Below, piece by piece: positions 1 to 64,000 of a stretch of 64,000 nucleotides of DNA. The translations under genes were made by a program, and so were the position numbers. This stretch comes from Hahella sp. CCB-MM4 (GTDB lineage Bacteria > Pseudomonadota > Gammaproteobacteria > Pseudomonadales > Oleiphilaceae). The DNA is taken from NCBI RefSeq assembly GCF_002260525.1, contig NZ_MRYI01000002.1:62001-126000 (forward strand), in the 5' to 3' direction. Under the pieces are notes generated by a model. It was not told the DNA's origin. It saw only the letters and a list, made by a program, of their open reading frames with translations, and did no database searches. Positions within the stretch are counted from its first letter, which is position 1, and every line of letters begins with the position of its first letter.

Positions 1-554
1 ACCTGACACATCAGCTGAACGAAGATACCCAAAAGATCCAATCTTCCACCGGTGAAATCACCAGTATTTCTGAACAGACGAACCTGTTGGCTTTAAACGC
101 TGCCATTGAGGCCGCCAGAGCCGGCGAACAGGGACGTGGGTTTGCCGTAGTCGCAGATGAAGTCAGGAGCCTGGCAACCCGCGCCTACACCGCCAGTGAA
201 GGCATCGGAAAAATTGTAGGTGATATACAGGTACTCGAGCAGCAGGTCAGTGACGGTATGCAGGAGGGTCAGGAAGATGCCGGAAAATGCCTGGATGGCG
301 CACAGAATACGGTGGAACTGCTCAACGGGGTCAAGAACCTGATGCGGGAAATCCTGGAGAAAAACACCATGATTGCCACCGCAGCGGAGGAACAAAGCGC
401 CACCGTCGGCACGATGAATGACAATCTCCAGGAAATGCGCAATCTGACCCATGACACTTCAGGCATTGCGGAACAGGTGGCAACCAGCAGCCAATCGATC
501 CTGGCTCAGGCTACTACCCTGAATCAACTGGTGAAGGCGATGAAGGTCGCCTGA
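1..554 (+). CDS. Methyl-accepting chemotaxis protein, C-terminal part (5' end outside window)
   Basis: The open frame runs in from the left edge (reading from base 3) and ends at 552-554. It carries the MCP signalling tip: [20 protein letters not shown] followed by [15 protein letters not shown], which contacts CheA and CheW in the membrane-bound chemoreceptor array. The rest is a long heptad-like alpha helix ending [11 protein letters not shown], the descending arm of the signalling hairpin. No C-terminal CheR-binding pentapeptide (NWETF type) is visible. The sensory domain lies outside the window, so the ligand cannot be guessed. The next gene starts 242 bases downstream behind its own operators, so the two are probably not co-transcribed. 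Confidence 0.95.
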
Positions 555-681
555 TCCATACTTTTTAAATCCGCGCCCTCTACATTCCTCTCGTTCGCTT
601 TTTCAGATCTTTCAAGAACCTGCGTCCGGCAACTGTTGAACAGAAAGACAGGTTGCCGGGCAGCCCTTGGTACATCTATAC

Positions 682-693
682 GTTACCGGTAAC
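682..693. promoter_or_regulatory. GntR-type operator 1
   Basis: Perfect palindrome GTTACCGGTAAC, the core of the GntR/IdnR operator known from enteric bacteria. Its centre is 26 bp from that of the second copy at 706-721. It lies about 110 bp before the dctP start. Inference: bound by the GntR homologue encoded at 4530-5525. Confidence 0.8.
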
Positions 694-705
694 AAAAAGG
701 CTTGC

Positions 706-721
706 ATGTTACCGGTAACAT
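706..721. promoter_or_regulatory. GntR-type operator 2 overlapping a candidate promoter
   Basis: Perfect 16-bp palindrome ATGTTACCGGTAACAT, identical to the operator consensus I know for E. coli GntR. A possible promoter is TTGCAT at 703-708, a 16-bp spacer and TAGCAT at 725-730, so the operator would fill the spacer and block RNA polymerase. The promoter call is weak; the operator call is strong. Confidence 0.85.
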
Positions 722-796
722 AACTAGCATCATTTCAGTGACTCATGGGGAACCTCCCATTCCCCACTCCTTCAAAAATAAAAACGGAGACAGTTA

Positions 797-1810
797 ATGA
801 ATAAAATGATTTCCCTGGCGGCCGGTGTTTTGTCTTTCAGCATGGCGCTTTCCGCTTCTGCAGCCGACTTTAAATTCAAGTTTCAATCTTCCGACCCTGC
901 CGGCGTCAAGAATTTCAAAATCCAACAGGAGTGGGCGGACCGCGTCGAACGTATGACCGGCGGTCGCGTAGACATTGAAGTTCTCCCGGTAGGCAGTGTC
1001 GTCAGCCACACGGAAACTCTCGATGCCATGGGCATGGGCATTCTGGACGGACATATATCCGTTACCGGTTACTTCTCCGGGAAAGACCCCGCTTTCGGAT
1101 TGATCGGCAATACGGTTGGCGCCTGGTCCTCTCCGGATCAATTGATCACCTACGTCAATTACGGTGGTGGCTATGAGCTGATGAACGAGCTCTATAAGCC
1201 CTACGACGTGAAATTTGTGGGCGGTGGAGCCACGGGCCTGGAAGCATTTGTATCGAAGAAACCCCTGAACGGTGTCGCAGATCTTAAAGGCCTCAAACTC
1301 CGGGCGCCGGAAGGGCTGGTGCAATCAGTCTTCGCGGCTGCCGGTGCAGCCCCGGTCAATCTGCCGGGCTCAGAAGTGTTTACCGCTCTGAGCAAAGGCG
1401 TGATTGATGCCGCCGATTACACCGTATTCTCCACCAACCAGGAAGCCGGCATGAATGACATCGCCACTCATCCGGTCTATCCGGGCTTCCACTCTCTACC
1501 ATTGTTGGAAATTGCCATGGGCATGAAACAGTGGAACAAACTGCCGGCGGATATTCAGGAAATCCTGACGACCTCTGCCCGGGACTTTGCTTACGATATC
1601 AGTACTCAGCTCAAGTTGGCGGATGTTCAGGCCGTCAAAACAGCCCAAGCCAATCCCAAGATTACGATCCATGACTGGTCTGATGAGGAGCGCAAGAAGT
1701 TCCGTGAAATCGCCCGGAGTCAGTGGAAAGAATTCGCCAAACAGTCTCCCAATGCACAAAAAGTGTATGACTCGGTCACCTCATACCTGGAACAACAGGG
1801 ACTGCTGTAG
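797..1810 (+). CDS. dctP: TRAP transporter substrate-binding protein (DctP family), likely for gluconate or a related sugar acid
   Basis: Periplasmic solute-binding subunit of a tripartite ATP-independent transporter, 337 aa, a normal DctP length. Residues 1-22 form a signal peptide (cleavage after SASA). The conserved arginine that holds the substrate carboxylate is seen in KGLKLRAPEG. The start ATG follows GGAGA at a good distance. It opens an operon with dctQ, dctM, a gluconokinase and a GntR repressor, behind two GntR palindromes, which makes gluconate (or a close aldonate) the best substrate guess. Family identity is certain; the substrate rests on context, since the classical gluconate importer is the unrelated GntP permease. 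Confidence 0.9.
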   Translation: MNKMISLAAGVLSFSMALSASAADFKFKFQSSDPAGVKNFKIQQEWADRVERMTGGRVDIEVLPVGSVVSHTETLDAMGMGILDGHISVTGYFSGKDPAFGLIGNTVGAWSSPDQLITYVNYGGGYELMNELYKPYDVKFVGGGATGLEAFVSKKPLNGVADLKGLKLRAPEGLVQSVFAAAGAAPVNLPGSEVFTALSKGVIDAADYTVFSTNQEAGMNDIATHPVYPGFHSLPLLEIAMGMKQWNKLPADIQEILTTSARDFAYDISTQLKLADVQAVKTAQANPKITIHDWSDEERKKFREIARSQWKEFAKQSPNAQKVYDSVTSYLEQQGLL

Positions 1811-1929
1811 TCCCTCCCCTCCAGATAATGTGAATTGACCATGTGGGACATCCATCTAGCGATGAGCGATCTTCAGATGTCCCCGCCAACTCGTCTCCCC
1901 ATTCACTCGCTTTAGCGGAGCATAGGCAG

Positions 1930-2478
1930 ATGTCCGATCTCATTCAGGCGTTGGAAGAGAAACAAAGTCCTGCGCCAACCAATTTACTTGACCGCAGCAT
2001 CTCCTGGCTGGGCCAGAAATTGAGTCTGCTGTTTATCCTGGTCGTCGCCATTTCATTTTATGAAGTGATCATGCGGTATGTTTTTGATGCCCCCACTACC
2101 TGGGTTCATGAAACGGCGACATTTATCGGCGCGGCATTGTTCGTGGTTGGCGGTCTGTATGCCTACGCCAACGATCACCACGTTCGCGTGGTGGTGATCT
2201 ACGATGCCGTGGGCCAGACAGCACGTCAGTGGCTCAAATTGCTGCACCATCTGCTGGGTCTGAGTTTCTGCGGCATGATGATTTACGCGTCATGGTTCAT
2301 GATGCAGAAAGCGCTGTTTGCCCCCTGGGGCGATCTGCGACTGGAAACCTCAGGCTCTGCCTGGAATCCCCCATTCCCCGCGTACCTGAAAACATTGATT
2401 TTCGTTGCGTTCTGTATTCTCGCGCTGCAGATGGTTTTACACCTGATCCGTGACCTGCGCCAGCTGTTTACTCGTTAA
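1930..2478 (+). CDS. dctQ: TRAP transporter small membrane subunit (DctQ family)
   Basis: Four-helix membrane subunit that links the binding protein to the large DctM channel. The four hydrophobic segments start near LSLLFILVVAISFYEV, ATFIGAALFVVGG, LLHHLLGLSFCGMM and LKTLIFVAFCILAL. The frame is open upstream to a GTG at 1843, but that extension is polar and unlike the family, and the ATG at 1930 has a GGAG nine bases before it, so I prefer 1930 (182 aa). The stop is 11 bases before dctM. Expressed with dctP and dctM from the GntR-controlled promoter. Confidence 0.85.
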   Translation: MSDLIQALEEKQSPAPTNLLDRSISWLGQKLSLLFILVVAISFYEVIMRYVFDAPTTWVHETATFIGAALFVVGGLYAYANDHHVRVVVIYDAVGQTARQWLKLLHHLLGLSFCGMMIYASWFMMQKALFAPWGDLRLETSGSAWNPPFPAYLKTLIFVAFCILALQMVLHLIRDLRQLFTR

Positions 2479-2489
2479 GGAGCGATCGG

Positions 2490-3842
2490 ATGTTTGATTT
2501 GTCTTCCATCGGCATTGCCTACGGCAGCCTGCTAATGCTGGGTATGCTGATTGTGCTGCTGTTGACCGGCATGCAGCTGGCTTTTGCCACCGGGCTGGTG
2601 GCCCTCGTATTCGCCTTCGGCTGGTTTGGACCACAGGTACTGCCACTGGTCAGCAGCCGGATGTATACCTTTATCGGCAGCTATGTATTTCTCGCGGTCC
2701 CCATGTTTGTGTTGATGGCCGCTCTGTTGGATCATTCCGGCATCGCCAGGGATCTGTTTGATGCCATGAACCAGCTCGGCCGAAAAATTCGCGGGGGCGT
2801 GGCAGTACAAACCCTTCTGGTCGCGGTGATTCTCGCCTCCATGTCAGGCGTCATTGGCGGTGAAACCGTCTTGCTTGGCCTGTTAGCCCTACCGCAGATG
2901 CTTCGCCTCGGGTATCACCGCCGCTTGGCGATCGGAACCACCTGTGCCGGCGGTGCGCTGGGTACCATGCTGCCACCGAGTATCGTACTGATCATCTACG
3001 GTCTGACGGCCAATGTATCGATCGGCGATCTGTTTAAAGGGGCATTTCTGCCGGCTTTGATTCTGGCAGCGTTTTACATCATTTACGTACTGGGCATTGC
3101 CAAACTGCATCCAGAATGGGCACCGATTCCCTCAGATAAAACGTCTGACAAGACTCCGGACAATAACGCTTCGGACCTCTCACCGGACGAAAATACCCCC
3201 AGGCTGGCAAAGGCCCTTTTGTTCCCGATACTCACCGTCGTGATCGTTCTCGGAAGCATCTACTCAGGCATTGCCTCAATCACAGAAGCTTCGGCATTGG
3301 GGGTTGTGGGGATCGCCTTAAGCGCCCTGATACGCGGCGAGCTGAACCCCAATATGCTGAAACAGAGCTGTATCACCACACTGCGCAGCTGCGGCATGAT
3401 CATCTGGATCGGCATTGGCGCAACAGCGCTGGTCGGCGTTTATAACCTCATGGGTGGCATCGACTTCGTGCGTGAAACCATTCTGTCCTTCAGTGACAGC
3501 GACGGTCTCACCACGATTCTTCTGATGATGGCAATTCTGCTGGTTCTGGGAATGTTTCTGGATTGGGTGGGTGTTGCCCTGCTGACCATGCCGATCTTTG
3601 TCCCCATTGTGGTGGAACTCGGCTACAACCCGATCTGGTTCGGTGTCGTGTTCTGCATGAACATGCAGGTGTCGTTTCTCTCCCCTCCTTTCGGACCCGC
3701 GGCGTTTTACCTTAAGTCCGTTGCTCCCAAGGATATCTCCCTGGGTGAGATTTTTCGCTCCCTGCTGCCGTTTATCGGATTACAGATTGCGGCTCTGGCA
3801 CTGCTTATCGCCTTCCCAGAATTAGTGATGTGGTGGATGTAA
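2490..3842 (+). CDS. dctM: TRAP transporter large membrane subunit (DctM family)
   Basis: Channel subunit of the sodium- or proton-driven TRAP importer, 450 aa with about a dozen membrane segments. Family blocks such as GGETVLLGLLALPQML, GTMLPPSIVLIIYG and WIGIGATALVG are clear. Start ATG follows AAGGAG. The cytoplasmic or periplasmic loop around residues 215-235 contains an unusual acidic low-complexity stretch (SDKT SDKT PDNN, then SDLS PDEN) coded by a degenerate 12-bp tandem repeat at 3132-3194. That loop is variable in the family, so transport should not be affected. Co-operonic with dctPQ, gntK and gntR. Confidence 0.93.
   Translation: MFDLSSIGIAYGSLLMLGMLIVLLLTGMQLAFATGLVALVFAFGWFGPQVLPLVSSRMYTFIGSYVFLAVPMFVLMAALLDHSGIARDLFDAMNQLGRKIRGGVAVQTLLVAVILASMSGVIGGETVLLGLLALPQMLRLGYHRRLAIGTTCAGGALGTMLPPSIVLIIYGLTANVSIGDLFKGAFLPALILAAFYIIYVLGIAKLHPEWAPIPSDKTSDKTPDNNASDLSPDENTPRLAKALLFPILTVVIVLGSIYSGIASITEASALGVVGIALSALIRGELNPNMLKQSCITTLRSCGMIIWIGIGATALVGVYNLMGGIDFVRETILSFSDSDGLTTILLMMAILLVLGMFLDWVGVALLTMPIFVPIVVELGYNPIWFGVVFCMNMQVSFLSPPFGPAAFYLKSVAPKDISLGEIFRSLLPFIGLQIAALALLIAFPELVMWWM
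3132..3194 (+). repeat. In-frame 12-bp tandem repeat inside dctM
   Basis: Five degenerate 12-base units (starting 3132, 3144, 3156, then 3171 and 3183 after a 3-base insertion) encode SDKT, SDKT, PDNN, SDLS and PDEN in a loop between membrane helices. The number of bases keeps the frame. It resembles the intergenic short arrays seen elsewhere in the window. Confidence 0.7.
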
Positions 3843-3865
3843 GGATGTTGATCACTTTTGCATTC

Positions 3866-3913
3866 TCTAACGCTTCGACTTTCTAACACATCTGCTTTTT
3901 AACACGTCTACTG
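3866..3913. repeat. 16-bp tandem repeat, three units, between dctM and gntK
   Basis: Units begin TCTAAC at 3866, TCTAAC at 3882 and TTTAAC at 3898, exactly 16 bases apart, and share the pattern TCTAACRCNTCNRCTT. The array ends just before the ribosome-binding site AGGAG of the gluconokinase gene. Confidence 0.75.
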
Positions 3914-3929
3914 TCAGGAGATTATCATA

Positions 3930-4514
3930 GTGGAATCAAATACAACCTCCGAAAACCCAAGAATCGTCGTGATGGGGGTTTCCGGATCAGGGAAGACACA
4001 CATCGGACAGTGTCTGGCCAGGAAACTGTCATTGCAATTTTTTGACGCTGACGATTTCCACAGCGATGACAATGTCCACAAGATGTCACAGGGAATTCCG
4101 CTGACAGATAGCGATCGTGTTCAGTGGCTGGCAGATCTTGCCGACCTGATTCATCGGACTCCCGGCCTGGTATTGGCCTGCTCCGCCCTGAAACCGGAAT
4201 ATCGGAATACCCTGCGGAATGGTAATGACAACCTGGTTTTTATTTACTTGAAGGGTGATTTTGATACGATCATGCAGCGCCTCAGCCAACGTGAGGAACA
4301 TTACTTCCGGGGCAGGCAGATGTTGGTCAGTCAGTTTGAAACCCTGGTTGAACCCACCACCGACGAAGCCGTTGAAATCGATATTCAACAGTCCGTCGAG
4401 GACGTGGTCAACGACTGTCTGAAGGCACTCAAGAAGTGCCACGGCAGCCGAACTACCGTGGGAGACGAGTTTGAGAACCCCACTCAAGCGGGTCAACCAA
4501 CCAAGAGCCACTGA
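3930..4514 (+). CDS. gntK: Gluconokinase
   Basis: Phosphorylates D-gluconate to 6-phosphogluconate with ATP, feeding the Entner-Doudoroff or pentose phosphate pathway. The P-loop GVSGSGKT is at residues 16-23, followed by DADDFHSDDNVHKMSQG and the ACSALKPEYRNTLR block typical of GntK/IdnK. Length 194 aa against about 175 in E. coli; the extra residues are at both ends. The start is a GTG preceded by AGGAG at nine bases. It follows the TRAP genes and precedes the repressor gene by 15 bases, so importer, kinase and regulator form one unit. Identity is near certain. Confidence 0.95.
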   Translation: MESNTTSENPRIVVMGVSGSGKTHIGQCLARKLSLQFFDADDFHSDDNVHKMSQGIPLTDSDRVQWLADLADLIHRTPGLVLACSALKPEYRNTLRNGNDNLVFIYLKGDFDTIMQRLSQREEHYFRGRQMLVSQFETLVEPTTDEAVEIDIQQSVEDVVNDCLKALKKCHGSRTTVGDEFENPTQAGQPTKSH

Positions 4515-4529
4515 CAGAGAAACTGCACT

Positions 4530-5525
4530 GTGAAAAACAGAAGACCCACCTTACAGGATATTGCCGACCGGGTTGGCGCCACCAAGATGACAGTCAGCCG
4601 CTGTCTCAGGCAACCTGAATTGGTGTCTGAACCACTGCGCAAAAAAATTCAGGCGGCAGTGCAGGAGCTCGGCTACATTCCCAATAGGGCACCGGATATT
4701 CTGTCCAAATCCCGCAGTCACGCAATTGGTGTACTCATTCCATCCCTGACCAATCAGGTCTTTTCCGATGTCATTCGGGGGATTGAACAGATTGCAGAGT
4801 CCCGAGGTTATCATCTGATGCTGACACACTATGGCTATAGCCCGGACCAGGAGGAACAGAACCTCGCCAATCTGCTCGCTTACAATGTAGACGGGATCAT
4901 TCTGTCAGAGAGCCGTCATACCGAACGCGCTCTGCAGATGCTGAAAACTGCAGGCGTTCCTACGGTGGAAATCATGGACAGTCGCAGCCCGGCCCTACAT
5001 CAGGCAATCGGGTTCGATAATGTAAAGGCCGCCCAGGATATGACCTCGGCCATGATCAAACGTGGTTACCAACACATTGTCTATCTGTCAGTGCGGCTGG
5101 ATACCCGCACGCTCCAGCGCCAGGAAGGCTATCAAAATGCAATGCTGGCTGCCGGACTGGAACCCCAGACGATGCAGTATGCCGCCCGCTCTTCATTCAG
5201 TGTCGGCGCTCACTTGATGACCCGCATTCTGGATGAGCTACCTCAAACAGATGCCATATTCTGCACCAATGACGATGTCGCCATCGGGGCCTACTTTGAA
5301 TGCCTGCGGCGTGGTATCAAAGTTCCCGAACAGATGGCCATTGCCGGATTTCATGGCCACGATGTGGGTCAGGTCATGTCTCCCCAGCTGGCCAGTGTCA
5401 TGACTCCACGCTATGACATGGGCACCAAGGCCGTTGAGTCATTGCTCGCAAGACTGGAGGGAGAACAAAGCTTTGAGCCGGTAGTTGACCTCGGCTACAC
5501 CATTTCCACGGGTGGAACGATCTGA
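4530..5525 (+). CDS. gntR: LacI-family gluconate operon repressor GntR
   Basis: 331-aa LacI-type regulator whose helix-turn-helix LQDIADRVGATKMTVSRCLR, hinge YIPNRAPDILS and effector-domain block FHGHDVGQVM closely follow E. coli GntR as I remember it. Starts at GTG with only a weak ribosome site. In the known system it represses gluconate uptake and kinase genes and is released by gluconate. The two ATGTTACCGGTAACAT-type palindromes before dctP match its expected operator, so it probably represses its own operon. It is the last gene of that operon and converges with the SDR gene. Confidence 0.93.
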   Translation: MKNRRPTLQDIADRVGATKMTVSRCLRQPELVSEPLRKKIQAAVQELGYIPNRAPDILSKSRSHAIGVLIPSLTNQVFSDVIRGIEQIAESRGYHLMLTHYGYSPDQEEQNLANLLAYNVDGIILSESRHTERALQMLKTAGVPTVEIMDSRSPALHQAIGFDNVKAAQDMTSAMIKRGYQHIVYLSVRLDTRTLQRQEGYQNAMLAAGLEPQTMQYAARSSFSVGAHLMTRILDELPQTDAIFCTNDDVAIGAYFECLRRGIKVPEQMAIAGFHGHDVGQVMSPQLASVMTPRYDMGTKAVESLLARLEGEQSFEPVVDLGYTISTGGTI

Positions 5526-5536
5526 CTTCTCACAAT

Positions 5537-5604
5537 ATCGGTTATTCCACAACCTTAGCTAAATCGCCGTCTCAGCTAATCAGACATCTCAACTAAACCG
5601 CAGT
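5537..5604. repeat. 17-bp tandem repeat spanning the SDR stop codon
   Basis: Units begin CTTAGCT at 5554, CTCAGCT at 5571 and CTCAACT at 5588, spaced exactly 17 bases, with a weak fourth unit at 5537. The third unit contains the SDR stop codon (5593-5595 on the minus strand), so the array is rooted in the gene end. Confidence 0.75.
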
Positions 5605-6324
5605 ATAGCCACCGTCGATGGGAATCGTTGCGCCGGAGATCATGGCCGCTGCATCACTTAATAAAAACAGTATCGGCATGACCACTTCTCCCGGTTCCGC
5701 AAACCGCCGCATGGGGATCTGGTTTCGCAGAGCATCGGCTTTCTCCGGGTCGCTCCAGCCCACTTTAGCCATAGGCGTCATGGTCACCGTCGGGTTCACA
5801 CTGTTAACGCGAATATTATGCGGCCCCAGTTCAGCACAAAGGTTGCGGGTAATCGCATCCATAGCGGCTTTGGAGGCGGCATAACCAAGATGGTCCTTGA
5901 GGGCGATCAGACCCGCCTGACTGGAAACATTCACAATCGCACCACCGCTCCCCTGACTAATCATACGCCTGGCGACTTCGCGACTGACTAATGCGGCCGC
6001 CCGGGCATTGATGGACATCATCCGATCGAAAGCAGCCGCGGTGAGATCAAGGCATGGTTGCAACAGCGCCAATCCGGCGCAATTGACAGCTCCGTGCAAC
6101 GGACCAGAGTCCAGACTGATCGCTTCGGTCCCTTCCGGAGAGGACAAATCCGCCTCCAGAACATCGCAACCACAGATTTCTCTTAGCAGGGTCAGTTTTT
6201 CAACATTTCTTCCAACGGCAAGAACCTGTGCGTCCGCATCACGTAATGCCCTGACGACAGCCTCACCGATCCCACTGGTGGCCCCGGTGACGAGAATCCT
6301 TTTGTGTTTCAGATCATCCAGCAT
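5593..6324 (-). CDS. Short-chain dehydrogenase, L-xylulose reductase-like (DCXR type)
   Basis: NAD(P)-dependent short-chain dehydrogenase of 243 aa. TGATSGIG (residues 13-20) binds the cofactor, NCAG and the YAASK catalytic pair follow. The stretches VNCAGLALLQPCLD, GAIVNVSSQAG, GPHNIRVNSVNPTVTMTPM and FLLSDAAAMISGATIPIDGGY resemble the dicarbonyl/L-xylulose reductase group more than ordinary SDRs, suggesting interconversion of L-xylulose and xylitol. Last gene of the minus-strand sugar operon, 73 bases after the transaldolase gene, which fits pentose or pentitol catabolism. Start ATG has AGGAAA upstream. The SDR call is certain; the substrate is inference from similarity and context. Confidence 0.85.
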   Translation of the reverse strand: MLDDLKHKRILVTGATSGIGEAVVRALRDADAQVLAVGRNVEKLTLLREICGCDVLEADLSSPEGTEAISLDSGPLHGAVNCAGLALLQPCLDLTAAAFDRMMSINARAAALVSREVARRMISQGSGGAIVNVSSQAGLIALKDHLGYAASKAAMDAITRNLCAELGPHNIRVNSVNPTVTMTPMAKVGWSDPEKADALRNQIPMRRFAEPGEVVMPILFLLSDAAAMISGATIPIDGGYTAV

Positions 6325-6364
6325 GGCAGTTTCCTATTATCAACGATTCTTCCACAACACTGAA

Positions 6365-6408
6365 AAAGGCATATATCAGGCATATAGCAGACAGCTATCA
6401 GACAATCT
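6365..6408. repeat. 11-bp tandem repeat spanning the transaldolase stop codon
   Basis: Four consecutive 11-base units; on the minus strand they read AGATTGTCTGA, TAGCTGTCTGC, TATATGCCTGA and TATATGCCTTT. The first unit is the last codons of the transaldolase gene including its TGA stop (6398-6400). Confidence 0.8.
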
Positions 6409-7381
6409 GAGCGGCGCTCAGCATTGCTGCCTGTATACGATCCGTCAGAATATCTTCCAGCAGTCTTTGATCATGCTCAAATCCACGGATGCCCTCGGCC
6501 AGTTTTTCCGTCGCCATGGCGTCCTCATTGAGCTGCCAGCGAAACTCCTCTTCCTTCAGCGGCTCAGGTCTTTGCTCAACCTTCTGCTCATGCTTCAGCA
6601 CCCTATCCAGATTCCCATGCTGCGACGCTAACTCTTCCAGTAATGCAGGGCTGATTGTGAGTCGATCACAACCGGACAGAGCAAGGATTTCTCCGGTATT
6701 ACGGAAGCTTGCCCCCATGACAACGGTAGGATACTGATGCTGCCGAAAGTACTCATAGATACGCTGCACCGACAATACACCCGGCTCTTCCGCCGGTTCA
6801 AAGCTCCGCTCCGGCTGGGCTTTCCGGTGCCAATCCAGAATTCTTCCGACAAACGGGGATATCAGATAAACACCGGCTTCCGCACAGGCCCTGGCCTGGG
6901 CAAAACTGAAAATAAGCGTGAGATTACACTGAATGCCTTCTGACTCCAGGATTTCCGCTGCCTGAATACCTTCCCAGGTCGCCGCCAGCTTAATCAGGAT
7001 TCGGTCACGGCTGACACCCGCCATTTCATATAGGCGCACCAGCTTCCGCGCCTTGGCAAGACTGCCTTCCCGGTCGAAGGAAAGTCGCGCATTGACCTCC
7101 GTGGATACACGCCCCGGCACTTCTTCCAGAATTCGGGTGCCCATGGCCACTATCAGGCGATCACACACCTCTTCCACCAGGTGTTCCCGGGGAATGGATG
7201 GGCTTAAGCCGGCAAGAATCTGCTCCAACAGAGCGTCATATTTACCTGACTGAACCGCTTTTAGAATCAACGACGGATTGGTCGTCGCATCCTCCGGTTC
7301 ATAACAACGGATAGCGTCGATATCTCCGGTATCGGCCACAACCGTGCTGAATTGTTTGAGCTGCTCGAGTAATGAGTTCAT
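6398..7381 (-). CDS. tal: Transaldolase
   Basis: Transfers a dihydroxyacetone unit between sugar phosphates in the non-oxidative pentose phosphate pathway. The protein (327 aa from the chosen ATG) is of TalB size. Visible family blocks are [13 protein letters not shown] near the N-terminus, [12 protein letters not shown], and the Schiff-base lysine in [16 protein letters not shown]; later [23 protein letters not shown]. The frame opens at a TTG at 7387, but the ATG at 7381 has AGAGG six bases before it. Within the sugar operon it would process pentose phosphates made by the FGGY kinase. The 3' end has been expanded into an 11-bp tandem repeat. Confidence 0.95.
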
Positions 7382-7418
7382 CCTCAACCTCTTTTATTAG
7401 ATATTTCCCCTAGGCAGA

Positions 7419-8954
7419 TTAACGATCTGACAATGCGTGCATGTGGGGTTTCAGGGATTGATAGATACCGCAGTATTGGGCAAATAGGCGGTCATAATGC
7501 TGCTTTCGGGCTTCATCAGGTGTGGCACGCCTGCGCAGCTTGCACCAACGGCGGATTTCACTGACGTCCGCCACCAGACCACACGCCATGGCCGCCAGCA
7601 ATGCACCTCCAAGAGGCGCTTCCACTTCCTGCTCAATGGTCAGTATCGGATAGCCGGTGATGTCCGCAATAATCTGCATCCACAAGTCCGAGTGTGCAGC
7701 GCCTCCCACAACAATGAGTTCCGGGTCCAGGCTGGCCGCCCCCTTGGCTCCGCACTCCATATTGTGGCGAAGTGCAAAAGAGACACCTTCCAATACCGCC
7801 CGATATAAATGGGATTTGGTGTGGGACAGAGTCAGTCCGACATAGGCACCAGAAGCTTTGGCATCCCACACCGGGCTACGCTCTCCCATCAGATAAGGAA
7901 GAAAGATCAGCCCGTCGGCCCCCGCCGGAGTCTTGGCTGCCTGCAGCTCCATCAACTCGTGGACATCCACATTCCCCAGCAACTGGGCAGCCTGCTTGTC
8001 TTCCGCGCAGAACTGATCACGGAACCAACTGATCGACGCCCCCGCCGTAATTGCTCCGCCAAAGATGTAGATATCCTGCTGACCGTTGTGCACATATGGC
8101 ATACTGATCAGCCCATTACGGGCATCGGTACTCTTGTTGATATAGCCCCAGCACATGCTGGTACCAATCATGGCCACGTGATTTCCAGGCTCAATCACCC
8201 CCGCCGCCAGGGTCGCCATGGCCGCATCCACGCCGCCAGCCACCACCGGAGTACCGGGCAAAAGCCCCGTCAGATCGGCAGCTTCTGTGGTCAGGCCACC
8301 CACGATATCCCCCGATTCCACCAATCGCTCCGGCATCAGTGATGCGTCAATCCCCAAGGTTTCCAACATATCCCTGGACCAGCAGCGCTGACGGATATCA
8401 TATACACCGCCGATGTTACCGGCGGAGCTGTGATCCACAGCCAACGCTCCCGTCAGGTGATAATTGACATAGCTGTTGGGTGGAATCAGGTATTTCGTCT
8501 GTCTCCAGATCTCCGGCAGGTGGCGTTTCAACCACAGCATTTTGGTATAACCGTAATAGCTGTCCACGCCGTTTCCGGTGATGTCAAAGAGTGTCTGCAG
8601 GTCTACATGTTCCCGAACCCAATCCACTTCATCATTGGCCCGGCGATCCATCCAGATCAAACAGGGATGCAGAGCCTTGATATCCGCGTTGACCGGGATG
8701 CCCGATCCGCCATAGAGGCTGCTGACACAGACTGCCTTGATTTCCTCAGCGGCCACTCCTGCTTGGCTGACGACCTGACTCAGGGTTTTGTATACCGCAT
8801 CCAACCATACTTCCGGCCATTGCTGGGCCCATAAAGGTTTGGGTTGTTCTACCTGATAGGCCGCCGAAGCCTGGGCAATAATGTCACCGGCAGCGGACAT
8901 CAACAGGGCTTTGGTACTTTGGGTGCCGATATCCACCCCAATCACATATGCCAT
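7419..8954 (-). CDS. FGGY-family carbohydrate kinase, xylulokinase-like
   Basis: ATP-dependent sugar kinase of 511 aa with the two actin-like domains of the FGGY family. The N-terminal phosphate loop VDIGTQSTKALL (residues 7-18), WMDRRANDEVD, the GGVDAAMATLAAG block and the C-terminal adenosine motif VVGGAAHSDLWMQIIADI are present. Best guess is D-xylulokinase, which would give D-xylulose 5-phosphate for the neighbouring transaldolase, but FGGY substrates (xylulose, ribulose, erythrulose) are hard to tell apart by eye. Start ATG follows GAGGAG. It is 12 bases downstream of the dehydrogenase gene in the same operon. Confidence 0.88.
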   Translation of the reverse strand: MAYVIGVDIGTQSTKALLMSAAGDIIAQASAAYQVEQPKPLWAQQWPEVWLDAVYKTLSQVVSQAGVAAEEIKAVCVSSLYGGSGIPVNADIKALHPCLIWMDRRANDEVDWVREHVDLQTLFDITGNGVDSYYGYTKMLWLKRHLPEIWRQTKYLIPPNSYVNYHLTGALAVDHSSAGNIGGVYDIRQRCWSRDMLETLGIDASLMPERLVESGDIVGGLTTEAADLTGLLPGTPVVAGGVDAAMATLAAGVIEPGNHVAMIGTSMCWGYINKSTDARNGLISMPYVHNGQQDIYIFGGAITAGASISWFRDQFCAEDKQAAQLLGNVDVHELMELQAAKTPAGADGLIFLPYLMGERSPVWDAKASGAYVGLTLSHTKSHLYRAVLEGVSFALRHNMECGAKGAASLDPELIVVGGAAHSDLWMQIIADITGYPILTIEQEVEAPLGGALLAAMACGLVADVSEIRRWCKLRRRATPDEARKQHYDRLFAQYCGIYQSLKPHMHALSDR

Positions 8955-8965
8955 GGCGATACTCC

Positions 8966-10045
8966 TCAGGGCTTGAGCAGGACCTTGATTGAATCTGTTG
9001 AAGATGCCAGTTTGAATGCATCCTCCCAGTCGTTCAGGTTGAAATCGTGGGTCACGATGCCTTTGGAAGTCACCAGCCCACGCTCAAACAGGTCAATAGC
9101 GACCGGATAGGTATAGGGCCCCAAATGAGCACCGCGGATATCCAGTTCCTTACGGTCACCAATCACTGACCAGTCTGTGGTGGTTTCAGCCCCAAACACG
9201 CTGAATTCAATAAAGCGCCCCAGCTTACGAATGATCTGCAATCCCTGGGTCACAGCCGCGGGATAGCCAGTCGCCTCAATATACACGTCACAACCATAAC
9301 CATCGGTCATGGCTCTTACTTCCTTATCAATATCATCGCGCTTTGGATTCAATACCACGTCCGCACCGAAGGATTTGGCCAGCTCCAGACGCTCGTCCAC
9401 CATATCGATGACCACCAACTTCTTCGGCGTTTTCAGTTTGGCGACCTGAATCATGCACAAACCCAAGGGTCCAAGGCCTGCCAGAACAACCACGTCATCC
9501 AACTGGATGTCAGCCCGGTTAACGGTATGAATGGCACAAGCCATGGGCTCGATCAGTGCAGAGTCTTCCAGGGACACAGCCTCAGGAATCTTATGCAGAC
9601 GGGCATTCGCCGGTATCCGCATATATTCCGCCATGCCACCCTCAGCCACATCTTTCTGGAAACCGAAGATATTGTGGACCTCGCACATCCAGTATTTACC
9701 GGAATCACAGAAACGGCATTTCCCGCAAGGGACGATTTGTTCCGCAATCACCTTGTCCCCAACGGCGACACCAAAATGTTCTGCCGCCCCTTCACCCAGT
9801 TCAGCCACCCGGCCATAAAATTCATGGCCCGGAATCACCGGCGCTTTCAGCCAGGGATCATCGCCGCACCAGAACATATCTGCACCGGAGCTCGCCTTAC
9901 AGTCGCTGCCACAGATGCCGCAGGCTTCGATCTTGATAATCACTTCATTGACTTTGGCCACTGGACGTTCGCACTGCTCCAGCCGGTAGTCGTTTGGCGC
10001 GTGACATACCACCGCCGTCATGGTTTCAGGTAATTTGCTCATCAT
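8966..10045 (-). CDS. Zinc-dependent medium-chain polyol dehydrogenase
   Basis: MDR-family dehydrogenase, 359 aa. Catalytic zinc ligands are Cys42 in EACGICGSD and the His/Glu pair in PGHEF; a structural zinc is held by the four cysteines of CGKCRFCDSGKYWMC. The Rossmann motif is GLGPLG. Residues such as GYGCDVYIEATGYPAAV and KELDIRGAHLGPYTYP resemble proteins annotated as erythritol/L-threitol or xylitol dehydrogenases. With an ABC sugar importer, an FGGY kinase and an L-xylulose-reductase-like SDR it probably oxidises a polyol to the keto sugar used by the kinase. Start has GGAGAC before the ATG. Exact substrate is open. Confidence 0.85.
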   Translation of the reverse strand: MMSKLPETMTAVVCHAPNDYRLEQCERPVAKVNEVIIKIEACGICGSDCKASSGADMFWCGDDPWLKAPVIPGHEFYGRVAELGEGAAEHFGVAVGDKVIAEQIVPCGKCRFCDSGKYWMCEVHNIFGFQKDVAEGGMAEYMRIPANARLHKIPEAVSLEDSALIEPMACAIHTVNRADIQLDDVVVLAGLGPLGLCMIQVAKLKTPKKLVVIDMVDERLELAKSFGADVVLNPKRDDIDKEVRAMTDGYGCDVYIEATGYPAAVTQGLQIIRKLGRFIEFSVFGAETTTDWSVIGDRKELDIRGAHLGPYTYPVAIDLFERGLVTSKGIVTHDFNLNDWEDAFKLASSTDSIKVLLKP

Positions 10046-10087
10046 TTCGTCTCCATGATGTTGCTTTATATTGTTTTATCCATTTGT

Positions 10088-10132
10088 CTGCAGAGCTCTC
10101 TGTAGAACCATCTACACTTTCTGCAGAGCAAA
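10088..10132. repeat. Degenerate 12-bp repeat and small stem-loops between permease and dehydrogenase genes
   Basis: TCTGCAGAGC occurs at 10087-10096 and 10120-10129, with related CTGTAGAACCAT and CTACACTTT between, about 12 bases apart. GTAGA/TCTAC (10102-10115) and CTCCCA/TGGGAG (10145-10160) can form stems in the mRNA. The region separates the transport part from the enzyme part of the operon. Confidence 0.5.
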
Positions 10133-10182
10133 AGAACCCCACAACTCCCATGACTGGGAGCTGCTCTATGGATTCTCAGAAG

Positions 10183-11169
10183 TTATTTGTCGCGGCTTCG
10201 GCTGATATAGATGGCCAACAGGATAATGCCGCCTTTGATGATATTCTGAACGTAGGGAGACACACCCATGAGGTTCAGACCGTTATTCAGGACACCCAGC
10301 ATCATTGCACCGATCAGGGTGCCAATGATGGCGCCGCGCCCTCCGGCAATGGCGGTTCCACCGAGCACCACCGCAGCGATGGCATCCAGCTCAAACCCGA
10401 TGCCAGAGTTAGGCTGTCCGCTCATCAGTCGGGAAGTCAGCACAATTCCGGCCAGTGCTGCCGTCAGGCCACTGATGGTGTACACCAACACTTTATACCG
10501 GGAGACCCGAATGCCACTAAGCCTGGCGGCTTCTTCATTTCCGCCTATCGCGTAGATGTAGCGGCCTATAGCAGTGTGATTCAACAGAACAAAAGCCAGA
10601 ATATAGACAACCAACATCACCAGAATCGGCAACTGAATCCCCAGGAACTCTCCCCGACCGAGAATAGAGAAGCCCTGAGGCAACCCGGAAATGGGATACC
10701 CCCCGGTATAGATCAACGCCAGTCCCCGGGCAATTCCCATGGTTGCCAGGGTAACGATGATCGGCGGCATCTTGGCATAAGCCACAAACGCCCCATTACC
10801 GGCTCCGAACAAAGCACCCACCAAAAGACCGCCCAGTATTGCCACTTCCGGCGGGAAGCCTGCCACCATCAGGCCGGCAGCAACGGTCCCGGATAGTGCC
10901 ATCACCGGCCCTACAGAAAGGTCAATGCCACCGGTCAGGATTGCGCAGGTCATACCCACGGCAATAATGGCGTTGATCGATACCTGACGAGCCACATTGC
11001 TCAGGTTAGTGGATGTCAGAAAGTTATCGTTCACAAAGGCCATGGCGATAAAAATCACCACAAAGCCGATCAGGGGATAAAACACAGGCGACTTACGCCA
11101 TTTTTGAAGCCGGAGCGCAAATGATGTGTGGCTCCTGTGCTGAATCTGGGATTCAGTGATATTGTTCAT
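10183..11169 (-). CDS. Sugar ABC transporter permease (RbsC/XylH family)
   Basis: Inner-membrane permease of a ribose/xylose-type ABC importer, 328 aa with eight or more hydrophobic segments. GGIDLSVG and the [11 protein letters not shown](A) block are hallmarks of the RbsC family. The frame can start at 11190, but the ATG at 11169 has GGAGG eight bases upstream. It overlaps the end of the ATPase gene by 17 bases, so translation is likely coupled. Works with the ATPase (11153-12667) and the binding protein (12768-13688). Nothing in the permease itself tells the sugar. Confidence 0.93.
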
Positions 11170-12667
11170 CACTTGTACCTCCGGTTGCATATCGCATAAT
11201 TTCGTTTGAGTTCACGGCATCGCCTTCCAGTGTTGCAACAATACGTCCCTGCCGGAACACAGCCACACGATCGCTGACACCCACGACCTCCGGAAGTTCG
11301 GAGGAAATCATGATGATGGATACTCCCAGCGCAGTAAGTTGCTTCATCAGCCGGTATATCTCAGCTTTTGCGCCGACATCGATCCCCCGGGTGGGCTCAT
11401 CAAAAATCAGCACTCGACATTCATGGTTGAGCCAACGGGCAATGACCACTTTCTGCTGGTTACCGCCGCTAAGGTTTACTACCGGGGTTTCACCATCCGG
11501 AGCTTTCACCCGGACTTTCGCCATCAGTTCGTCTACAGACTCGCTTTCGTTCTGCCGGTCAATCAAACCGCCAGCACCCGTATGCTTGCGCAGGTTGTTC
11601 AACGTGATGTTCTCGCGAATGGAAAACGGCAGGATCAGACCTTCTTTCTTGCGGCTTTCAGGCAACAATCCGATCCCGAGACCAAGAGCATCTGCGGGTG
11701 TCTTGAGTGCTGCGGGAGCACCGTCAACGGATACTACTTTCTGATGCACCGATGTCGCTCCCAGCAGCCCCAGCACCAATTCAGTCCGACCGGAGCCGAC
11801 CAGACCGGCAAAACCCAAAATTTCACCTTCGTATAATTGGAAACTATTAGCAGGAGCATCCTTATGCAGTTGTACGCAACGAGCATCAATCACGACTCTG
11901 GGTTGTTCCGGACGGGCATCCTTGACCGGAAAACTGCTCTCAATCTTGCGCCCGACCATCATTTCCACCAGATCATCGACATCAACTTCCTGCACCGCAC
12001 ATTCGCCGACTTTACAGCCGTCTCTCAGCACGGTGACCTGGTCACAGATCTCGTAGATTTCCTCCATATGATGGGAAATAAAGATCATGCCCACGCCTTG
12101 GGATTTCAGGTCCCGCATAATGCGGAACAGATGTTCTGCTTCGGATGGGGTCAGGGTTGCCGTGGGTTCGTCCAGTACCAGAATATTCGCATTCAACGAC
12201 AGCGCCTTGGCTATCTCGACGAACTGTTGTTCCGCCACGCTGAGGTGATCAACGGGCACTTCCAGATCAATATCAACATTTAGCCGCTCGAACAGCTCTT
12301 TGGCCCGAACATGCATGGCCGAACGGTCCAATAAACCAAGACGGTTCTTCAACTCACGGCCGAGGAAGATATTTTCTACCGCATTCAGGTAAGGAATCAG
12401 ACTGAATTCCTGAAAGATAATGCCTACCCCGGCGGCAATGGCATCGTGATAGTTATGAAACTCACGGGGTTGGCCTTTGATAACGATACCGCCCTGGTCC
12501 GGACGGTATATGCCACACAGTATTTTCATCAGTGTGGATTTCCCGGCGCCGTTCTCGCCCAACAGCGCATGCACTTCGCCCTCCTGCAATTGCAGGCTGA
12601 TATCCGTTAGCGCATTAACACCGGGAAATGACTTGGAAATATGCTCTAGTGTGAGAAGCGTGGACAT
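11153..12667 (-). CDS. Sugar ABC transporter ATP-binding protein (RbsA/MglA/XylG family)
   Basis: Double ATPase subunit of 504 aa that powers the importer. The first domain has Walker [10 protein letters not shown] (residues 37-45), signature LSVAEQQ and Walker [10 protein letters not shown]. The second domain has the degenerate VGSGRTE loop, normal signature LSGGNQQK and [20 protein letters not shown], the pattern usual for this family. Start ATG with AGGTGAG upstream. It lies 100 bases after the binding-protein gene; that gap holds a stem-loop that may keep the binding-protein message more abundant than the rest. Confidence 0.95.
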
Positions 12668-12699
12668 AAGCTCACCTATGTGATCACTCCGTGTACCCA

Positions 12700-12723
12700 G
12701 CTACTCCTTTATATAAGAGTAGC
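12700..12723. promoter_or_regulatory. Intercistronic stem-loop between binding-protein and ATPase genes
   Basis: GCTACTC (12700-12706) pairs with GAGTAGC (12717-12723) around an AT-rich loop. There is no run of T after it on the minus strand, so it is more likely an mRNA-stabilising or partial-termination hairpin, as often seen after binding-protein genes. Confidence 0.55.
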
Positions 12724-12767
12724 CGAGTACGATGACATGGGGTAGGTATAAACCTGGCCTACCGCCA

Positions 12768-13688
12768 CTACCAGCTGAAACCGGCAGCCTTGTCTTTGTC
12801 GATCAGGGTAACCTCGACCGGTACCGTTGCCGGCACATTGGCTCCCCACATTTTTGCCATGGCGACAGCCAGACCCAGACGGACCTGATCGCGGGGATAT
12901 TGAGCCGAAGTGGCGATGAACTTGGAACCAGGCTTCATCATGGCCTTGATGGCTTCCGGATGTCCGTCCACACTCACCAGCTTCACGTCCTGGCCACTGG
13001 CTTCAATGGCTGTCAAGGCACCAAGCGCACCAGTGTCATTGACACTGAATATACCGTCCAGTCCAGGATTGGCTTGCAGCATGTTCTCGGTGACATTCAT
13101 CGCCATGTCACGCTCCTGCTTACCATTCTGCTTACCGACGATTTTGATGTTGGGGAATTCCTTCATGGCATCATTGAATCCACGAACACGCTCAAGGATA
13201 GGTACGACCGGGATACCGTCGAGAATCGCCACCTCACCTTTCCCGCCGAGCTGCTCAGCCAGATATTTTCCGGCCATGTAACCCGCATCGTAGTTTTTGG
13301 AGCCAACGAAAGAATCCAGCGGACCTTCTGCCTGGGCATCTACCGCAACGGTGATCACACCCGCTTCATGGGCGGTCATCACCGCAGACTGTATACCGAC
13401 AGAGTCTGTGGGGTTCAGCAGGAGGATATCCACTCCGCGCTGCAACATGTCTTCAACATCGCTGATCTGTTTGGAGACATCGTGGCGGGCATCGGTAATG
13501 ATCACTTCCGCACCCATGGATTTGGCGGCACTTTCCAGCGCTTCCTTCATGGTGACGAAGTAAGCATTGTTAAGCTCCTGAAATGACATACCTATTTTGA
13601 GTTTTTCAGCGTGGACAGGACCGGTTAGACCAAGAGTGAGAGCAACGCCGCTAACGACGGAAAGGACTTTGTTTTTTAAGGCAAACAT
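12768..13688 (-). CDS. Periplasmic sugar-binding protein (RbsB-like, LacI-fold)
   Basis: Secreted solute receptor of the ABC importer, 306 aa. Signal peptide ends near TGPVHA, followed by the typical EKLKIGMSFQELNNAYF. Blocks DVEDMLQRGVDILLLNPTD, VAVDAQAEGPLDSFVGSKN and LDGIFSVNDTGALGA belong to the RbsB cluster. The frame continues to 13724 but the ATG at 13688 with AGGA eight bases upstream gives a proper signal peptide. First gene of the operon, behind two LacI-type palindromes and an intervening terminator-like hairpin. Substrate probably a pentose or polyol. Confidence 0.92.
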   Translation of the reverse strand: MFALKNKVLSVVSGVALTLGLTGPVHAEKLKIGMSFQELNNAYFVTMKEALESAAKSMGAEVIITDARHDVSKQISDVEDMLQRGVDILLLNPTDSVGIQSAVMTAHEAGVITVAVDAQAEGPLDSFVGSKNYDAGYMAGKYLAEQLGGKGEVAILDGIPVVPILERVRGFNDAMKEFPNIKIVGKQNGKQERDMAMNVTENMLQANPGLDGIFSVNDTGALGALTAIEASGQDVKLVSVDGHPEAIKAMMKPGSKFIATSAQYPRDQVRLGLAVAMAKMWGANVPATVPVEVTLIDKDKAAGFSW

Positions 13689-13734
13689 AGCTTCATCCTT
13701 TGTTATTTTTAGAGGATTAAACATCTGACACCAG

Positions 13735-13754
13735 AAATGTTGACGTTTACATTT
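13735..13754. promoter_or_regulatory. LacI-type operator, gene-proximal copy
   Basis: AAATGTTGACGTTTACATTT matches the perfect palindrome at 13842-13861 at 18 of 20 positions. It lies 47-66 bases before the binding-protein ATG. Likely bound by the LacI-family regulator at 14259-15269. Confidence 0.75.
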
Positions 13755-13762
13755 TCATCCTT

Positions 13763-13784
13763 AAAAAAACCTGATGTTATCAGG
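13763..13784 (-). terminator. Rho-independent terminator upstream of the sugar-binding protein gene
   Basis: On the minus strand CCTGAT-AAC-ATCAGG is followed directly by seven T (13769-13763). It points in the direction of the sugar operon but sits before its first gene, between the two operators. A second stem CGGAGT/ACTCCG lies just ahead at 13812-13830. Could be an attenuator or the end of a small RNA. Confidence 0.7.
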
Positions 13785-13841
13785 CTTGCTTCCAGCATCT
13801 GCCTACTACAACGGAGTCGTTGTCACTCCGCTAGACTTCAC

Positions 13842-13861
13842 AAATGTTAACGTTAACATTT
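13842..13861. promoter_or_regulatory. LacI-type operator, distal copy (perfect 20-bp palindrome)
   Basis: AAATGTTAACGTTAACATTT is a perfect inverted repeat in the divergent region between the sugar operon and its regulator. The core ATGTTAACGTTAACAT differs from the gluconate operator of this window only at one symmetric base pair per half-site. Confidence 0.82.
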
Positions 13862-14187
13862 TGACATCTGCTCATGCCGATCAATTCAGCATGTTGTCGT
13901 TTTAGCACTTCGTTTTTTTGATTGCAACCAGAAATTTGTTTCACGGAGTGAGTTAAAGCTCTTTTTCAAGCCCCTGAAAGAACTTTCAACCCAATGATTT
14001 TAAAATATATTTTCCTTTTATTTCAATAGATTAAAAGAACAGTTTACAGAAGAGAGATTATAGCTGACAAAACATAACTTACTTTTTTGGTAGGACCAGT
14101 ATCGTCTCATGTATCACTGAAAAAATTTCTGAATAAATCGAAAGACATCACATTCCCTGCAAGATTTTTGACGCTAAACAGAACCCT
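13862..14187. other. Divergent intergenic region of the sugar regulon
   Basis: AT-rich stretch between the distal operator and the regulator's operator. I see no gene. It should contain the promoters of the regulator gene and perhaps a distal promoter for the sugar operon, but no good sigma70 pair can be assigned by eye. Confidence 0.6.
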
Positions 14188-14203
14188 ATGTTAACGTTCA
14201 CTT
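14188..14203. promoter_or_regulatory. LacI-type operator before the regulator gene
   Basis: ATGTTAACGTTCACTT keeps the full left half ATGTTAAC and most of the right half of the sugar-operon palindrome. It lies 56 bases before the regulator ATG and suggests autoregulation. Confidence 0.7.
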
Positions 14204-14258
14204 TTGGTCGTCAGGCTAAAGTTATATAGCCGACCGTTGATATGCGATATATGAGCCT

Positions 14259-15269
14259 ATGACAACAAAAAATTCCAAAGCCACCATTGCGGACATTGCC
14301 CGTCGCGTCAATATGACCACAACAACCGTGTCCCGCGCTTTAAACAAGCCTGAACTGGTTAAGCAGGAAACCCTGGAACGAATACAGGCGGTGGCCAGGG
14401 AGCTCAATTATGTTCCCAATGCATTTGCCCGGAATCTGAAAAACAGCAAAAGCGGGCTGATCGGTATCGTGACTGCCAGCTTGTACAACCCGTTTTACGG
14501 ACAGATGATCAAAACCATTTCCCGTGAAGCCAAAAAGCGCAATTACACCATCATGCTGTTCGATACCGATGCCACGGAATCTATTGAAGCCAAGGCGATC
14601 GAAACGCTGCTGAGCTACCAGGTCGACGGCATTATCCTGTCAGCCATTTCCGATGATGAAGACTATAAACCGGCCTACCTGGACCAGTTGCAGCGCTCCA
14701 ATATCCCAGTGGTGCAAGTGGACCGTCAGTTGAACTCCGCCCCCTTCAGTGGTGTCTATCTGGACAATTATCTGAGCGGTTATCGAGGCGGGCAGTACCT
14801 GCTGTCCAAGGGGCATCGCAACATTCTGGCGGTCGCCGGCCCCAAGAAATCCCAGATCTCCATTCTGCGTTATCAGGGTCTGCACCAGGCACTGGAAGAC
14901 TCACCTGAGCCGACCAGTATCGATGTACGCTATGGAGACTACACTCAGGGGCCCGCCTATGAAGAGGTCAAACGTTACCTCAATGAGGGACACCGCCCGG
15001 ATGCGATCTTTGCTTTCAACGTGATGATTACGATTGGCATCATGAAAGCGATGAGTGAATTAAACCTGAGCATGGACGACATCCCTGTATTCGGCATCGA
15101 TGAGCTGCCCAATGCGGATATTTTCAATCTTAAGTTTCCCTGCATCTATCACGATGCTTCCCAACTGGGGGAAATGGCGGTCGAAATGCTCCTCAACCAG
15201 ATTGATCACCCAGGCACTCGCAGCAAGGACAAGATAGTCCGAGGTGTGCTGCAAGCTCCTGGAAGCTAA
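14259..15269 (+). CDS. LacI-family transcriptional regulator of the sugar/polyol operon
   Basis: 336-aa LacI-type protein. The helix-turn-helix TIADIARRVNMTTTTVSRAL and hinge YVPNAFARNLKNSKS are at residues 9-62; the remainder is a sugar-binding-protein-like effector domain (GIVTASLYNPFYGQM, FGIDELPNADIF). Transcribed divergently from the importer operon, with three related palindromes in the shared region, so it most likely represses both directions until the sugar or a derivative binds. Ribosome site is weak (GAGCCT). Recognition-helix residues differ from those of the GntR homologue, as expected from the one-base difference in operators. Confidence 0.9.
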   Translation: MTTKNSKATIADIARRVNMTTTTVSRALNKPELVKQETLERIQAVARELNYVPNAFARNLKNSKSGLIGIVTASLYNPFYGQMIKTISREAKKRNYTIMLFDTDATESIEAKAIETLLSYQVDGIILSAISDDEDYKPAYLDQLQRSNIPVVQVDRQLNSAPFSGVYLDNYLSGYRGGQYLLSKGHRNILAVAGPKKSQISILRYQGLHQALEDSPEPTSIDVRYGDYTQGPAYEEVKRYLNEGHRPDAIFAFNVMITIGIMKAMSELNLSMDDIPVFGIDELPNADIFNLKFPCIYHDASQLGEMAVEMLLNQIDHPGTRSKDKIVRGVLQAPGS

Positions 15270-15276
15270 CGGATTG

Positions 15277-15302
15277 ACGGGAGCCCTTAGACGGGCTCCC
15301 GT
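15277..15302. terminator. Strong hairpin between convergent genes
   Basis: ACGGGAGCCC (15277-15286) pairs with GGGCTCCCGT (15293-15302), a 10-bp GC-rich stem 8 bases after the regulator stop. No T run follows on either strand, so termination efficiency is uncertain. Confidence 0.55.
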
Positions 15303-15323
15303 CTCCCCGGAGGTACCGATCTG

Positions 15324-17270
15324 CTATTGAACGGAATCCACTTCCACCAGAATAGCCAATCCCAACTCTTCCGGATCCTGCCCCTCTTCTCCGTAGGTTG
15401 TAACGAAGATTCCCAAGTCGCCATCAGCGTTCATATATCCGTTGAACATCAGCGTCGAAGGATCATCGTCCAGAGTCATTGTCGTGCTACCGTCTCCACT
15501 CACACTAATCGAAGCATCCAAGGAGAACTCATCCGTATTCTCAACCTCCACACTTGAGGACAGTGATGCTTTGCTGACCGTCGAACTGCGTGCAGTGAGA
15601 GCCCCAACTGTCTCGCTGGAAAAGGTGAGCATGTTATTAAAGCGCAAATTACTTAAATCTATTGCAGTGCCTGAAAATGCCAGGCCCATAAAGAAAACAC
15701 GGTATTGCCTGCCGTTCACGGATGGCGCGTTATCCACCGGTAACTTCACACCATAGGCAGCAGAAAAGCTTCCTTGGCTACCATCTTCCCCCTCTGAACT
15801 CGCAAATGCGAAGAAGTCATAAGTGTCATTGATGTAACCATCCGTTTGTTCACCGGCAATACTTTCCACATCACCAGTGGATGAGACGACGACAGGAATA
15901 CCAGAATAGGGACCTTCAGACTGGGTATCATCATACTCAACCGCACCATTAGACTGGCGTGACAACATTCTCTTTGATGCAAGCCCGTAGTCCAGGCCAC
16001 CAGCACCATCAAACTCCAACTTGTTGGTTTCAGTTTCAACCTCGGCCTGGCCGTTTGAATTTAGAGTTACCCCGAAGTAGATTCGACCAAAACTGCCAAC
16101 CAGATCAGCTTCAGTCATGTTGACCGGCTTTCTCGCAAAGACTTCTATCGAACGCCCAACCTCATCCCCTTCCCGCTCATCAGGGTCCAGGGCATCCTTC
16201 TCACCGTTGTTATCAGTATCAACAGACTGGTACCGCACCCCCGCCTCTTCTGCCTGCAGAATAAATAGCGCTCGATCCTGCACACGCTGCAGCCTGAACA
16301 AAGTCGGCGGCCAGCGCCATGCAAAGTCACCATCGATTTCTTCCTCAAATTCTGACTCTACCGCCAGAAGACCATCAGCTGTCAGCAGGCCCTCAACCTC
16401 CTCCGTGTCATCGTCGATATCCACATAATAATTAAGAGAATTGTTCTGCGGTGCCAAATCAGAACCTGATAGATTTGCCCAGGCTCCTTCTTCTCCTTCC
16501 CAGGTTAATTCCACGACTCCTGCGCCCCCGTCTTCCAGGGAAAAAGCAGAAATCCAGGTATCGGCCGCAAAGGTTCCAATACCGTACTGTCCGTCATCAT
16601 CGTGAAGGCTGATATTCAGGCCAGAAGAACGATAGTCTCCGACCAAACCAGCTGCATCCCCACCGGTTGTATCAATGATATCGATCTGGCTGTCTACGAA
16701 CTCCCCGGTTTCCTGCTCCAGTGCGACCAACATATCCGAGAGATCAGCACCAGGATCAGCGGTCAGATCAAACTCCTCGACCTGACCTCGCAACTTAACC
16801 ACGGAGGTTGTCGTCAGATGGTCCAGGTCCGAGCCCTGGGCGATAAATTTTTGCAGCACGAACTCGGTTACAGGAGAGATATCCACTTCCTGATCGACTA
16901 CCTGTGCCCTCAACTCTGTGTCTCCCGCCCCTGTGATTCTGACGATAAGGTCACCGGACAAATCAGTCCCCTCCGGCAGTGTCAGAACGTAATCACCAGT
17001 GATAGAGGTCACCGTTGTTGCCAGAACTTCACCGATCTGATTCCCATCATTGTCAATTCGGATCAGCTCAACGGTTGCCCCGGTGATTGGCTCAAGGCCT
17101 GTAATGGCTGCGGCCACCGGCGAAATCAGGTATCCCGATACGATTTCAAGCAGCCCCGGTTCCCGAAAATAAGCGACCACGCCACCTGGCGCTTCAGCCG
17201 TTCCGCTTATCGTCACCTGATCATCGGCATCACTGCCGGAATTTCCATCGGAGCTTCCACTTCCGCCGCA
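15324..17270 (-). pseudogene. 5'-truncated surface lipoprotein, signal peptide lost
   Basis: About 648 codons of a secreted, acidic, Ser/Asp/Gly-rich protein of the marine lipoprotein type. The surviving N-terminus CGGSGSSDGNSGSDADD is what normally follows a lipobox, but no signal peptide precedes the cysteine: upstream of 17270 the frame continues for 36 codons into the antisense of a response-regulator gene. A domain resembling the carboxypeptidase-regulatory fold (TISGTAEAPGG... TSITGDYVLTLPEG) follows, then beta-rich repeats with GDGSTTMTLDDD and a C-terminal LAILVEVDSVQ. The reading frame is otherwise intact, so the loss is recent. Without export signal it cannot reach the surface. Function unknown. 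Confidence 0.75.
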
Positions 17271-17591
17271 CTCCAACTGATCTTGGCTGGCGGAACTTAT
17301 ATCCCTCCTCCAGCCATCCAGAATATGATCCCCCCACGGGGTATGTCGAATATCCGCATCCCCATGGCAACAGACCACCCTGTAGATAGTCTTTCAGAAA
17401 GGCAGCATGAAGTTCTGCTGAATGTGATCCAAGGCAAGTCGAACAAGGCCATAGCCAAAGAGCTGAGGATTTCTGAAGGCACGGTGAAGGCTCATTTGTC
17501 AGCAGCATTCAGAGCACTGGGAGTGCGCAACCGCACGGAAGCCGTGCTAATGGTGGCGCAGCTGGGTATAACCCTGACTGAATTTTCGTAA
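17268..17591 (+). pseudogene. Response regulator remnant: LuxR-type DNA-binding domain, receiver domain lost
   Basis: From the codon GCA at 17268 the frame reads ALQLILAGGTYIPPP, the inter-domain segment of NarL/FixJ response regulators, then LSERQHEVLLNVIQGKSNKA and the LuxR helix-turn-helix ISEGTVKAHLSAAFRALGV. Before 17268 the frame encodes antisense of the lipoprotein, not a receiver domain. An internal ATG at 17344 or 17365 could still give a free DNA-binding domain of 75-82 residues. The histidine kinase gene follows 9 bases after the stop, so this was its partner regulator. Both this gene and the lipoprotein gene are cut at the same base. Confidence 0.8.
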
Positions 17592-17600
17592 GTTGAAAAT

Positions 17601-18818
17601 GTGAATAGTCTTATCATCAAAGCCGAAAAAAGTAATCCGATCATCACAGTCTACTATCGACTGTTTCAACTGGTTGCCTCCACCCGGATCAAAAGACAGG
17701 ACATCGACCTCAGGATTGTCCACTCCCACACGGTCACCGTACTTACAACAGGTGCGCTGATGTGGGCATACGCCTTTCTCGCTTATGCCACCATCAGCTC
17801 CCCAATTCCAGGCATCATTGGCTTTATAGCCTCTATGGTCCACCTGCTGTCACCGCTTCTTTTCCGCGTAACGAACAACGGTCTACTTGTCTGCAGTATC
17901 ATGCTGGGTGCCGGCATGGTACATCAGGGATCCTTTTCGTATTTCACCGGAGGGTTTAACAGCCATATCCTGATCTGGCTGGGAATATTGCCTATGCTCG
18001 GTGGCATCATCATCGGCAGGAAAGGCGTCTTGTTATGGGCCACGCTGATACTCGTTCACCTCATGTTACTGGAGAAACATGAACGGGATCTCTCAAGGAA
18101 AAATAAGAATATCAGCGTGCTGCTCCGTGTACTCAATCATGACATCGCCACACCAATCTCACTGATTTCCATGGCCTCAACGGGCCTTCGCAGCAAGCAG
18201 GAAGACTCTCGCGAAATGTCGGTCGACATTGTTGAAAAAGCCTGCAACACCATGGTGGAAATATCCCAGAGCGTACGCAACATGTATTCGGTTGAAGCCG
18301 GCAATCTGTCCATTACCCCCAGGCCCTACCCGTTAAACGAATGCATTCACAACCTTTGCTTTATCATGCAAGCGAGTCTGGACAAAAAGAGTATTCATCT
18401 GAACTATGATTTTGAACAGCATAAAGATTTGATGATATTCGTAGATCCAATCGCCTTTAATAATCAGATAATGGGTAACATTATTTCCAACGCCATCAAG
18501 TTCTCATACCGCGGCGGCTCTATAGACATTACCGCTGAGCAGCATCAGGACTATGCAAAGGTAATGATAAGAGACTACGGGGTCGGAATGTCTCAATCAC
18601 TTGTCGAGAAACTGTTTTCCGTTGAAGAAAACTCATCCCGAGCGGGAACAGAAGCAGAAACAGGTTCCGGATACGGAATGTCCATCATGAAAGCATTCAT
18701 AGACAAACTGCAGGGAAATGTGGAAGTCCAGTCCTCAGAAAAATCCCCCGATCGTCCGGAATCAGGAACTCTGTTTACGTTATTTTTACCCATCAGGCAG
18801 CCATCTCTCACAATGTGA
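17601..18818 (+). CDS. Membrane sensor histidine kinase
   Basis: 405-aa two-component kinase starting at GTG 9 bases after the truncated response regulator. Five hydrophobic segments (roughly residues 48-165) precede a dimerisation helix with the phospho-acceptor in VLNHDIATPISL and a HATPase domain with N-box NIISNAIKFSYRGG, G1 DYGVGM and G2 GSGYGMSIMKAF. There is no PAS or HAMP domain and the linker after the last helix is short; homologues of this MASE-like layout usually have six helices, so one may be missing. With its neighbour regulator truncated, the pathway is probably broken or has another output. Confidence 0.85.
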   Translation: MNSLIIKAEKSNPIITVYYRLFQLVASTRIKRQDIDLRIVHSHTVTVLTTGALMWAYAFLAYATISSPIPGIIGFIASMVHLLSPLLFRVTNNGLLVCSIMLGAGMVHQGSFSYFTGGFNSHILIWLGILPMLGGIIIGRKGVLLWATLILVHLMLLEKHERDLSRKNKNISVLLRVLNHDIATPISLISMASTGLRSKQEDSREMSVDIVEKACNTMVEISQSVRNMYSVEAGNLSITPRPYPLNECIHNLCFIMQASLDKKSIHLNYDFEQHKDLMIFVDPIAFNNQIMGNIISNAIKFSYRGGSIDITAEQHQDYAKVMIRDYGVGMSQSLVEKLFSVEENSSRAGTEAETGSGYGMSIMKAFIDKLQGNVEVQSSEKSPDRPESGTLFTLFLPIRQPSLTM

Positions 18819-18826
18819 GCAAACAA

Positions 18827-19891
18827 CTAATTCCTCCCATAAAGGCGAGGTCTTTCATAACGGTAAAAGCCATCCTTTTCTTCCAGCGCAATGGTTTTTG
18901 CCTCATGCTTGAAATAGCGAAGTCTCAACTGGTCGAGCTCCCGCTCCAGTTCAGGGCCACTCAATCTGGTGGTTAACGCATTGCGCTCTGCCATATAGGC
19001 AAGACCGTTATCCCAGCGCTGATTGCGTTTCAGGTCTCGCTCCTCAAGCCGCTGAATCTGCTCATCGGAATATCCCAACTGCTTCCGCAGTTGATTGATT
19101 TCTAACTGTCGCTGATCCGGAGACATCCCCCGAAGCTTGCCCTGAACGGATTCGAATCCGAAGTACACCTGGGCAATCACACCGTTATCCATGGCCAGCC
19201 TTTCGACGCCGTTGCCGTAGGTATCGTTCAGAGCACTCTGCAACTGAAACAGCGTTTCATCCAGGGAGTTGGCATCAGATTGATCCAAAGTCATGATCAC
19301 TTGCTGGATCTTCTGCTGCTTCTGCGCCCACGCCTGCTTTTCCTCGGCCCAGATGAGTTCAGCATCCTCTCCAAACATCTGCCGACGTTTGTGCCAGATT
19401 GCTCCTTCTCTTTCCAGAAAGGACATTTCACTCAGGGCGAGTTGATTTTCCGCCAACCAATTCTCATAGCCCGCCATTAAATTGATGGTTTCCAGAATCT
19501 GATCAGCATAACCAGGAAAAGCCAATGCCAGAATTCTGGCAAAAACGGCCTCCCCTTCCACGGGATACAGTCCAAGAACTTGATCCCGCACTGCCAGCAA
19601 TTTAGCTTGCGTACGCCGGTTTTGAATGGTGTCTCCATACGTCTCAAGCAGTTCCATCGCCATCGCGTCGATATAGGACTCGATACCCTGGCCAGCAAAA
19701 GCCCCAGGCGCCCCCGCAGCAATATTATTTTCAACAACACCGGTCCCTGGCATGTCAGCGACTCCTGATGAACGGGTATCGAGGGATACAGATTCATCCA
19801 GGTTACTACCGACAGGTTTGTTCACCCAGTAAACCGCTCCCGCCATGGCACATGTCAACACGGCCGTAACAACAACGAAAGCACGCTTCAT
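18827..19891 (-). CDS. lifO: Lipase secretion chaperone (LifO family foldase)
   Basis: Membrane-anchored periplasmic foldase, 354 aa: one N-terminal helix (residues 4-24), a variable linker, then an all-helical body. The stretch AFPGYADQILETINLMAGYENWLAEN, the block ALW-like IWHKRRQMFGEDAELIW and the helix-rich C-terminus resemble Lif proteins. The classical RxxFDY(F/C)LSAxGE motif of the first mini-domain is not found; the corresponding place reads YIDAMAMELLETYGD. It lies 120 bases downstream of an SGNH esterase gene, its likely client. Lif proteins normally fold alpha/beta-hydrolase lipases, so the pairing is unusual. Confidence 0.75.
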   Translation of the reverse strand: MKRAFVVVTAVLTCAMAGAVYWVNKPVGSNLDESVSLDTRSSGVADMPGTGVVENNIAAGAPGAFAGQGIESYIDAMAMELLETYGDTIQNRRTQAKLLAVRDQVLGLYPVEGEAVFARILALAFPGYADQILETINLMAGYENWLAENQLALSEMSFLEREGAIWHKRRQMFGEDAELIWAEEKQAWAQKQQKIQQVIMTLDQSDANSLDETLFQLQSALNDTYGNGVERLAMDNGVIAQVYFGFESVQGKLRGMSPDQRQLEINQLRKQLGYSDEQIQRLEERDLKRNQRWDNGLAYMAERNALTTRLSGPELERELDQLRLRYFKHEAKTIALEEKDGFYRYERPRLYGRN

Positions 19892-20011
19892 AACAGCTCT
19901 TTATAATTATTTGAAACTCAGGGATAAGCTGGAATCAGACGACAGGTTCACTACCGTCTGAAACTCAGCTTTGCTCATATATACTTCTTATGAATTACAG
20001 CGGCTCATGGA

Positions 20012-20794
20012 TTACAGCAGCGGCTGTAATTTCGGCCAGATCAGATTCGCCAGCTTTCTGGAACCACCTGTGTTGGGATGAATACCGTCAAAGATAATAT
20101 CGCTGTCATTGATCGATGAGCGAGGATCTACGAACTGACAGTTGGCTGAGGAATAGCTGCAGGCCTGAGCCAGTTTTCCATCCCCGTAATCCACTGCCTC
20201 TTCCATGCTATCCAACAGGAACAAGCCGTTTTTGGTGTAGTAGTATCCCAGGTAAATGACGTTATCCACGCCGTCTGCATGCATATCGTTGAGCAGATTG
20301 ACCGCGTCCACGTACAGATCATTGATGAAGTTTTTGCAGGTGCTGCTCAACTTACCGAACTCATACCACTGAGTCTTACAGTCATAGGGATCCAGCATGA
20401 TGGCAGGAATCAGGATGTCATTACCGCCGGCATCCATGACGATCGTTTCGATGTCGCTGTTATCCGAACGGGCAATCTCGTATTGATCTGCAATGGAAGT
20501 GGCGATGATACCTCCGGTGAGTTCCGCCCCGGAAATGGTGTAACGACGGAAAGTCTGACCGGCATACTCTTCCAGAAAGTCCTGCAGTTCACCTGACAAG
20601 GCAAAGATTGAGTCACCAACAGTGACGACCTGATTGTTATCCGCATCGGTTACACGGGGATTACTGGCCAGACTCCCAACACCGCCACAGCCGGTCATTG
20701 CAGCTGCGAGCAGCAATGCCAATGATGCTTTTAATACGGTTTTAAGGCCAAAGGAAGGCAGCGAGTGCCTGAAGTGCACAGAGAAGTGTTTCAT
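20012..20794 (-). CDS. SGNH/GDSL-family esterase lipoprotein
   Basis: Secreted hydrolase of 260 aa. Lipobox in AAAMTGCGG, so the mature protein is lipid-anchored. All SGNH blocks are visible: VVTVGDSIFALSGE (nucleophile Ser in block I), GAELTGG (Gly, block II), DAGGND (Asn, block III) and DGIHP (Asp/His, block V). The frame extends to 20857 but the ATG at 20794 has AAGGAAA before it and gives a clean signal peptide. It precedes the Lif-type chaperone gene on the same strand. Likely cleaves short-chain esters or lipids at the cell surface or outside. Confidence 0.88.
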   Translation of the reverse strand: MKHFSVHFRHSLPSFGLKTVLKASLALLLAAAMTGCGGVGSLASNPRVTDADNNQVVTVGDSIFALSGELQDFLEEYAGQTFRRYTISGAELTGGIIATSIADQYEIARSDNSDIETIVMDAGGNDILIPAIMLDPYDCKTQWYEFGKLSSTCKNFINDLYVDAVNLLNDMHADGVDNVIYLGYYYTKNGLFLLDSMEEAVDYGDGKLAQACSYSSANCQFVDPRSSINDSDIIFDGIHPNTGGSRKLANLIWPKLQPLL

Positions 20795-20959
20795 TGTCGT
20801 TTCCTTTTTTTTGTAATTGTTAATGGACTGCGGCAAGACTTTAACAAAAGCCCTCACGCGATAACTGATGACTGGTTAACAAAATAAACAACGTTAATTA
20901 AACTTTGTTCATTCCCTTAAACCAGCCCTACTTCAAAAGGATTCAACAATTAATGGGGC

Positions 20960-21931
20960 TTAGAAGCGGTAATTAGCACCGACATTAAATCGGGTCAACT
21001 CCCAGTTAACCTCATTCAGAGGGGAGACAATTGTCGTGCTGTCGGAAAGAAAAATAGTGTCAGTACCATCATCCCCTTCCAACTTCTCATACTCAATTCC
21101 GGCGGTAATCGACAGAGATTGATAAATCGGGTAGCGGTACCGTATACCTATCAGATAGCCTTTCTGGTCATCCATGTCATGACGGAAGCTGACGGGATGC
21201 GCCAAATCATTCCTGAGATTCCAGTTGGCCTTTGCTTCGTAATCAGCAGCATGGAGCTCAACACGGAGCAGGATATCGTGCTGTTCGGCGAAACTGAACA
21301 CCACTTCCCCTCCTACCCAAAAACTCCACCACTCAGCGTTATAGCTGCTGTCCAGATCGTCGAATGGCCCCAAATCCGCCGTGCTTGGAGATTCGGACAC
21401 TAACTGAAAACCATTTCTCACCTGCATGCTTTGAGAAGAATAGGCATACCCGACCATCGGCGAAAGAGTCAGCATGTCGTTCAAGGGCAGTCTGTAGCCC
21501 AATGCCAAAGAGAACTTTTTGAGCTTATGTCCATACAGCTCAGAGCGGGAAAAACTATAAAGATCCTCCCGGTTGTCGGAATTCCAATCCCGGTCTTCTG
21601 AGGTACCATCCTCAATCATGCCAGCCCATCCCCGCATTTCCCCAAAGACATGCTTAAGAGGACCGCTGTCGATAAACAGGCGCCCTCCCAGTTCGAGAAT
21701 CACCACATCATCGGCATTGAAGATCAGCTCGGAAAGAACATTGGGGTGCCCGTCAGAATCCGCGATATTCCAGTCCAACTGCCCACTGCCATATCCCAGG
21801 TTCATGTAGGCATCCAGATGCCCCTCATATTCTGCTCTAAGATGGGTAGAGGCCACTACCAAGACAATTAACCAGCAGAGCCTCCATGGTTTTTCCAGAC
21901 AACCAGAATCAATAGTCAGATTTTCAGACAC
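20960..21931 (-). CDS. Omptin-like outer membrane beta-barrel protein
   Basis: 323 aa, starts at GTG with GGGGG upstream. A signal peptide ends near STHLRA; the mature part alternates polar and hydrophobic residues and ends in NVGANYRF, the aromatic C-terminus needed for barrel insertion. SGQLDWN, the DxDW signature EDRDWNS followed by FSLALGYRLP and the later DDQKGYLIGIRYRYP resemble the omptin protease fold. The aspartate pair of omptins appears conserved (EDRD); the Asp-His dyad is not clear (NDLAHP is a candidate). It may be a protease or a non-catalytic relative. Located beside the esterase/foldase genes. Confidence 0.65.
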   Translation of the reverse strand: MSENLTIDSGCLEKPWRLCWLIVLVVASTHLRAEYEGHLDAYMNLGYGSGQLDWNIADSDGHPNVLSELIFNADDVVILELGGRLFIDSGPLKHVFGEMRGWAGMIEDGTSEDRDWNSDNREDLYSFSRSELYGHKLKKFSLALGYRLPLNDMLTLSPMVGYAYSSQSMQVRNGFQLVSESPSTADLGPFDDLDSSYNAEWWSFWVGGEVVFSFAEQHDILLRVELHAADYEAKANWNLRNDLAHPVSFRHDMDDQKGYLIGIRYRYPIYQSLSITAGIEYEKLEGDDGTDTIFLSDSTTIVSPLNEVNWELTRFNVGANYRF

Positions 21932-22060
21932 TCCATGCCCCCTTTGAGTTTCATCTGCAAAACAATGGCGAACCCGGAACCTGACTGGATCCGGACAACT
22001 ATTTCGCGTCAGTCCTTATACTGTTATAGACCAGTTGAGGGGCATTTGAGAACACCTAAT

Positions 22061-22090
22061 AAAAAAGGGTGAGGTTTATCCCCACCCTTT
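22061..22090 (-). terminator. Rho-independent terminator of the large lipoprotein gene
   Basis: On the minus strand AAAGGGTG (22090-22083) pairs with CACCCTTT (22071-22064) and is followed by further T. It lies 50 bases after the stop codon at 22139. Confidence 0.85.
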
Positions 22091-22138
22091 CTATTCAAGA
22101 ATTCGCCTTTCAGAGCTGTCGATAGGTTTAATGCAACC

Positions 22139-24559
22139 TCATGAGTCCGTCGCCTCGCCACCGACATAGGAGGGTCCGCCATCGACTTCAGGCACCACCC
22201 CCAAATCATCCAGGTTAACCGAAACATCAGATGGAACAGGAGCGGCGGGTTCATTAACGACCAGCGAGCCGCAACCATCGGAGTCTTCATTCATCTTACG
22301 CTCGATATCCAGCGCTTTGACCACATATTGCCCTTCAGGCCCAATGACGGTTCCGTCCTTCAGATTAAATACCGGGTACCAGCGATCGGATTCCTCACCG
22401 CCAATCTGGACGAACGGAATGCCGTGCAGATCACCAGGGCCGTTATACTGGAGCATAAAGGTCTGTGGACCAACTTCCGCATAGGTAAAAGCCGACCCAT
22501 CCCGGTGGTTGGCCTCACTATGGGTGTAGGAAAATTCAATCGGCTTGTCGAAGGTAACAGCATCACCCTCGGAATCGACCAGCATGGTGGTTTTGTTCCA
22601 ATCGTTGGGACCGGTCTCCCACACATAGAAAGTATCAACCTGCTCGGCATCGTATACTTCAAAGGGGTCTGACAGTGTTCCAGCCACCGCCGCAGTCACC
22701 ATAGGGCCACTTTGAATCCCCCAGGCATTAGGTGAGTCTTCCGGCAAACCATCCGGGAAACTGACAACACTACCGCCCGACGTGAGTGACATCATATTCA
22801 CACCGGTATTGCTGATGCTGTAATCGTAGGCATCCGCCATGGTTTCTGCCGTCACTTCATATCCACCATCGAAGGTCGATAAATCATCCACGGTCAGCCC
22901 GGTTTTGATACAACGATCCAGACAGACAAGATCCAGCGAACCACCGCTGAATTCTGCCTCCGATCCGTTCATGATGGTTTCTTTATAGAAAGATAGGGCA
23001 CTGGCTCCCTGTTTGTATTGGACGCCACCTCCCAGCTGGTCGGAATACATAAACAATGGGTGACCGACTTCCAGAGTAATGGCGACAGGAGTATCCAGGT
23101 TTGTACGTTGAGGCCCCTGCTCTCCCCAGTTCAATCCGGCCACTTTCATAAACTGACCTTCCACATAGCGCACTACCCACTGGTCAAATTCAGTATCAAA
23201 CAGTGAATCATCCCAATAGTAGAAATCAATTCCGGAGGCATCGCTGAGCGCAAGCGTTTCAATCTCTTTCTTGATCAGGCGGCCCTGGGTTTCTACGACA
23301 GTGTAACTTTCATTGGTTCCCCCTTCGCCCCGGGATTCCCGGACGACGGTATCTCCAGTGTCCAGCGCTCCATCCTCTTCAGTCCAGATTCCCCAATAGC
23401 TGGCATAACCAAAGGAGTCCACATTACCGTCGCTATCGCTGTCGTAGCGAATGGGAAATCCGCCGTTGAGTTGAATCTCTTCGCCAGTGGCCTTATTAAA
23501 CATGCCGTAACGCCAGACAGCTTCCTTGAAGTCATCTTTGGCAAGACAGGCCCCCTCACTGTTGCTACCGCCGTTACGGAAGGGCAACTCACTCAGGGAA
23601 GACGCCTGCTGCAGCAACACGTTATTGCTGTTAAAGGATACGGCAAACGCCATATTGCGATCGACAAAGTCTCCAGAATCTTCAAAGGCCGTCAGCGCAA
23701 CACCATCGGAACGATCATCACGCATCACAACGCTGGCCCGGGCCAGATAAGTTCCGCTACCGCCTTCGCCGCCATATTCACCATAGTCATAAAGGGTGAA
23801 ACCGATAAAACCGCTCAGAGTTTCAACTGTGGCCAACTCTCCCCATCCAAAAGCTTCACCATCCGGATTGGTCGGATCTTTCATCTCCCAATTCAAAACG
23901 AAAGAGCCAAAAGGATCTTCTTCGGTGGCACCGGACTTAATCACGCCTTTCATTTTCAGCAACGTGGGCTCGCCTTCCCCCACATCCATTTCCGGCACCC
24001 AGGCATGCACAATGACATTACCCGTAGAGGTGTCCTTCGATGAAACAATATAGGCCTCAACGTAATTGGTTGTATTTCCTCCCGTTGAAGACTGTCCACC
24101 GGATTGAGACGACGAGTCAGCGTCACCGGATTCGCATTCATCCATATCAATCAGAGCCGTATAAGCCCCTTGCCCGATCATCTCATCTGCATTCATCTGA
24201 CCCGTAAAGCAAAGAATGGTATTTACCAATTCCACCGGCTCAAGTGCTTCCATCCAGGTGTGAACATGCTGCTCTGCATTTTGATAGTCAGTACCCGCAT
24301 CGCTAAAGGCCCTTGCCACCGACATGGATCTCGCCGTACTGCTCATTGAACGGGATAGCTGGGCAGATTCGCTCCCGCTATCTTCTCCGGAAGACACAAT
24401 TTCCAATTGTTCAGGTAACGCATAGGAAGAGGCCGTGCTCGTGGTCGAGGTACTGGTAGAGCTACTGCTCCCTCCGCCGCCTCCACAAGCCGTTAAAAGT
24501 ATGCTGGAAATAGCGACAGAGAGAAGTGTTGGTTTAAACAGAGACGCATCGATTACCAT
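22139..24559 (-). CDS. Large surface lipoprotein of unknown function
   Basis: 806 aa. Residues 1-24 form a lipoprotein signal with lipobox LLTAC, followed by a Gly/Ser/Thr linker of about 20 residues. The body is acidic and beta-rich; I recognise no catalytic motif. Segments such as ETIQLNGGFPIRYDSDSDGN and FGYASYWGIWTEEDGA resemble large secreted proteins of marine gammaproteobacteria whose role is unknown. It has its own terminator and a 429-base upstream gap, so it is probably monocistronic. Two other lipoproteins of similar style are in the window (one truncated at 15324-17270, one at 37539-39179). Confidence 0.8.
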   Translation of the reverse strand: MVIDASLFKPTLLSVAISSILLTACGGGGGSSSSTSTSTTSTASSYALPEQLEIVSSGEDSGSESAQLSRSMSSTARSMSVARAFSDAGTDYQNAEQHVHTWMEALEPVELVNTILCFTGQMNADEMIGQGAYTALIDMDECESGDADSSSQSGGQSSTGGNTTNYVEAYIVSSKDTSTGNVIVHAWVPEMDVGEGEPTLLKMKGVIKSGATEEDPFGSFVLNWEMKDPTNPDGEAFGWGELATVETLSGFIGFTLYDYGEYGGEGGSGTYLARASVVMRDDRSDGVALTAFEDSGDFVDRNMAFAVSFNSNNVLLQQASSLSELPFRNGGSNSEGACLAKDDFKEAVWRYGMFNKATGEEIQLNGGFPIRYDSDSDGNVDSFGYASYWGIWTEEDGALDTGDTVVRESRGEGGTNESYTVVETQGRLIKKEIETLALSDASGIDFYYWDDSLFDTEFDQWVVRYVEGQFMKVAGLNWGEQGPQRTNLDTPVAITLEVGHPLFMYSDQLGGGVQYKQGASALSFYKETIMNGSEAEFSGGSLDLVCLDRCIKTGLTVDDLSTFDGGYEVTAETMADAYDYSISNTGVNMMSLTSGGSVVSFPDGLPEDSPNAWGIQSGPMVTAAVAGTLSDPFEVYDAEQVDTFYVWETGPNDWNKTTMLVDSEGDAVTFDKPIEFSYTHSEANHRDGSAFTYAEVGPQTFMLQYNGPGDLHGIPFVQIGGEESDRWYPVFNLKDGTVIGPEGQYVVKALDIERKMNEDSDGCGSLVVNEPAAPVPSDVSVNLDDLGVVPEVDGGPSYVGGEATDS

Positions 24560-24988
24560 GATGATTGCTTCCCCTCTATTAAGTAGAGAATGTTTTTATG
24601 AAAGTTGGCCTGTTAGGCCATTTCCTATGCTGGGACTGCCAGCCGGGACATGTGCGGTAACTCTAGAAGTAAGATCAGGGGATGTCTCTGTCGAGAAACG
24701 GACACTTTTTATCGAAAAGCTTTATAGCGTTGGTAACCCTCTAATTCGACTCAGTAAATTGGGTACGCTAAAAATTGAATCAGGTTGTTTTGTTTGCGAC
24801 ATAGTATGAAATTTAATCAGACACTTAGGTTAAAGAGTGTGTCAGTCTATATCATGGACGTAACACAGCTTTAGCCAAAGGCTACTACCTTATTGATATT
24901 ATTTATTTTTTAGTGAAGTAATAAGAAGGTTTTTTTTAGCCTGATTATTAATAATACATGGCAGCCCATAACACATTCTGAGGCGAGG
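24560..24988. other. Gene-free AT-rich region
   Basis: 429 bases between the lipoprotein gene start and the nrtR stop (both on the minus strand). A reading frame of 124 codons exists on the plus strand but overlaps the antisense of the lipoprotein linker and lacks a ribosome site. A 5-bp stem TAGCC/GGCTA lies at 24872-24884. The region presumably holds the lipoprotein promoter; I see nothing else. Confidence 0.6.
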
Positions 24989-25723
24989 CTACCGTGCTCC
25001 CTCCATCAAACGGGTAAAGAAATAGTTTTCACCCTTGTTTTTTACCCTATACAGCTTAGCCGGTCGGCTTGGACCCGATTTCATCTCGCCGGTTTCCTCC
25101 AGAATATCCGCATCCGCAATGCGTCGACGAAAAGATTTCTTTTCTATGGGTGAACCCAGAATAATCTCAAAGGTTTTTTGCAATTCAACCAGGGTAAACA
25201 CTTCCGGCATCAGATTGACTGGCACTGAGGTGTATTGAACTTTGGCCCTGAGTCGCTCGTGACATGCCTGCAGTATCTGCTCGTGATCAAATGCCAGCTC
25301 CAGTTCACCCACCTGCGTGACCGGCACCCACGCCACCTCTTCAGACCGGCTGTCCATGCTCAGTGTCGTCTGATCACTGGAAATCAGAGCAAAATAGGAC
25401 ACCGTCAAAGACCACCCCCGGGGATCCCTCGATGCATTACCGAAGGTAGCTACCTGCTCCAGGTAGGGAGTATCCACCCCCGTTTTCTCTTTCAGCTTAC
25501 GATAGGCCGTATCTGACAGGCTCTGGTCCTTCTTCATATCAATGAATCCACCAGGTAATGCCCATTGCCCCTTGGCCGGATGCAGTGCCCGCTTTACCAG
25601 CAGAACCTGAAGCTGCTGATCCTGAACGGTAAATATCGCCATATCAACTGTCGCAAGGGGGAGGTCATATTGACGGACGTTGTAGTGCTTCAGGAATTCT
25701 TCTTCAGTGTCATAGTCAGCCAT
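24989..25723 (-). CDS. nrtR: NrtR, Nudix-domain transcriptional repressor of NAD metabolism
   Basis: 244 aa. An N-terminal Nudix-like domain (ALPGGFIDMKKDQSLSDTA, a degenerate Nudix box whose catalytic REXXEE is replaced by RKLKEKTG) is followed by a winged helix (MPEVFTLVELQKTFEIIL, KSFRRRIADADILEETGE), the NrtR layout. Known NrtR proteins repress NAD salvage genes and are released by ADP-ribose. Divergent from nadM-Nudix and nadV; two identical palindromes AGTGGC-N5-GCCACT lie between. The upstream in-frame start at 25756 would place one operator in the coding region, while the ATG at 25723 has GGAAG before it, so I use 25723. Confidence 0.92.
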   Translation of the reverse strand: MADYDTEEEFLKHYNVRQYDLPLATVDMAIFTVQDQQLQVLLVKRALHPAKGQWALPGGFIDMKKDQSLSDTAYRKLKEKTGVDTPYLEQVATFGNASRDPRGWSLTVSYFALISSDQTTLSMDSRSEEVAWVPVTQVGELELAFDHEQILQACHERLRAKVQYTSVPVNLMPEVFTLVELQKTFEIILGSPIEKKSFRRRIADADILEETGEMKSGPSRPAKLYRVKNKGENYFFTRLMEGAR

Positions 25724-25748
25724 ATTCGCTTCCGTATGCATCGTTATT

Positions 25749-25765
25749 AGTGGCAAAGCGCCACT
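25749..25765. promoter_or_regulatory. Candidate NrtR operator, nrtR side
   Basis: AGTGGC-AAAGC-GCCACT, 26 bases before the nrtR ATG. Same half-sites and spacing as the copy at 25836-25852. Confidence 0.78.
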
Positions 25766-25835
25766 TTATCATATCTTCGGTGAATCACGATTTTCCCCAA
25801 TCCTGAAATTTCTTTATTTTATAGGTTGACACATA

Positions 25836-25852
25836 AGTGGCTTTAAGCCACT
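25836..25852. promoter_or_regulatory. Candidate NrtR operator, nadM side, inside a promoter
   Basis: AGTGGC-TTTAA-GCCACT, a perfect palindrome. A -35 box TTGACA at 25826-25831 lies just before it and a weak -10 follows around 25849-25854, so binding would block the nadM promoter. Centre-to-centre distance to the other copy is 87 bp. Confidence 0.8.
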
Positions 25853-25956
25853 ATTTGCTCAAGCTAACACTGCGGATGGGATTCATCCCGTTAGCCAGAC
25901 ATTGAACAAACCTGGAAAGACCGGGTTTCAATCTCAACAGCAAGGGGTTTGCTGAC

Positions 25957-26997
25957 ATGGATAAAAAACCATACGACTTTCTCGTTTTCATCGGACGTTT
26001 CCAGCCATTTCACAAAGGGCATCTTGCTGTTATCGAAGCAGGCCTGAAACAGGCTGATCAAATGATTATTCTCTGCGGTTCAGCGCACCAGCCACGATCA
26101 GTACGTAATCCCTGGACGGTCGCAGAACGCGAAGCCATGATCAAAGGGGCGTTGCCAGAAGCAGACCGTTCCCGTATCCATGTCGCTCCATTGATGGACA
26201 TCGTTTACAACGATGAATGCTGGGTCAGAAATGTACAGGCTACCGTCAACGGCCTCGTTACGGCCCACCACGCTACGCCACATAACCGTCCAATGATTGG
26301 CCTCATCGGCCATAGCAAGGACAATAGTTCCTATTACCTGAACCTGTTCCCTCAATGGGGAGCCATCAATGTCGACAATTACGAAAGCCTCAGTGCAACC
26401 CCTATCCGGGAAGCGGTGTTCAATGGTGGTAAAGACAATGTTGAGCGTTTTCTGCCGAATAACGTAAATCAGTGGTTAAATGAGTTCGAATCGACTGAAG
26501 CATACAGCGACATCAAGTCAGAGCATAAATTTGTCGCCAAATACAAACAAGCCTGGAGTGCAGCCCCCTACTCGCCGACATTTGTCACCGTAGATGCGGT
26601 CGTCATCCAAAGCGGGCATGTGTTGATGGTGGAACGTAAAGCCCGCCCAGGTAAAGGGCTCCTGGCATTACCCGGAGGATTTGTTGATCAGGATGAAAAA
26701 CTGGTCGACGCCTGCCTGAGAGAATTGCGTGAAGAAACCCGGCTAAAGGTTCCAGGACCGGTATTGAAGGGCTCAATTAAAGGGCAACAAGTCTTTGATG
26801 ACCCACACCGTTCTGCTCGCGGACGCACCATTACCCATGCGTTCTACATTGAACTGGAACCCAACAAAGAACTTCCCAAAGTGAAAGGCGGCGACGATGC
26901 CCGCCATGCACACTGGGTTCCCCTGGCAGACCTGGATCCAAACCAGATTTTTGAAGATCACTACTTCATCATCCAGGAACTGACCGGGATGCAATAA
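25957..26997 (+). CDS. nadM: Bifunctional NMN adenylyltransferase / Nudix hydrolase (NadM-Nudix)
   Basis: 346 aa. The N-terminal domain (residues 1-185) is an archaeal-type NMN adenylyltransferase with FIGRFQPFHKGH and the ISSSK-like ESLSATPIREAV; it makes NAD from NMN and ATP. The C-terminal domain has a full Nudix box, GGFVDQDEKL then RELREETR, expected to hydrolyse ADP-ribose or ADP-ribose-like products. Start ATG with AAGGGG upstream. Followed by nadV and a macrodomain gene; together they convert nicotinamide to NMN to NAD and clear ADP-ribose derivatives. Controlled by the NrtR palindromes. Confidence 0.95.
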   Translation: MDKKPYDFLVFIGRFQPFHKGHLAVIEAGLKQADQMIILCGSAHQPRSVRNPWTVAEREAMIKGALPEADRSRIHVAPLMDIVYNDECWVRNVQATVNGLVTAHHATPHNRPMIGLIGHSKDNSSYYLNLFPQWGAINVDNYESLSATPIREAVFNGGKDNVERFLPNNVNQWLNEFESTEAYSDIKSEHKFVAKYKQAWSAAPYSPTFVTVDAVVIQSGHVLMVERKARPGKGLLALPGGFVDQDEKLVDACLRELREETRLKVPGPVLKGSIKGQQVFDDPHRSARGRTITHAFYIELEPNKELPKVKGGDDARHAHWVPLADLDPNQIFEDHYFIIQELTGMQ

Positions 26998-27075
26998 GGG
27001 TTAATGGAACCCCAAGCAAGCCCCCCCAAGAATGTACACGGCTCAGAGAAAATAAATGGGCCAACGAATATAAAC

Positions 27076-27096
27076 GGAAAGGGACAGACCCTTTCC
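27076..27096 (+). promoter_or_regulatory. Intercistronic hairpin between nadM and nadV
   Basis: GGAAAGGG pairs with CCCTTTCC around ACAGA, followed by TCTT only. Weak as a terminator; it may reduce read-through or stabilise mRNA. Confidence 0.5.
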
Positions 27097-27127
27097 TCTT
27101 AAAACCGATGACAGGAGGATTTCCGTC

Positions 27128-28561
27128 ATGACCAGAACAAATCGCAACATCATTTTAAACGTCGACTCTTATAAAGCGTCTCACTACCTGCAATACCCAC
27201 CGATGACCACTCAGGTCTCCAGTTATATTGAAGCCCGTGGTGGGCAGTTTAAGGATGCCGTATTCTTCGGATTGCAGATGTTTATCAAGGAATATCTGAC
27301 CTCTCCCATTACCATGGAAGATGTTGATGAAGCCAAAGTTATCCTTCAGGCTCACGGGGTACCGTTCAATGAAGCAGGTTGGCGTTATATAGTCGAAAAA
27401 CACAACGGTTACCTGCCCATTGAGATTGAAGCGATCCCGGAAGGGGCGGTAGTACCGGTAAAAAATGCCCTGGTTCAGGTGATCAATACTGATCCTAACT
27501 GTGCCTGGTTAACCAGCTACGTGGAGACGGCTTTGTTAAGAGCTGTCTGGTACCCTACCACCGTGGCGACCGTCTCCTGGAATTGCCGCCAGATCATTCA
27601 GCGTTATCTGGATGAAACCGCCGATAACAGTGATAGCCTCGGATTCAAGTTACACGATTTCGGGGCTCGGGGAGCTACTACAGAAGAAGCCGCTGCAGTA
27701 GGTGGGGCCGCTCACTTGGTGAATTTCCTCGGTACCGATACACTCAGCGGTGTCCTGGCGGCCCGTCGCTACTATGGTGCCGAAATGGCCGGCTTCTCAA
27801 TACCGGCCGCTGAGCACAGCACCATCACCAGTTGGGGGCGTGACAACGAAACCGAGGCCTATGCCAACATGCTGGATCAGTTCAGCGGCCCAGGAAAATT
27901 GGTGGCCGTGGTCAGCGACTCCTACGATCTCTGGAACGCCATCGACAATATCTGGGGAGAAGAACTGAAAACCAAAGTCGAAGCTACCGGTGGCACCCTC
28001 ATCGTGCGGCCTGACAGCGGTGACCCTGTCACCATTGTCACGGAAACCATCGAGCGCCTGATGAGGAAATTTGGCTTTGAGGTTAACGACAGGGGTTATC
28101 GGGTACTACCTGGCTGTATCCGCGTCATCCAAGGCGATGGTATTTCACAACAAACCATCGAAGCTATTCTGGAAGCCATGAAACAGCGTAAGCAGAGCGC
28201 CGACAATATCGCCTTTGGCATGGGTGGCGAGCTGCTCCAGAAGATCAACCGCGACACCATGAAGTTTGCCATGAAGGCCTCTGCGGCGAAGGTGGCCGGA
28301 CTGTGGAGAGATGTATATAAAGATCCTGTTACAGATCAGGGCAAGCGCTCCAAGAAAGGTCGTCTGGCTGTAGTGCGTGGCATGGCCGGCGAGATAAAGA
28401 CAATTCGCAGGGAGGATCTTGGACAAAGAGAGAATCTGCTGGTCCCAGTATTCAGGAATGGGGAGTTGTTAAAGGACTATGAATTTGAAGAAATTAGACA
28501 AAGAGCCGCCGGCATCCTGCAAAGTGAAGAGCTAACAGATGATGCTGTAGAGTATGCATAA
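27128..28561 (+). CDS. nadV: Nicotinamide phosphoribosyltransferase
   Basis: Makes nicotinamide mononucleotide from nicotinamide and PRPP, bypassing deamidation. 477 aa, standard for NadV/NAMPT. Conserved blocks are SYKASHYLQYPP near the N-terminus, FGARGATTEEAAAVGGAAHL, the SIPAAEHSTITSWG block and IVRPDSGDPV. Start ATG with AGGAGG. Second gene of the NrtR-controlled operon, 130 bases after nadM; NMN made here is the substrate of NadM. A perfect 13-bp hairpin follows the gene. Confidence 0.96.
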   Translation: MTRTNRNIILNVDSYKASHYLQYPPMTTQVSSYIEARGGQFKDAVFFGLQMFIKEYLTSPITMEDVDEAKVILQAHGVPFNEAGWRYIVEKHNGYLPIEIEAIPEGAVVPVKNALVQVINTDPNCAWLTSYVETALLRAVWYPTTVATVSWNCRQIIQRYLDETADNSDSLGFKLHDFGARGATTEEAAAVGGAAHLVNFLGTDTLSGVLAARRYYGAEMAGFSIPAAEHSTITSWGRDNETEAYANMLDQFSGPGKLVAVVSDSYDLWNAIDNIWGEELKTKVEATGGTLIVRPDSGDPVTIVTETIERLMRKFGFEVNDRGYRVLPGCIRVIQGDGISQQTIEAILEAMKQRKQSADNIAFGMGGELLQKINRDTMKFAMKASAAKVAGLWRDVYKDPVTDQGKRSKKGRLAVVRGMAGEIKTIRREDLGQRENLLVPVFRNGELLKDYEFEEIRQRAAGILQSEELTDDAVEYA

Positions 28562-28580
28562 TTCGCATTAGTCATATTGA

Positions 28581-28610
28581 AGATAATCCCCACAAGCGTG
28601 GGGATTATCT
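28581..28610. terminator. Perfect 13-bp hairpin after nadV
   Basis: AGATAATCCCCAC (28581-28593), loop AAGC, then GTGGGGATTATCT (28598-28610). No T run follows, so it may be a rho-independent-like barrier or an mRNA-end stabiliser between nadV and the macrodomain gene. Confidence 0.6.
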
Positions 28611-28666
28611 CACTTGGAAAGAGAAAATACTCTCTAATAAGTAGCTAATAACTTGGTATTAACCGT

Positions 28667-29176
28667 ATGACCGCTAATGTTCATGCGCTGCAAAGCGACA
28701 TCACGAAACTACAAGTCGACGCCATAGTTAACGCCGCCAACTCCTCGCTTCTGGGAGGCGGAGGGGTTGACGGGGCCATTCACCGAGCCGCTGGCCCGGA
28801 CCTGGTGCATGAATGCCGCTTGCTTGGCGGGTGCCGCGTAGGAGAAGCCAAATTCACCAAAGGTTATCACCTGCCTGCCAAATATATAATCCATACTGTT
28901 GGGCCCGTCTGGCGGGGCGGTGACAATGGGGAGAAGAACTTACTGGCCTCCTGTTACCGGCGTTCATTGGAAATCGCAATTGAGCAAGGTATCCAGAGTA
29001 TCGCTTTTCCCTGCATCAGCACCGGTATATATGGCTATCCGATTGAGCTGGCGACAAAGGTTGCAATTGAAACCGTCTTCGACTTTTTGAGTGAGCACAA
29101 TACATTGAGAGAAATCGTATTTTGCTGTTTCTCCGAAAGAGACCTCATCACTTACCAGAAGGCGCTCAATAATTAA
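28667..29176 (+). CDS. Macrodomain protein, O-acetyl-ADP-ribose deacetylase (YmdB-like)
   Basis: 169 aa, a single macrodomain. [20 protein letters not shown] and the phosphate loop [12 protein letters not shown] are the ADP-ribose-binding signatures; [10 protein letters not shown] is the MacroD-type catalytic stretch. Such enzymes remove ADP-ribose from proteins or hydrolyse O-acetyl-ADP-ribose, the product of sirtuins, which consume NAD. Being downstream of nadM-Nudix and nadV it fits an NAD turnover operon: ADP-ribose freed here can be cut by the Nudix domain and also sensed by NrtR. Weak ribosome site. Confidence 0.93.
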
Positions 29177-29216
29177 GCAAAATTAACTTAAGCATTTTTC
29201 GGATTCAGTTTAGAGA

Positions 29217-29882
29217 ATGACCTTTTATAAAAATGGATACGAACTTCTGGAGAATGCCGTTTCCAGCGAGATTATCGAGACTATTAAGCAGGAATTAGCA
29301 CTCTCTGCTGTCGCTCCCATTCGTGGAGGTATCCGTAACGCAGAGAAACGATTCGCTTCTATCAGAGCCCTGATAAACTCACCCATACTACCTACATTGG
29401 CAAAAGCGTATCTAACAGAAAAAGCTTCCGTTGTGCGCGTCATTCTTTTCGACAAAACCCCGGAGAACAACTGGCTGGTATCCTGGCACCAGGATAAAAC
29501 GGTTGCCGTCTCTCAGCGATTTGAATTAAAGGAATGGGGGCCGTGGAGCATCAAAGATAACACTCATCATGTGCAGCCACCCGCTTCCGTTCTCAATCAG
29601 ATGGTCACGTTTAGAATACATCTAGATGCTACAGACGAGTCCAATGGCTGCCTGAAGGTTATTCCCGGCAGTCATCAATACGGCATCCTGACTCAGGAAA
29701 TGACCAACGACATCAGCAAACAACACAATCCAATTTCCTGCGAAGCAGACGAGGGTTCAATTCTGGTGATGCGCCCACACCTGTTACATGCTTCAAGTAA
29801 AGCGATAAATCCTGGCCATCGGCGCGTTCTACACGTGGAATACAGTGACTATCGGCTACCCGAGGGTGTCTCCTGGGCCTGA
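29217..29882 (+). CDS. Phytanoyl-CoA dioxygenase family protein (PhyH)
   Basis: 221-aa Fe(II)/2-oxoglutarate oxygenase. Iron ligands are the His and Asp of WHQDKT and the distal His of PHLLHASSKA; the arginine of RRVLHVEYSDYRLPEG should hold 2-oxoglutarate. Substrate unknown; family members hydroxylate lipids, amino acids or nucleosides. It lies 40 bases after the macrodomain gene, so may belong to the NAD operon, though no link to NAD is known to me. A second, truncated copy of its last third lies 1.5 kb downstream (31363-31581), on the other side of an AT-rich two-gene insert. Confidence 0.88.
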   Translation: MTFYKNGYELLENAVSSEIIETIKQELALSAVAPIRGGIRNAEKRFASIRALINSPILPTLAKAYLTEKASVVRVILFDKTPENNWLVSWHQDKTVAVSQRFELKEWGPWSIKDNTHHVQPPASVLNQMVTFRIHLDATDESNGCLKVIPGSHQYGILTQEMTNDISKQHNPISCEADEGSILVMRPHLLHASSKAINPGHRRVLHVEYSDYRLPEGVSWA

Positions 29883-30060
29883 TTTTACTGGCGGCGATGT
29901 TAGTTCGACCATCCCATTGATAGAATCACTCAAGTTTCTCACCATGTAAAAATAACCTACCCCATTCTACTTAGCGAAGTACTCCATTATTTTAGTGGCT
30001 AGCACTAGAAAGCTACTAACTGACTTTTACCCGACTTCTCGGCAGAGAAGATGAACTAAA

Positions 30061-30507
30061 TCAATTTTCAAGACATGCTTCACTTGGCTTTAGAGCTACG
30101 ATTGAGGTCACCTCCAGTGGAAACCCATTTGCTCCGACAACGAACCAGCGCAATACACCTTTCTGATATTTGTGCAAATAACCAGAAATGCAAAACTGGG
30201 GCTTCCCCTCTTTCTCAGCCGAGAATAGGAAGTTCTCAAGATCTGGATAGCCATAAGGATGAACCGTTTTTCCTATATAGTGCTCAAACTGAGTGGACCT
30301 TACAGATTCAACCACCATAGGAACACACACTTCTCCGCAGTCTTCATCACTTAACCAACGAGCGACCAATGTCACCTGAGTTGAGCTCTTTTGCTGCAGC
30401 AAATACGGACGTATGACATTAACCAATATCAAAGCGGAAACTATCAGCAAGATGATGAACATCAGCAAACTATGCCAATATTTCTTTTTAGTACCTGTGC
30501 TCATCAC
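30061..30507 (-). CDS. Single-pass membrane protein, possible immunity protein
   Basis: 148 aa with one transmembrane helix (residues 13-34) and a C-terminal domain predicted outside the cytoplasm, carrying several cysteines (CGEVC, FC, AC). No family recognised. It starts 3 bases after the stop of the upstream caspase-like gene, so the two are translated together. The region is visibly richer in A and T than its neighbours. A small membrane-anchored partner directly following a putative hydrolase is the usual layout of effector-immunity pairs; that role is inference only. Confidence 0.6.
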   Translation of the reverse strand: MMSTGTKKKYWHSLLMFIILLIVSALILVNVIRPYLLQQKSSTQVTLVARWLSDEDCGEVCVPMVVESVRSTQFEHYIGKTVHPYGYPDLENFLFSAEKEGKPQFCISGYLHKYQKGVLRWFVVGANGFPLEVTSIVALKPSEACLEN

Positions 30508-30510
30508 TAA

Positions 30511-31248
30511 CTATAAACCTTCAATTATGGTGTTACGCAGATAGCCTCTCTGAGATGTTCTTAATATTACTTCACCGTTTCTGTAAACAACTCTGCTACC
30601 ATGGCGATAGTCCTGATCCGCAATTTTAGTTTTTCCTTCTCCGTTAATATTTGGATTACCATAGGTTGTGTGCCCAATCACTACACTATTGACGCATCCT
30701 GCGCTGTGTAGCTGCTCTGAGAGCTCTTCGACGATATTATCAATAACCACCGGAAATATGCGTTCACCACTACGCCTTTGAAACCAGCTTGCCGCAGTTA
30801 AACAACCGTGAAATTGGACTCTGGAATCGACGGTGAACTTCTTAAAATTAATATCTGATATGCTTCTTGCCTCATCCGAAAATTCATAGTCACCTCCCTC
30901 ATCCGAGTAATATTGTGACATTGCCAGTCTGCCTAAAAACCCTACATAGAAGCCACAACTTCTATATGCTTTTTTAGAAAAATTTAAAGATAGAGGACTC
31001 CCGTGGCTAACGATATCCAATGATTCTAGCGATCGATCAGGGAGACTATCTATCTCATCGACTATTGCTTTAGCTGAATCAATCTTACTAACCTTAATAA
31101 AGGAAGAATCGCCGAGTTGCTCGTAGGACTTTTTAATATTTAAGGCACCAAAGCGAAATGCGCTATTATCTCTTTCGCCACTAAGCTTCCTTCTCCCATT
31201 AGGCTCTATTTCCCTGGCCCCTCCCCAATAAATTAGACGAGTTTGCAT
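30511..31248 (-). CDS. Uncharacterised protein with a caspase-like His/Cys pattern, possible effector
   Basis: 245 aa, no signal peptide. Two motifs stand out: LDIVSHGSPLSLNFS near residue 95 and VQFHGCLTAAS near residue 155. Histidine in a hydrophobic-strand-HG turn, followed by cysteine after a second strand, is how caspase/gingipain and DUF4347-type domains present their dyad. A third block VVIGHTTYGNPN then RHGSRVVYRNGEVI closes the fold. Base composition is AT-richer than the surroundings and the gene pair interrupts a duplicated PhyH region, suggesting horizontal arrival. Peptidase assignment is a guess from motif spacing; no delivery domain is visible. Confidence 0.5.
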   Translation of the reverse strand: MQTRLIYWGGAREIEPNGRRKLSGERDNSAFRFGALNIKKSYEQLGDSSFIKVSKIDSAKAIVDEIDSLPDRSLESLDIVSHGSPLSLNFSKKAYRSCGFYVGFLGRLAMSQYYSDEGGDYEFSDEARSISDINFKKFTVDSRVQFHGCLTAASWFQRRSGERIFPVVIDNIVEELSEQLHSAGCVNSVVIGHTTYGNPNINGEGKTKIADQDYRHGSRVVYRNGEVILRTSQRGYLRNTIIEGL

Positions 31249-31362
31249 TTTACCTCCTTGTTATTCGTGGATATTACGCTGAAAACAATGCTAAAGATGG
31301 AGGCTTGCTAAGACAAGTCAACCAAACAGTCTACTACTTGGACGTATTGAATTAGGGCAAGT

Positions 31363-31581
31363 CCGGGCAGTCATCGATATGGAGTTTTAACCCAGGAAAT
31401 GATCGGCAAATTCTGCCGGGAACATATATCCGTGTCCTGCGAAGCAATAGAAGGTTCTATCCTGGTCATGCGACCACACCTGCTGCATGCCTCAAGTAAA
31501 GCTATCGCCCCCACTAACCGACGCATATTGCATGTTGAGTATAGTGATTACAGACTCCCCGAAGGTATTCACTGGGCCTGA
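31363..31581 (+). pseudogene. PhyH fragment, 3' third of a second copy
   Basis: From CCG at 31363 the translation PGSHRYGVLTQEMIGK continues to the stop and parallels residues about 150-221 of the PhyH protein at 29217-29882: CEAxEGSILVMRPHLLHASS is shared. The two are roughly 70 percent identical at DNA level by eye, so this is a diverged paralogue, not a recent copy. The first two thirds, with the iron-binding HxD, are missing; upstream DNA belongs to the AT-rich cassette. An ATG at 31399 could give 60 residues but no function is expected. Confidence 0.8.
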
Positions 31582-31591
31582 TCGGCGTTGT

Positions 31592-32317
31592 CTATTGCTT
31601 GATAAGCATACTCGCCAGCATTCCCGGCATAATCCGGTGCAACCACATCCCCACGTAGGCTTTGCCAATACTGATTTCCTGCTTACCGCGGTCAATACTT
31701 TTAATCATCTGTTGCACGACCCAATCCGCCTCAACCGCCACTTGTGGAACAGCACTTTTATGAAGCGCGGTACGGGTGAGCGGCGGGAGCACTTCAACGA
31801 CTTTTACAGATGTATTTCTAAGCTGGTAACGAAGCGCCTGAGTGAAGTGCCGTAGGGCAGCCTTACTTGCGCAATAAACGGGAGCGCTGTGTTTTGGTGC
31901 CAGTGCCAATACCGACGTCACATTAATGATATGGCTGCTTTGCTGCTGCCTTAACACCGGCAGGAGCCCTCTGATCAGCTCCACAGGGCCGTGAAAGTTG
32001 ATCGCAAACTCCTGTTGGATCTGCTCCTGATCAACATTCGACGTGAAGTCGATGACATTCTGAATACCGGCATTGTTGATCAGCATATCAAGGTCCGGCC
32101 ACTCACTGTGAATATGCCGGATCACTTTCTGTACATCATGATTATTGGCCAGGTCTGCCACCTGAATATGAATTTGCGGATAGGCTTCCTGCAGTTGGAG
32201 CATTTCAGCTTCGTTTCGCCCCAAGGCAATCACCTGGTTATCAGCCACCAGTTGCTCCAACAGCGCCCTGCCGATTCCCCGGTTGGCACCGGTTAATAAA
32301 ATCACATGCCCTTTCAT
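31592..32317 (-). CDS. Short-chain dehydrogenase/reductase
   Basis: 241-aa SDR with TGANRGIG (residues 8-15), NNAGI, the catalytic serine in INVTSVLALAPKH and the YCASKAA pair. It resembles the DltE/YvaG-like group acting on unknown alcohols or ketones. Gene ends 10 bases from the convergent PhyH fragment. Upstream, 91 bases separate it from a Crp/Fnr regulator on the same strand, so it may be regulated with it. Substrate cannot be deduced. Confidence 0.85.
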   Translation of the reverse strand: MKGHVILLTGANRGIGRALLEQLVADNQVIALGRNEAEMLQLQEAYPQIHIQVADLANNHDVQKVIRHIHSEWPDLDMLINNAGIQNVIDFTSNVDQEQIQQEFAINFHGPVELIRGLLPVLRQQQSSHIINVTSVLALAPKHSAPVYCASKAALRHFTQALRYQLRNTSVKVVEVLPPLTRTALHKSAVPQVAVEADWVVQQMIKSIDRGKQEISIGKAYVGMWLHRIMPGMLASMLIKQ

Positions 32318-32408
32318 ACTCTGCGCCCCGTTGATTTCAGACTTCGAATCTCACAAATGAATTCAGAGCCATCTTGGCAGGACGATGCGATGAGATCCTT
32401 AACCCAGG

Positions 32409-33032
32409 TTAAGATTCTCCTGATTCCTGCGATTTGAGCTTTCGCTTCAGACGGGACAATGCAACCTCGGTAATGCCCATATAGGCAGCAATGTGGTAGG
32501 CGGGAATGCGTTGTTCAAGCGAGGGGTATTCTTTTTGAAACTGCTGATACCGGGTCGTAGCGTCATCCAATAACAATTCCGCTTCACGGTCTTCTTTCTT
32601 CAGCGCCAGATACTGGGCTTGAGCCCGGGCCAGTCGGTCAAAGGTCACATTGGTGTCGCAGGCTTCCCGATACCATTTAATTGGAATGCTCAAGGCGATC
32701 GTAGGTTCAAGGGCCTGTATGGAAAACCGGCTGGGCATGCCGTGAACCAACTCCGTCATCGCCCCACAGAAACCTGGGGCATCAATAAAGGATTTGTTAA
32801 ACTCCCGGCCATCAGGGGTCGTGTAGACATTACGCATCAGCCCCTGCGCGACAAACCAGAATCGCCCGGCCAGTTGTCCTGCCTCCAATACCACTTCACC
32901 TTTACCGTAAGCTTCCTTGCGCAGATGAGGCCGCATCTCAAGCCAGTCTTTCTCCTTCAGGGGAGCCATCGTCTCTAGCACCCTGCGCAGCACCAGAAAG
33001 ACGTCTTCTTCATCACTCATCATCGGCTTCAT
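32409..33032 (-). CDS. Crp/Fnr-family transcriptional regulator
   Basis: 207 aa. An N-terminal cyclic-nucleotide-binding-like barrel (GEVVLEAGQLAGRFWFVAQGLMRN) is followed by a winged helix-turn-helix (IAAYMGITEVALSRLKRKLK). The phosphate-binding GE/RxAS pair of true CAP is absent, so it probably does not bind cAMP. The start is uncertain: ATG at 33032, 33023 or 33020 all overlap the end of nadR. Coupled with nadR and pnuC on the minus strand, it may sense metabolic state; targets unknown. Confidence 0.85.
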   Translation of the reverse strand: MKPMMSDEEDVFLVLRRVLETMAPLKEKDWLEMRPHLRKEAYGKGEVVLEAGQLAGRFWFVAQGLMRNVYTTPDGREFNKSFIDAPGFCGAMTELVHGMPSRFSIQALEPTIALSIPIKWYREACDTNVTFDRLARAQAQYLALKKEDREAELLLDDATTRYQQFQKEYPSLEQRIPAYHIAAYMGITEVALSRLKRKLKSQESGES

Positions 33033-34041
33033 GACCGCTATTGTTGACTCCCAGCTTTTCTAACACCTGACGGACGCGATCCTCCAGGCTTCCGGTCAAC
33101 AAGGTATATTGAACCTTCCTTTTAATCAGCTCTTTCTCAATTTCCGTCTGAAATTGCGCGCGGTTTACCTCTCCTGAACGATCCCAGGAGTCATCATAGG
33201 GAATGTCATCGCCACATAGAAAGACAATGTCATATCGGTCTGTCGATTGTTCTGCCATACGTTCCAGCTCCGGCAGGGCATTGCCATGGTAATAACGGGC
33301 AAAGTGCCAGGTGGTTAGCGCATTTGTATCCACAAAGAGAAATCCATTACTGTCTTCCAGCAAGCCCTCTTCCCTAACAAGATGGCCCTCTGCAATTTCC
33401 AGCAACTGAAAAGGCGTCAGGCGTCGGTCTACCTGATGTTGCTCCCAGTATTCTCGCCCATACTCCGGCATCCAGCATGTATTCAGTCTTGCGGCCAGTT
33501 CGCTGGCCAGGGTCGTTTTCCCCGTGGACGGTGCACCAAGAAACACCACCTTTTTAATCAGATCTTTATACACCAGTGGGTGCAACCATTGGCGGTTAGC
33601 AAAAGGATCATTTCGAATCATGGTCGCGGATACAGGAACCATGGCCCGCGCTTCATCCACACGGCAATCCACGGCGTTAAGGAAACGACTGATATGATCT
33701 CCATAGAATTCGCTGGAGAAAAAATGAGTGATGCTTCGCCCCGCCAGTCGATGCCCGATATAGTCCTCATGCATACGATGAATTTCTGGGGTATCGCCTA
33801 TCTCCATCGGTCCATCCGGTGCCAGGATGATTTCAATCTGAGGATAAAGGGCCTGGATCCACCCTGCTCGGCGCTCCAGAGAAACATCGATGAGGTCAGG
33901 GCATCCATAGATCATCAGGATCAGATGATCCACCTGCTCCAAAGCCTGCTCAATAAGATACTGGTGCCCCTTGTGAAGTGGGGCAAACTTGCCCAGAGTG
34001 AAACCGACTTTCCACCCTTCCCGGTTGTTAGCCTTCTGCAT
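33013..34041 (-). CDS. nadR: NadR-type bifunctional NMN adenylyltransferase / ribosylnicotinamide kinase
   Basis: 342 aa. N-terminal nucleotidyltransferase with TLGKFAPLHKGHQYLIEQAL and the SSEFYG block; C-terminal kinase with P-loop GAPSTGKTT. It phosphorylates imported nicotinamide riboside to NMN and can adenylate it to NAD. The helix-turn-helix repressor domain of enteric NadR is absent, so it is purely an enzyme here. It overlaps pnuC by 14 bases and the Crp-like gene by 20. Together with NadM the region carries two distinct NMN adenylyltransferases. Confidence 0.94.
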   Translation of the reverse strand: MQKANNREGWKVGFTLGKFAPLHKGHQYLIEQALEQVDHLILMIYGCPDLIDVSLERRAGWIQALYPQIEIILAPDGPMEIGDTPEIHRMHEDYIGHRLAGRSITHFFSSEFYGDHISRFLNAVDCRVDEARAMVPVSATMIRNDPFANRQWLHPLVYKDLIKKVVFLGAPSTGKTTLASELAARLNTCWMPEYGREYWEQHQVDRRLTPFQLLEIAEGHLVREEGLLEDSNGFLFVDTNALTTWHFARYYHGNALPELERMAEQSTDRYDIVFLCGDDIPYDDSWDRSGEVNRAQFQTEIEKELIKRKVQYTLLTGSLEDRVRQVLEKLGVNNSGHEADDE

Positions 34042-34651
34042 AGTCGGGCCTGAGTATCTGGCGCTGCGCCTGGAATCGGCGCATCCATACGAAAAATCCG
34101 GTAGTGGCCATGATCAAAAAGGCCGAATAGAGTAACACCGTCGGATAAAGACCCTTTTGCCAGTAGACGCCGATCGCCACTACATCGACGGTAATCCAGA
34201 ATACCCAGTTAACCAGGAAGCGCCGGGACAGCAGCCATTGCGCCACCAGACTGGCCACTGTGGTATAGGCATCGGGATAAGGCAAAGCAGCATCCGTATA
34301 GGTAGACATGACATAACCCAATCCAAAGCTGCCCAAGACAGCAACAACGACCCAAACCAAAATGGCTGTTGTGGTACTGGGAAGCACAATAATGTCGTGA
34401 TCCTGATCCTGTCCCTGCAGCCAGTACCACCAACCGTATATCTGCATAACGACGTAGATGCCATGCAAAGCAACATCTGAGTATAGCTTGGCATCATAGA
34501 AAACGATGATATACAGCGACACCTGCAGCAGCCCCACAGGCCAGCACCAGATGTTACGCTTAATGATCAGATAAACGCAGATAAAACCAGCGATACTGGC
34601 GATGATTTCAATCGGACTGCTTCCAAAGAAGCCGGCAATAAAAGACTCCAT
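34028..34651 (-). CDS. pnuC: Nicotinamide riboside transporter PnuC
   Basis: 207-aa inner-membrane protein with about seven helices and the aromatic WWYWLQG motif of PnuC. It takes up nicotinamide riboside by facilitated diffusion; NadR traps it by phosphorylation. First gene of pnuC-nadR-crp. The ATG at 34649-34651 lies only a few bases after a long two-part hairpin (34659-34715) and has no free Shine-Dalgarno sequence, pointing to control at the leader. Confidence 0.93.
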   Translation of the reverse strand: MESFIAGFFGSSPIEIIASIAGFICVYLIIKRNIWCWPVGLLQVSLYIIVFYDAKLYSDVALHGIYVVMQIYGWWYWLQGQDQDHDIIVLPSTTTAILVWVVVAVLGSFGLGYVMSTYTDAALPYPDAYTTVASLVAQWLLSRRFLVNWVFWITVDVVAIGVYWQKGLYPTVLLYSAFLIMATTGFFVWMRRFQAQRQILRPDYAEG

Positions 34652-34658
34652 AATTTGA

Positions 34659-34715
34659 CTGATGCTCTCAGGTGCTATTGTTCTCGCTGCGTTTATAACA
34701 CCTGTCGAGCATCAG
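34659..34715 (-). promoter_or_regulatory. Structured leader directly before pnuC, candidate riboswitch
   Basis: On the minus strand CTGATGCTC (34715-34707) pairs with GAGCATCAG (34667-34659), a 9-bp outer helix; inside, AGGTG (34703-34699) pairs with CACCT (34674-34670), a second 5-bp helix, with small internal loop GAC/GA and a 24-base apical loop. The helix ends seven bases before the start codon. pnuC genes are known targets of NAD riboswitches in other bacteria; I cannot match a known consensus here. Confidence 0.6.
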
Positions 34716-34791
34716 GGGAAACCTCCAATAGCGATCCATGCCGACTGCGACCAATTAGTCGCTTTCCGCAGGCATCCTTGTGCCAAGAGCC

Positions 34792-35676
34792 TCAATCATT
34801 AGCAGACTTTTTTACAGCTCTGACCAGCACTGAAGTATCCATACGCCCCATGCCCTGCTGTTGAAGGGATTCATATTGTCGATCCACGTCTTCTGTTAAA
34901 GGCAGCCTGACCCCGTGAGACTGTGCTTCTTCCAGGCATATGCCCAGATCTTTGCGCATCCAGTCAATCGCAAAACCAAAATCGAACTTATCCTGAAACA
35001 TCGTTTCCATACGATTGACCATCTGCCAGGATCCAGCCGCACCATGCTGAAGAGTGTCCACCACGGCGGGAATAGACAACCCGGCTTTTTCTGCCAATAT
35101 CAGCGCCTCACTCAGCCCCTGAAGAATACCGGCGATGCAGATCTGGTTCACCATCTTGCAACGCTGACCCTGACCGTTTTCCCCTAACAGTTGAACCTGC
35201 TTGGCATAACTGTCCATCACCGGCTTAGCTCTCTGAAATGGCTCTTCCTCTCCTCCACACATCACCGTCAGGCAACCATTCTCAGCGCCAGCCTGACCTC
35301 CGGATACCGGAGCATCAATAAAAAAAGCGCCTACCTCGGCACAGGCATCTTTGAGTTCAACGGCCAGATGCGCGGAAGTTGTCGTATGGTCCACAAGAAT
35401 GGCTCCCGGCTTCAGACTCCCGAGAATCCCGGTTTCACCATAGACCACACTCCGTACATCCTGATCATTTCCAACACAGACAAAAACGACGTCTGCATCC
35501 TTGGCTGCTGCCGCGGGTGTCTCGGCGGCGAAACCCTGATAGTCAGAGACCCAGCGTTGGGCCTTTTCCAGGGTTCGATTGTAGACAGAGACAGCATACC
35601 CCTTACCTGCGAGATGCCCTGCCATGGGATACCCCATCACACCCAACCCGATAAATGCCGTTTTCAGTGCTGTCAT
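34792..35676 (-). CDS. 3-hydroxyisobutyrate dehydrogenase-family NAD(P)-dependent oxidoreductase
   Basis: 294 aa. N-terminal cofactor site FIGLGVMGYPMAGHLA, substrate-binding DAPVSGGQAGAENG, catalytic lysine in QRCKMVNQI, the order typical of beta-hydroxyacid dehydrogenases. It could act on 3-hydroxyisobutyrate, tartronate semialdehyde or a similar acid. The frame opens at 35709 but the ATG at 35676 preceded by GGAG starts the Rossmann strand properly. Divergent from a MocR-type regulator; the shared region holds a palindrome, so the regulator may control it. Confidence 0.88.
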   Translation of the reverse strand: MTALKTAFIGLGVMGYPMAGHLAGKGYAVSVYNRTLEKAQRWVSDYQGFAAETPAAAAKDADVVFVCVGNDQDVRSVVYGETGILGSLKPGAILVDHTTTSAHLAVELKDACAEVGAFFIDAPVSGGQAGAENGCLTVMCGGEEEPFQRAKPVMDSYAKQVQLLGENGQGQRCKMVNQICIAGILQGLSEALILAEKAGLSIPAVVDTLQHGAAGSWQMVNRMETMFQDKFDFGFAIDWMRKDLGICLEEAQSHGVRLPLTEDVDRQYESLQQQGMGRMDTSVLVRAVKKSAND

Positions 35677-35738
35677 CACTCCGCTCCTTTTCTCAACCTG
35701 TAGGATCACAAATCAGTAAGGTGGAAAAGCTTACTCGT

Positions 35739-35760
35739 CAAATTGACATATTTCAATTTG
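35739..35760. promoter_or_regulatory. Palindrome overlapping a -35 box in the HIBADH/MocR divergent region
   Basis: CAAATTGA (35739-35746) and TCAATTTG (35753-35760) form a perfect inverted repeat. TTGACA at 35743-35748 with TGATAT 17 bases on (35766-35771) could be the plus-strand promoter of the MocR gene. A repressor site is plausible. Confidence 0.6.
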
Positions 35761-35905
35761 TTTTTTGATATAGGTCTTAGTACAAACCAAGCAAATTCGA
35801 CCTCTGCCCACAATACCATGGCGCAGCCTCTTTACTCCGGGTACAATCCCCTACATCATCCAAATGAGCCCCTATATCAGCCAAATATAAGGATAAAGTC
35901 TTGTT

Positions 35906-37318
35906 GTGAGCGAAGCTAAATACCTTGAGATTGCCCGTCGAATTGAGTCATTGATTGATATAGGTCATTACGCTGTAGGGAGCAAACTCCCCACCCACCG
36001 GGCTCTCGCTGACGAATTCAACACCACGCCCGTGACGATCGCCAAGGCTTATAAAGTGTTGGCTGAAAATGGCAGAATTGAATCCTTTGTCGGACGGGGA
36101 AGCTTTGTCAGGGACCGGTCTCAGCTCAAGCAGGTAATACAGTCTCACTTCGCTGATAACGAGTGGAATTTTTCCATTTTGCAGCCCTGTTATGCGGACC
36201 ATCTAGAATCTCTTCATACTCAACTGAAAAACAGCTTCGACCAATTATCCAATCCCGGACTCTATGGATACACAGAAGACACAGGTTTTAGTGCTCATCG
36301 TGAGGCAGGCTTCGCGTGGATGCAGAAATTTGGACTCCGGACCGGCTCGGCAGAACAAACGCTTCTGACCAACGGCGCACAGCACGCCCTCTCCACGTTA
36401 ATCGAGCTTTATACAAAACCGGGAGATCGAATCGCGTTAGAAGCACAGACCTATCCGGGAATACTGTCTATTGCCAGTTTTCTGGGGCGTCAGCCGGTGG
36501 CTGTTGCGATGGATGAATATGGGATGCTGCCGGAGTCCCTGAATGAAGTATGTCGGGAATACCAACCTGCAATGGTGATCATTATCCCTTCCCACCAGAA
36601 TCCAACCGGCGCCACCATGTCGGAAGACAGACGCAGAACCCTGGCCAGTGTCATCCAGCGACACCCGTTGTGGCTGGTGGAAGACGACATCTACGGATTT
36701 CTGAATGAGTCCCCCGTCACTCCCGTGACAGACCTCATTCCCGAGAAAAGTTTCTACATCAGCAGTCTGTCAAAGGCGATCAGCCCAGGGTTACGGTGCG
36801 GTTATATCAAAGCTCCGCAGAACCAGGTATCCCGGCTTGCTTCCTTTATTCGGGCCACAGTCTGGCTGGCTTCGCCTCTGATGTTTGAAGTCGCCAGCCA
36901 TTTGATCATGTCCGGTACGGCAATCGAAATGGCAAATAAGCAAAGGGATATCGCCCGTCACAGGCAGGAGATTGCAAGACATGCCTTGTCTCCTTACACC
37001 TTAAGTGCGCAGAAAACGAGCTTCCACATCTGGCTTTCCCTTCCGGGTAACTGGCAGGCAGACCAGTTTACCCTCACGGCGAAAGAAAGAGGCTTACTGG
37101 TGAGCAGTGGCTCTTATTTCAGTGTTGATCTCAATCAGTTCAGCGTCGACCTCAATCAATTCAATACCGAGCCCGGTCAGTTGAATGTTGAACCCAGGCA
37201 AAACAACGCCATTCGGCTTTCATTGATGGCCATAGCAGACGAGGGATCTTTCCGGGAGGGCCTCAGAGAACTGGCCACGCTACTGAAAACCGGAAAGAGC
37301 GGCTACCTGCAATTCTAA
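35906..37318 (+). CDS. MocR/PdxR-family regulator (GntR winged helix fused to aminotransferase fold)
   Basis: 470 aa starting at GTG. Residues 1-75 are a GntR-type winged helix (LPTHRALADEFNTTPVTIAKAY, then GRGSFV). The rest is a fold-type I aminotransferase domain with PLP lysine in SSLSKAISPGLRCGY. Such proteins regulate vitamin B6, GABA or amino-acid genes. Near residue 405 a 28-residue insert made of four heptads (FSVDLNQ, FSVDLNQ, FNTEPGQ, LNVEPRQ) comes from a 21-bp tandem repeat and has no counterpart in the family that I know. Possible target: the divergent dehydrogenase. Confidence 0.88.
   Translation: MSEAKYLEIARRIESLIDIGHYAVGSKLPTHRALADEFNTTPVTIAKAYKVLAENGRIESFVGRGSFVRDRSQLKQVIQSHFADNEWNFSILQPCYADHLESLHTQLKNSFDQLSNPGLYGYTEDTGFSAHREAGFAWMQKFGLRTGSAEQTLLTNGAQHALSTLIELYTKPGDRIALEAQTYPGILSIASFLGRQPVAVAMDEYGMLPESLNEVCREYQPAMVIIIPSHQNPTGATMSEDRRRTLASVIQRHPLWLVEDDIYGFLNESPVTPVTDLIPEKSFYISSLSKAISPGLRCGYIKAPQNQVSRLASFIRATVWLASPLMFEVASHLIMSGTAIEMANKQRDIARHRQEIARHALSPYTLSAQKTSFHIWLSLPGNWQADQFTLTAKERGLLVSSGSYFSVDLNQFSVDLNQFNTEPGQLNVEPRQNNAIRLSLMAIADEGSFREGLRELATLLKTGKSGYLQF
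37118..37201 (+). repeat. 21-bp in-frame tandem repeat, four units, inside the MocR gene
   Basis: Units at 37118, 37139, 37160 and 37181, each 21 bases, encode FSVDLNQ, FSVDLNQ, FNTEPGQ and LNVEPRQ. The first two are near-identical and differ only at silent sites. Confidence 0.85.
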
Positions 37319-37359
37319 CAGGGATACGGTCAGGCTCAGCCACTTCAAAAGCGGGCCTG

Positions 37360-37451
37360 TTATCTATTTTCTTACCTATCTATGGTTCCTTATTATCAAT
37401 CTCTCTTACCTATCTATTTTTCTTATCTATCTGCTTTCCCGCCTACTTGCC
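37360..37451. repeat. About 17-bp pyrimidine-rich tandem repeat upstream of a lipoprotein gene
   Basis: TTACCTATCTAT occurs at 37372-37383 and 37406-37417, with related TTATTATCAATC at 37390 and TTATCTATCTGC at 37423, so units of 16-18 bases. The 220-base gap between the MocR and lipoprotein genes otherwise holds only the expected promoter. Confidence 0.65.
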
Positions 37452-37538
37452 AAAAAAGATAAAACAACATGACGGGTTAGGTAACAAAAAATCGCATTAG
37501 TTTTCTTGCATAAAAAATTAAAACACAAGGAACTACTC

Positions 37539-39179
37539 GTGAAACCTCAACCACGTCATCTGTTTGTTTGGCTGACGTTTATCAGCGCTTTGCTCCTGAT
37601 AAACGGTTGCAGCAGTTCTGATTCGTCCAGCGATTCTTCATCCGGCACTTCAGCCACCGTCTCTGGATCCGTCACCAATTACTACACCGGAGAGCCTATC
37701 GAAGGGGCTCGCATCAGCCTCACTCTCGAAGACAATCAATCACTCGCGGAATCCGATGCCCAGGGCAACTATACGGTTAAAAAACCAATATCCGGCAACC
37801 GGGTGGTTGCTCGCGCCATAGCAGAGGGATATGGGGAATACAGCGTTCTGGTGAATATTGGAGAAGACCAAACGTTAAGCGATATTGATATCGAACTCCT
37901 GCCGGTTCATTTCTCAGACGAGTTTGATACTGCGGCCAATACCGTACTAAGAGACCCGGATACCAACTTCGCCTATCTGGAACTCACAGCCAATTCATTG
38001 GTGGATTCCCAAGGTAATCTGGCAGAGGGAACTGCCAAGGCGGCTATTACAGTCATTGACCCATCCAGCGACAGCAGCCTGATGCCAGGGGATTATCAAA
38101 CCCAACCGGTGAACGGCGAAAGTGATTATCTGGAATCATTCGGGGCTGTTTCGGTCAATTTAAGCAATGCAGAAGGGGAAGAACTGAATCTCGCCGGCGG
38201 CCAAACGGCTGTCATCAGAATCCCGGTAGCCTCTCTTTACACAGAAACAAATGCGCCGACGGAAATTCCGCTCTATTACTTTGATCCTAAAACCGGATAT
38301 TGGGTTGAAGAAGGTACTGCCAGTCTGATGACAGATGCGGATACTGGCGAACTTGTCTACGTCGGCGAAGTATCACATTTCAGTACCTGGAATGCTGACC
38401 AGCCACTGAAAACCACCACCCTGAACGGTCGTGTGCTGGACCAGTTTGGCAACCCCGTGGCCGGCGTAGAAGTCCGCTCCGAGGGAACCGATTATATTGG
38501 CCAGACTCAGGCCGTGACAGACGCCAACGGCTTCTACAGCATCCCCGTCCGGATCAACTCAAACCTGGCACTTTATTTCTTCAGTAATGGCTTGACCGCC
38601 GCACTGGAATGGGAGTCCACTAACGGTACCGTAGATGACGTCACTCTGATACCGGCAGCCCTGGAAGTAGAATTGACCTGGGGTGAACTGCCTCCTGATC
38701 TGGATACCCATCTGGTAACACCGGCAGGCGAAGTGTATTTCAACAATCGTAAGCTCTCTTCCGATGGATTCCTGGCCAACCTGGATGTGGATGATACAGA
38801 TGGCTTTGGTCCGGAAGTATTAACGGCCACCACTTTCTCTCTCCCCGGCTGCTATGAATACTATATTGATTACTACACCGGAGATACCCGTTGGGACAGA
38901 ACAGAAGCCAGGGTCAAAGTGAAGTGGAATGGTGAGACCAAGATCTTTGATATCTCCCACGCCATCGCCTTACCTAGCGATTTTGAAAACCTGACCAAGA
39001 ATTGGTCAGTATTTAAAGTCGACGTGGACGACCAGCAGAACGTTTCATTGCAGTGGACCCATAAACTCATCGATGGAACCTCCTGCAACCCGCAGGTTGC
39101 TGCTGCACCAATGGCTTTAAGCCCAGCTCAGCGTAGAACAGCCACCGACAAGGTTAAAAACAAGTACTACGCGAAATAG
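37539..39179 (+). CDS. Lipoprotein with carboxypeptidase-regulatory-like domains
   Basis: 546 aa from a GTG that has AAGGA eight bases before it; lipobox LLINGCSSS then a Ser/Asp linker. Two CarboxypepD_reg-like beta-sandwich modules are visible: VSGSVTNYYTGEPIEGARIS...TVKKPISG and LNGRVLDQFGNPVAGVEVRS...GFYSIPVRI. Later VELTWGELPPDLDTHLVTP with YFNNRK resembles a YfaP-like domain that often binds calcium. Probably a cell-surface adhesion or scaffold protein. A strong hairpin follows the stop. Substrate unknown. Confidence 0.8.
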   Translation: MKPQPRHLFVWLTFISALLLINGCSSSDSSSDSSSGTSATVSGSVTNYYTGEPIEGARISLTLEDNQSLAESDAQGNYTVKKPISGNRVVARAIAEGYGEYSVLVNIGEDQTLSDIDIELLPVHFSDEFDTAANTVLRDPDTNFAYLELTANSLVDSQGNLAEGTAKAAITVIDPSSDSSLMPGDYQTQPVNGESDYLESFGAVSVNLSNAEGEELNLAGGQTAVIRIPVASLYTETNAPTEIPLYYFDPKTGYWVEEGTASLMTDADTGELVYVGEVSHFSTWNADQPLKTTTLNGRVLDQFGNPVAGVEVRSEGTDYIGQTQAVTDANGFYSIPVRINSNLALYFFSNGLTAALEWESTNGTVDDVTLIPAALEVELTWGELPPDLDTHLVTPAGEVYFNNRKLSSDGFLANLDVDDTDGFGPEVLTATTFSLPGCYEYYIDYYTGDTRWDRTEARVKVKWNGETKIFDISHAIALPSDFENLTKNWSVFKVDVDDQQNVSLQWTHKLIDGTSCNPQVAAAPMALSPAQRRTATDKVKNKYYAK

Positions 39180-39186
39180 ACTACTA

Positions 39187-39212
39187 ACCAGGGTTCCGAG
39201 CGGAACCCTGGT
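39187..39212 (+). terminator. Hairpin after the lipoprotein gene
   Basis: ACCAGGGTTCCG pairs with CGGAACCCTGGT around AG, a perfect 12-bp stem starting 7 bases after the stop codon. Only a weak T-rich stretch follows. Confidence 0.65.
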
Positions 39213-39313
39213 AACCTATTTACAACAGTTTTCCTGTTTCGAATTGCCTCTAACGCTGCTACATTTGGCCAATTAATCCCAAATTACCAAATGACAACTT
39301 TGAGCGTTACGGT

Positions 39314-39631
39314 ATGAAGAATCTTTTAAAATCCCTGGTGGTATTCACTTTCTGCACTGCAGTCATCCCAGGAGTGGCCATGGCCAAAAACAATAAAAGT
39401 GAAGAGAAGTCCCTGCCACCCGGCCTGGAAAAGCAACAGTCCAGAGGGAAAGCACTACCTCCGGGATGGGAAAAAAAGCTGAACAAAGGCGCTATTCTCG
39501 ACCCGGTGGTTTATGAGCAAGGCGAAGTCGTTGACAGAGACGAAAGTACCGGCACCGTCACCATTGAGACTGCAGACAAGACCATTCAGGTGATAGAGAA
39601 AACCAGGGAAATTATCGATATCCTGAATTAA
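39314..39631 (+). CDS. Small secreted basic protein (LPPG-repeat type)
   Basis: 105 aa. Signal peptide ends at VAMA. The mature part has two copies of a short motif, SLPPGLEKQQSRGKALPPGW, typical of small periplasmic proteins of unknown function (RcnB/DUF-type), and ends with a beta-rich segment TVTIETADKTIQVIEKTREI. It follows the lipoprotein gene after a hairpin, so may be separate. Function not known. Confidence 0.75.
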   Translation: MKNLLKSLVVFTFCTAVIPGVAMAKNNKSEEKSLPPGLEKQQSRGKALPPGWEKKLNKGAILDPVVYEQGEVVDRDESTGTVTIETADKTIQVIEKTREIIDILN

Positions 39632-39685
39632 CCCCCATTTTCCGAGCAGCTCCGGATACGACTCCCAATACAGTTAATCCGGAGC

Positions 39686-40477
39686 TTATTGAAATTCAGA
39701 CTCAGTCGGCAACCATTCCAGCATTTCAAATTTTTCGGCCAGCTCCCTGTACTCAGGCAACTGACGGTATTCCCGATACTCTCTGGCAAACTCTTCAGCC
39801 AATGGGCTCTTTACTCGCAGACTGAAAGCAATATACATCTGTTTGCTTGGGAAAATCGCTCCCTCCAGAGGAATGACCTTCTCCTCAATATCAGGAATCC
39901 CGATCCTATTCCGCTTCAATGCATTGGTACCACCAAATATTGCATCATAGCGGCCCCCTAACAGCATCACGAATAATTGGGCCAATGTGACCGTTCGCTC
40001 CTCCAGAGGCATCCCCTTTTGGAGCAACTCACTGGTTTTATCATTCATGTAATACCCGGCAGGGATGGCCACCCGCCAGCGGGACACAAAATCTTCCAAT
40101 GGCGGCTCATAATGGATTTCATTGACCCGCTCCGCTTTGATAAAAATAGTGCTATGGGAAACATGCAGAATATTATCGGGAAGAAACAGCGCAAATGTTT
40201 CTCTTTCGGGGGATCTGGCCACATATGTCGCGGCATCCAGTTCACCGCTCTCCAGCATTTTGATGACCAAAGGCCAGGACATTCGCCGGAATTCCACTTC
40301 CCATTCAAGCCGGGAGGCCACCGACTTAACCAGCTCCACATGGAATCCGGTTAAATGACCTGCGTTATCAACATACTCAAAAGGCAGATTATTGGCTTCT
40401 TCAAGCCCAACCAACAGCGTTTTTGCTTCTGAACATGAAATTGAGAGCATTAACAGACTTAACATCAGGAATCGCAT
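39686..40477 (-). CDS. Orphan periplasmic solute-binding protein (SBP family 3)
   Basis: 263 aa. Signal peptide ends near SCSEA, then KTLLVGLEEANNLPFEYVDNAGHLTGFHVELV, the normal opening of family-3 amino-acid-binding proteins. ATG 40477 is preferred over an upstream TTG. No ABC permease or ATPase is adjacent. Two other orphan family-3 proteins are in the window (51495-52289, 61588-62391). Such orphans may serve unlinked transporters or signalling proteins. Confidence 0.85.
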   Translation of the reverse strand: MRFLMLSLLMLSISCSEAKTLLVGLEEANNLPFEYVDNAGHLTGFHVELVKSVASRLEWEVEFRRMSWPLVIKMLESGELDAATYVARSPERETFALFLPDNILHVSHSTIFIKAERVNEIHYEPPLEDFVSRWRVAIPAGYYMNDKTSELLQKGMPLEERTVTLAQLFVMLLGGRYDAIFGGTNALKRNRIGIPDIEEKVIPLEGAIFPSKQMYIAFSLRVKSPLAEEFAREYREYRQLPEYRELAEKFEMLEWLPTESEFQ

Positions 40478-40506
40478 ATCTCCCCCCAAAGCCCACAGTG
40501 CCCGCC

Positions 40507-40586
40507 ATTAACAGCTAGTACTCTCTATTAACAACGAGCACCCTCAATTAACAACTAATGCCCTCAGATAACCAAAGTGGCCACGC
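40507..40586. repeat. 20-bp tandem repeat in a divergent promoter region
   Basis: ATTAACARC units start at 40507, 40527 and 40547, with a decayed fourth (GATAACC) at 40567, exactly 20 bases apart. Located between the divergent starts of the binding-protein gene (40477) and the channel gene (40752). Confidence 0.8.
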
Positions 40587-40751
40587 CTCTCCAGAAATAA
40601 TGCAATGACACTACAAATTATAGTCTTCAATAATGACACCTGCCTGCGACCCGGATAGGCACTCCAGTCAAAGAACTCGCACATCCTCCTACTTTGCCCC
40701 GATGATCCGATAAGCCAAAGTTGGGCTATTCTGAATACGGAGGTGTGAGAT

Positions 40752-41684
40752 ATGTCCGACCCCAGCCACATAGTCGATAGTGACACCAACGATGCTCTCT
40801 GGCAGTCAGGAAATGCCTGCTCCCTGACTGACCTGCGTGAGGCGTTGGAATGCCGGGCTCAGACCGGAAACCCCATGGTCGGATTTATACTTCCCCGAGC
40901 CAATCTTGAAGGGATTAATCTGGTAAGACCTAACGCCCGTCAGGGTTATCAGTTAATTGACTCCGATCTGTATCGTGCCAACCTGAAAAATGCCCACTGT
41001 TTCAAACTCGATTTCTCGGGTTCCTCTCTGATGAAGGCGGACTTTGAATACGCCAACCTGCATTGCGCCAATCTCAAGGGCTGCAACCTGCTCGGAACCA
41101 AATTCAAGCACGCCAAAATAGAGCAGGTGGAATGGGGAGAAGAGATATTACAGGAACAACAGGCCCGCGAAGCTGAAACCCATGAGGCGGCAATGGATCT
41201 CTATGAGCAGGCGGAGGAGGTCTATCGACACCTTCGCAAAGTCTGCGAGGATCAGGGTCTATTTGAAAATGCCGGCCGCTTCTTTCAAAAAGAAATGATC
41301 ATGCGTCGCATGCAGCTTCCATACATTTCCTTTAAAAGACTGATCTCAAAGATCGTCGATTTATTCTGTGGTTATGGAGAACAACCCCTGCGGGTCATTA
41401 TATTTTCTCTACTCGTGATACTGTCATTCGCCACCCTGTACTTCTTTGCCGGTTTATCATTCAGCGGGGAGTCGTTGGGGTTCAAAACTCACCTCTCGAT
41501 CCGGGAAAATGTCCACGCATTCCTCAGCAGTCTGTACTTCAGTGTCGTCACTTTCACGACGCTGGGATATGGAGACTTGGCTCCAATAGGTATCGCCAGG
41601 GGATTCGCCGCCCTGGAGGCGTTTATCGGAAGTTTCACCCTGGCGTTATTTGTCGTTGTCTTTGTTAAGAAGATGACCCGATAG
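40752..41684 (+). CDS. Pentapeptide-repeat / potassium channel fusion protein
   Basis: 310 aa. Residues about 45-120 hold pentapeptide repeats of A(D/N)LxX form (RANLEG, RANLKN, ANLHCANLKG). A helical, acidic linker follows (EAETHEAAMDLYEQAEEVYRHL). The C-terminal 100 residues are a two-helix pore module: TM near VIIFSLLVILSFATLYFFAG, pore loop and selectivity filter TFTTLGYGDLAP, then TM AFIGSFTLALFVVVFV. TLGYGD marks K+ selectivity. The pentapeptide part probably acts as a cytosolic sensing or assembly domain. No operon partner. Confidence 0.9.
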   Translation: MSDPSHIVDSDTNDALWQSGNACSLTDLREALECRAQTGNPMVGFILPRANLEGINLVRPNARQGYQLIDSDLYRANLKNAHCFKLDFSGSSLMKADFEYANLHCANLKGCNLLGTKFKHAKIEQVEWGEEILQEQQAREAETHEAAMDLYEQAEEVYRHLRKVCEDQGLFENAGRFFQKEMIMRRMQLPYISFKRLISKIVDLFCGYGEQPLRVIIFSLLVILSFATLYFFAGLSFSGESLGFKTHLSIRENVHAFLSSLYFSVVTFTTLGYGDLAPIGIARGFAALEAFIGSFTLALFVVVFVKKMTR

Positions 41685-41796
41685 TGATTGGCTGCCTGCC
41701 CCGTTAAATGATAACAAATTCCCCCCGACTGGATACACTTGCCCGCACACGATATAGTCGCCACTGTTTGTCATTAATTTGAGTATTGGGGACCTC

Positions 41797-42684
41797 ATGA
41801 AATTAGCAGGAAAGCTATTGCTTCCAGTCGTATTCAGCCTCCTGTTCACAGGCTGCGCCACCACTAAAACAGGGAAAGGGATCGAACTGGTTAAAGACAA
41901 CAAGGCTTTAGAAGCACTTCCTATTCTGGAGGAAGCCGCTGCGGATGGAAGCAAAACCGCGGCAATCATGGCCAGCTTCCTATATCTTACGGACGGGCAG
42001 ATTCCCATCGATATTGAAAAGGCCAAACACTATTACAACGTTGCCAGCTCATTGGATTATGGTGACGGCCAGTACCTGGACTATTTCGTCCCTCAAGTCC
42101 AAGCCCGTATCATGCTATTCGACGATCTAACTGAAAACGACGCTGACGCAACAACGATCCTGAGAGGAGAACGCTACTCGGAATACCCTCCCTCACTCCG
42201 TCTACTGGCAATGAGCTACAGTGTCGGCAAGGGCGTTGAAAAAAATCTGAAACTATCAAAGCTGCTGTTAGAGCGGGCAATGAATATTGATGACACGCCA
42301 GACTCAAATCATATGTATGTCTGGTGGTTGGCGGTCCACCCGGATGAGGAGTTCCGAGACAGCCGGCTTGCCATGGAACTTTTACCCAGCATCCTCGAAG
42401 ACGTGGATGAATCAAATCAGGCCAATGTTTGGGACACCCAGGCGGCAGTTTTGGCGGCTAACGGTCAATACAAAGAAGCCTTAACAATACAACTCAAAGC
42501 ACTTGGCAAACTGAAAGAAGATGTAAGGCATAACCCGATGCTCAAAAGACTGGTTCCCTCCTTTGAATGTCGTCTACTGACCTACCAGAGCCAATCGCCA
42601 TGGCATTTTGAACCGGGAACCTCACCATTCAGCAAACTCTACTTCCATCGATGTGGCATCCAAAGTGATGCGACATCGATATAA
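41797..42684 (+). CDS. SEL1-like repeat lipoprotein
   Basis: 295 aa with lipobox FTGCATT and helical repeats resembling SEL1/TPR (ALPILEEAAADGSKTAAIMAS, LSKLLLERAMNIDD). ATG 41797 has GGGGA before it. Presumably an envelope protein-protein interaction scaffold. It is downstream of the channel gene by 112 bases. No further family known. The end of the gene runs into a 26-bp tandem duplication. Confidence 0.7.
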   Translation: MKLAGKLLLPVVFSLLFTGCATTKTGKGIELVKDNKALEALPILEEAAADGSKTAAIMASFLYLTDGQIPIDIEKAKHYYNVASSLDYGDGQYLDYFVPQVQARIMLFDDLTENDADATTILRGERYSEYPPSLRLLAMSYSVGKGVEKNLKLSKLLLERAMNIDDTPDSNHMYVWWLAVHPDEEFRDSRLAMELLPSILEDVDESNQANVWDTQAAVLAANGQYKEALTIQLKALGKLKEDVRHNPMLKRLVPSFECRLLTYQSQSPWHFEPGTSPFSKLYFHRCGIQSDATSI

Positions 42685-42686
42685 CC

Positions 42687-42738
42687 GCATTTCAACTTAC
42701 TGGGAAATAACAGCATTTCAATTTGCTGAACCAATATG
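42687..42738. repeat. 26-bp tandem duplication after the SEL1-like gene
   Basis: GCATTTCAACTTACTG... at 42687 and GCATTTCAATTTGCTG... at 42713. A degenerate earlier unit (GCATCCAA... ATATAACC) seems to start within the last codons and to include the TAA stop at 42682-42684. Confidence 0.6.
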
Positions 42739-42936
42739 CCTTTTCCCTTCGAGGCCAATGCCATTGGCATCCGATTGACTGTCATCGGCAGAGCGGATGT
42801 GCGGAGGGAGAAGGAGTCGTAGAATACAACGCCTTTCGTCCCGGGTATCAGTTGCTTATAGCGTTATTTATCGGGCACACTTTGTTGGGTTACGCTCTAC
42901 GTCACTTTCCACCCCCTCCCGACAGGTTCTACGATC

Positions 42937-43839
42937 ATGCCGGAATATCCCGATATCACTGTATACATTGAAGCTCTGGAGCAACGCCTGAAAGGCCATG
43001 CCCTGACCGAGATAAAGATCAATAACCCTTTTCTTTTGCGCACCGCTGAGCCACCAAGGGAAGAATTTCTCAACATGGTGGTGAAGAAGATTCAACGCAT
43101 CGGAAAACGAATCGTGATCGGATTCGATAATGATCTGTGGATGGTGTTTCATCTGATGGTGGCAGGTCGTTTCCATTGGAAAGCCACAGGAGCAAAATCA
43201 CCGGGTAAAAGCGCCCTGATAATTCTGCATTTTGACAACGGTTTTCTCTATCTTACAGAGGCCGGGACGAAGAAACGGGCATCACTGCACCTGATCAAAG
43301 GCAATGCGCAGCTATTGTCATTAGATCCGGGAGGACTGAATGTTCTGAACTGCACGCAGGACGAGTTTTCACAGCGCCTTGCACATTCAAACCACACCCT
43401 CAAGCGAGCACTAACCGATCCACACATATTCAGCGGTATCGGTAATGCCTACTCAGATGAAATTCTACATGCAGCAGAACTGTCACCTATTGCGATGACT
43501 CAGAAACTGAGTCCAGATGAAGTAAAGCGCTTATATGATGCCTGTCAATCGACTCTCGTCCTGTGGACAGACAGGTTAAGAACACATTATGGAGACCGCA
43601 TTCCGGAAAAGGTCACGGCTTTTCGTCCGGACATGGCGGCTCACGGGCGTTACGGCCAACCGTGCCCGGTTTGTGGCACCGCTATTCAGCGCATTCGTTA
43701 TGCCACGAATGAGACCAATTACTGTCCCACCTGCCAAACCGAAGGTCGGGTCCTGGCGGATAGAGCCTTGTCCAGACTATTGAAAAAAGACTGGCCCAGA
43801 ACCGTTGACGAACTGGAAAAGCTCACCGGAAAGAACTGA
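42937..43839 (+). CDS. DNA-formamidopyrimidine glycosylase family protein (Fpg/Nei)
   Basis: Base-excision repair glycosylase of 300 aa that removes oxidised bases and nicks the abasic site. The mature N-terminus PEYPD supplies the catalytic proline and glutamate (after Met removal). A helix-two-turn-helix block IFSGIGNAYSDEILHAAELSP and a C-terminal zinc finger with CPVC and CPTC are present. It differs enough from canonical MutM (MPELPEV) to be a separate Fpg/Nei clade. Monocistronic; converges with an EamA transporter gene 9 bases away. Confidence 0.9.
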   Translation: MPEYPDITVYIEALEQRLKGHALTEIKINNPFLLRTAEPPREEFLNMVVKKIQRIGKRIVIGFDNDLWMVFHLMVAGRFHWKATGAKSPGKSALIILHFDNGFLYLTEAGTKKRASLHLIKGNAQLLSLDPGGLNVLNCTQDEFSQRLAHSNHTLKRALTDPHIFSGIGNAYSDEILHAAELSPIAMTQKLSPDEVKRLYDACQSTLVLWTDRLRTHYGDRIPEKVTAFRPDMAAHGRYGQPCPVCGTAIQRIRYATNETNYCPTCQTEGRVLADRALSRLLKKDWPRTVDELEKLTGKN

Positions 43840-43848
43840 CGATAAATA

Positions 43849-44745
43849 TCAGGTTCTACTCGCAGCAAACAATCCAATAACACTCGAAATAACAGGCCTG
43901 ACTCTGATAACACACAGTAAAAGGCCGAGAAGCGTCAGTGCAGCGCCCCCCATCTGGATAATACTCAGGCGCTCTCCCAGCCACAGGCTGGAAACCAGTA
44001 TGCCCACCACAGGAATAAGCAGCGCAAAGGGAGTGACCTGGATTGCCGCATACCGGCTGAGCAACATTCCCCATAAGGCATATGCGAGCAACGTCGAAAT
44101 GAACGAAACATACAGGATGGTTCCCCAACCCGTCAGCGAAAGTCGTGTCAGCGTTCCCGCAATATCCGGCGACTCAAAGACGTAAGATAAAACCAGCAAA
44201 GGAATGGGGGGAATGGCACAAACCCAAACCATGAACCCCAGAAGCTCCACTTTTCCCATGCGCTTCATAATCAGATTGGATATCGCCCAGCAAAAGGCCG
44301 CCAATAAGATCAACACACTGCCTGTCCATGAGCCGACAGAGCCATCATTCACCGCAAATAGCCACAGTCCTGCCCCACCCATAAAAATCCCCAGCCATTG
44401 GATGAACGAAACTTTTTCTCCTAACACCAGCAGACAAAGAATCACCGTAAAAAACACCTGTGCTTGCAACAGCAGGGAGGACACTCCTGCTCCCACTCCC
44501 AGACTCATGCCACCGAATAACAACGAAAACTTCACTATCCCAAGGATCACGCCGACCCCGATAAGGCTCTTGATGTGCTGCCGTGGAAATGGAACAAACC
44601 AGACCGCCAGGAGAGCCACCATGGCAAATCTCATTGCCGAAAAGAACAGCGGGGGCATTTCCTCCAGACCAATTTTGATCACGGTGAAATTGGTTCCCCA
44701 GATAATACAGACCAGTAAGGCCAACGCCACATGCTTTAGGGCCAT
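43849..44745 (-). CDS. EamA/DMT-family transporter
   Basis: 298 aa with about ten hydrophobic helices in two EamA repeats; opening block LLVCIIWGTNFTVIKIGL is typical of YdcZ/RhaT-like drug/metabolite exporters. ATG 44745 with GGGAG before it is preferred over the upstream ATG at 44790. Divergent from a LysR regulator gene, which probably controls it. Substrate unknown; family members export amino acids, nucleosides or drugs. Confidence 0.9.
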   Translation of the reverse strand: MALKHVALALLVCIIWGTNFTVIKIGLEEMPPLFFSAMRFAMVALLAVWFVPFPRQHIKSLIGVGVILGIVKFSLLFGGMSLGVGAGVSSLLLQAQVFFTVILCLLVLGEKVSFIQWLGIFMGGAGLWLFAVNDGSVGSWTGSVLILLAAFCWAISNLIMKRMGKVELLGFMVWVCAIPPIPLLVLSYVFESPDIAGTLTRLSLTGWGTILYVSFISTLLAYALWGMLLSRYAAIQVTPFALLIPVVGILVSSLWLGERLSIIQMGGAALTLLGLLLCVIRVRPVISSVIGLFAASRT

Positions 44746-44865
44746 GGTTTTCTCCCACAATATCGCGCTACTCAGACATAAGAGAGTCACGCGCCGATGA
44801 TAAGAACCTGGATATTGTGCTAACCTCCATCAGCATCTATCAAACAAATGTTTTAGATAGTCATT

Positions 44866-45771
44866 ATGAACTTTATAGATATTAAAAAAATCGACTATAA
44901 CCTGGCCGTTGTCTTCCTGGCGATTTGGAGTGAACGCAGTGTCAGCAAAGCCGCTGACAAGCTTGCACTGAGTCAGTCAGCAACCAGTGCGGCGTTGACC
45001 AGACTCAGAGAGTTATGTCAGGACCCACTGTTTATCCGCATGCAGGGAACCATGGAGCCCACATCCCGGGCCATTGCCATTCAGCCTGCCGTAGAACAAA
45101 GCATTGTTCAGTTACACCAGAGTCTGACCCAGACCATTGAATTCAACCCAGCTCTATCCGACCGACAGTTCTTCATCGGAATGTCAGACGACTTTGAACT
45201 GGCCATCGCCCCACGGTTATCCAAGAAACTGGCCGAGCAAGCCCCTGGCGTTTCTTTGATATACCGACAGACAAACAGGCACCGGGTTGAGCAGATGCTG
45301 GAATCCGGACAAATAGAGTTGGCGGTGATCGCCGGAGAGTTGTCCCGCCCCTGGTTAGAGGAAACCCCACTGGGCGAATCCGGGTACGCTTGCGTGTATA
45401 ACTCCCGCAAATGGGGAATCAAATACCCGATTGACCTGGACGAATTTCTCCGGATTCCCCATATCCGAATCAGCTTTTCCGGCACCTCCGGGGAAGTGGA
45501 CCTGCATATGAAAAAACTGAATCGTACCCGCCATGTCCATACCTCCCTCACCCATTTTTCCTCACTCCCCTACTTCTTAAACGAAATCAGCAGCCTGTCC
45601 ACCATTCCGGAACACGCCGCCAGAGTTCTCTGCCAGCATTCCGAGCTGCAACAATGCCCTACACCTTTCGACATGGGACGTTACAACGTCAAGATTCTGC
45701 GTCGACGGACTCAACAGGCCGACCCCGGGCTAAGCTGGCTGATCAATGCGCTGATTCTCTGCGGACTATAG
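44866..45771 (+). CDS. LysR-family transcriptional regulator
   Basis: 301 aa. Helix-turn-helix SVSKAADKLALSQSATSAAL in the first 60 residues; the periplasmic-binding-protein-like effector domain follows (QFFIGMSDDFELAIAPRL). Divergent from the EamA transporter, the usual LysR target arrangement. Weak ribosome site. The gene end is expanded into a tandem array of 22-bp units that starts in the last codons. Effector unknown. Confidence 0.9.
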   Translation: MNFIDIKKIDYNLAVVFLAIWSERSVSKAADKLALSQSATSAALTRLRELCQDPLFIRMQGTMEPTSRAIAIQPAVEQSIVQLHQSLTQTIEFNPALSDRQFFIGMSDDFELAIAPRLSKKLAEQAPGVSLIYRQTNRHRVEQMLESGQIELAVIAGELSRPWLEETPLGESGYACVYNSRKWGIKYPIDLDEFLRIPHIRISFSGTSGEVDLHMKKLNRTRHVHTSLTHFSSLPYFLNEISSLSTIPEHAARVLCQHSELQQCPTPFDMGRYNVKILRRRTQQADPGLSWLINALILCGL

Positions 45772-45943
45772 AACGGCCTTTCTCCAGGTCATATGGAACC
45801 CCACTCCGGGCCAGATAGATCCTCACACCAGGCCAAATAGATCCTCACTCCGGGTCAAATAGAGCCTTCTCTCAGACCCAAATAGAAACTTGCTCTGAGT
45901 TAAATAGAACCTTGCCCTGGATCAAATAAATTCACATCGTTCA
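45766..45943. repeat. 22-bp tandem repeat, eight units, rooted in the LysR stop codon
   Basis: Unit consensus TCAAATAGANCCTCACTCCGGG. Units start at 45766, 45789, 45811, 45833, 45855, 45878, 45900 and 45922. The first contains the LysR stop codon TAG (45769-45771). The largest array of its kind in the window; it fills nearly all of the space up to the TetR gene. Confidence 0.88.
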
Positions 45944-45980
45944 CGCACGTCATTGAATGTGGGACACCCGGGCGTTACGA

Positions 45981-46011
45981 TTAGAAAAGCTTTTTCAAAC
46001 AGGTTTTCTAA
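45981..46011. promoter_or_regulatory. Inverted repeat before the TetR-type gene
   Basis: TTAGAAAA (45981-45988) and TTTTCTAA (46004-46011) form a spaced palindrome five bases before the chosen ATG of the regulator. Likely autoregulatory operator; it argues against translation starting at 45953. Confidence 0.65.
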
Positions 46012-46015
46012 TTTT

Positions 46016-46669
46016 ATGAGAATGGTCGAATCCAGCGCCAGTGAACCTACCCGCAGAGCGCTATTGCAGTCAGCCAGCAAGATCTTCGCAGAACAAGGCT
46101 TTCAGATTGCCCGAATCCGCGATATTGCTGAAAATGCGGGGACCAACCTGTCTGCGATCAACTACCATTTCGGCAGCAAAAAGGGACTGTATTACGCCGT
46201 ACTGGAATCGGTCGCACAGACCACGATTGAACGGTTCCCCCTGCTCTCTTCGGATAGCAGTCACCTGTCGCCGGAACAACGGTTTCGATTTCTGGTCAGA
46301 AATCTGCTGCGCAGGTTTATTTCCCCGGATACCCCTTCCGTGCTGGCGCAACTCATGACCAGGGAATTGAGTCACCCGACTCAGGCACTGGATGATCTGG
46401 TCAATCGGGTCAGCCGACCACAATTCATGACCGCCGCATCCGTCATACGGGAAATAGTCAGCCCTGATATCAGCCAGGAGCAGGTTCAACAAGCGGTCTT
46501 AAGCGTATTCGGACAATGCATTGTGTACCTGTTTGCCCGCCCCTTGATTTCCCGGTTACTGCCACAGGACGTGTACAGTTCAGAGCAATCCATAGACCAG
46601 ATTGCCGACCATATCGCTACATTTTCGCTTGCAGGGCTACAGGCCATGCAGCCACTGGAGGGCTCCTGA
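46016..46669 (+). CDS. TetR-family regulator, CecR-like
   Basis: 217 aa from the preferred ATG. DNA-binding domain FAEQGFQIARIRDIAENAG, then TNLSAINYHFGSKKGLYYAV. The C-terminal half (LIREL-like SHPTQALDDLVNRVSRPQFM, VLSVFGQCIVYLFARPLI) resembles the CecR (YbiH) ligand domain. As in E. coli cecR-ybhGFSR it precedes genes for a membrane-fusion protein, an ABC ATPase and a permease, so it should repress that exporter and respond to a drug or lipid. No clear ribosome site; perhaps leaderless. Confidence 0.87.
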   Translation: MRMVESSASEPTRRALLQSASKIFAEQGFQIARIRDIAENAGTNLSAINYHFGSKKGLYYAVLESVAQTTIERFPLLSSDSSHLSPEQRFRFLVRNLLRRFISPDTPSVLAQLMTRELSHPTQALDDLVNRVSRPQFMTAASVIREIVSPDISQEQVQQAVLSVFGQCIVYLFARPLISRLLPQDVYSSEQSIDQIADHIATFSLAGLQAMQPLEGS

Positions 46670-46670
46670 A

Positions 46671-47660
46671 ATGAAATACCGATATCCGCTTTTGTTGGTA
46701 ACATCCATTTTCCTTTACGCCTGCTCAGCACCGGAAAACGATGGCTGGCAGGGCTACATTGAAGGAGATTCCATCTTCGTCGCCGCCCCCGTAGAAGGAC
46801 GACTGGAATCCATCTCGGTACAGGAAGGTGATCAGGTCGATGCTGCCAGCAGCCTCTTTGTCCTGGATGAAGAGCCCCAACGGGCCATTCTTCACAAGGC
46901 CATGGCGCAACTGGAAAGTGCCAAAGCTGAATTGGCAGACCTGGAAAAGGGCAAGCGCCCCCAGGAAATTGAAGTGATTGAGGCCCAATACGAACAGGCC
47001 AAAGCCGCAGCCGCCTTATCCGCCAAGCAGCTCAAGCGGGCAAGAGAGTTGTATGCCAACAATCTCACCAGTCGCTCAACTCTGGACGAAGCGCAAACAA
47101 CCGATGAGAGCAACCGACAGAGGGTTCAGGAAATCGCTGCGCAACTGGAAACGGCGAAACTGGCCGCCCGCCCTGACCAGCTGGAAGCCGCCAAAGCCAG
47201 AGTGGGAGCTGCACAGGCAGAATTGAACCAGGCAACTTGGCAAATGAGTGAGAAGCAACAGACTGCGCCATCCTCAGGTTTGGTCCAACAGGTGCTATAC
47301 CGACCCGGTGAATTTGTCGCTGCCGGTCAACCGGTTGTGGCCCTGCTGCCGCCCAGCCGGATCAAAATCCGCTTTTATGTTCCGGAAACCGCGCTGACCA
47401 ATATTCGTGCCGGCTCTCAGGTAAAGATCCAATGTGATAACTGTGACGAACCATTCATCGCCACTGTTCGCTATATCAGTCCGACAGCAGAATATACCCC
47501 GCCGTTTATCTACAGCCGCGAAAATCGTGACAAGTTCGTTTACCTGGTAGAGGCCTGGCCAACCGTGGAGACTGCAGCCAAGCTACACCCGGGCCAACCC
47601 GTGGATGTGTTCGGTAGCAATACCCTGGCAGAACAGATTTCGGAAAACGGCGAGCAATAA
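46671..47660 (+). CDS. HlyD-family membrane fusion lipoprotein (YbhG-like)
   Basis: 329 aa, ATG one base after the regulator stop. Signal with lipobox LYACSAP, so anchored in the inner membrane by lipid. The biotinyl-lipoyl half-motif DSIFVAAPVEGRLESISVQE, a long coiled coil (about residues 80-190, SAKAELADLEKGKRPQEIEV) and the return half (PSSGLVQQVLYRPGEFV) make the adaptor that links the ABC exporter to an outer-membrane channel. The substrate is unknown; the E. coli counterpart concerns antibiotic export. Confidence 0.9.
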   Translation: MKYRYPLLLVTSIFLYACSAPENDGWQGYIEGDSIFVAAPVEGRLESISVQEGDQVDAASSLFVLDEEPQRAILHKAMAQLESAKAELADLEKGKRPQEIEVIEAQYEQAKAAAALSAKQLKRARELYANNLTSRSTLDEAQTTDESNRQRVQEIAAQLETAKLAARPDQLEAAKARVGAAQAELNQATWQMSEKQQTAPSSGLVQQVLYRPGEFVAAGQPVVALLPPSRIKIRFYVPETALTNIRAGSQVKIQCDNCDEPFIATVRYISPTAEYTPPFIYSRENRDKFVYLVEAWPTVETAAKLHPGQPVDVFGSNTLAEQISENGEQ

Positions 47661-47661
47661 C

Positions 47662-48591
47662 ATGAATCAGCGTGAAGCCATTATCGAAGTCAAAGGCCTA
47701 TCCAAATCCTTCGGCGACAAAGTGGCCGTGGATAAGGTCAACCTGACCGTTTACAAGGGAGATATTTTTGGTTTCCTGGGACCAAATGGCAGTGGCAAAA
47801 CGACCACGATCCGCCTGTTATGCGGCTTGTTAACCGCCGACGACGGGGAAGGCAAATGCCTGGGGTACGATATTCGTAAAGAATCCCGAACCATTAAACG
47901 CCAGGTAGGGTACATGACCCAGCGGTTCAGCTTCTACGAGGACCTGACGATTCGCGAGAACCTTGATTTCGTGGCGCGGGTATACAACATGAAGAATCGC
48001 CGCCAGGTGGTTGATGAGGCATTGGTGCAACTCGGCCTGGAACACCGTCAGAACCAGCTGGCAGGCGATTTATCCGGCGGCTGGAAACAGCGTTTGGCTC
48101 TGGCAGCCTGCATGCTGCATCAACCCAAGCTGCTACTGCTGGATGAGCCGACGGCCGGTGTGGACCCTCAGGCACGGCGGGATTTCTGGGATGAAATACA
48201 CCGGCTTTCAGGTCTCGGTATTACCGTCCTCGTCTCGACCCATTACATGGATGAAGCGGAACGCTGTAATCGTCTGGCCTACATTGCCTACGGCAGTCTG
48301 GTGGGAGAAGGCTCGCCCAAATCCCTGGTGGATGATTCCGGGCTGACCACCTGGATGATCGATAGTGAAGATGTTCACCAGTTGGCCGATGAGCTGCGGG
48401 ATGTCTCAGCTGCCCAACAAGTGGTGCCTTTCGGCAATACCCTATACGTATCGGGAACAGATTCCAAAGCATTGGAACAGGCTCTGGCCTCCTATGATCA
48501 ACGTGATGATATCCATATGGAGCGGACTACTCCCAGGCTGGAGGATGTTTTTATCCGGCTGATGCACAGCTCGGAGGAGAAACGATGGTAA
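47662..48591 (+). CDS. ABC exporter ATP-binding protein (YbhF/CcmA type)
   Basis: 309 aa. Walker A GPNGSGKTT, signature LSGGWKQRLALA, Walker B LLLLDEPTAGVDPQARRDF. A single ATPase domain, whereas E. coli YbhF has two fused. Starts 2 bases after the adaptor stop and overlaps the permease start by 7 bases. Drives the adaptor/permease exporter of the CecR-like operon. Confidence 0.93.
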   Translation: MNQREAIIEVKGLSKSFGDKVAVDKVNLTVYKGDIFGFLGPNGSGKTTTIRLLCGLLTADDGEGKCLGYDIRKESRTIKRQVGYMTQRFSFYEDLTIRENLDFVARVYNMKNRRQVVDEALVQLGLEHRQNQLAGDLSGGWKQRLALAACMLHQPKLLLLDEPTAGVDPQARRDFWDEIHRLSGLGITVLVSTHYMDEAERCNRLAYIAYGSLVGEGSPKSLVDDSGLTTWMIDSEDVHQLADELRDVSAAQQVVPFGNTLYVSGTDSKALEQALASYDQRDDIHMERTTPRLEDVFIRLMHSSEEKRW

Positions 48592-49721
48592 TCTCATTTT
48601 CACCCAGGCGCCTGTGGGCCATCGTCCTGAAGGAATTTGTCCAGTTAAGACGGGACCGGCTTACCTTTGCCATGATGATCGGCATCCCACTGATCCAGCT
48701 CACCCTGTTCGGGTTTGCCATTAACTCCGATCCCAAGAAACTCCCAATGGCTGTCCGCAGTGCGGAGTCCACCACATACACTCGGAGCATCGTTCAGGCA
48801 CTGATTCACACCGGCTATTTCAACATTGTTTCCCTGACCAGTTCGGAGCGTGAAGCCAACAACCTGCTGGCGGAAGGGGCAGTGCAATTTGTCCTTAACA
48901 TCCCACCACACTTTACCCGTCAGCTATTAAGGGGCGAGCAACCTTCCTTATTGCTGCAGGCAGACGCCACAGACCCGGCCGCGACATCCAATGCCCTGGC
49001 CGCCGTGAAGGAAGTGCAGAAAACGGCCTTGCGACATGATCTGACAGGAGAACTGGCAAAACTGGCCGGGACTGACACTGCTTTTCAGATCAATATTCAC
49101 CGACGCTATAACCCGGAGGGTATCACCCAATACAACATCGTGCCCGGACTGATGGGCGTCATTCTGACTATGACGATGATTATGATGACCGCGCTGGCCA
49201 TTACCCGTGAGCATGAGCGGGGAACGATGGAGAATCTGCTGGCCATGCCGGTACGGCCACTTGAAGTAATGATCGGGAAAATCGCCCCCTATATCGTGAT
49301 CGGCTATGTTCAGGTGGCGGTGATCTTATCCGCGGCCAAATGGGTATTCATGGTCCCGATGCTTGGGTCTGGGTTACTGCTGCTGGGCGGTGTTCTGGTC
49401 TTTATCATCGCCAACCTGACAGTGGGCATCACTCTGTCGAGCGTTGCCCGCAATCAGGCACAGGCCATGCAGATGTCATTCTTCTTTTTCCTGCCGTCGA
49501 TCCTGCTGTCCGGATTTATGTTCCCATTCCGTGGCATGCCGGAATGGGCCCAGATCCTGGGCAGCATCCTTCCACTGACACATTTCCTGCGCTTCATCCG
49601 CGGGCTATTGCTCAAAGGCAACGATTTTACTTTGGCCTGGGAGCATCTGTGGCCGTTGCTGATATTTACGTTGGTAGTGATGTCGGTGGGATTAAGGCGA
49701 TATAGACAGACCCTGGATTAA
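48585..49721 (+). CDS. ABC-2 type exporter permease (YbhS/YbhR-like)
   Basis: 378 aa: one N-terminal helix, a large periplasmic domain (residues about 50-170) and five C-terminal helices with the ABC-2 block MPEWAQILGSILPLTHFLRFIRG. Start with GGAGGAG upstream. The E. coli operon has two permeases (YbhS, YbhR); only one is present here, so it may act as a homodimer. The last codons are the first unit of a 26-bp tandem repeat. Confidence 0.92.
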   Translation: MVISFSPRRLWAIVLKEFVQLRRDRLTFAMMIGIPLIQLTLFGFAINSDPKKLPMAVRSAESTTYTRSIVQALIHTGYFNIVSLTSSEREANNLLAEGAVQFVLNIPPHFTRQLLRGEQPSLLLQADATDPAATSNALAAVKEVQKTALRHDLTGELAKLAGTDTAFQINIHRRYNPEGITQYNIVPGLMGVILTMTMIMMTALAITREHERGTMENLLAMPVRPLEVMIGKIAPYIVIGYVQVAVILSAAKWVFMVPMLGSGLLLLGGVLVFIIANLTVGITLSSVARNQAQAMQMSFFFFLPSILLSGFMFPFRGMPEWAQILGSILPLTHFLRFIRGLLLKGNDFTLAWEHLWPLLIFTLVVMSVGLRRYRQTLD

Positions 49722-49791
49722 GTGCGATATCGTCAGAGGCCGGACTAACAGCGCTATCATCAGACGCTGACTGAACAGCACTTCGGTCCGA
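49691..49791. repeat. 26-bp tandem repeat starting in the permease gene end
   Basis: Units start at 49691 (inside the last nine codons), 49717 (contains the TAA stop), 49744 and 49770. The first two read ATTAAGGCGATATAGACAGA and ATTAAGTGCGATATCGTCAG, nearly the same. The array runs up to the stop codon of the convergent repressor gene. Confidence 0.85.
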
Positions 49792-49792
49792 A

Positions 49793-50401
49793 CTAGTTGT
49801 TCCGATACACAACAGCCACAACGCTGTGCATGCTTTCAATATCCTCCCGCTGCCGCACCATGCGGCTTTGTTTGGTGAGCAGCGGTTCCAGCACCACTTC
49901 TTTTTCTCCCTGGCTGACCAGCGTCAGCACCATAGCCTCACCGGAACGATAGCGGACATATACATGGCTGCCCGGGGTAGGAACCACTTTGGGACTTATG
50001 AGCAGGACATCCCCTTCATACATGCGTGGAGACAGTTCCGCTCCTTTTACCACCAGGGCATAGCAATCAGCAGGAATGCTGACACCGTCTTCGTCATCAA
50101 CTGGCTTGTCCAGCGGACCGGTAATCACATCACCCGACAGTGGAAATACCATCGGCTCGACCGTGTAACTGCCGGGAGACTCCTGTACATCCATGGGACC
50201 AATATCATATTGCAGCCAGGCCGGGCTCACTGACAGAGTCTTTGCCATGATTTCCAGCTGGTCCAGACTCGGTTTACGCCGCCCCGCCAGATAATGCCCA
50301 ACCGCCCCGCGAGTGCATCCCAATGCTCTGGCCAGGTCATTTTGGGTTATTCCGGTCGCCTGCATGCGGTCCCGGATTCTTTCGATCCATATTAAGTTCA
50401 T
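49793..50401 (-). CDS. CI/LexA-like repressor with inactive S24 peptidase domain
   Basis: 202 aa. Helix-turn-helix ITQNDLARALGCTRGAVGHYLAG, then an S24 domain. The catalytic serine motif (GDSMSP in active members) reads GAELSPRMYEGD and the catalytic lysine position (tVKrL) reads MVLTLV, so both residues of the Ser-Lys dyad seem replaced and RecA-stimulated self-cleavage is not expected. ATG 50401 lies only 10 bases from an operator and has no Shine-Dalgarno, as in leaderless lambda cI. Divergent from a Cro-like gene. Confidence 0.85.
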   Translation of the reverse strand: MNLIWIERIRDRMQATGITQNDLARALGCTRGAVGHYLAGRRKPSLDQLEIMAKTLSVSPAWLQYDIGPMDVQESPGSYTVEPMVFPLSGDVITGPLDKPVDDEDGVSIPADCYALVVKGAELSPRMYEGDVLLISPKVVPTPGSHVYVRYRSGEAMVLTLVSQGEKEVVLEPLLTKQSRMVRQREDIESMHSVVAVVYRNN

Positions 50402-50410
50402 GGTGCTAAA

Positions 50411-50427
50411 TGATACGTTGTGTATCA
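50411..50427. promoter_or_regulatory. Switch operator 1
   Basis: TGATAC-GTTGT-GTATCA, perfect 6-bp arms, next to the repressor start. Confidence 0.82.
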
Positions 50428-50437
50428 CTTCTTGCAA

Positions 50438-50454
50438 TGACACATTTTGTATCC
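50438..50454. promoter_or_regulatory. Switch operator 2
   Basis: TGACAC-ATTTT-GTATCC, matching the operator 1 arms at 10 of 12 positions; centre 27 bp from operator 1. A -35-like TTGCAA (50432-50437) pointing to the Cro-like gene overlaps its edge. Confidence 0.75.
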
Positions 50455-50468
50455 TAAGCTACGATCCA

Positions 50469-50485
50469 GGATACTATTTGTACCA
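50469..50485. promoter_or_regulatory. Switch operator 3
   Basis: GGATAC-TATTT-GTACCA, matching operator 1 arms at 10 of 12 positions; centre 31 bp from operator 2. Confidence 0.72.
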
Positions 50486-50519
50486 CCCGCTAAAGCCAAT
50501 ATGTGAGCAGGAACTCTCC

Positions 50520-50774
50520 ATGAAGCTGGCAGACTATATTCAAACATTTTCCCGCAGTGAACGGATGCGCGTCCGTACGGAGCTGGCGAAGCGCCACGGT
50601 GTCAGCGAAGTCTCCGTGAGGGCGTGGGCCAATGGAATTCGCAGGCACCCCTGTACACTGGAAGCCATCGAAACAACAGAGCAGGCCACCGGGGGCAAAG
50701 TCACCCGTCATGACCTGCGTCCGGACATTTTCGGTGAGCGATCCCGGGACGAACAAGGAGCTCCGTCCAAATGA
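50520..50774 (+). CDS. Cro-like DNA-binding protein
   Basis: 84 aa. KLADYIQTFSRSERMRVRTE followed by LAKRHGVSEVSVRAWANGIR is a small helix-turn-helix protein of Cro/YdaS type. Start ATG with AGGAA upstream. Divergent from the repressor gene with three shared operators between, the classic bistable switch layout. Its stop overlaps the start of a membrane-protein gene (ATGA), so the two are co-translated. Confidence 0.82.
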   Translation: MKLADYIQTFSRSERMRVRTELAKRHGVSEVSVRAWANGIRRHPCTLEAIETTEQATGGKVTRHDLRPDIFGERSRDEQGAPSK

Positions 50775-51466
50775 CTCTTCATATGACTCCCCGGGATCCA
50801 TTCCGGACAACCGGAGAACATCCACCCCAGCCCTCTGTCGACAGTGAGCAGCTTTCCGACACCAGAGCCCGCGGGTCTATCGGCAATTCACTCCTGATGC
50901 CATTGTCGTGCACCGGATATGTGGCGTTAACCCTGCCCGCCGGCAGTGCCTATCAGGACACCACCTGGTTCCTGCTGTTTGCGGCATTGATGTTTCTGAT
51001 TGCTTCCATCTATGCCGTCGCATCGCGTCAGGCATTTTATCCGAACACGGACCTGGTCATGATCACGACAACCGGTTTACTGGCTAGCCTGATTGCACTG
51101 TTGGGAGCCTGGAATCACGAATCGCTGATCCCCCTGCTTTTGCTCTACCTGTTCTGGGTATACAACCTTTCGGGGCTGACGATACAAACTGCCGGTTTTC
51201 TCAGCCTGATGGCGATCATTCTCGGTTTGGGGCTGTCAGCCATGTACCACGAAGACGTTACTGACATTGCCAGCGATGCGGTGATCACCCTGACAGCCAA
51301 TTGGATGGCCATGCTGACGGTGCAGCATAACCAGCAGCAACTCCAGCAGCTTTTAGCACGGCTTCGTCGCCCAGCCCCAAAAACCCGACATATGAAAGTG
51401 AAGTATTTCATTGGAGAAAAGCATCCAGAGGATAGACGGACGCCCAAAGCCAACCGGTCACCTTAG
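50771..51466 (+). CDS. Membrane protein of unknown function under the Cro/CI-like switch
   Basis: 231 aa with about five hydrophobic helices (TTWFLLFAALMFLIASIYAV, LVMITTTGLLASLIALLG, LLLLYLFWVYNLSGLTIQ, FLSLMAIILGLGLSAMY, then VITLTANWMAMLTVQ) and a basic C-terminal tail. No known family. It overlaps the Cro-like gene by 4 bases, so expression follows the switch. No phage structural, replication or integrase genes are near, so the switch seems to serve this protein. Confidence 0.75.
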   Translation: MTLHMTPRDPFRTTGEHPPQPSVDSEQLSDTRARGSIGNSLLMPLSCTGYVALTLPAGSAYQDTTWFLLFAALMFLIASIYAVASRQAFYPNTDLVMITTTGLLASLIALLGAWNHESLIPLLLLYLFWVYNLSGLTIQTAGFLSLMAIILGLGLSAMYHEDVTDIASDAVITLTANWMAMLTVQHNQQQLQQLLARLRRPAPKTRHMKVKYFIGEKHPEDRRTPKANRSP

Positions 51467-51494
51467 GGCCGGCTCACTGCGCTCGACCGGCAGG

Positions 51495-52289
51495 CTATTC
51501 TTCTTGCAGAAGAGGCGGACTGAAATAGAGTCTCCACCTCTCGATATTCTGCTCAAGTAACTGACCGGTTTCGCCAGAAAGCCTGAGCTCTTCGAGCCGT
51601 TTATCAAAATAACTCATCAGGGAGAGACAGGGGGACTTGCCTGAAAATGCAAAGTGAATAACCCCTGTGCTGACAGGGTTCGGGAGGATGGAGACTTTTG
51701 ATTTTAGCCCGGAGGTTTCCAGATAGGCGCGCCCGGTATAAAGCCCGGTAATGAAATAGCTTGAACGCTCATTAACCAACGCATTGAAGTTCCCTTCCAG
51801 GCCGGCCACCCGAAGTACATCGAGTTCATTTTCAACGTACAGATCAAAGTCCTCGCCGTGGCGATCCCCCAAATTCAGTGTGCCGTGCCTGCCCTTCAGA
51901 TCACTCCATTGCTTGAATTCGAACTCATGCCCCTTAGGCACAAACACGGCCACTGGATTTTCGTAGAACGGCGAACGGGTAAACTCAAGATACTGGCGCC
52001 TGTCCGGGACATCCTTGAGAGCCAGAACCAGATCAATTTCACCTTTTTCCGCATTGAGCAGCACACGTTTCCAGGGTCCGACAAACCGGGATTCATAGGG
52101 CATTCCCAATTCATCGAGAATAATTTTGGCAACATCGACACTGGCACCAACAATCTGATCGCCTTCAGCCCAGTGGTATGGAGGGTAATTGGGATGAGCC
52201 GAGAAGACCACTCGCTTACACTCCGCTGCCAGAGCCTGACTGCACGCGACAATGATCAGTAACTGGCAGCAGTATCGAACACGGTTCAT
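51495..52289 (-). CDS. Orphan periplasmic solute-binding protein (SBP family 3)
   Basis: 264 aa. Signal peptide ends ALAA; CKRVVFSAHPNYPPYHWAEG and IVGASVDVAKIILDELGMPY follow the family-3 pattern, and later FTRSPFYENPVAVFVPKG. ATG 52289 has GGGAGG seven bases upstream. No ABC partners nearby. May bind an amino acid for an unlinked transporter or sensor. Confidence 0.85.
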   Translation of the reverse strand: MNRVRYCCQLLIIVACSQALAAECKRVVFSAHPNYPPYHWAEGDQIVGASVDVAKIILDELGMPYESRFVGPWKRVLLNAEKGEIDLVLALKDVPDRRQYLEFTRSPFYENPVAVFVPKGHEFEFKQWSDLKGRHGTLNLGDRHGEDFDLYVENELDVLRVAGLEGNFNALVNERSSYFITGLYTGRAYLETSGLKSKVSILPNPVSTGVIHFAFSGKSPCLSLMSYFDKRLEELRLSGETGQLLEQNIERWRLYFSPPLLQEE

Positions 52290-52400
52290 CAGATTGCCTC
52301 CCATGGAACAAAATACCGGGGCTCATCTTCCTGAGTGGCCTTATTGTTTTAATCATAGTCCGAAATTGGACTCTGGGGCGATCTCAGTTGCGGGAGGAAA

Positions 52401-52465
52401 TTGAAAGCTATTGTTAAAAGCTAATATTGAAAGGAGAGATTGAAAGCTGAGATTGAAGACACTTT
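52401..52465. repeat. 13-bp tandem repeat, five units
   Basis: TTGAAAGCT-type units start at 52401, 52414, 52427, 52440 and 52453, exactly 13 bases apart. Between the binding-protein gene start and the MerR gene end. Confidence 0.85.
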
Positions 52466-52469
52466 AAGC

Positions 52470-52489
52470 AGGCGGCCATACGGCCGCCT
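52470..52489. terminator. Hairpin terminator after the MerR gene
   Basis: AGGCGGCC pairs with GGCCGCCT around ATAC; a TTATTTATT stretch follows on the plus strand. Lies 16 bases after the MerR stop (minus strand). Likely bidirectional. Confidence 0.6.
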
Positions 52490-52505
52490 TATTTATTCCC
52501 GGCAA

Positions 52506-53318
52506 TCAAGTGATAGAAAGATAAATATCCACTTCAGATTGGGGATTTTCCGGGCCTTTGAAGCGATGATCATAAAGCTCGAAGTCAACTTGTCCGTTAT
52601 GCTCCAGGCCATTCTCCGGCAACACTCGCGTACAGGCTTCCCTGAAGGTATTGACTAGTTCCATGACCGGGCCCGTATGGGTCAATACCGCATACCGGTG
52701 AGGCGCAACGTCAACAGAAATCATTCCTTCCGGGACCGGTGATCCGGATTTAACCTCAATACCAGCCACATAGCGAAACTCACCACCTTCCGCCGACAGG
52801 CAAAGCCCATAGGATACACCGGGCTCAACGGCACCTTCGATCTCACTTTCTCGCGGCAGATAGCGTCCCCACAACGCAGGGATAGTGTCGCTTTCATCGG
52901 CACTGCTGTAGACCATCCCAATAACGGTGAATGCAGGTTTTTCTAAAATCCTGGGTTTAGGCATTGTTCTGTTCTCCTTGGATTGTTGCCACAAATAAGC
53001 ATGGATTTCAGTCAGTGCCCGTTGTTTGATGGCCATTTCATCCGCCAGCTGTCTGGCATGACCTTCCAATATTCCCAGTATTTCTCTTTCGCTTTCCAGT
53101 CCACCGTCACATTGGAGAGACTTGATGCTATCCAGCGACACCCCCAGATTTCGCAGCCACAGAATACGCTGAAGTTGCGAAACCTGCCGTTGATCATAGT
53201 AACGATAGCCGTTTTCCTGACCGTAACAGGTGGGGAGAAACACCCCGATGGCCTCATAATGGCGAAGGGTTTTGGTGGAAATGCCAAATAACCGAGCCAT
53301 CTGCCCAATGGTAATCAT
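52506..53318 (-). CDS. MerR-family regulator with GyrI-like effector domain
   Basis: 270 aa. N-terminal MerR helix-turn-helix TIGQMARLFGISTKTLRHYE and coiled coil, then a GyrI-like (SOUL/AraC-E_bind) domain from about residue 120 (KPRILEKPAFTVIGMVYSS, ending VDFELYDHRF) that typically binds hydrophobic drugs, as in BmrR. ATG 53318 with AGGAG upstream. The gene is preceded by a MerR-style promoter element (53360-53390), so it is autoregulated; no efflux target gene is adjacent. Confidence 0.9.
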   Translation of the reverse strand: MITIGQMARLFGISTKTLRHYEAIGVFLPTCYGQENGYRYYDQRQVSQLQRILWLRNLGVSLDSIKSLQCDGGLESEREILGILEGHARQLADEMAIKQRALTEIHAYLWQQSKENRTMPKPRILEKPAFTVIGMVYSSADESDTIPALWGRYLPRESEIEGAVEPGVSYGLCLSAEGGEFRYVAGIEVKSGSPVPEGMISVDVAPHRYAVLTHTGPVMELVNTFREACTRVLPENGLEHNGQVDFELYDHRFKGPENPQSEVDIYLSIT

Positions 53319-53359
53319 AGCCACTCCTATCGGATCAACATTTCCAGGCACTGGATACA

Positions 53360-53390
53360 AGCTTGAAGGTTACCCCAAGGGGAAGGTCAA
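53360..53390 (-). promoter_or_regulatory. MerR-type promoter/operator
   Basis: On the minus strand TTGACC (53390-53385) is followed by TTCCCCTTGGGGTAACCTT, a dyad of CCCC-TT-GGGG type inside a long spacer, as in MerR-family promoters where the activator twists a 19-bp spacer. The -10 box is not clear. Confidence 0.6.
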
Positions 53391-53415
53391 GCCTCATCCT
53401 GGAAAGAATGCCGGG

Positions 53416-54282
53416 TTAGTTTCCACAGAAATCCGCAGCATATTCGTACACAAAACGGGTTTTGGTTTTCGACTCCGGATCAGTCCAGGTTCCTAGTTCC
53501 TGCAACGCCTCAAAGGCCAGCTTGGCCCGACTGACCACCTTCTGGGTGTAATCGGCCGAACTATCCTCATACTTGAAAGAGACTTCAGCCACGAGCGGAT
53601 GCTCTGTTCCTGTCGGTGCGCCTTTGTACCAAAGGGTAACCGAGATCTCCGCATCAAATTGGCCAAGGTCTATCACGCGGCCTTTATAGACCCGTTCGTG
53701 AATATTGAGGTCACCCACTACCGCCAGATCCAGGCTATTGTTGAAGCCATATTCCTGATCAAACCCCGGGAACAGGCTGTTAATGTCCTTCATCTCGTTA
53801 ATGTTGCGGGTGTTGGGGATAGTGGTTGAATGGCCGTATATCACCTTAAACCCTGAATCCGGACTAATGCCGATATCCTCTTCCAATTTAGTTTCTGCCT
53901 GCGATCCGGAAGCGGACAGATCCTCAAAATCAGCGATATAGCGATCAGGACTACGGAACTTCAATGTGACTTCCGACTCCCCATTCTCAACCCTTTCACG
54001 GAATGCATAGCCCAGGCGGTCAAGCTCACAGCTTCCTGGGGTGTCAAAGAACTTCACGTCCCGAACCTTTGCCAGATATTCACTTCCAATAACATCCCGG
54101 CTGATTGCCGATTCGATGGCTGCTTCAGCCTGTTGCAAAAAGCTGGAAACATTGGAAGCCTCCGCACCGTAGGTAAACTGCTGAGATTGCAGCATCAACT
54201 TGTATTCCCTGGATGCAACATCCGGATTTGCCTGTACGCTCATTACCATACCAAGCGATATGACCGGAATGAGTTTTTTCAT
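53416..54282 (-). CDS. Secreted protein with CYTH-like features, function unknown
   Basis: 288 aa. Short signal peptide (ends SVQA). The mature protein begins SREYKLMLQSQQF and contains SCELDRLGYAFRERVENGES, then VTLKFRSPDRYIADF, a pattern reminiscent of CYTH/triphosphate tunnel proteins (alternating charged residues on beta strands). Two cysteines may form a disulfide. CYTH enzymes are normally cytosolic, so a periplasmic version would be uncommon; identification is tentative. Start ATG with AGGAATC. Confidence 0.55.
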   Translation of the reverse strand: MKKLIPVISLGMVMSVQANPDVASREYKLMLQSQQFTYGAEASNVSSFLQQAEAAIESAISRDVIGSEYLAKVRDVKFFDTPGSCELDRLGYAFRERVENGESEVTLKFRSPDRYIADFEDLSASGSQAETKLEEDIGISPDSGFKVIYGHSTTIPNTRNINEMKDINSLFPGFDQEYGFNNSLDLAVVGDLNIHERVYKGRVIDLGQFDAEISVTLWYKGAPTGTEHPLVAEVSFKYEDSSADYTQKVVSRAKLAFEALQELGTWTDPESKTKTRFVYEYAADFCGN

Positions 54283-54476
54283 GATTCCTGTTCCTTAAAT
54301 CGAGCCCGACAGACATAACGACCGGCCCCTACTGCAAACTAAAAAAATGCCTTACGAAGCCAGTTACCCGCGGGGTTCTGACCAGCCATTAAAAAAATAT
54401 TGCCCTTCAATGTCGATTGGCAGCATTCTCAATCGACAAGCTGATGATCAATGTTCACGCGAATGAATTTTGAGCG

Positions 54477-54572
54477 GTTCATCCATGATGGGTTCTTCAT
54501 TTACGGAGTTCTTCATTTATGGAGCTCATCGTTCATAGAGCCCGTCATTCATGGAGGCTCATCATGAATAAG
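54477..54572. repeat. 16-bp tandem repeat, six units
   Basis: Units start at 54477, 54493, 54509, 54525, 54541 and 54557, each exactly 16 bases; consensus YTCNTCATTYATGGAG. The 344-base gap between the divergent starts of the CYTH-like and VOC genes otherwise shows nothing. Confidence 0.85.
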
Positions 54573-54626
54573 AGAAACCGAGTTAACCACCAACAACCTC
54601 AGGCCTCGTGCTAAGGAGATAGATCC

Positions 54627-55061
54627 ATGAGACTTAATTCATATCTGGTTTTTAATGGTAACTGCAAAGAAGCTTTCACATTTTACGCAGAGGTATTTAG
54701 CGGCACAATCACAGGCTCGATGACCTTTGGCGACATGCCCAAAGACGGAGCGGGAGAAGAAGGTTGCGGCAATATGGACATGGAAGCCTGCAAAGACAAA
54801 ATCATGCATATTTGTCTGGATACCGGTAATGACCTGCTGATGGGCTCCGATGCCATGCCGGGCCAATATGGAAAGCCACAAGGTTTGCATGTGGCCATTC
54901 AGGTCGACAGCACCGAGGAAGCCGAACGCCTCTATACAGCGCTCAGCGATGGAGGTGAAATCATCATGCCTATAGGGGAAACCTTCTGGGCCAATCGCTT
55001 TGCCATGTTTAGCGATCGTTTCGGGATTCCCTGGATGATCAACTACAGCCGGGCAATGTAG
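54627..55061 (+). CDS. VOC-family protein (PhnB-like)
   Basis: 144 aa, glyoxalase/bleomycin-resistance fold of the PhnB group: YLVFNGNCKEAFTFYAEVFS, GNDLLMGSDAMPG, FGIPWMINYS. Start with AAGGAG. PhnB-like proteins often lack the metal ligands and their function is mostly unknown. Followed by a stem-loop and then a short-repeat array before the next gene. Confidence 0.9.
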   Translation: MRLNSYLVFNGNCKEAFTFYAEVFSGTITGSMTFGDMPKDGAGEEGCGNMDMEACKDKIMHICLDTGNDLLMGSDAMPGQYGKPQGLHVAIQVDSTEEAERLYTALSDGGEIIMPIGETFWANRFAMFSDRFGIPWMINYSRAM

Positions 55062-55087
55062 CCCTTACTGTTTCCCATCAAAATGAT

Positions 55088-55116
55088 TATCGCCGGAGCC
55101 TTTTACTCCGGCGATA
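55088..55116 (+). terminator. Hairpin after the VOC gene
   Basis: TATCGCCGGAG pairs with CTCCGGCGATA around CCTTTTA (11-bp stem), 27 bases after the stop. No T run follows. Confidence 0.55.
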
Positions 55117-55270
55117 TCACTCCATCACTCCGGGCATCCTTGTAATTCACGCCACCAAGACGGCTCGTTACCTTTTCTGCCTGACAGCATCACAGTATGA
55201 TTGAACTTCATTGGTTAGTTTGTGGGTTCACCAGTGTCTATTTCCCCCTACTTCAATCCTATCGATCAGA

Positions 55271-55371
55271 GCATAGATAACTGAGGACATAGTTATCTTG
55301 CGGACATAGATACCCAGTGAACATAGATATCCTGAGGACATAGATACTCTCAGAACAGAGACACCAACAAG
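55271..55371. repeat. 17-bp tandem repeat, six units, before the PNPOx-like gene
   Basis: ACATAGATA units start at 55271 (one base short), 55287, 55304, 55321, 55338 and 55355, 17 bases apart. The array ends at the ribosome-binding site AAGGAG (55370-55375) of the downstream gene. The rest of the 319-base gap shows only the hairpin listed separately. Confidence 0.85.
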
Positions 55372-55380
55372 GAGTTACCC

Positions 55381-55962
55381 ATGCAAGATCCGATTAAATT
55401 AATGAAACACTGGTTGATGCAGGAAAAGGAAACGCCGAATCAATTTCCTCTCGGCGCCGTACTCAGCACAACCTCCTCGACTGGAAGCCCTCGCTCAAGG
55501 GTGATCGGCACCATGCTGGATTCAGAGGGTATCCCGAAATTCCATACGTCTCCCGGTAGCCGCAAGATTTCCGATATAGAGCACAATCATCAGGTGTCGT
55601 TGACTTATCCTCTTCAATGTCGTCTGAGATCGATCAGTCTCGAAGGAAAGCTGTCTCTGTTATCGGAAAACGAACTCCGGGAGGACTGGCTGAAATATAG
55701 CGATGATTTTCGTAAACATTATCTGGTCTTCGGCGCGATCTCCGGATCGCCTATTGATTCACTGCATGACTTGAGACAGCAACGGGATGCCCTCCCCAAA
55801 AAAGCTGAGCAGTTCATGCCTTCAAGCTTTATCGGATATAAATTCAGTTCGATAACGCGAATCGCATTTTATGAGGTACTGCCGGGCGATTTTGCTGAAG
55901 CCAAAGTCTTTCATTTTGACGAGTCCAGGGGAGAATGGCAGCTCTCACTTGTCGCTCCGTAG
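55381..55962 (+). CDS. Pyridoxamine 5'-phosphate oxidase-related flavoprotein
   Basis: 193 aa. FMN-binding split-barrel with LGAVLSTTSSTGSPRSRVIG, FHTSPGSRKISDIEHNHQVS and the C-terminal RIAFYEVLPGDFAEAKVF, resembling PNPOx-like general stress flavoproteins rather than true PdxH (no PLP-site R-x-H at the end). Probably reduces or oxidises a small molecule, maybe a flavin or quinone. Start follows AAGGAG directly after the tandem array. Confidence 0.8.
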   Translation: MQDPIKLMKHWLMQEKETPNQFPLGAVLSTTSSTGSPRSRVIGTMLDSEGIPKFHTSPGSRKISDIEHNHQVSLTYPLQCRLRSISLEGKLSLLSENELREDWLKYSDDFRKHYLVFGAISGSPIDSLHDLRQQRDALPKKAEQFMPSSFIGYKFSSITRIAFYEVLPGDFAEAKVFHFDESRGEWQLSLVAP

Positions 55963-56091
55963 GAAACACCGGCCCCTTGGGCGCTACATCAAAATCCATT
56001 GCCATGTTGACACAAATCAACACTCTGACGGCTAAGCCCACTAGGATAATGAATCCACGGAGGGTAAACGCCAATCACCAGAGAACAACAA

Positions 56092-56679
56092 ATGACCAAG
56101 AATATCGTCATCATCCAGGGCCACCCTGATCCCAAAGGAGGGCATTTCGATCACATGCTGGGGGATACTTACGCTAGAGCTGCAGAATCCGCCGGACATA
56201 CTGTTTCAACCATCCATGTTGCCAATCTGGAGTTTCCCATTCTCCGTTCCAAGGAAGACTGGAATTCGGGGCCTGTGATGAAAGATATTGAAGTGGCACA
56301 AAGCTTGATCAGGGACGCTGATCATTTGGTACTGGTTTACCCTCTCTGGCTCGGTTCGATGCCCGCATTGGTCAAAGGATTTCTGGAGCAGGTGTTACGC
56401 CCCGGATTCGCTTTGGAGAATTCATCAGAGGGAGGTTTTCCCAAAGGAAAATTAAAGGGTAAATCGGCACGTATTATCGTGACTATGGGAATGCCGGCAT
56501 TCTTCTACCGATTGTTTTATGGTTCTCACAGTCTTAAAAGCCTGGAACGAAATATTCTGCGATTTTGCGGTATCAAACCGGTCAAGAGTACAGTTATCGG
56601 ATTGGTTGAAGGAATCAGCGGCGTTAAGTGCAGACAGATAAAAAAGAACATTGCCAAACTCGCAGCGGCCGCCCGGTAA
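56092..56679 (+). CDS. NAD(P)H-quinone reductase, flavodoxin-like fold (KefF/MdaB-like)
   Basis: 195 aa. IVIIQGHPDPKGGHFDHML is the FAD/FMN phosphate loop, LVLVYPLWLGSMPALVKGFLEQVL the second flavin site. Similar to NQO1/KefF two-electron quinone reductases protecting against electrophiles. Precedes the PLP decarboxylase by 280 bases. Start with AGAGAAC upstream. Electron acceptor unknown. Confidence 0.9.
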   Translation: MTKNIVIIQGHPDPKGGHFDHMLGDTYARAAESAGHTVSTIHVANLEFPILRSKEDWNSGPVMKDIEVAQSLIRDADHLVLVYPLWLGSMPALVKGFLEQVLRPGFALENSSEGGFPKGKLKGKSARIIVTMGMPAFFYRLFYGSHSLKSLERNILRFCGIKPVKSTVIGLVEGISGVKCRQIKKNIAKLAAAAR

Positions 56680-56959
56680 TTCATGCTCAAGAATTCGTTT
56701 TCACTATAGATAAATTGCACAGACCTCTAACGCTTCATATCATCGCCCATCACGCTGAGCCTTTGTCACTAAAGACTCTCAAGACGATTATTGCCTTGCT
56801 AATCTCAACTTCCCTCGTTTATGCTGTGACCTGAGCGATTGCAGTCTCAAATGGGACCGTTTCTGCTGTATTTATCACGCCTGTTTCTGATCTGAAACAC
56901 CCCACCTTATCGCGAATCACATCCAATAAAAACCGATCTAATTTTACGGAGATAAGTCA

Positions 56960-59242
56960 ATGGACATGACTTCCAAAAAGAAATTTGTCTCACGCGATAT
57001 ATTCAACAAAGTTCAATCCCACTTAAAGCAAAAGTTACTCGCCGCTCCATTACATGACGATACCTCCATTGCCGGTTGGTTCATGGGAACAAAAGGCGAG
57101 AATCGGGAAATTGTTAAAAAGCTACTCAGCACAGTAGTGGAACGTACACTGGATGGCCGCAAAGAACTTTTCCCAGAGGATCCCGGCTACATCACAGAGA
57201 ACGTTAAAAAATCCGAGCCATATCTACAGGCCATCCAGGATGTAGAAAGAAAAAGTGACGGGCTGCTTGATATACTCACCGAATATTCCGTACCGTTTTC
57301 CAGCCTTCGCTATCAGGGGCACATGACGTGGGATATCACTCTTCCCTCGATCATCGGCTACATATCCGGCATGCTGCAAAACCAGAACAATGTGACTCCT
57401 CAGGCATCACCAGCCACAACATTGCTGGAAATTATCGCCGCCAACGATATTTCACAGATGGCGGGATTCAAGGTACGTCCATTGGACGATGAAAATGAGT
57501 ATGAAGAACCCCGGTCCTGGTCTCATATCACCTGCGACGGCACAGTGGCCAATATTGAAAGTGTCTGGGCTGCACGCGAACTGAAGTACATGCCCCTGGG
57601 GATTAAATACTCCCTGGAGGACGGCCAGGAGTATGCTTCTATTCGCGACCGTCTCACACTGCCAAACGGTCAGCCATTCTATCAGGCCAGCGCCTGGCAA
57701 CTTCTGAACATGAAACAAGATGACGCCCTGATGCTTCCGGCAAAAATGGCCGAATTGCTGAAAGACCAGAATACTGATGAAGCGGAGGTTTGGAAAACCC
57801 TTGGAGATGCCTACTCCCTGAATGCCAAGGGCATGAGCTTCTTCCAGCAGAAGTACCTGGCGGCAGAAAATATCAAAGCCCCGGCAATCATCGTGCCTTC
57901 CACCAAACACTATTCCTGGGTCAAATCCGCTTCCCTCCTAGGGATGGGCGGTGGTCAAAAAGGCCTGACGGAACAGCAACTCATCGACATTAACGTGATT
58001 GGCGAAGACGCGGTATTGAATGTCTATGTGGATGCTGAAGGACGGGTAAAAACTGACTTACTGCAAAGCGTCCTGAACACCTGTAAACAACATAAAAAGC
58101 CCATACTGATGAATGTGGCCGTGGTCGGCTCCACCGAGGAAGGGGCGGTTGATCCGGTCGAAAAACTTTTGGCGATCCGGGAGGATTTCCGCAGGCAATC
58201 AGAACCCTTCGAATATTCCGTGCATACCGATGCGGCTTGGGGTGGATATTTCCTGGCCTGTATCCGCAAACCGTTCGACATGGGTGACAAACCGCAGACA
58301 GGCATACCCGGTGGTTTGTTTGATAACAGCCTCTCCTGGTTCCGCTCTTCTGTATTTGAAAGCATGTCGCAGATCCATCAATGTGACAGCGTCACCATAG
58401 ACCCCCATAAAATGGGCTATATCCCTTATCCTGCCGGAAGCCTGACTTACCGCAATGAAAAAATCATTAACCTGCTGAGTTTCAGTGCTCCCTATATCAG
58501 TTCTGAAACGGATGATGGCGGTATCAACACACGTAACATCGGGGAATCCGGCATTGAAGGCTCCAAACCAGGAGCTGCAGCAACCGCTGTTTACCTCAGT
58601 CACCAGACCATTCGCCCGGATCAGCGTGGTTACGGACACATCATCAATCAGAGTATGTTGAACTCAAAACTGTTCTACCTCTATCTGGCGACGCTGGATC
58701 TGGCGTTCCCGGATGACCTGTTTGATCTGGCACTGCTGACGCCGCTAACAAAAGAGCAGGATTCCCAGCGCAAAGCCATCGCAGAGGTGCTCTGGAATCG
58801 TCAGGTAACAAAGTTGGATCTGCTTAACCATCGGGAGGTCACGTCATTCTTGCGCAATATCTCCGGAGACCAGAACATCGTGGATTACGTTTTCGTGGAC
58901 AAGAATGATCGTTCACCAGAACGCACACTGACTCTGAACAATGACTTATTTGAGCGGCTCAGCGTACTGCCGGGACATAAGGTATCGCCGGATCAGGTCT
59001 TCGTTTCCATGACCACGTTCAACAGGGATGATTACGGGGATGATTTCATGAATGCTCTGGCAGACCGCTTGTACGAAAACGGCGAGAAGGTGGATGCGAT
59101 TCCCTGTATTCGCTCAGTCATACTTGATCCATGGGCAATCTACACTCACGAGTATGACCAGATGGGAATGTTCAACTTCTTTACGGACATATTCCTTCCC
59201 AAACTCCGCAAGGAAGTAAACCAGCTTTGCACGCCGAAATAG
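56960..59242 (+). CDS. Large PLP-dependent decarboxylase (group II, TyrDC/GadB-like)
   Basis: 760 aa, longer than glutamate decarboxylase (about 466) and nearer bacterial tyrosine decarboxylase. PLP-binding lysine in DPHKMGYIPYP; the aspartate and alanine of VHTDAAWGGYF stack on the cofactor; QASPATTLLE and CDGTVANIESVWAARE are substrate/cofactor blocks. Converts an amino acid to its amine and CO2; tyrosine or glutamate are candidates. Start with CGGAGA. A good terminator follows. No antiporter gene is adjacent, unlike most acid-resistance decarboxylases. Confidence 0.87.
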   Translation: MDMTSKKKFVSRDIFNKVQSHLKQKLLAAPLHDDTSIAGWFMGTKGENREIVKKLLSTVVERTLDGRKELFPEDPGYITENVKKSEPYLQAIQDVERKSDGLLDILTEYSVPFSSLRYQGHMTWDITLPSIIGYISGMLQNQNNVTPQASPATTLLEIIAANDISQMAGFKVRPLDDENEYEEPRSWSHITCDGTVANIESVWAARELKYMPLGIKYSLEDGQEYASIRDRLTLPNGQPFYQASAWQLLNMKQDDALMLPAKMAELLKDQNTDEAEVWKTLGDAYSLNAKGMSFFQQKYLAAENIKAPAIIVPSTKHYSWVKSASLLGMGGGQKGLTEQQLIDINVIGEDAVLNVYVDAEGRVKTDLLQSVLNTCKQHKKPILMNVAVVGSTEEGAVDPVEKLLAIREDFRRQSEPFEYSVHTDAAWGGYFLACIRKPFDMGDKPQTGIPGGLFDNSLSWFRSSVFESMSQIHQCDSVTIDPHKMGYIPYPAGSLTYRNEKIINLLSFSAPYISSETDDGGINTRNIGESGIEGSKPGAAATAVYLSHQTIRPDQRGYGHIINQSMLNSKLFYLYLATLDLAFPDDLFDLALLTPLTKEQDSQRKAIAEVLWNRQVTKLDLLNHREVTSFLRNISGDQNIVDYVFVDKNDRSPERTLTLNNDLFERLSVLPGHKVSPDQVFVSMTTFNRDDYGDDFMNALADRLYENGEKVDAIPCIRSVILDPWAIYTHEYDQMGMFNFFTDIFLPKLRKEVNQLCTPK

Positions 59243-59284
59243 CGTTCCCGCAGCTGATCAGCTGCTTGTAACCAGCAGTATCTG

Positions 59285-59314
59285 AAAAACCGGCCGACGC
59301 CGGTTTTTCTTTTT
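59285..59314 (+). terminator. Rho-independent terminator of the decarboxylase gene
   Basis: AAAAACCGGC-CGAC-GCCGGTTTTT followed by CTTTTT, a textbook hairpin with T tract, 43 bases after the stop. Confidence 0.92.
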
Positions 59315-59437
59315 GGGGAATTGGTAATTTTTAACAAAAATCCCGTTAAATTGTCAGCTTCACTATCCGTCATTCTTCCTTAGGCTGATCGCTACTGGAT
59401 CAGGTTGATCCGGTACCAATCTCAAAAGGAGGACACC

Positions 59438-60295
59438 ATGATGGTGAGATTCATAATAACTCTGATCACTGTGTGCCTGGCCTGGCCGGCCTTGGCGCAT
59501 CAAACATCCAATCGTCTCGATGTCGGAGGAATGGCGGCACAGTCGGATCTGGTATTCAAAGGCAGAGTGGTCGGTATTGATTACCGGGAATCTGAAGGCA
59601 AAGGAGAGCAGAAACCTCTGCCTTTCACATTCGTTACCTATGCCATTGAAGAGGTGCTGTTCGGACAATATTCCGAATCAACGCTCACCCTGCGTTTCCT
59701 GGGAGGAATGACCAAAAGCGGTGAAATCATGATGAACACATCCGCTCCATCCTTTGATATGGGGGATGAAGACATCCTGTTTGTTCAGGATAACGGTCGT
59801 TCTGAGTGCCCACTGGTCGAATGTTCCAATGGACGCCTGAGAGTCATCCATGGTGCCATCTATAACGAGTATGGCCAGGCAGTTCTTCAGGACCGTAAAG
59901 GAGGTATGGTACTCGGAAGATCCGAAAACCTGGACGAAGTGAACACCTATCAGATTGGTGAGCGCAAGTTTCAACGCAATATCAATCGAAAACTGGTTCA
60001 GGAAGGCGACGGTGAAGCCTCGACATCCAAAGCCATGGCGGGTATTCAACTTCAGGCAGGAAACATCAGTGGCCTGGTGCGCGAACATATCTTCAAAGCC
60101 AATGCCCGCGATCCCTATGGTATGAGCAAGCAAGTACGAAACCTGGACATGACTGCTCCGATTACCGCACCGCAAGCCAGACCGGTCGCGTTACCGGAAC
60201 CCAAATCACAGGCACAAGCCCCGACCAACGAAGATCCGGCTGAACTTGAAGCCATTCAACACAATGGCGGCAATCCTGTACTGAAGGATCAATAG
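59438..60295 (+). CDS. Secreted protein of unknown function paired with a matrixin-like protease
   Basis: 285 aa. Signal peptide ends PALA; ATG 59438 has AGGAGG. The central part (YAIEEVLFGQYSESTLTLRFLGG, MGDEDILFVQDNGRSECPL) looks like a beta-rich domain; the C-terminus is proline- and glutamine-rich. The next gene, 36 bases on, encodes a matrixin-like metalloprotease, so the two are likely one operon. Function not known; could be an inhibitor, chaperone or processing partner. Confidence 0.75.
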   Translation: MMVRFIITLITVCLAWPALAHQTSNRLDVGGMAAQSDLVFKGRVVGIDYRESEGKGEQKPLPFTFVTYAIEEVLFGQYSESTLTLRFLGGMTKSGEIMMNTSAPSFDMGDEDILFVQDNGRSECPLVECSNGRLRVIHGAIYNEYGQAVLQDRKGGMVLGRSENLDEVNTYQIGERKFQRNINRKLVQEGDGEASTSKAMAGIQLQAGNISGLVREHIFKANARDPYGMSKQVRNLDMTAPITAPQARPVALPEPKSQAQAPTNEDPAELEAIQHNGGNPVLKDQ

Positions 60296-60331
60296 GCCAG
60301 ACGCCCCGATAAAGAATAGAGGAGATTCGTT

Positions 60332-61453
60332 ATGAAGAGGTTATTTCGTGTCATGGCCGCTCTCAGCATATTAGTGGCGGCTTCCACCCATGTTAGTGCT
60401 TACACCACCACAAGCTGCGGTTCCGGCGATGTATCCTGGAGTTCCAAAGCTCGATTTATCTATGCCTATACCGGCAGCTTTCCCTCAGGCAGCGGATACC
60501 GTACAGCCCTGGAAGAAGCTATTGCCCGACTCAACGATAATGCAGCGGGTTTTACCTTCTATATTATCTATACATCCACAGCACCCTCCCTGGGGAACGG
60601 CCGTAGCGAGGTATGGATTGAGAATATCAGCCCACCTGCGGTGACCAACTATTGGTGGAACGGATCCTGTAACCTGACTGAAGCCGATATCCGCATGGAC
60701 AGTTCCGTGACCTGGACCACCTCGACTCTCAAGACCACCAACTTTAACTATGGCGGGTCTGGTCGTCCTTTCCAAACCACGTTATTACATGAGTTGGGTC
60801 ACGCAATCGGGCTTGGCCATGAAGCGGATGAATACAACATCATGGGACAGGACTGGAACCATATCCACACCAACGGCAGCACTTCCAGAGCCTACTTTGG
60901 GGAAGATGCCAGTGATGGTTCCGTCTACCTGTACGGAGCGGGTTCCGATGAAGATCTTGGTATCGTTCACTGGAAATGGACAGGTGCCAGCGGAGCCTAC
61001 AGTGCCCATGGTAAAACCCGGTTACTGAACCCTTCAACCGGAGCTGAGCTAAGTTATTCAATCGTCGGTGGCGAGCGGCGCTACAACGTCGTCAGGGGAC
61101 AGTCTGTACGCATGGAACTGACCTACGAAAACAACGGCAATAGCTATCAATATGAGGATGTCAGTTACGTCGCCTCCTCCAATGACTTCATATCCACTTT
61201 TGACACCCTGCTGGCCACACGCAATCTGGGACTGTCTCCGGATAATGTCTACACATCGACCTATGATGTCACCATCCCATCCAGCCTCAATTGCAACACT
61301 CCCTACTGGCTGGGCGCGATCATTGATGCCAATGGCTCGTTAACGGAAAACAATGAGTGGAACAATGCGACCTATATTCCCATCTATGTGAATTGGTCAT
61401 TCAGCTGTCTGATTCTGACACCTAAAATTGAAGTAACTCCCATTCAACCCTAA
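60332..61453 (+). CDS. Secreted matrixin-like zinc metalloprotease with C-terminal CARDB-like domain
   Basis: 373 aa. Signal peptide ends HVSA. The zinc site HELGHAIGLGHE (HExxHxxGxxH) near residue 157 and a Met-turn in YNIMGQDW define metzincins (M10/M57 type). The first 100 residues have YTTTSCGSGDVSW without a clear cysteine-switch propeptide. From about residue 255 a beta-sandwich like CARDB follows (VRMELTYENNGN, TENNEWNNATYIP). Probably extracellular proteolysis. Start with AGGAG. Confidence 0.85.
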   Translation: MKRLFRVMAALSILVAASTHVSAYTTTSCGSGDVSWSSKARFIYAYTGSFPSGSGYRTALEEAIARLNDNAAGFTFYIIYTSTAPSLGNGRSEVWIENISPPAVTNYWWNGSCNLTEADIRMDSSVTWTTSTLKTTNFNYGGSGRPFQTTLLHELGHAIGLGHEADEYNIMGQDWNHIHTNGSTSRAYFGEDASDGSVYLYGAGSDEDLGIVHWKWTGASGAYSAHGKTRLLNPSTGAELSYSIVGGERRYNVVRGQSVRMELTYENNGNSYQYEDVSYVASSNDFISTFDTLLATRNLGLSPDNVYTSTYDVTIPSSLNCNTPYWLGAIIDANGSLTENNEWNNATYIPIYVNWSFSCLILTPKIEVTPIQP

Positions 61454-61510
61454 TCACGAAATCGCTGCCGCCTATGAAAAGCATCCTCATCAGGCGGCAG
61501 CTTTCTTGTA

Positions 61511-61599
61511 GATTCCCAACTTGTCACCGACCTAAGATTCCCTATCTTCCATTTATCACCGACCGAACGTTCCCTATGTGCCATTTATCACTGATGGTT
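61511..61599. repeat. About 32-bp tandem repeat spanning the stop of an orphan binding-protein gene
   Basis: Units start at 61511 (7 bases shorter), 61536 and 61568; each has TTCCC then CATTTATCACYGA. On the minus strand the third unit contains the TGA stop (61588-61590) of the binding-protein gene, so the array is rooted in the gene end. Confidence 0.8.
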
Positions 61600-62391
61600 A
61601 TTCTTATCACTAAAATAAGCCCGGAAAGTACGTTCCAACTCGCCACTCTGCTTCATTTCCAGAATCACAGAATCAATCAGTTCCCTCAATAACCACCCTT
61701 GTTCGGATTTAGTAAACATCATATAGATATCCGTGGCCGGCATTCCCGGAATTGGGCGATAGGAGAGATTAGGTGTCTGCAGATAGCTCTCCCCGATTGC
61801 CCTGAAACCGGCAAGAATCTCATAGTTTTCAACAAACAGGTCGATCTGCCCGGACTTCAATCTGGCCAGGAGGTGGCGGTAGTTGTATATACCTTGATTT
61901 TCGACCTTTTTATCATCCAGGCCATAGTAGGAATAGTTGTACCCGAGTATGCCTCCCACCCGGTAGCGGGCCAAATCCGACCGGCGGTTAATTACCGGTT
62001 GAGGCAGGTGATTTTCCATATAGAAGTAGTAGGGAGTGGTCTGTCCATATACTTCCGATAGCCAATAAGACTTTTCTCGCTCCTCGTTCAGCGTGGCAAC
62101 CAGCAGCATGTGAATATCGGCTTTCTTCACTGCCTGCAAACAACGCTTCCATGGCATTAATTGAATATCAAACGGCAAGTGATACTGTGAAAAAGCACGC
62201 TCGACAACCTCATAGGCAACTCCTTGGAGTTCAGCACTCTTTTTGCCCTTTTCACGTACATAATAGATAAATGGAGGCCATTCGCTGACATCATCACAGA
62301 TACGGACAGGAGAAGGCAGATCTTCGGCACAGACCAGGGACGAGAAAAAAACAATACCCAGAATAACTCTGATCTTGGGGAGTGAAACCAT
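61588..62391 (-). CDS. Orphan periplasmic solute-binding protein (SBP family 3)
   Basis: 267 aa. Signal ends SLVCA; PVRICDDVSEWPPFIYYV, LMPWKRCLQAVKKADIHML and the later GIYNYRHLLARLKSGQIDLF follow the family-3 fold. ATG 62391 with GAGG upstream. Third orphan of this type in the window; no transporter genes around. Ligand unknown. Confidence 0.83.
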   Translation of the reverse strand: MVSLPKIRVILGIVFFSSLVCAEDLPSPVRICDDVSEWPPFIYYVREKGKKSAELQGVAYEVVERAFSQYHLPFDIQLMPWKRCLQAVKKADIHMLLVATLNEEREKSYWLSEVYGQTTPYYFYMENHLPQPVINRRSDLARYRVGGILGYNYSYYGLDDKKVENQGIYNYRHLLARLKSGQIDLFVENYEILAGFRAIGESYLQTPNLSYRPIPGMPATDIYMMFTKSEQGWLLRELIDSVILEMKQSGELERTFRAYFSDKNNHQ

Positions 62392-62809
62392 CTTCAACCT
62401 CAACTGAGGTGAGTCCTGTTCCTTAAGACTAGATCACATTCCAATGAGAATGTAGAAAAAATGACAATAAATCATTTTGCAACACATTTTGACCCCTACT
62501 ACATGAATCCAATTGGTTCATTTAACCCTTCCTCTGACCGAGGCAATTATTGGTATTGGCTACAGCAATACCTTCTCTATCCGTTCCTTTTTCTTTTGAT
62601 AGGTGTCAATACCAACTGGACAAAAGCAACGCAACATTTAGCCTAGTTTGATAACCGCAAGTCTGTACGCAGCCGGCGGCCATAAAGAGCAAATCGAATT
62701 GGAATCGTGGCGATCATATCGCATTGCCAATCAAGGCTCATTTGAGAGCATCAATGTGTGTCTTACCGGACCGGCAGCTTGTCTCCAAAAATAATAAGAG
62801 GGATTTTAC
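62392..62809. other. Gene-free region between a binding-protein gene and an MFS gene
   Basis: 418 bases. A 61-codon frame from 62461 has no ribosome site and is not convincing. GGTATTG (62552-62558) and CAATACC (62566-62572) make an inverted repeat, and a further CAATACC lies near 62606; this may be a regulator site for the MFS gene. Nothing else is evident. Confidence 0.55.
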
Positions 62810-64000
62810 ATGGGCAAGACTGTGCCGTGCGCCAGTGAGATATCTTATTCATCCACACCATCATCAGGTTACTGGACTCTGTTGAGAAACCGTAGCTTCA
62901 CGGCTTATCTCACCAATCAAATACTGATTAATCTGGGAGACGGAATCTTCGGTCTTCTCGTCACGTTCAGCGCCCTGAAGCTGGATGCCTCCGCCACTCA
63001 GCTGGGGCTGATCGTCTCCTGCATTGCGCTACCCCGGGGACTCATGGGACTGTACGGCGGTGTCATCGCCGACCAATATGACCGACGCAAAATCATGCAG
63101 TTGTGCGATCTCGTTCGGACCCTGGGCATTGCTCTGGTCGGTGTGCTCAGCTGGTGCAGCCTGCTCACGCTGGTGAACCTGACATTGCTCGCATCTCTGG
63201 TCACATTGACTTCCGCCTTTTCCAAACCCGCCGGAAAAGCCATCATGCCCGGATTCGTTGCCAGTTCAGACCTGTATCTGGCTAACGGCATGACTCAGAG
63301 TGTGCTATGGCCTTCATTTTTTATCGGCGCATTCCTGGCCGGGTTAATGGACAACATTGCGCTATTCCCCGCCTACGGATATTTACTGTGCGCAGGAGTA
63401 TTTGCAGTCGCCGGACTGGTACTGTTCATGATTCGTCGTATGACGTCAGAATTGTCCAATCACAGTGTGTCCGGTCCGATTCTGGCGGACATTCTCTCTG
63501 GTATTGCCGAGCTGGCCCAACAACGTCCTCTGCTGGTCAGGGTATTGTGCTTTTTAGCATACTCGCTGGTCTGGAGAGGTATGACCCAGGTCGGGTTACC
63601 GCTATACACGGTTGAAACTCTGAATCTTCCGGCAAATTTCTATAGCACTCTCATTATCGCCACGGGTCTGGGAGAATTCATCAGTTCCCTGGTCATCGCC
63701 CGTCTTGCTGTCACCCGCTCACTGCGTTGGTCATTCCTGGGAGATGGACTTCTGGTATTGGTGATTCTAGGATTGTGCTTCAATAAAGGGGAAGGTGAAT
63801 TTGCGACCTACATCAGTCTGATTGCCGCGGCGCTGATCGGTGTATCCGCCAGCATTGTCCATATCCCTTTGACGGCCGCCATCCAGACAGATATTAGTAC
63901 CACAAACAGTGGAAAGGTATTCAGTATCTGGAATACTCTCGGTACCCTGGGAGGAAGCCTGGGAGCTATCATCATTTCGAGCCTGGTCGGTCTGACAGGG
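62810..64000 (+). CDS. MFS transporter (3' end outside window)
   Basis: An open frame of 397 codons from ATG 62810 to the window end (AGAGG upstream). The translation has many hydrophobic helices and the MFS loop 2-3 signature variant GGVIADQYDRRKIMQ; the opening YWTLLRNRSFTAYLTNQILI resembles the enterobactin-exporter/MFS-3 group. The frame is not closed by a stop here. Probably an efflux pump; substrate unknown. Confidence 0.88.
   Translation, partial: MGKTVPCASEISYSSTPSSGYWTLLRNRSFTAYLTNQILINLGDGIFGLLVTFSALKLDASATQLGLIVSCIALPRGLMGLYGGVIADQYDRRKIMQLCDLVRTLGIALVGVLSWCSLLTLVNLTLLASLVTLTSAFSKPAGKAIMPGFVASSDLYLANGMTQSVLWPSFFIGAFLAGLMDNIALFPAYGYLLCAGVFAVAGLVLFMIRRMTSELSNHSVSGPILADILSGIAELAQQRPLLVRVLCFLAYSLVWRGMTQVGLPLYTVETLNLPANFYSTLIIATGLGEFISSLVIARLAVTRSLRWSFLGDGLLVLVILGLCFNKGEGEFATYISLIAAALIGVSASIVHIPLTAAIQTDISTTNSGKVFSIWNTLGTLGGSLGAIIISSLVGLTG

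Follow-up and report, generated by a model that had tools for sequence, protein, structure and literature searches.

What made the short tandem arrays scattered through this 64,000-nucleotide stretch of the Hahella sp. CCB-MM4 genome (the window), and does their position near gene ends tell how they arose? Twelve arrays with unrelated units and constant periods had been named in a first-pass annotation. Arrays were searched with TRF using default settings (listing floor, score at least 30) or looser, permissive scoring, and gene coordinates were taken from a home-made gene caller. Ten of the twelve were recovered with default settings (scores 42–112, at 3879, 6367, 37361, 40507, 45782, 49689, 52400, 54492, 55272 and 61524) and all twelve with looser scoring, which was needed for arrays 5537 and 42687 (scores 60 and 82). 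For the local null, 300 dinucleotide shuffles per array were searched at all periods from 8 to 40. Gapless matches at the annotated period exceeded the shuffles in 11 of 12 arrays (P 0.003 for 5537; 0/300 shuffles for ten others). At 49691 the annotated period of 26 had to be corrected to 27 with small indels, the best match at any period scoring 25 where the null never exceeded 12.

The stop codon had been placed inside an array unit in at least five genes, and four of the five named placements stand. The weak 17-bp array named at 5537 (5554–5604; absent from the default list) lies over the stop of an SDR gene (5593–6324, minus strand), an 11-bp array (6367–6404; TRF score 42) over that of a transaldolase gene (6398–7387, minus strand), a 27-bp array of about 3 copies (49689–49779; TRF 81 and 68, permissive 103 and 95) over that of an ABC-2 permease gene (48585–49721), and a 32-bp array of 2.1 copies (61521–61594; TRF 101, permissive 113) over that of an SBP_bac_3 gene (61588–62403, minus strand). 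In the fifth, the gene at 44866–45771 that had been called LysR, the array begins 6–11 nt past the last base of the stop; this 22-bp array of about 7 copies with a 44-bp higher order (45777–45936) gave TRF scores of 95, 112 and 65 (permissive 129 and 152). A 26-bp array of 2 copies outside these five (42678–42728; not listed by default) covers the stop at 42682–42684 of gene 41779–42684. Two further arrays lie 3′ of genes: a 16-bp array of about 3 copies (3866–3915; default 3879–3909 with score 48, permissive 3866–3915 with score 65) just past a DctM-type transporter gene (2490–3842), and a 17-bp array with a 34-bp higher order (37360–37438; TRF 72, permissive 88 and 103) past a GntR/aminotransferase gene (35906–37318). 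The others comprise a 20-bp array of about 3 copies (40497–40572; TRF 71, permissive 92) and a 16-bp array of about 5 copies (54479–54574; TRF 59 and 55, permissive 92 and 95), both in divergent intergenic regions, a 13-bp array of 4.5 copies between two minus-strand genes (52400–52457; TRF 53, permissive 71), and a 17-bp array of about 5 copies with a 34-bp higher order (55272–55361; TRF 87 and 103, permissive 110 and 125) located 5′ of gene 55381–55962.

The window is rich in arrays but not unique: it contains 9 intergenic arrays with scores of at least 50, and across the sampled genome 64-kb windows have a median of 5 and reach 12 at most. The further proposal that local tandem duplication occurred across the whole genome was supported on contig C74, where 65 intergenic arrays (score at least 50) were found against a mean of 0.0 in five shuffled copies. 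The portion of CCB-MM4 sampled was 1.19 Mb (18% of the genome; 172 kb of intergenic DNA) and contained 101 mostly intergenic arrays, or 58.7 per 100 kb intergenic. The density pooled over five congeners was 12.9 (35 in 271,784 bases: 13 in 111 kb of the sister genome G006, 14 in 89 kb of G005, 6 in 36 kb of G003, 2 in 18 kb of G004 and 0 in 17 kb of G001, with G002 outside this sample), and that of the mixed controls, the 65 of 80 loci longer than 15 kb, was 23.9. Arrays are unusually common in CCB-MM4. The draft was sequenced as 250-bp MiSeq read pairs (PMC5646410), and the longest array measured 124 bp against these reads. Units are 14–23 bp long in 83 of the 101 arrays, and copy number is mostly 2–5. 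As a separate observation, k-mers containing TAG or CTA are over-represented in the units (AGCTAT, 9 vs 1.1, one of many k-mers inspected), and in same-strand gaps this excess is present on both strands.

Arrays are concentrated near the 3′ ends of genes. The near edge lies 0–20 nt past a stop in 25 of the 101 arrays, against 12.8 ± 3.2 under random placement, and in same-strand gaps 42/59 arrays are nearer the 3′ side (29.5 ± 3.9 expected). Past stops, arrays cover 2.7% of the first 10 nt, 5–7% at 10–150 nt, 2.1% at 150–200 nt and 0 farther away; before starts they cover 0.9% of the first 10 nt and 2–3% as far as 300 nt, so that at 10–100 nt the coverage past stops is about 2–3 times that at equal distance before starts. 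Outward growth from the coding end, as the annotation had it, is not supported: the mostly intergenic arrays overlap a stop 16 times, as against 15.7 ± 3.2 at random. Seeding at stop codons was rejected on this lack of excess and on the coverage of the first 10 nt, which is below that at 10–150 nt. Density at the 3′ side without an excess across the stop suggests tolerance instead of seeding. Among arrays in coding DNA, of which 48 of 50 could be placed in genes, the period is divisible by three in 48/50; of the 48 mostly coding arrays so placed, 8 are no more than 30 nt from a stop (1.5 ± 1.2 expected) and 5 no more than 30 nt from a start (1.5 expected). Such placement is what a process that acts broadly and is then sieved by selection leaves behind, and selection would be the maker of the 3′ bias.

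The relatedness of the copies was analyzed in gapless arrays (85 of the 101), to which the divergence-spread, mutation-spectrum and age tests were restricted. Transitions account for 265 of 433 mismatches between copies, a share of 0.61 compared with 0.32 by chance, and the copies are therefore true duplicates; the bias was weaker with looser scoring (269/475) and in the controls (52/110). Median divergence of neighbouring copies is 14%. In 12 arrays of at least 3.9 copies, 18 informative columns were found where a pure star phylogeny gives 7.9 ± 2.8; a pure star is thus ruled out by the shared variants. This excess, together with the double-length periods of several arrays, indicates that some arrays grew stepwise over time. 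In a pooled test of 40 arrays of at least 2.9 copies, in which one functional array would stay invisible, invariant columns (488 vs 492.6 ± 11.3) and three-state columns (17 vs 17.5 ± 3.9) were at chance values, and hence no constraint or conserved core was detected in the units.

Four-fold sites differ between CCB-MM4 and G006 at 0.61, which is saturation, and only 1 of 159 conserved intergenic regions carries an array in both (0.7 expected); the arrays are therefore younger than the split of the two. With looser scoring the counts in conserved regions were 22, 7 and 2 shared, with 1.0 expected. Young arrays, diverged by at most 5%, occur at similar density in the two genomes (8/85, or 4.6 per 100 kb, in CCB-MM4; 5/10, or 4.5, in G006, where the gapless arrays number only 10), whereas older arrays reach 44.7 per 100 kb in CCB-MM4 against 4.5 in G006, a tenfold difference. 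The excess of CCB-MM4 lies wholly in old arrays, and the process does not look current. These arrays are probably neutral, decaying remnants of an earlier burst of local tandem duplication that was specific to this lineage; they look like neither working parts nor something initiated at gene ends.

Birth models were fitted to 84 gapless arrays (an 8-bp array was left out) with TRF detection simulated. A single age at 22% divergence (logL −139.8) and a process halted at 15% (−139.9) performed alike; because TRF detects few arrays past about 30% divergence, a sharp burst fits no better than a long-lived process since halted. The spread of divergence between arrays, 1.31, matches the 1.30 ± 0.21 expected for one age. 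A steady turnover of minisatellites, with slippage at a constant, high, species-specific rate and neutral decay, would agree with the signs of stepwise growth and with the arrays present in relatives and in 25 of the 65 control loci (at least one each). Nevertheless, if decay is clock-like and birth constant, young arrays should be no fewer than old ones at any loss rate, because every survivor passes through the young class; the observed 5% bins were 6, 10, 31, 16, 15, 6, 0, compared with 23, 19, 18, 12, 8, 3, 1 in the best constant-birth run. That run reached a logL of −157.5, with no further gain from a longer time span. Adding stepwise growth worsened the fit of constant birth (−172.5); with a single age it gave −147.1 at the best of four ages tried, poorer than the plain single age. 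As the density of young arrays is also no higher than in G006, we regard steady turnover as unlikely, though it is the strongest of the competing accounts.

Less probable still is that the copies were born already different, through error-prone copying that produces a set of mutated copies in a single event and is perhaps still going on. Near-identical arrays are few, pooled divergence is equal at lags 1 to 3 (0.161, 0.171 and 0.161; the lower value at lag 4, 0.086, comes from few sites, one perfect array among them), and changes are evenly spread over the copies (dispersion 1.17), all of which this account would explain. Against it, the four transition types occur at near-equal rates of about 0.05 each, a spectrum resembling ordinary neutral change, the informative columns exceed the star expectation, and CCB-MM4 has no surplus of reverse transcriptases or Y-polymerases. 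In the form of a genome-wide episode that wrote multi-copy arrays of the sequence at hand, the copies mutating while they were made, it is similarly doubtful; the surviving arrays would then be its fossil trace, recognisable by how few near-identical arrays there are.

Arrays could also have formed during repair of illegitimate joins and so mark the points at which genes were gained or lost. Where CCB-MM4 is collinear with G006, 10 of 27 gaps adjoining a gene missing there carry arrays, compared with 9 of the 95 gaps that are conserved (length-matched P 0.0014), and over all regions the count is 12/36 against 6.2 expected (P 0.0046); two arrays flank a four-gene block (46022–49721) that is missing from that place in G006. 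The signal derives, however, from the window in which it was noticed: newly fetched regions gave 2/9 (1.8 expected) and everything outside the window 6/25 (4.1 expected, P 0.20). Junctions were rejected as a candidate on this lack of replication, and the account is very improbable.

Regulatory arrays (repeated binding sites, or C-rich sites for Rho utilisation 3′ of genes) are the least plausible. The one array shared with G006, in the C74 582-kb divergent region, consists of three palindrome-like sites at 23-bp spacing conserved in that genome and looks like a conserved operator, and same-strand 3′-proximal arrays favour C over G (25/42; mean skew −0.125 ± 0.064). Of 16 conserved gaps that bear an array, however, 15 lack one in G006, the pooled units lack column constraint, and the Rho-site idea was discarded since the size of unit GC skew (0.343) is close to the value for random intergenic DNA (0.310 ± 0.025) and convergent and divergent arrays skew in the opposite direction.

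Bacterial minisatellites and intergenic VNTR loci consist of head-to-tail units of 10–60 bp, are mostly intergenic and are unrelated between loci; in VNTRs the copy number also differs from strain to strain. The CCB-MM4 arrays resemble minisatellites, with head-to-tail units of about 10–60 bp beyond chance on C74 and in all twelve named arrays, and with copies linked by duplication and point mutation. Unlike minisatellites, their copies are strongly diverged, each genome has many of them, and young-looking ones are few. Slippage of replication between short repeats, independent of RecA, would yield local tandem copies of any sequence; it is normally ongoing, whereas young products are scarce in CCB-MM4. 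Dispersed REP and MITE families are likewise intergenic and often 3′ of genes, but the units of the CCB-MM4 arrays look unrelated when the unit lists are read. A 147-bp stretch of the 22-bp array matches itself alone in its own genome, and k-mer sharing between units is weak. In contrast to the near-identical repeats and unique spacers of CRISPR, the units are spacerless and diverge between copies. A paper on small variable segments in bacterial genomes (PMC2884548) may bear on such arrays. Titles and abstract openings of the literature matches listed hold no account of them, and one abstract describes minisatellites as underrepresented in prokaryotic genomes (PMC3324548).

Under the preferred reading, a past lineage-specific burst, one Hahella lineage would have passed through an episode of raised local duplication that later stopped or slowed, and slippage or reiterated repair synthesis may have been its basis. 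Each array would have been copied from sequence present at its site, which would account for the unrelated look of the units. The survivors would sit in harmless places, in intergenic DNA chiefly past stops and in frame within genes. A difference in repair genes was sought in five families (Ku, Y-family polymerases, reverse transcriptases, RecJ and exonuclease I), and none was found among the seven genomes searched: Ku was present in none of them and RecJ and exonuclease I in all, with 2–3 Y-family polymerase matches and 1–9 reverse-transcriptase matches per genome, the fewest (1) in CCB-MM4 and G003. If this reading is true, CCB-MM4 keeps a dated record of one mutational episode in the form of numerous arrays that are alike in age and decay neutrally, and these arrays gauge which parts of a genome tolerate such insertions. 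Should close strains share them, the episode could be placed on the tree and its genetic cause searched for.

The Hahella sp. CCB-MM4 assembly (G000; 6,663,740 bases in 161 contigs, N50 232,349) comes from a draft built with SPAdes from 250-bp MiSeq pairs (PMC5646410). The window lies on its contig C74 at 62001-126000. TRF recovered 10 of the 12 tandem arrays named in the first-pass annotation at default settings and all 12 with looser scoring; the array at 49691 has a period of 27 and not the 26 claimed. Window gene names were taken from Pfam, except LysR, a label of that annotation.

Intergenic arrays (TRF score ≥50, period 8-100) on contig C74 (793 kb) numbered 65, while five shuffled copies of it averaged 0.0. 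A sample of 1.19 Mb, drawn from five contigs taken whole or in part and covering 18% of the genome, held 101 arrays, i.e. 58.7 per 100 kb intergenic DNA (range over the contigs 45-98 per 100 kb). The five congeners gave 11.7 (G006), 15.7 (G005), 16.5 (G003), 11.0 (G004) and 0.0 (G001), pooled 12.9 (35 arrays in 271,784 bases); G006 is the nearest genome among those searched, judged by the 44866-45771 protein (79% identical). Mixed control loci, which are not independent since many share one genus (Alteromonas) and one neighbourhood, gave 23.9 (42 arrays in 175,491 bases). The array density of G000, about 4.6-fold above the congeners and 2.5-fold above the mixed bacteria, is high, yet not unheard of. 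Units measured 14-23 bp in 83 of the 101 arrays, and copy number had a median of 2.7 and was ≤4.8 in 95%. One perfect array, with 13 copies of an 8-bp unit (C74:308360-308464), starts within a gene's last codons; it is among the few young-looking arrays and is a possible strain marker.

The array copies are true duplicates: in 85 gapless G000 arrays, neighbouring copies showed 433 mismatches, 265 of them transitions (0.61), compared to 0.32 for chance similarity. Looser scoring gave 269/475 and the mixed-control arrays 52/110. When changes were assigned by majority among copies, the four transitions occurred at near-equal rates.

G000 and G006 differ at 5620 of 9260 four-fold sites, which amounts to saturation, so the arrays, with a pooled copy divergence of 15%, are far younger than the split of the two genomes. 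The spread of divergence between arrays (1.31) equalled that for a single age (1.30 ± 0.21), and the histogram in 5% bins, the last open, was 6, 10, 31, 16, 15, 6, 0. With TRF detection simulated, one age near 22% divergence reached logL -139.8 and a process stopped at 15% reached -139.9; constant birth fitted the histogram far less well, its best run reaching -157.5, while longer spans gave -157.6 to -158.8 and stepwise growth gave -172.5. A one-age stepwise model (-147.1, best of four ages) was poorer than the star. Shared variants, however, exceeded the pure-star value (18 vs 7.9 ± 2.8; 12 arrays of about four or more copies), indicating that some arrays grew stepwise. G000 had 8 young arrays (≤5% diverged) among its 85 and G006 had 5 among its 10, at 4.6 and 4.5 per 100 kb, whereas older ones stood at 44.7 and 4.5; the G000 excess is confined to the older class. 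Loss of young arrays cannot account for this if decay is clock-like, because each old array was once in the young class. The data fit a burst, a stopped process, or copies born already different alike.

The G000 arrays show no sign of function. No column constraint was found in 40 arrays of about three or more copies, where invariant columns (488/693 vs 492.6 ± 11.3) and three-state columns (17 vs 17.5 ± 3.9) matched a uniform model. For 159 intergenic regions both neighbouring genes are conserved in G006; arrays were present in 16 of these regions in G000, in 7 in G006 and in one in both (0.7 expected). This shared array, in a conserved divergent region of C74 (581956-582119; L146:1956-2119), contrasts with all the others: its three palindrome-like TTGAA...TTCAA sites, spaced by 23 bp, are kept in G006 and are probably operator sites of a regulator.

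Arrays as marks of gene-gain or gene-loss junctions were rejected. Within the window they cluster in gaps adjoining genes missing from the G006 place, and the collinear regions first compared, window included, had arrays in 10/27 junction and 9/95 conserved gaps; fresh G006 regions failed to repeat the signal (2/9 junction gaps vs 1.8 expected). The excess over all regions (12/36 vs 6.2, P 0.0046) is due to the window. A four-gene block there (46022-49721), ending in an ABC-2 permease gene, lies between two unrelated tandem arrays. It is missing from the syntenic G006 place, where its two conserved neighbours lie about 40 bp apart; G005 carries a 70% match to 46866-49720 elsewhere. The starts of C74 and C107 are identical, probably a repeated element at an assembly break.

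Ku was found in none of seven genomes searched, and Y-family polymerases, RecJ and exonuclease I each in all seven; reverse transcriptases were not enriched in G000 among them. In array units from the G000 contigs, words containing TAG or CTA are over-represented (AATAG 17 vs 5.5; AGCTAT 9 vs 1.1); these were chosen from many words and in same-strand gaps occur on both strands.

The first-pass annotation had proposed growth outward from coding ends, with the stop codon inside a unit in at least five arrays. Four of the five named do overlap the stop, as does the array at 42678-42728, whereas that beside gene 44866-45771 begins just past it. When each array was placed at random inside its own intergenic region, stop overlap was as expected (16 vs 15.7 ± 3.2), near edges 0-20 nt past a stop were in excess (25 vs 12.8 ± 3.2) and overlap of called starts was low (6 vs 11.7 ± 3.0). 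In same-strand gaps the 3′ side was nearer for 42 of 59 arrays (29.5 ± 3.9 expected). Past stops, array coverage was 2.7% within 10 nt, 5-7% between 10 and 150 nt, 2.1% between 150 and 200 nt and zero farther out; ahead of starts it was 0.9% within 10 nt and 2-3% from there to 300 nt. Mostly coding arrays had a period divisible by three in 48 of 50 cases. Of 48 placed in genes, 17 lay in the last fifth; a distance of at most 30 nt separated 8 from the stop (1.5 ± 1.2 at random) and 5 from the start (1.5). This placement may be attributed to selection against harm: inside genes selection would retain in-frame arrays, upstream of genes promoters and ribosome sites would restrict them, and past the stop codon arrays would be free of such restriction.
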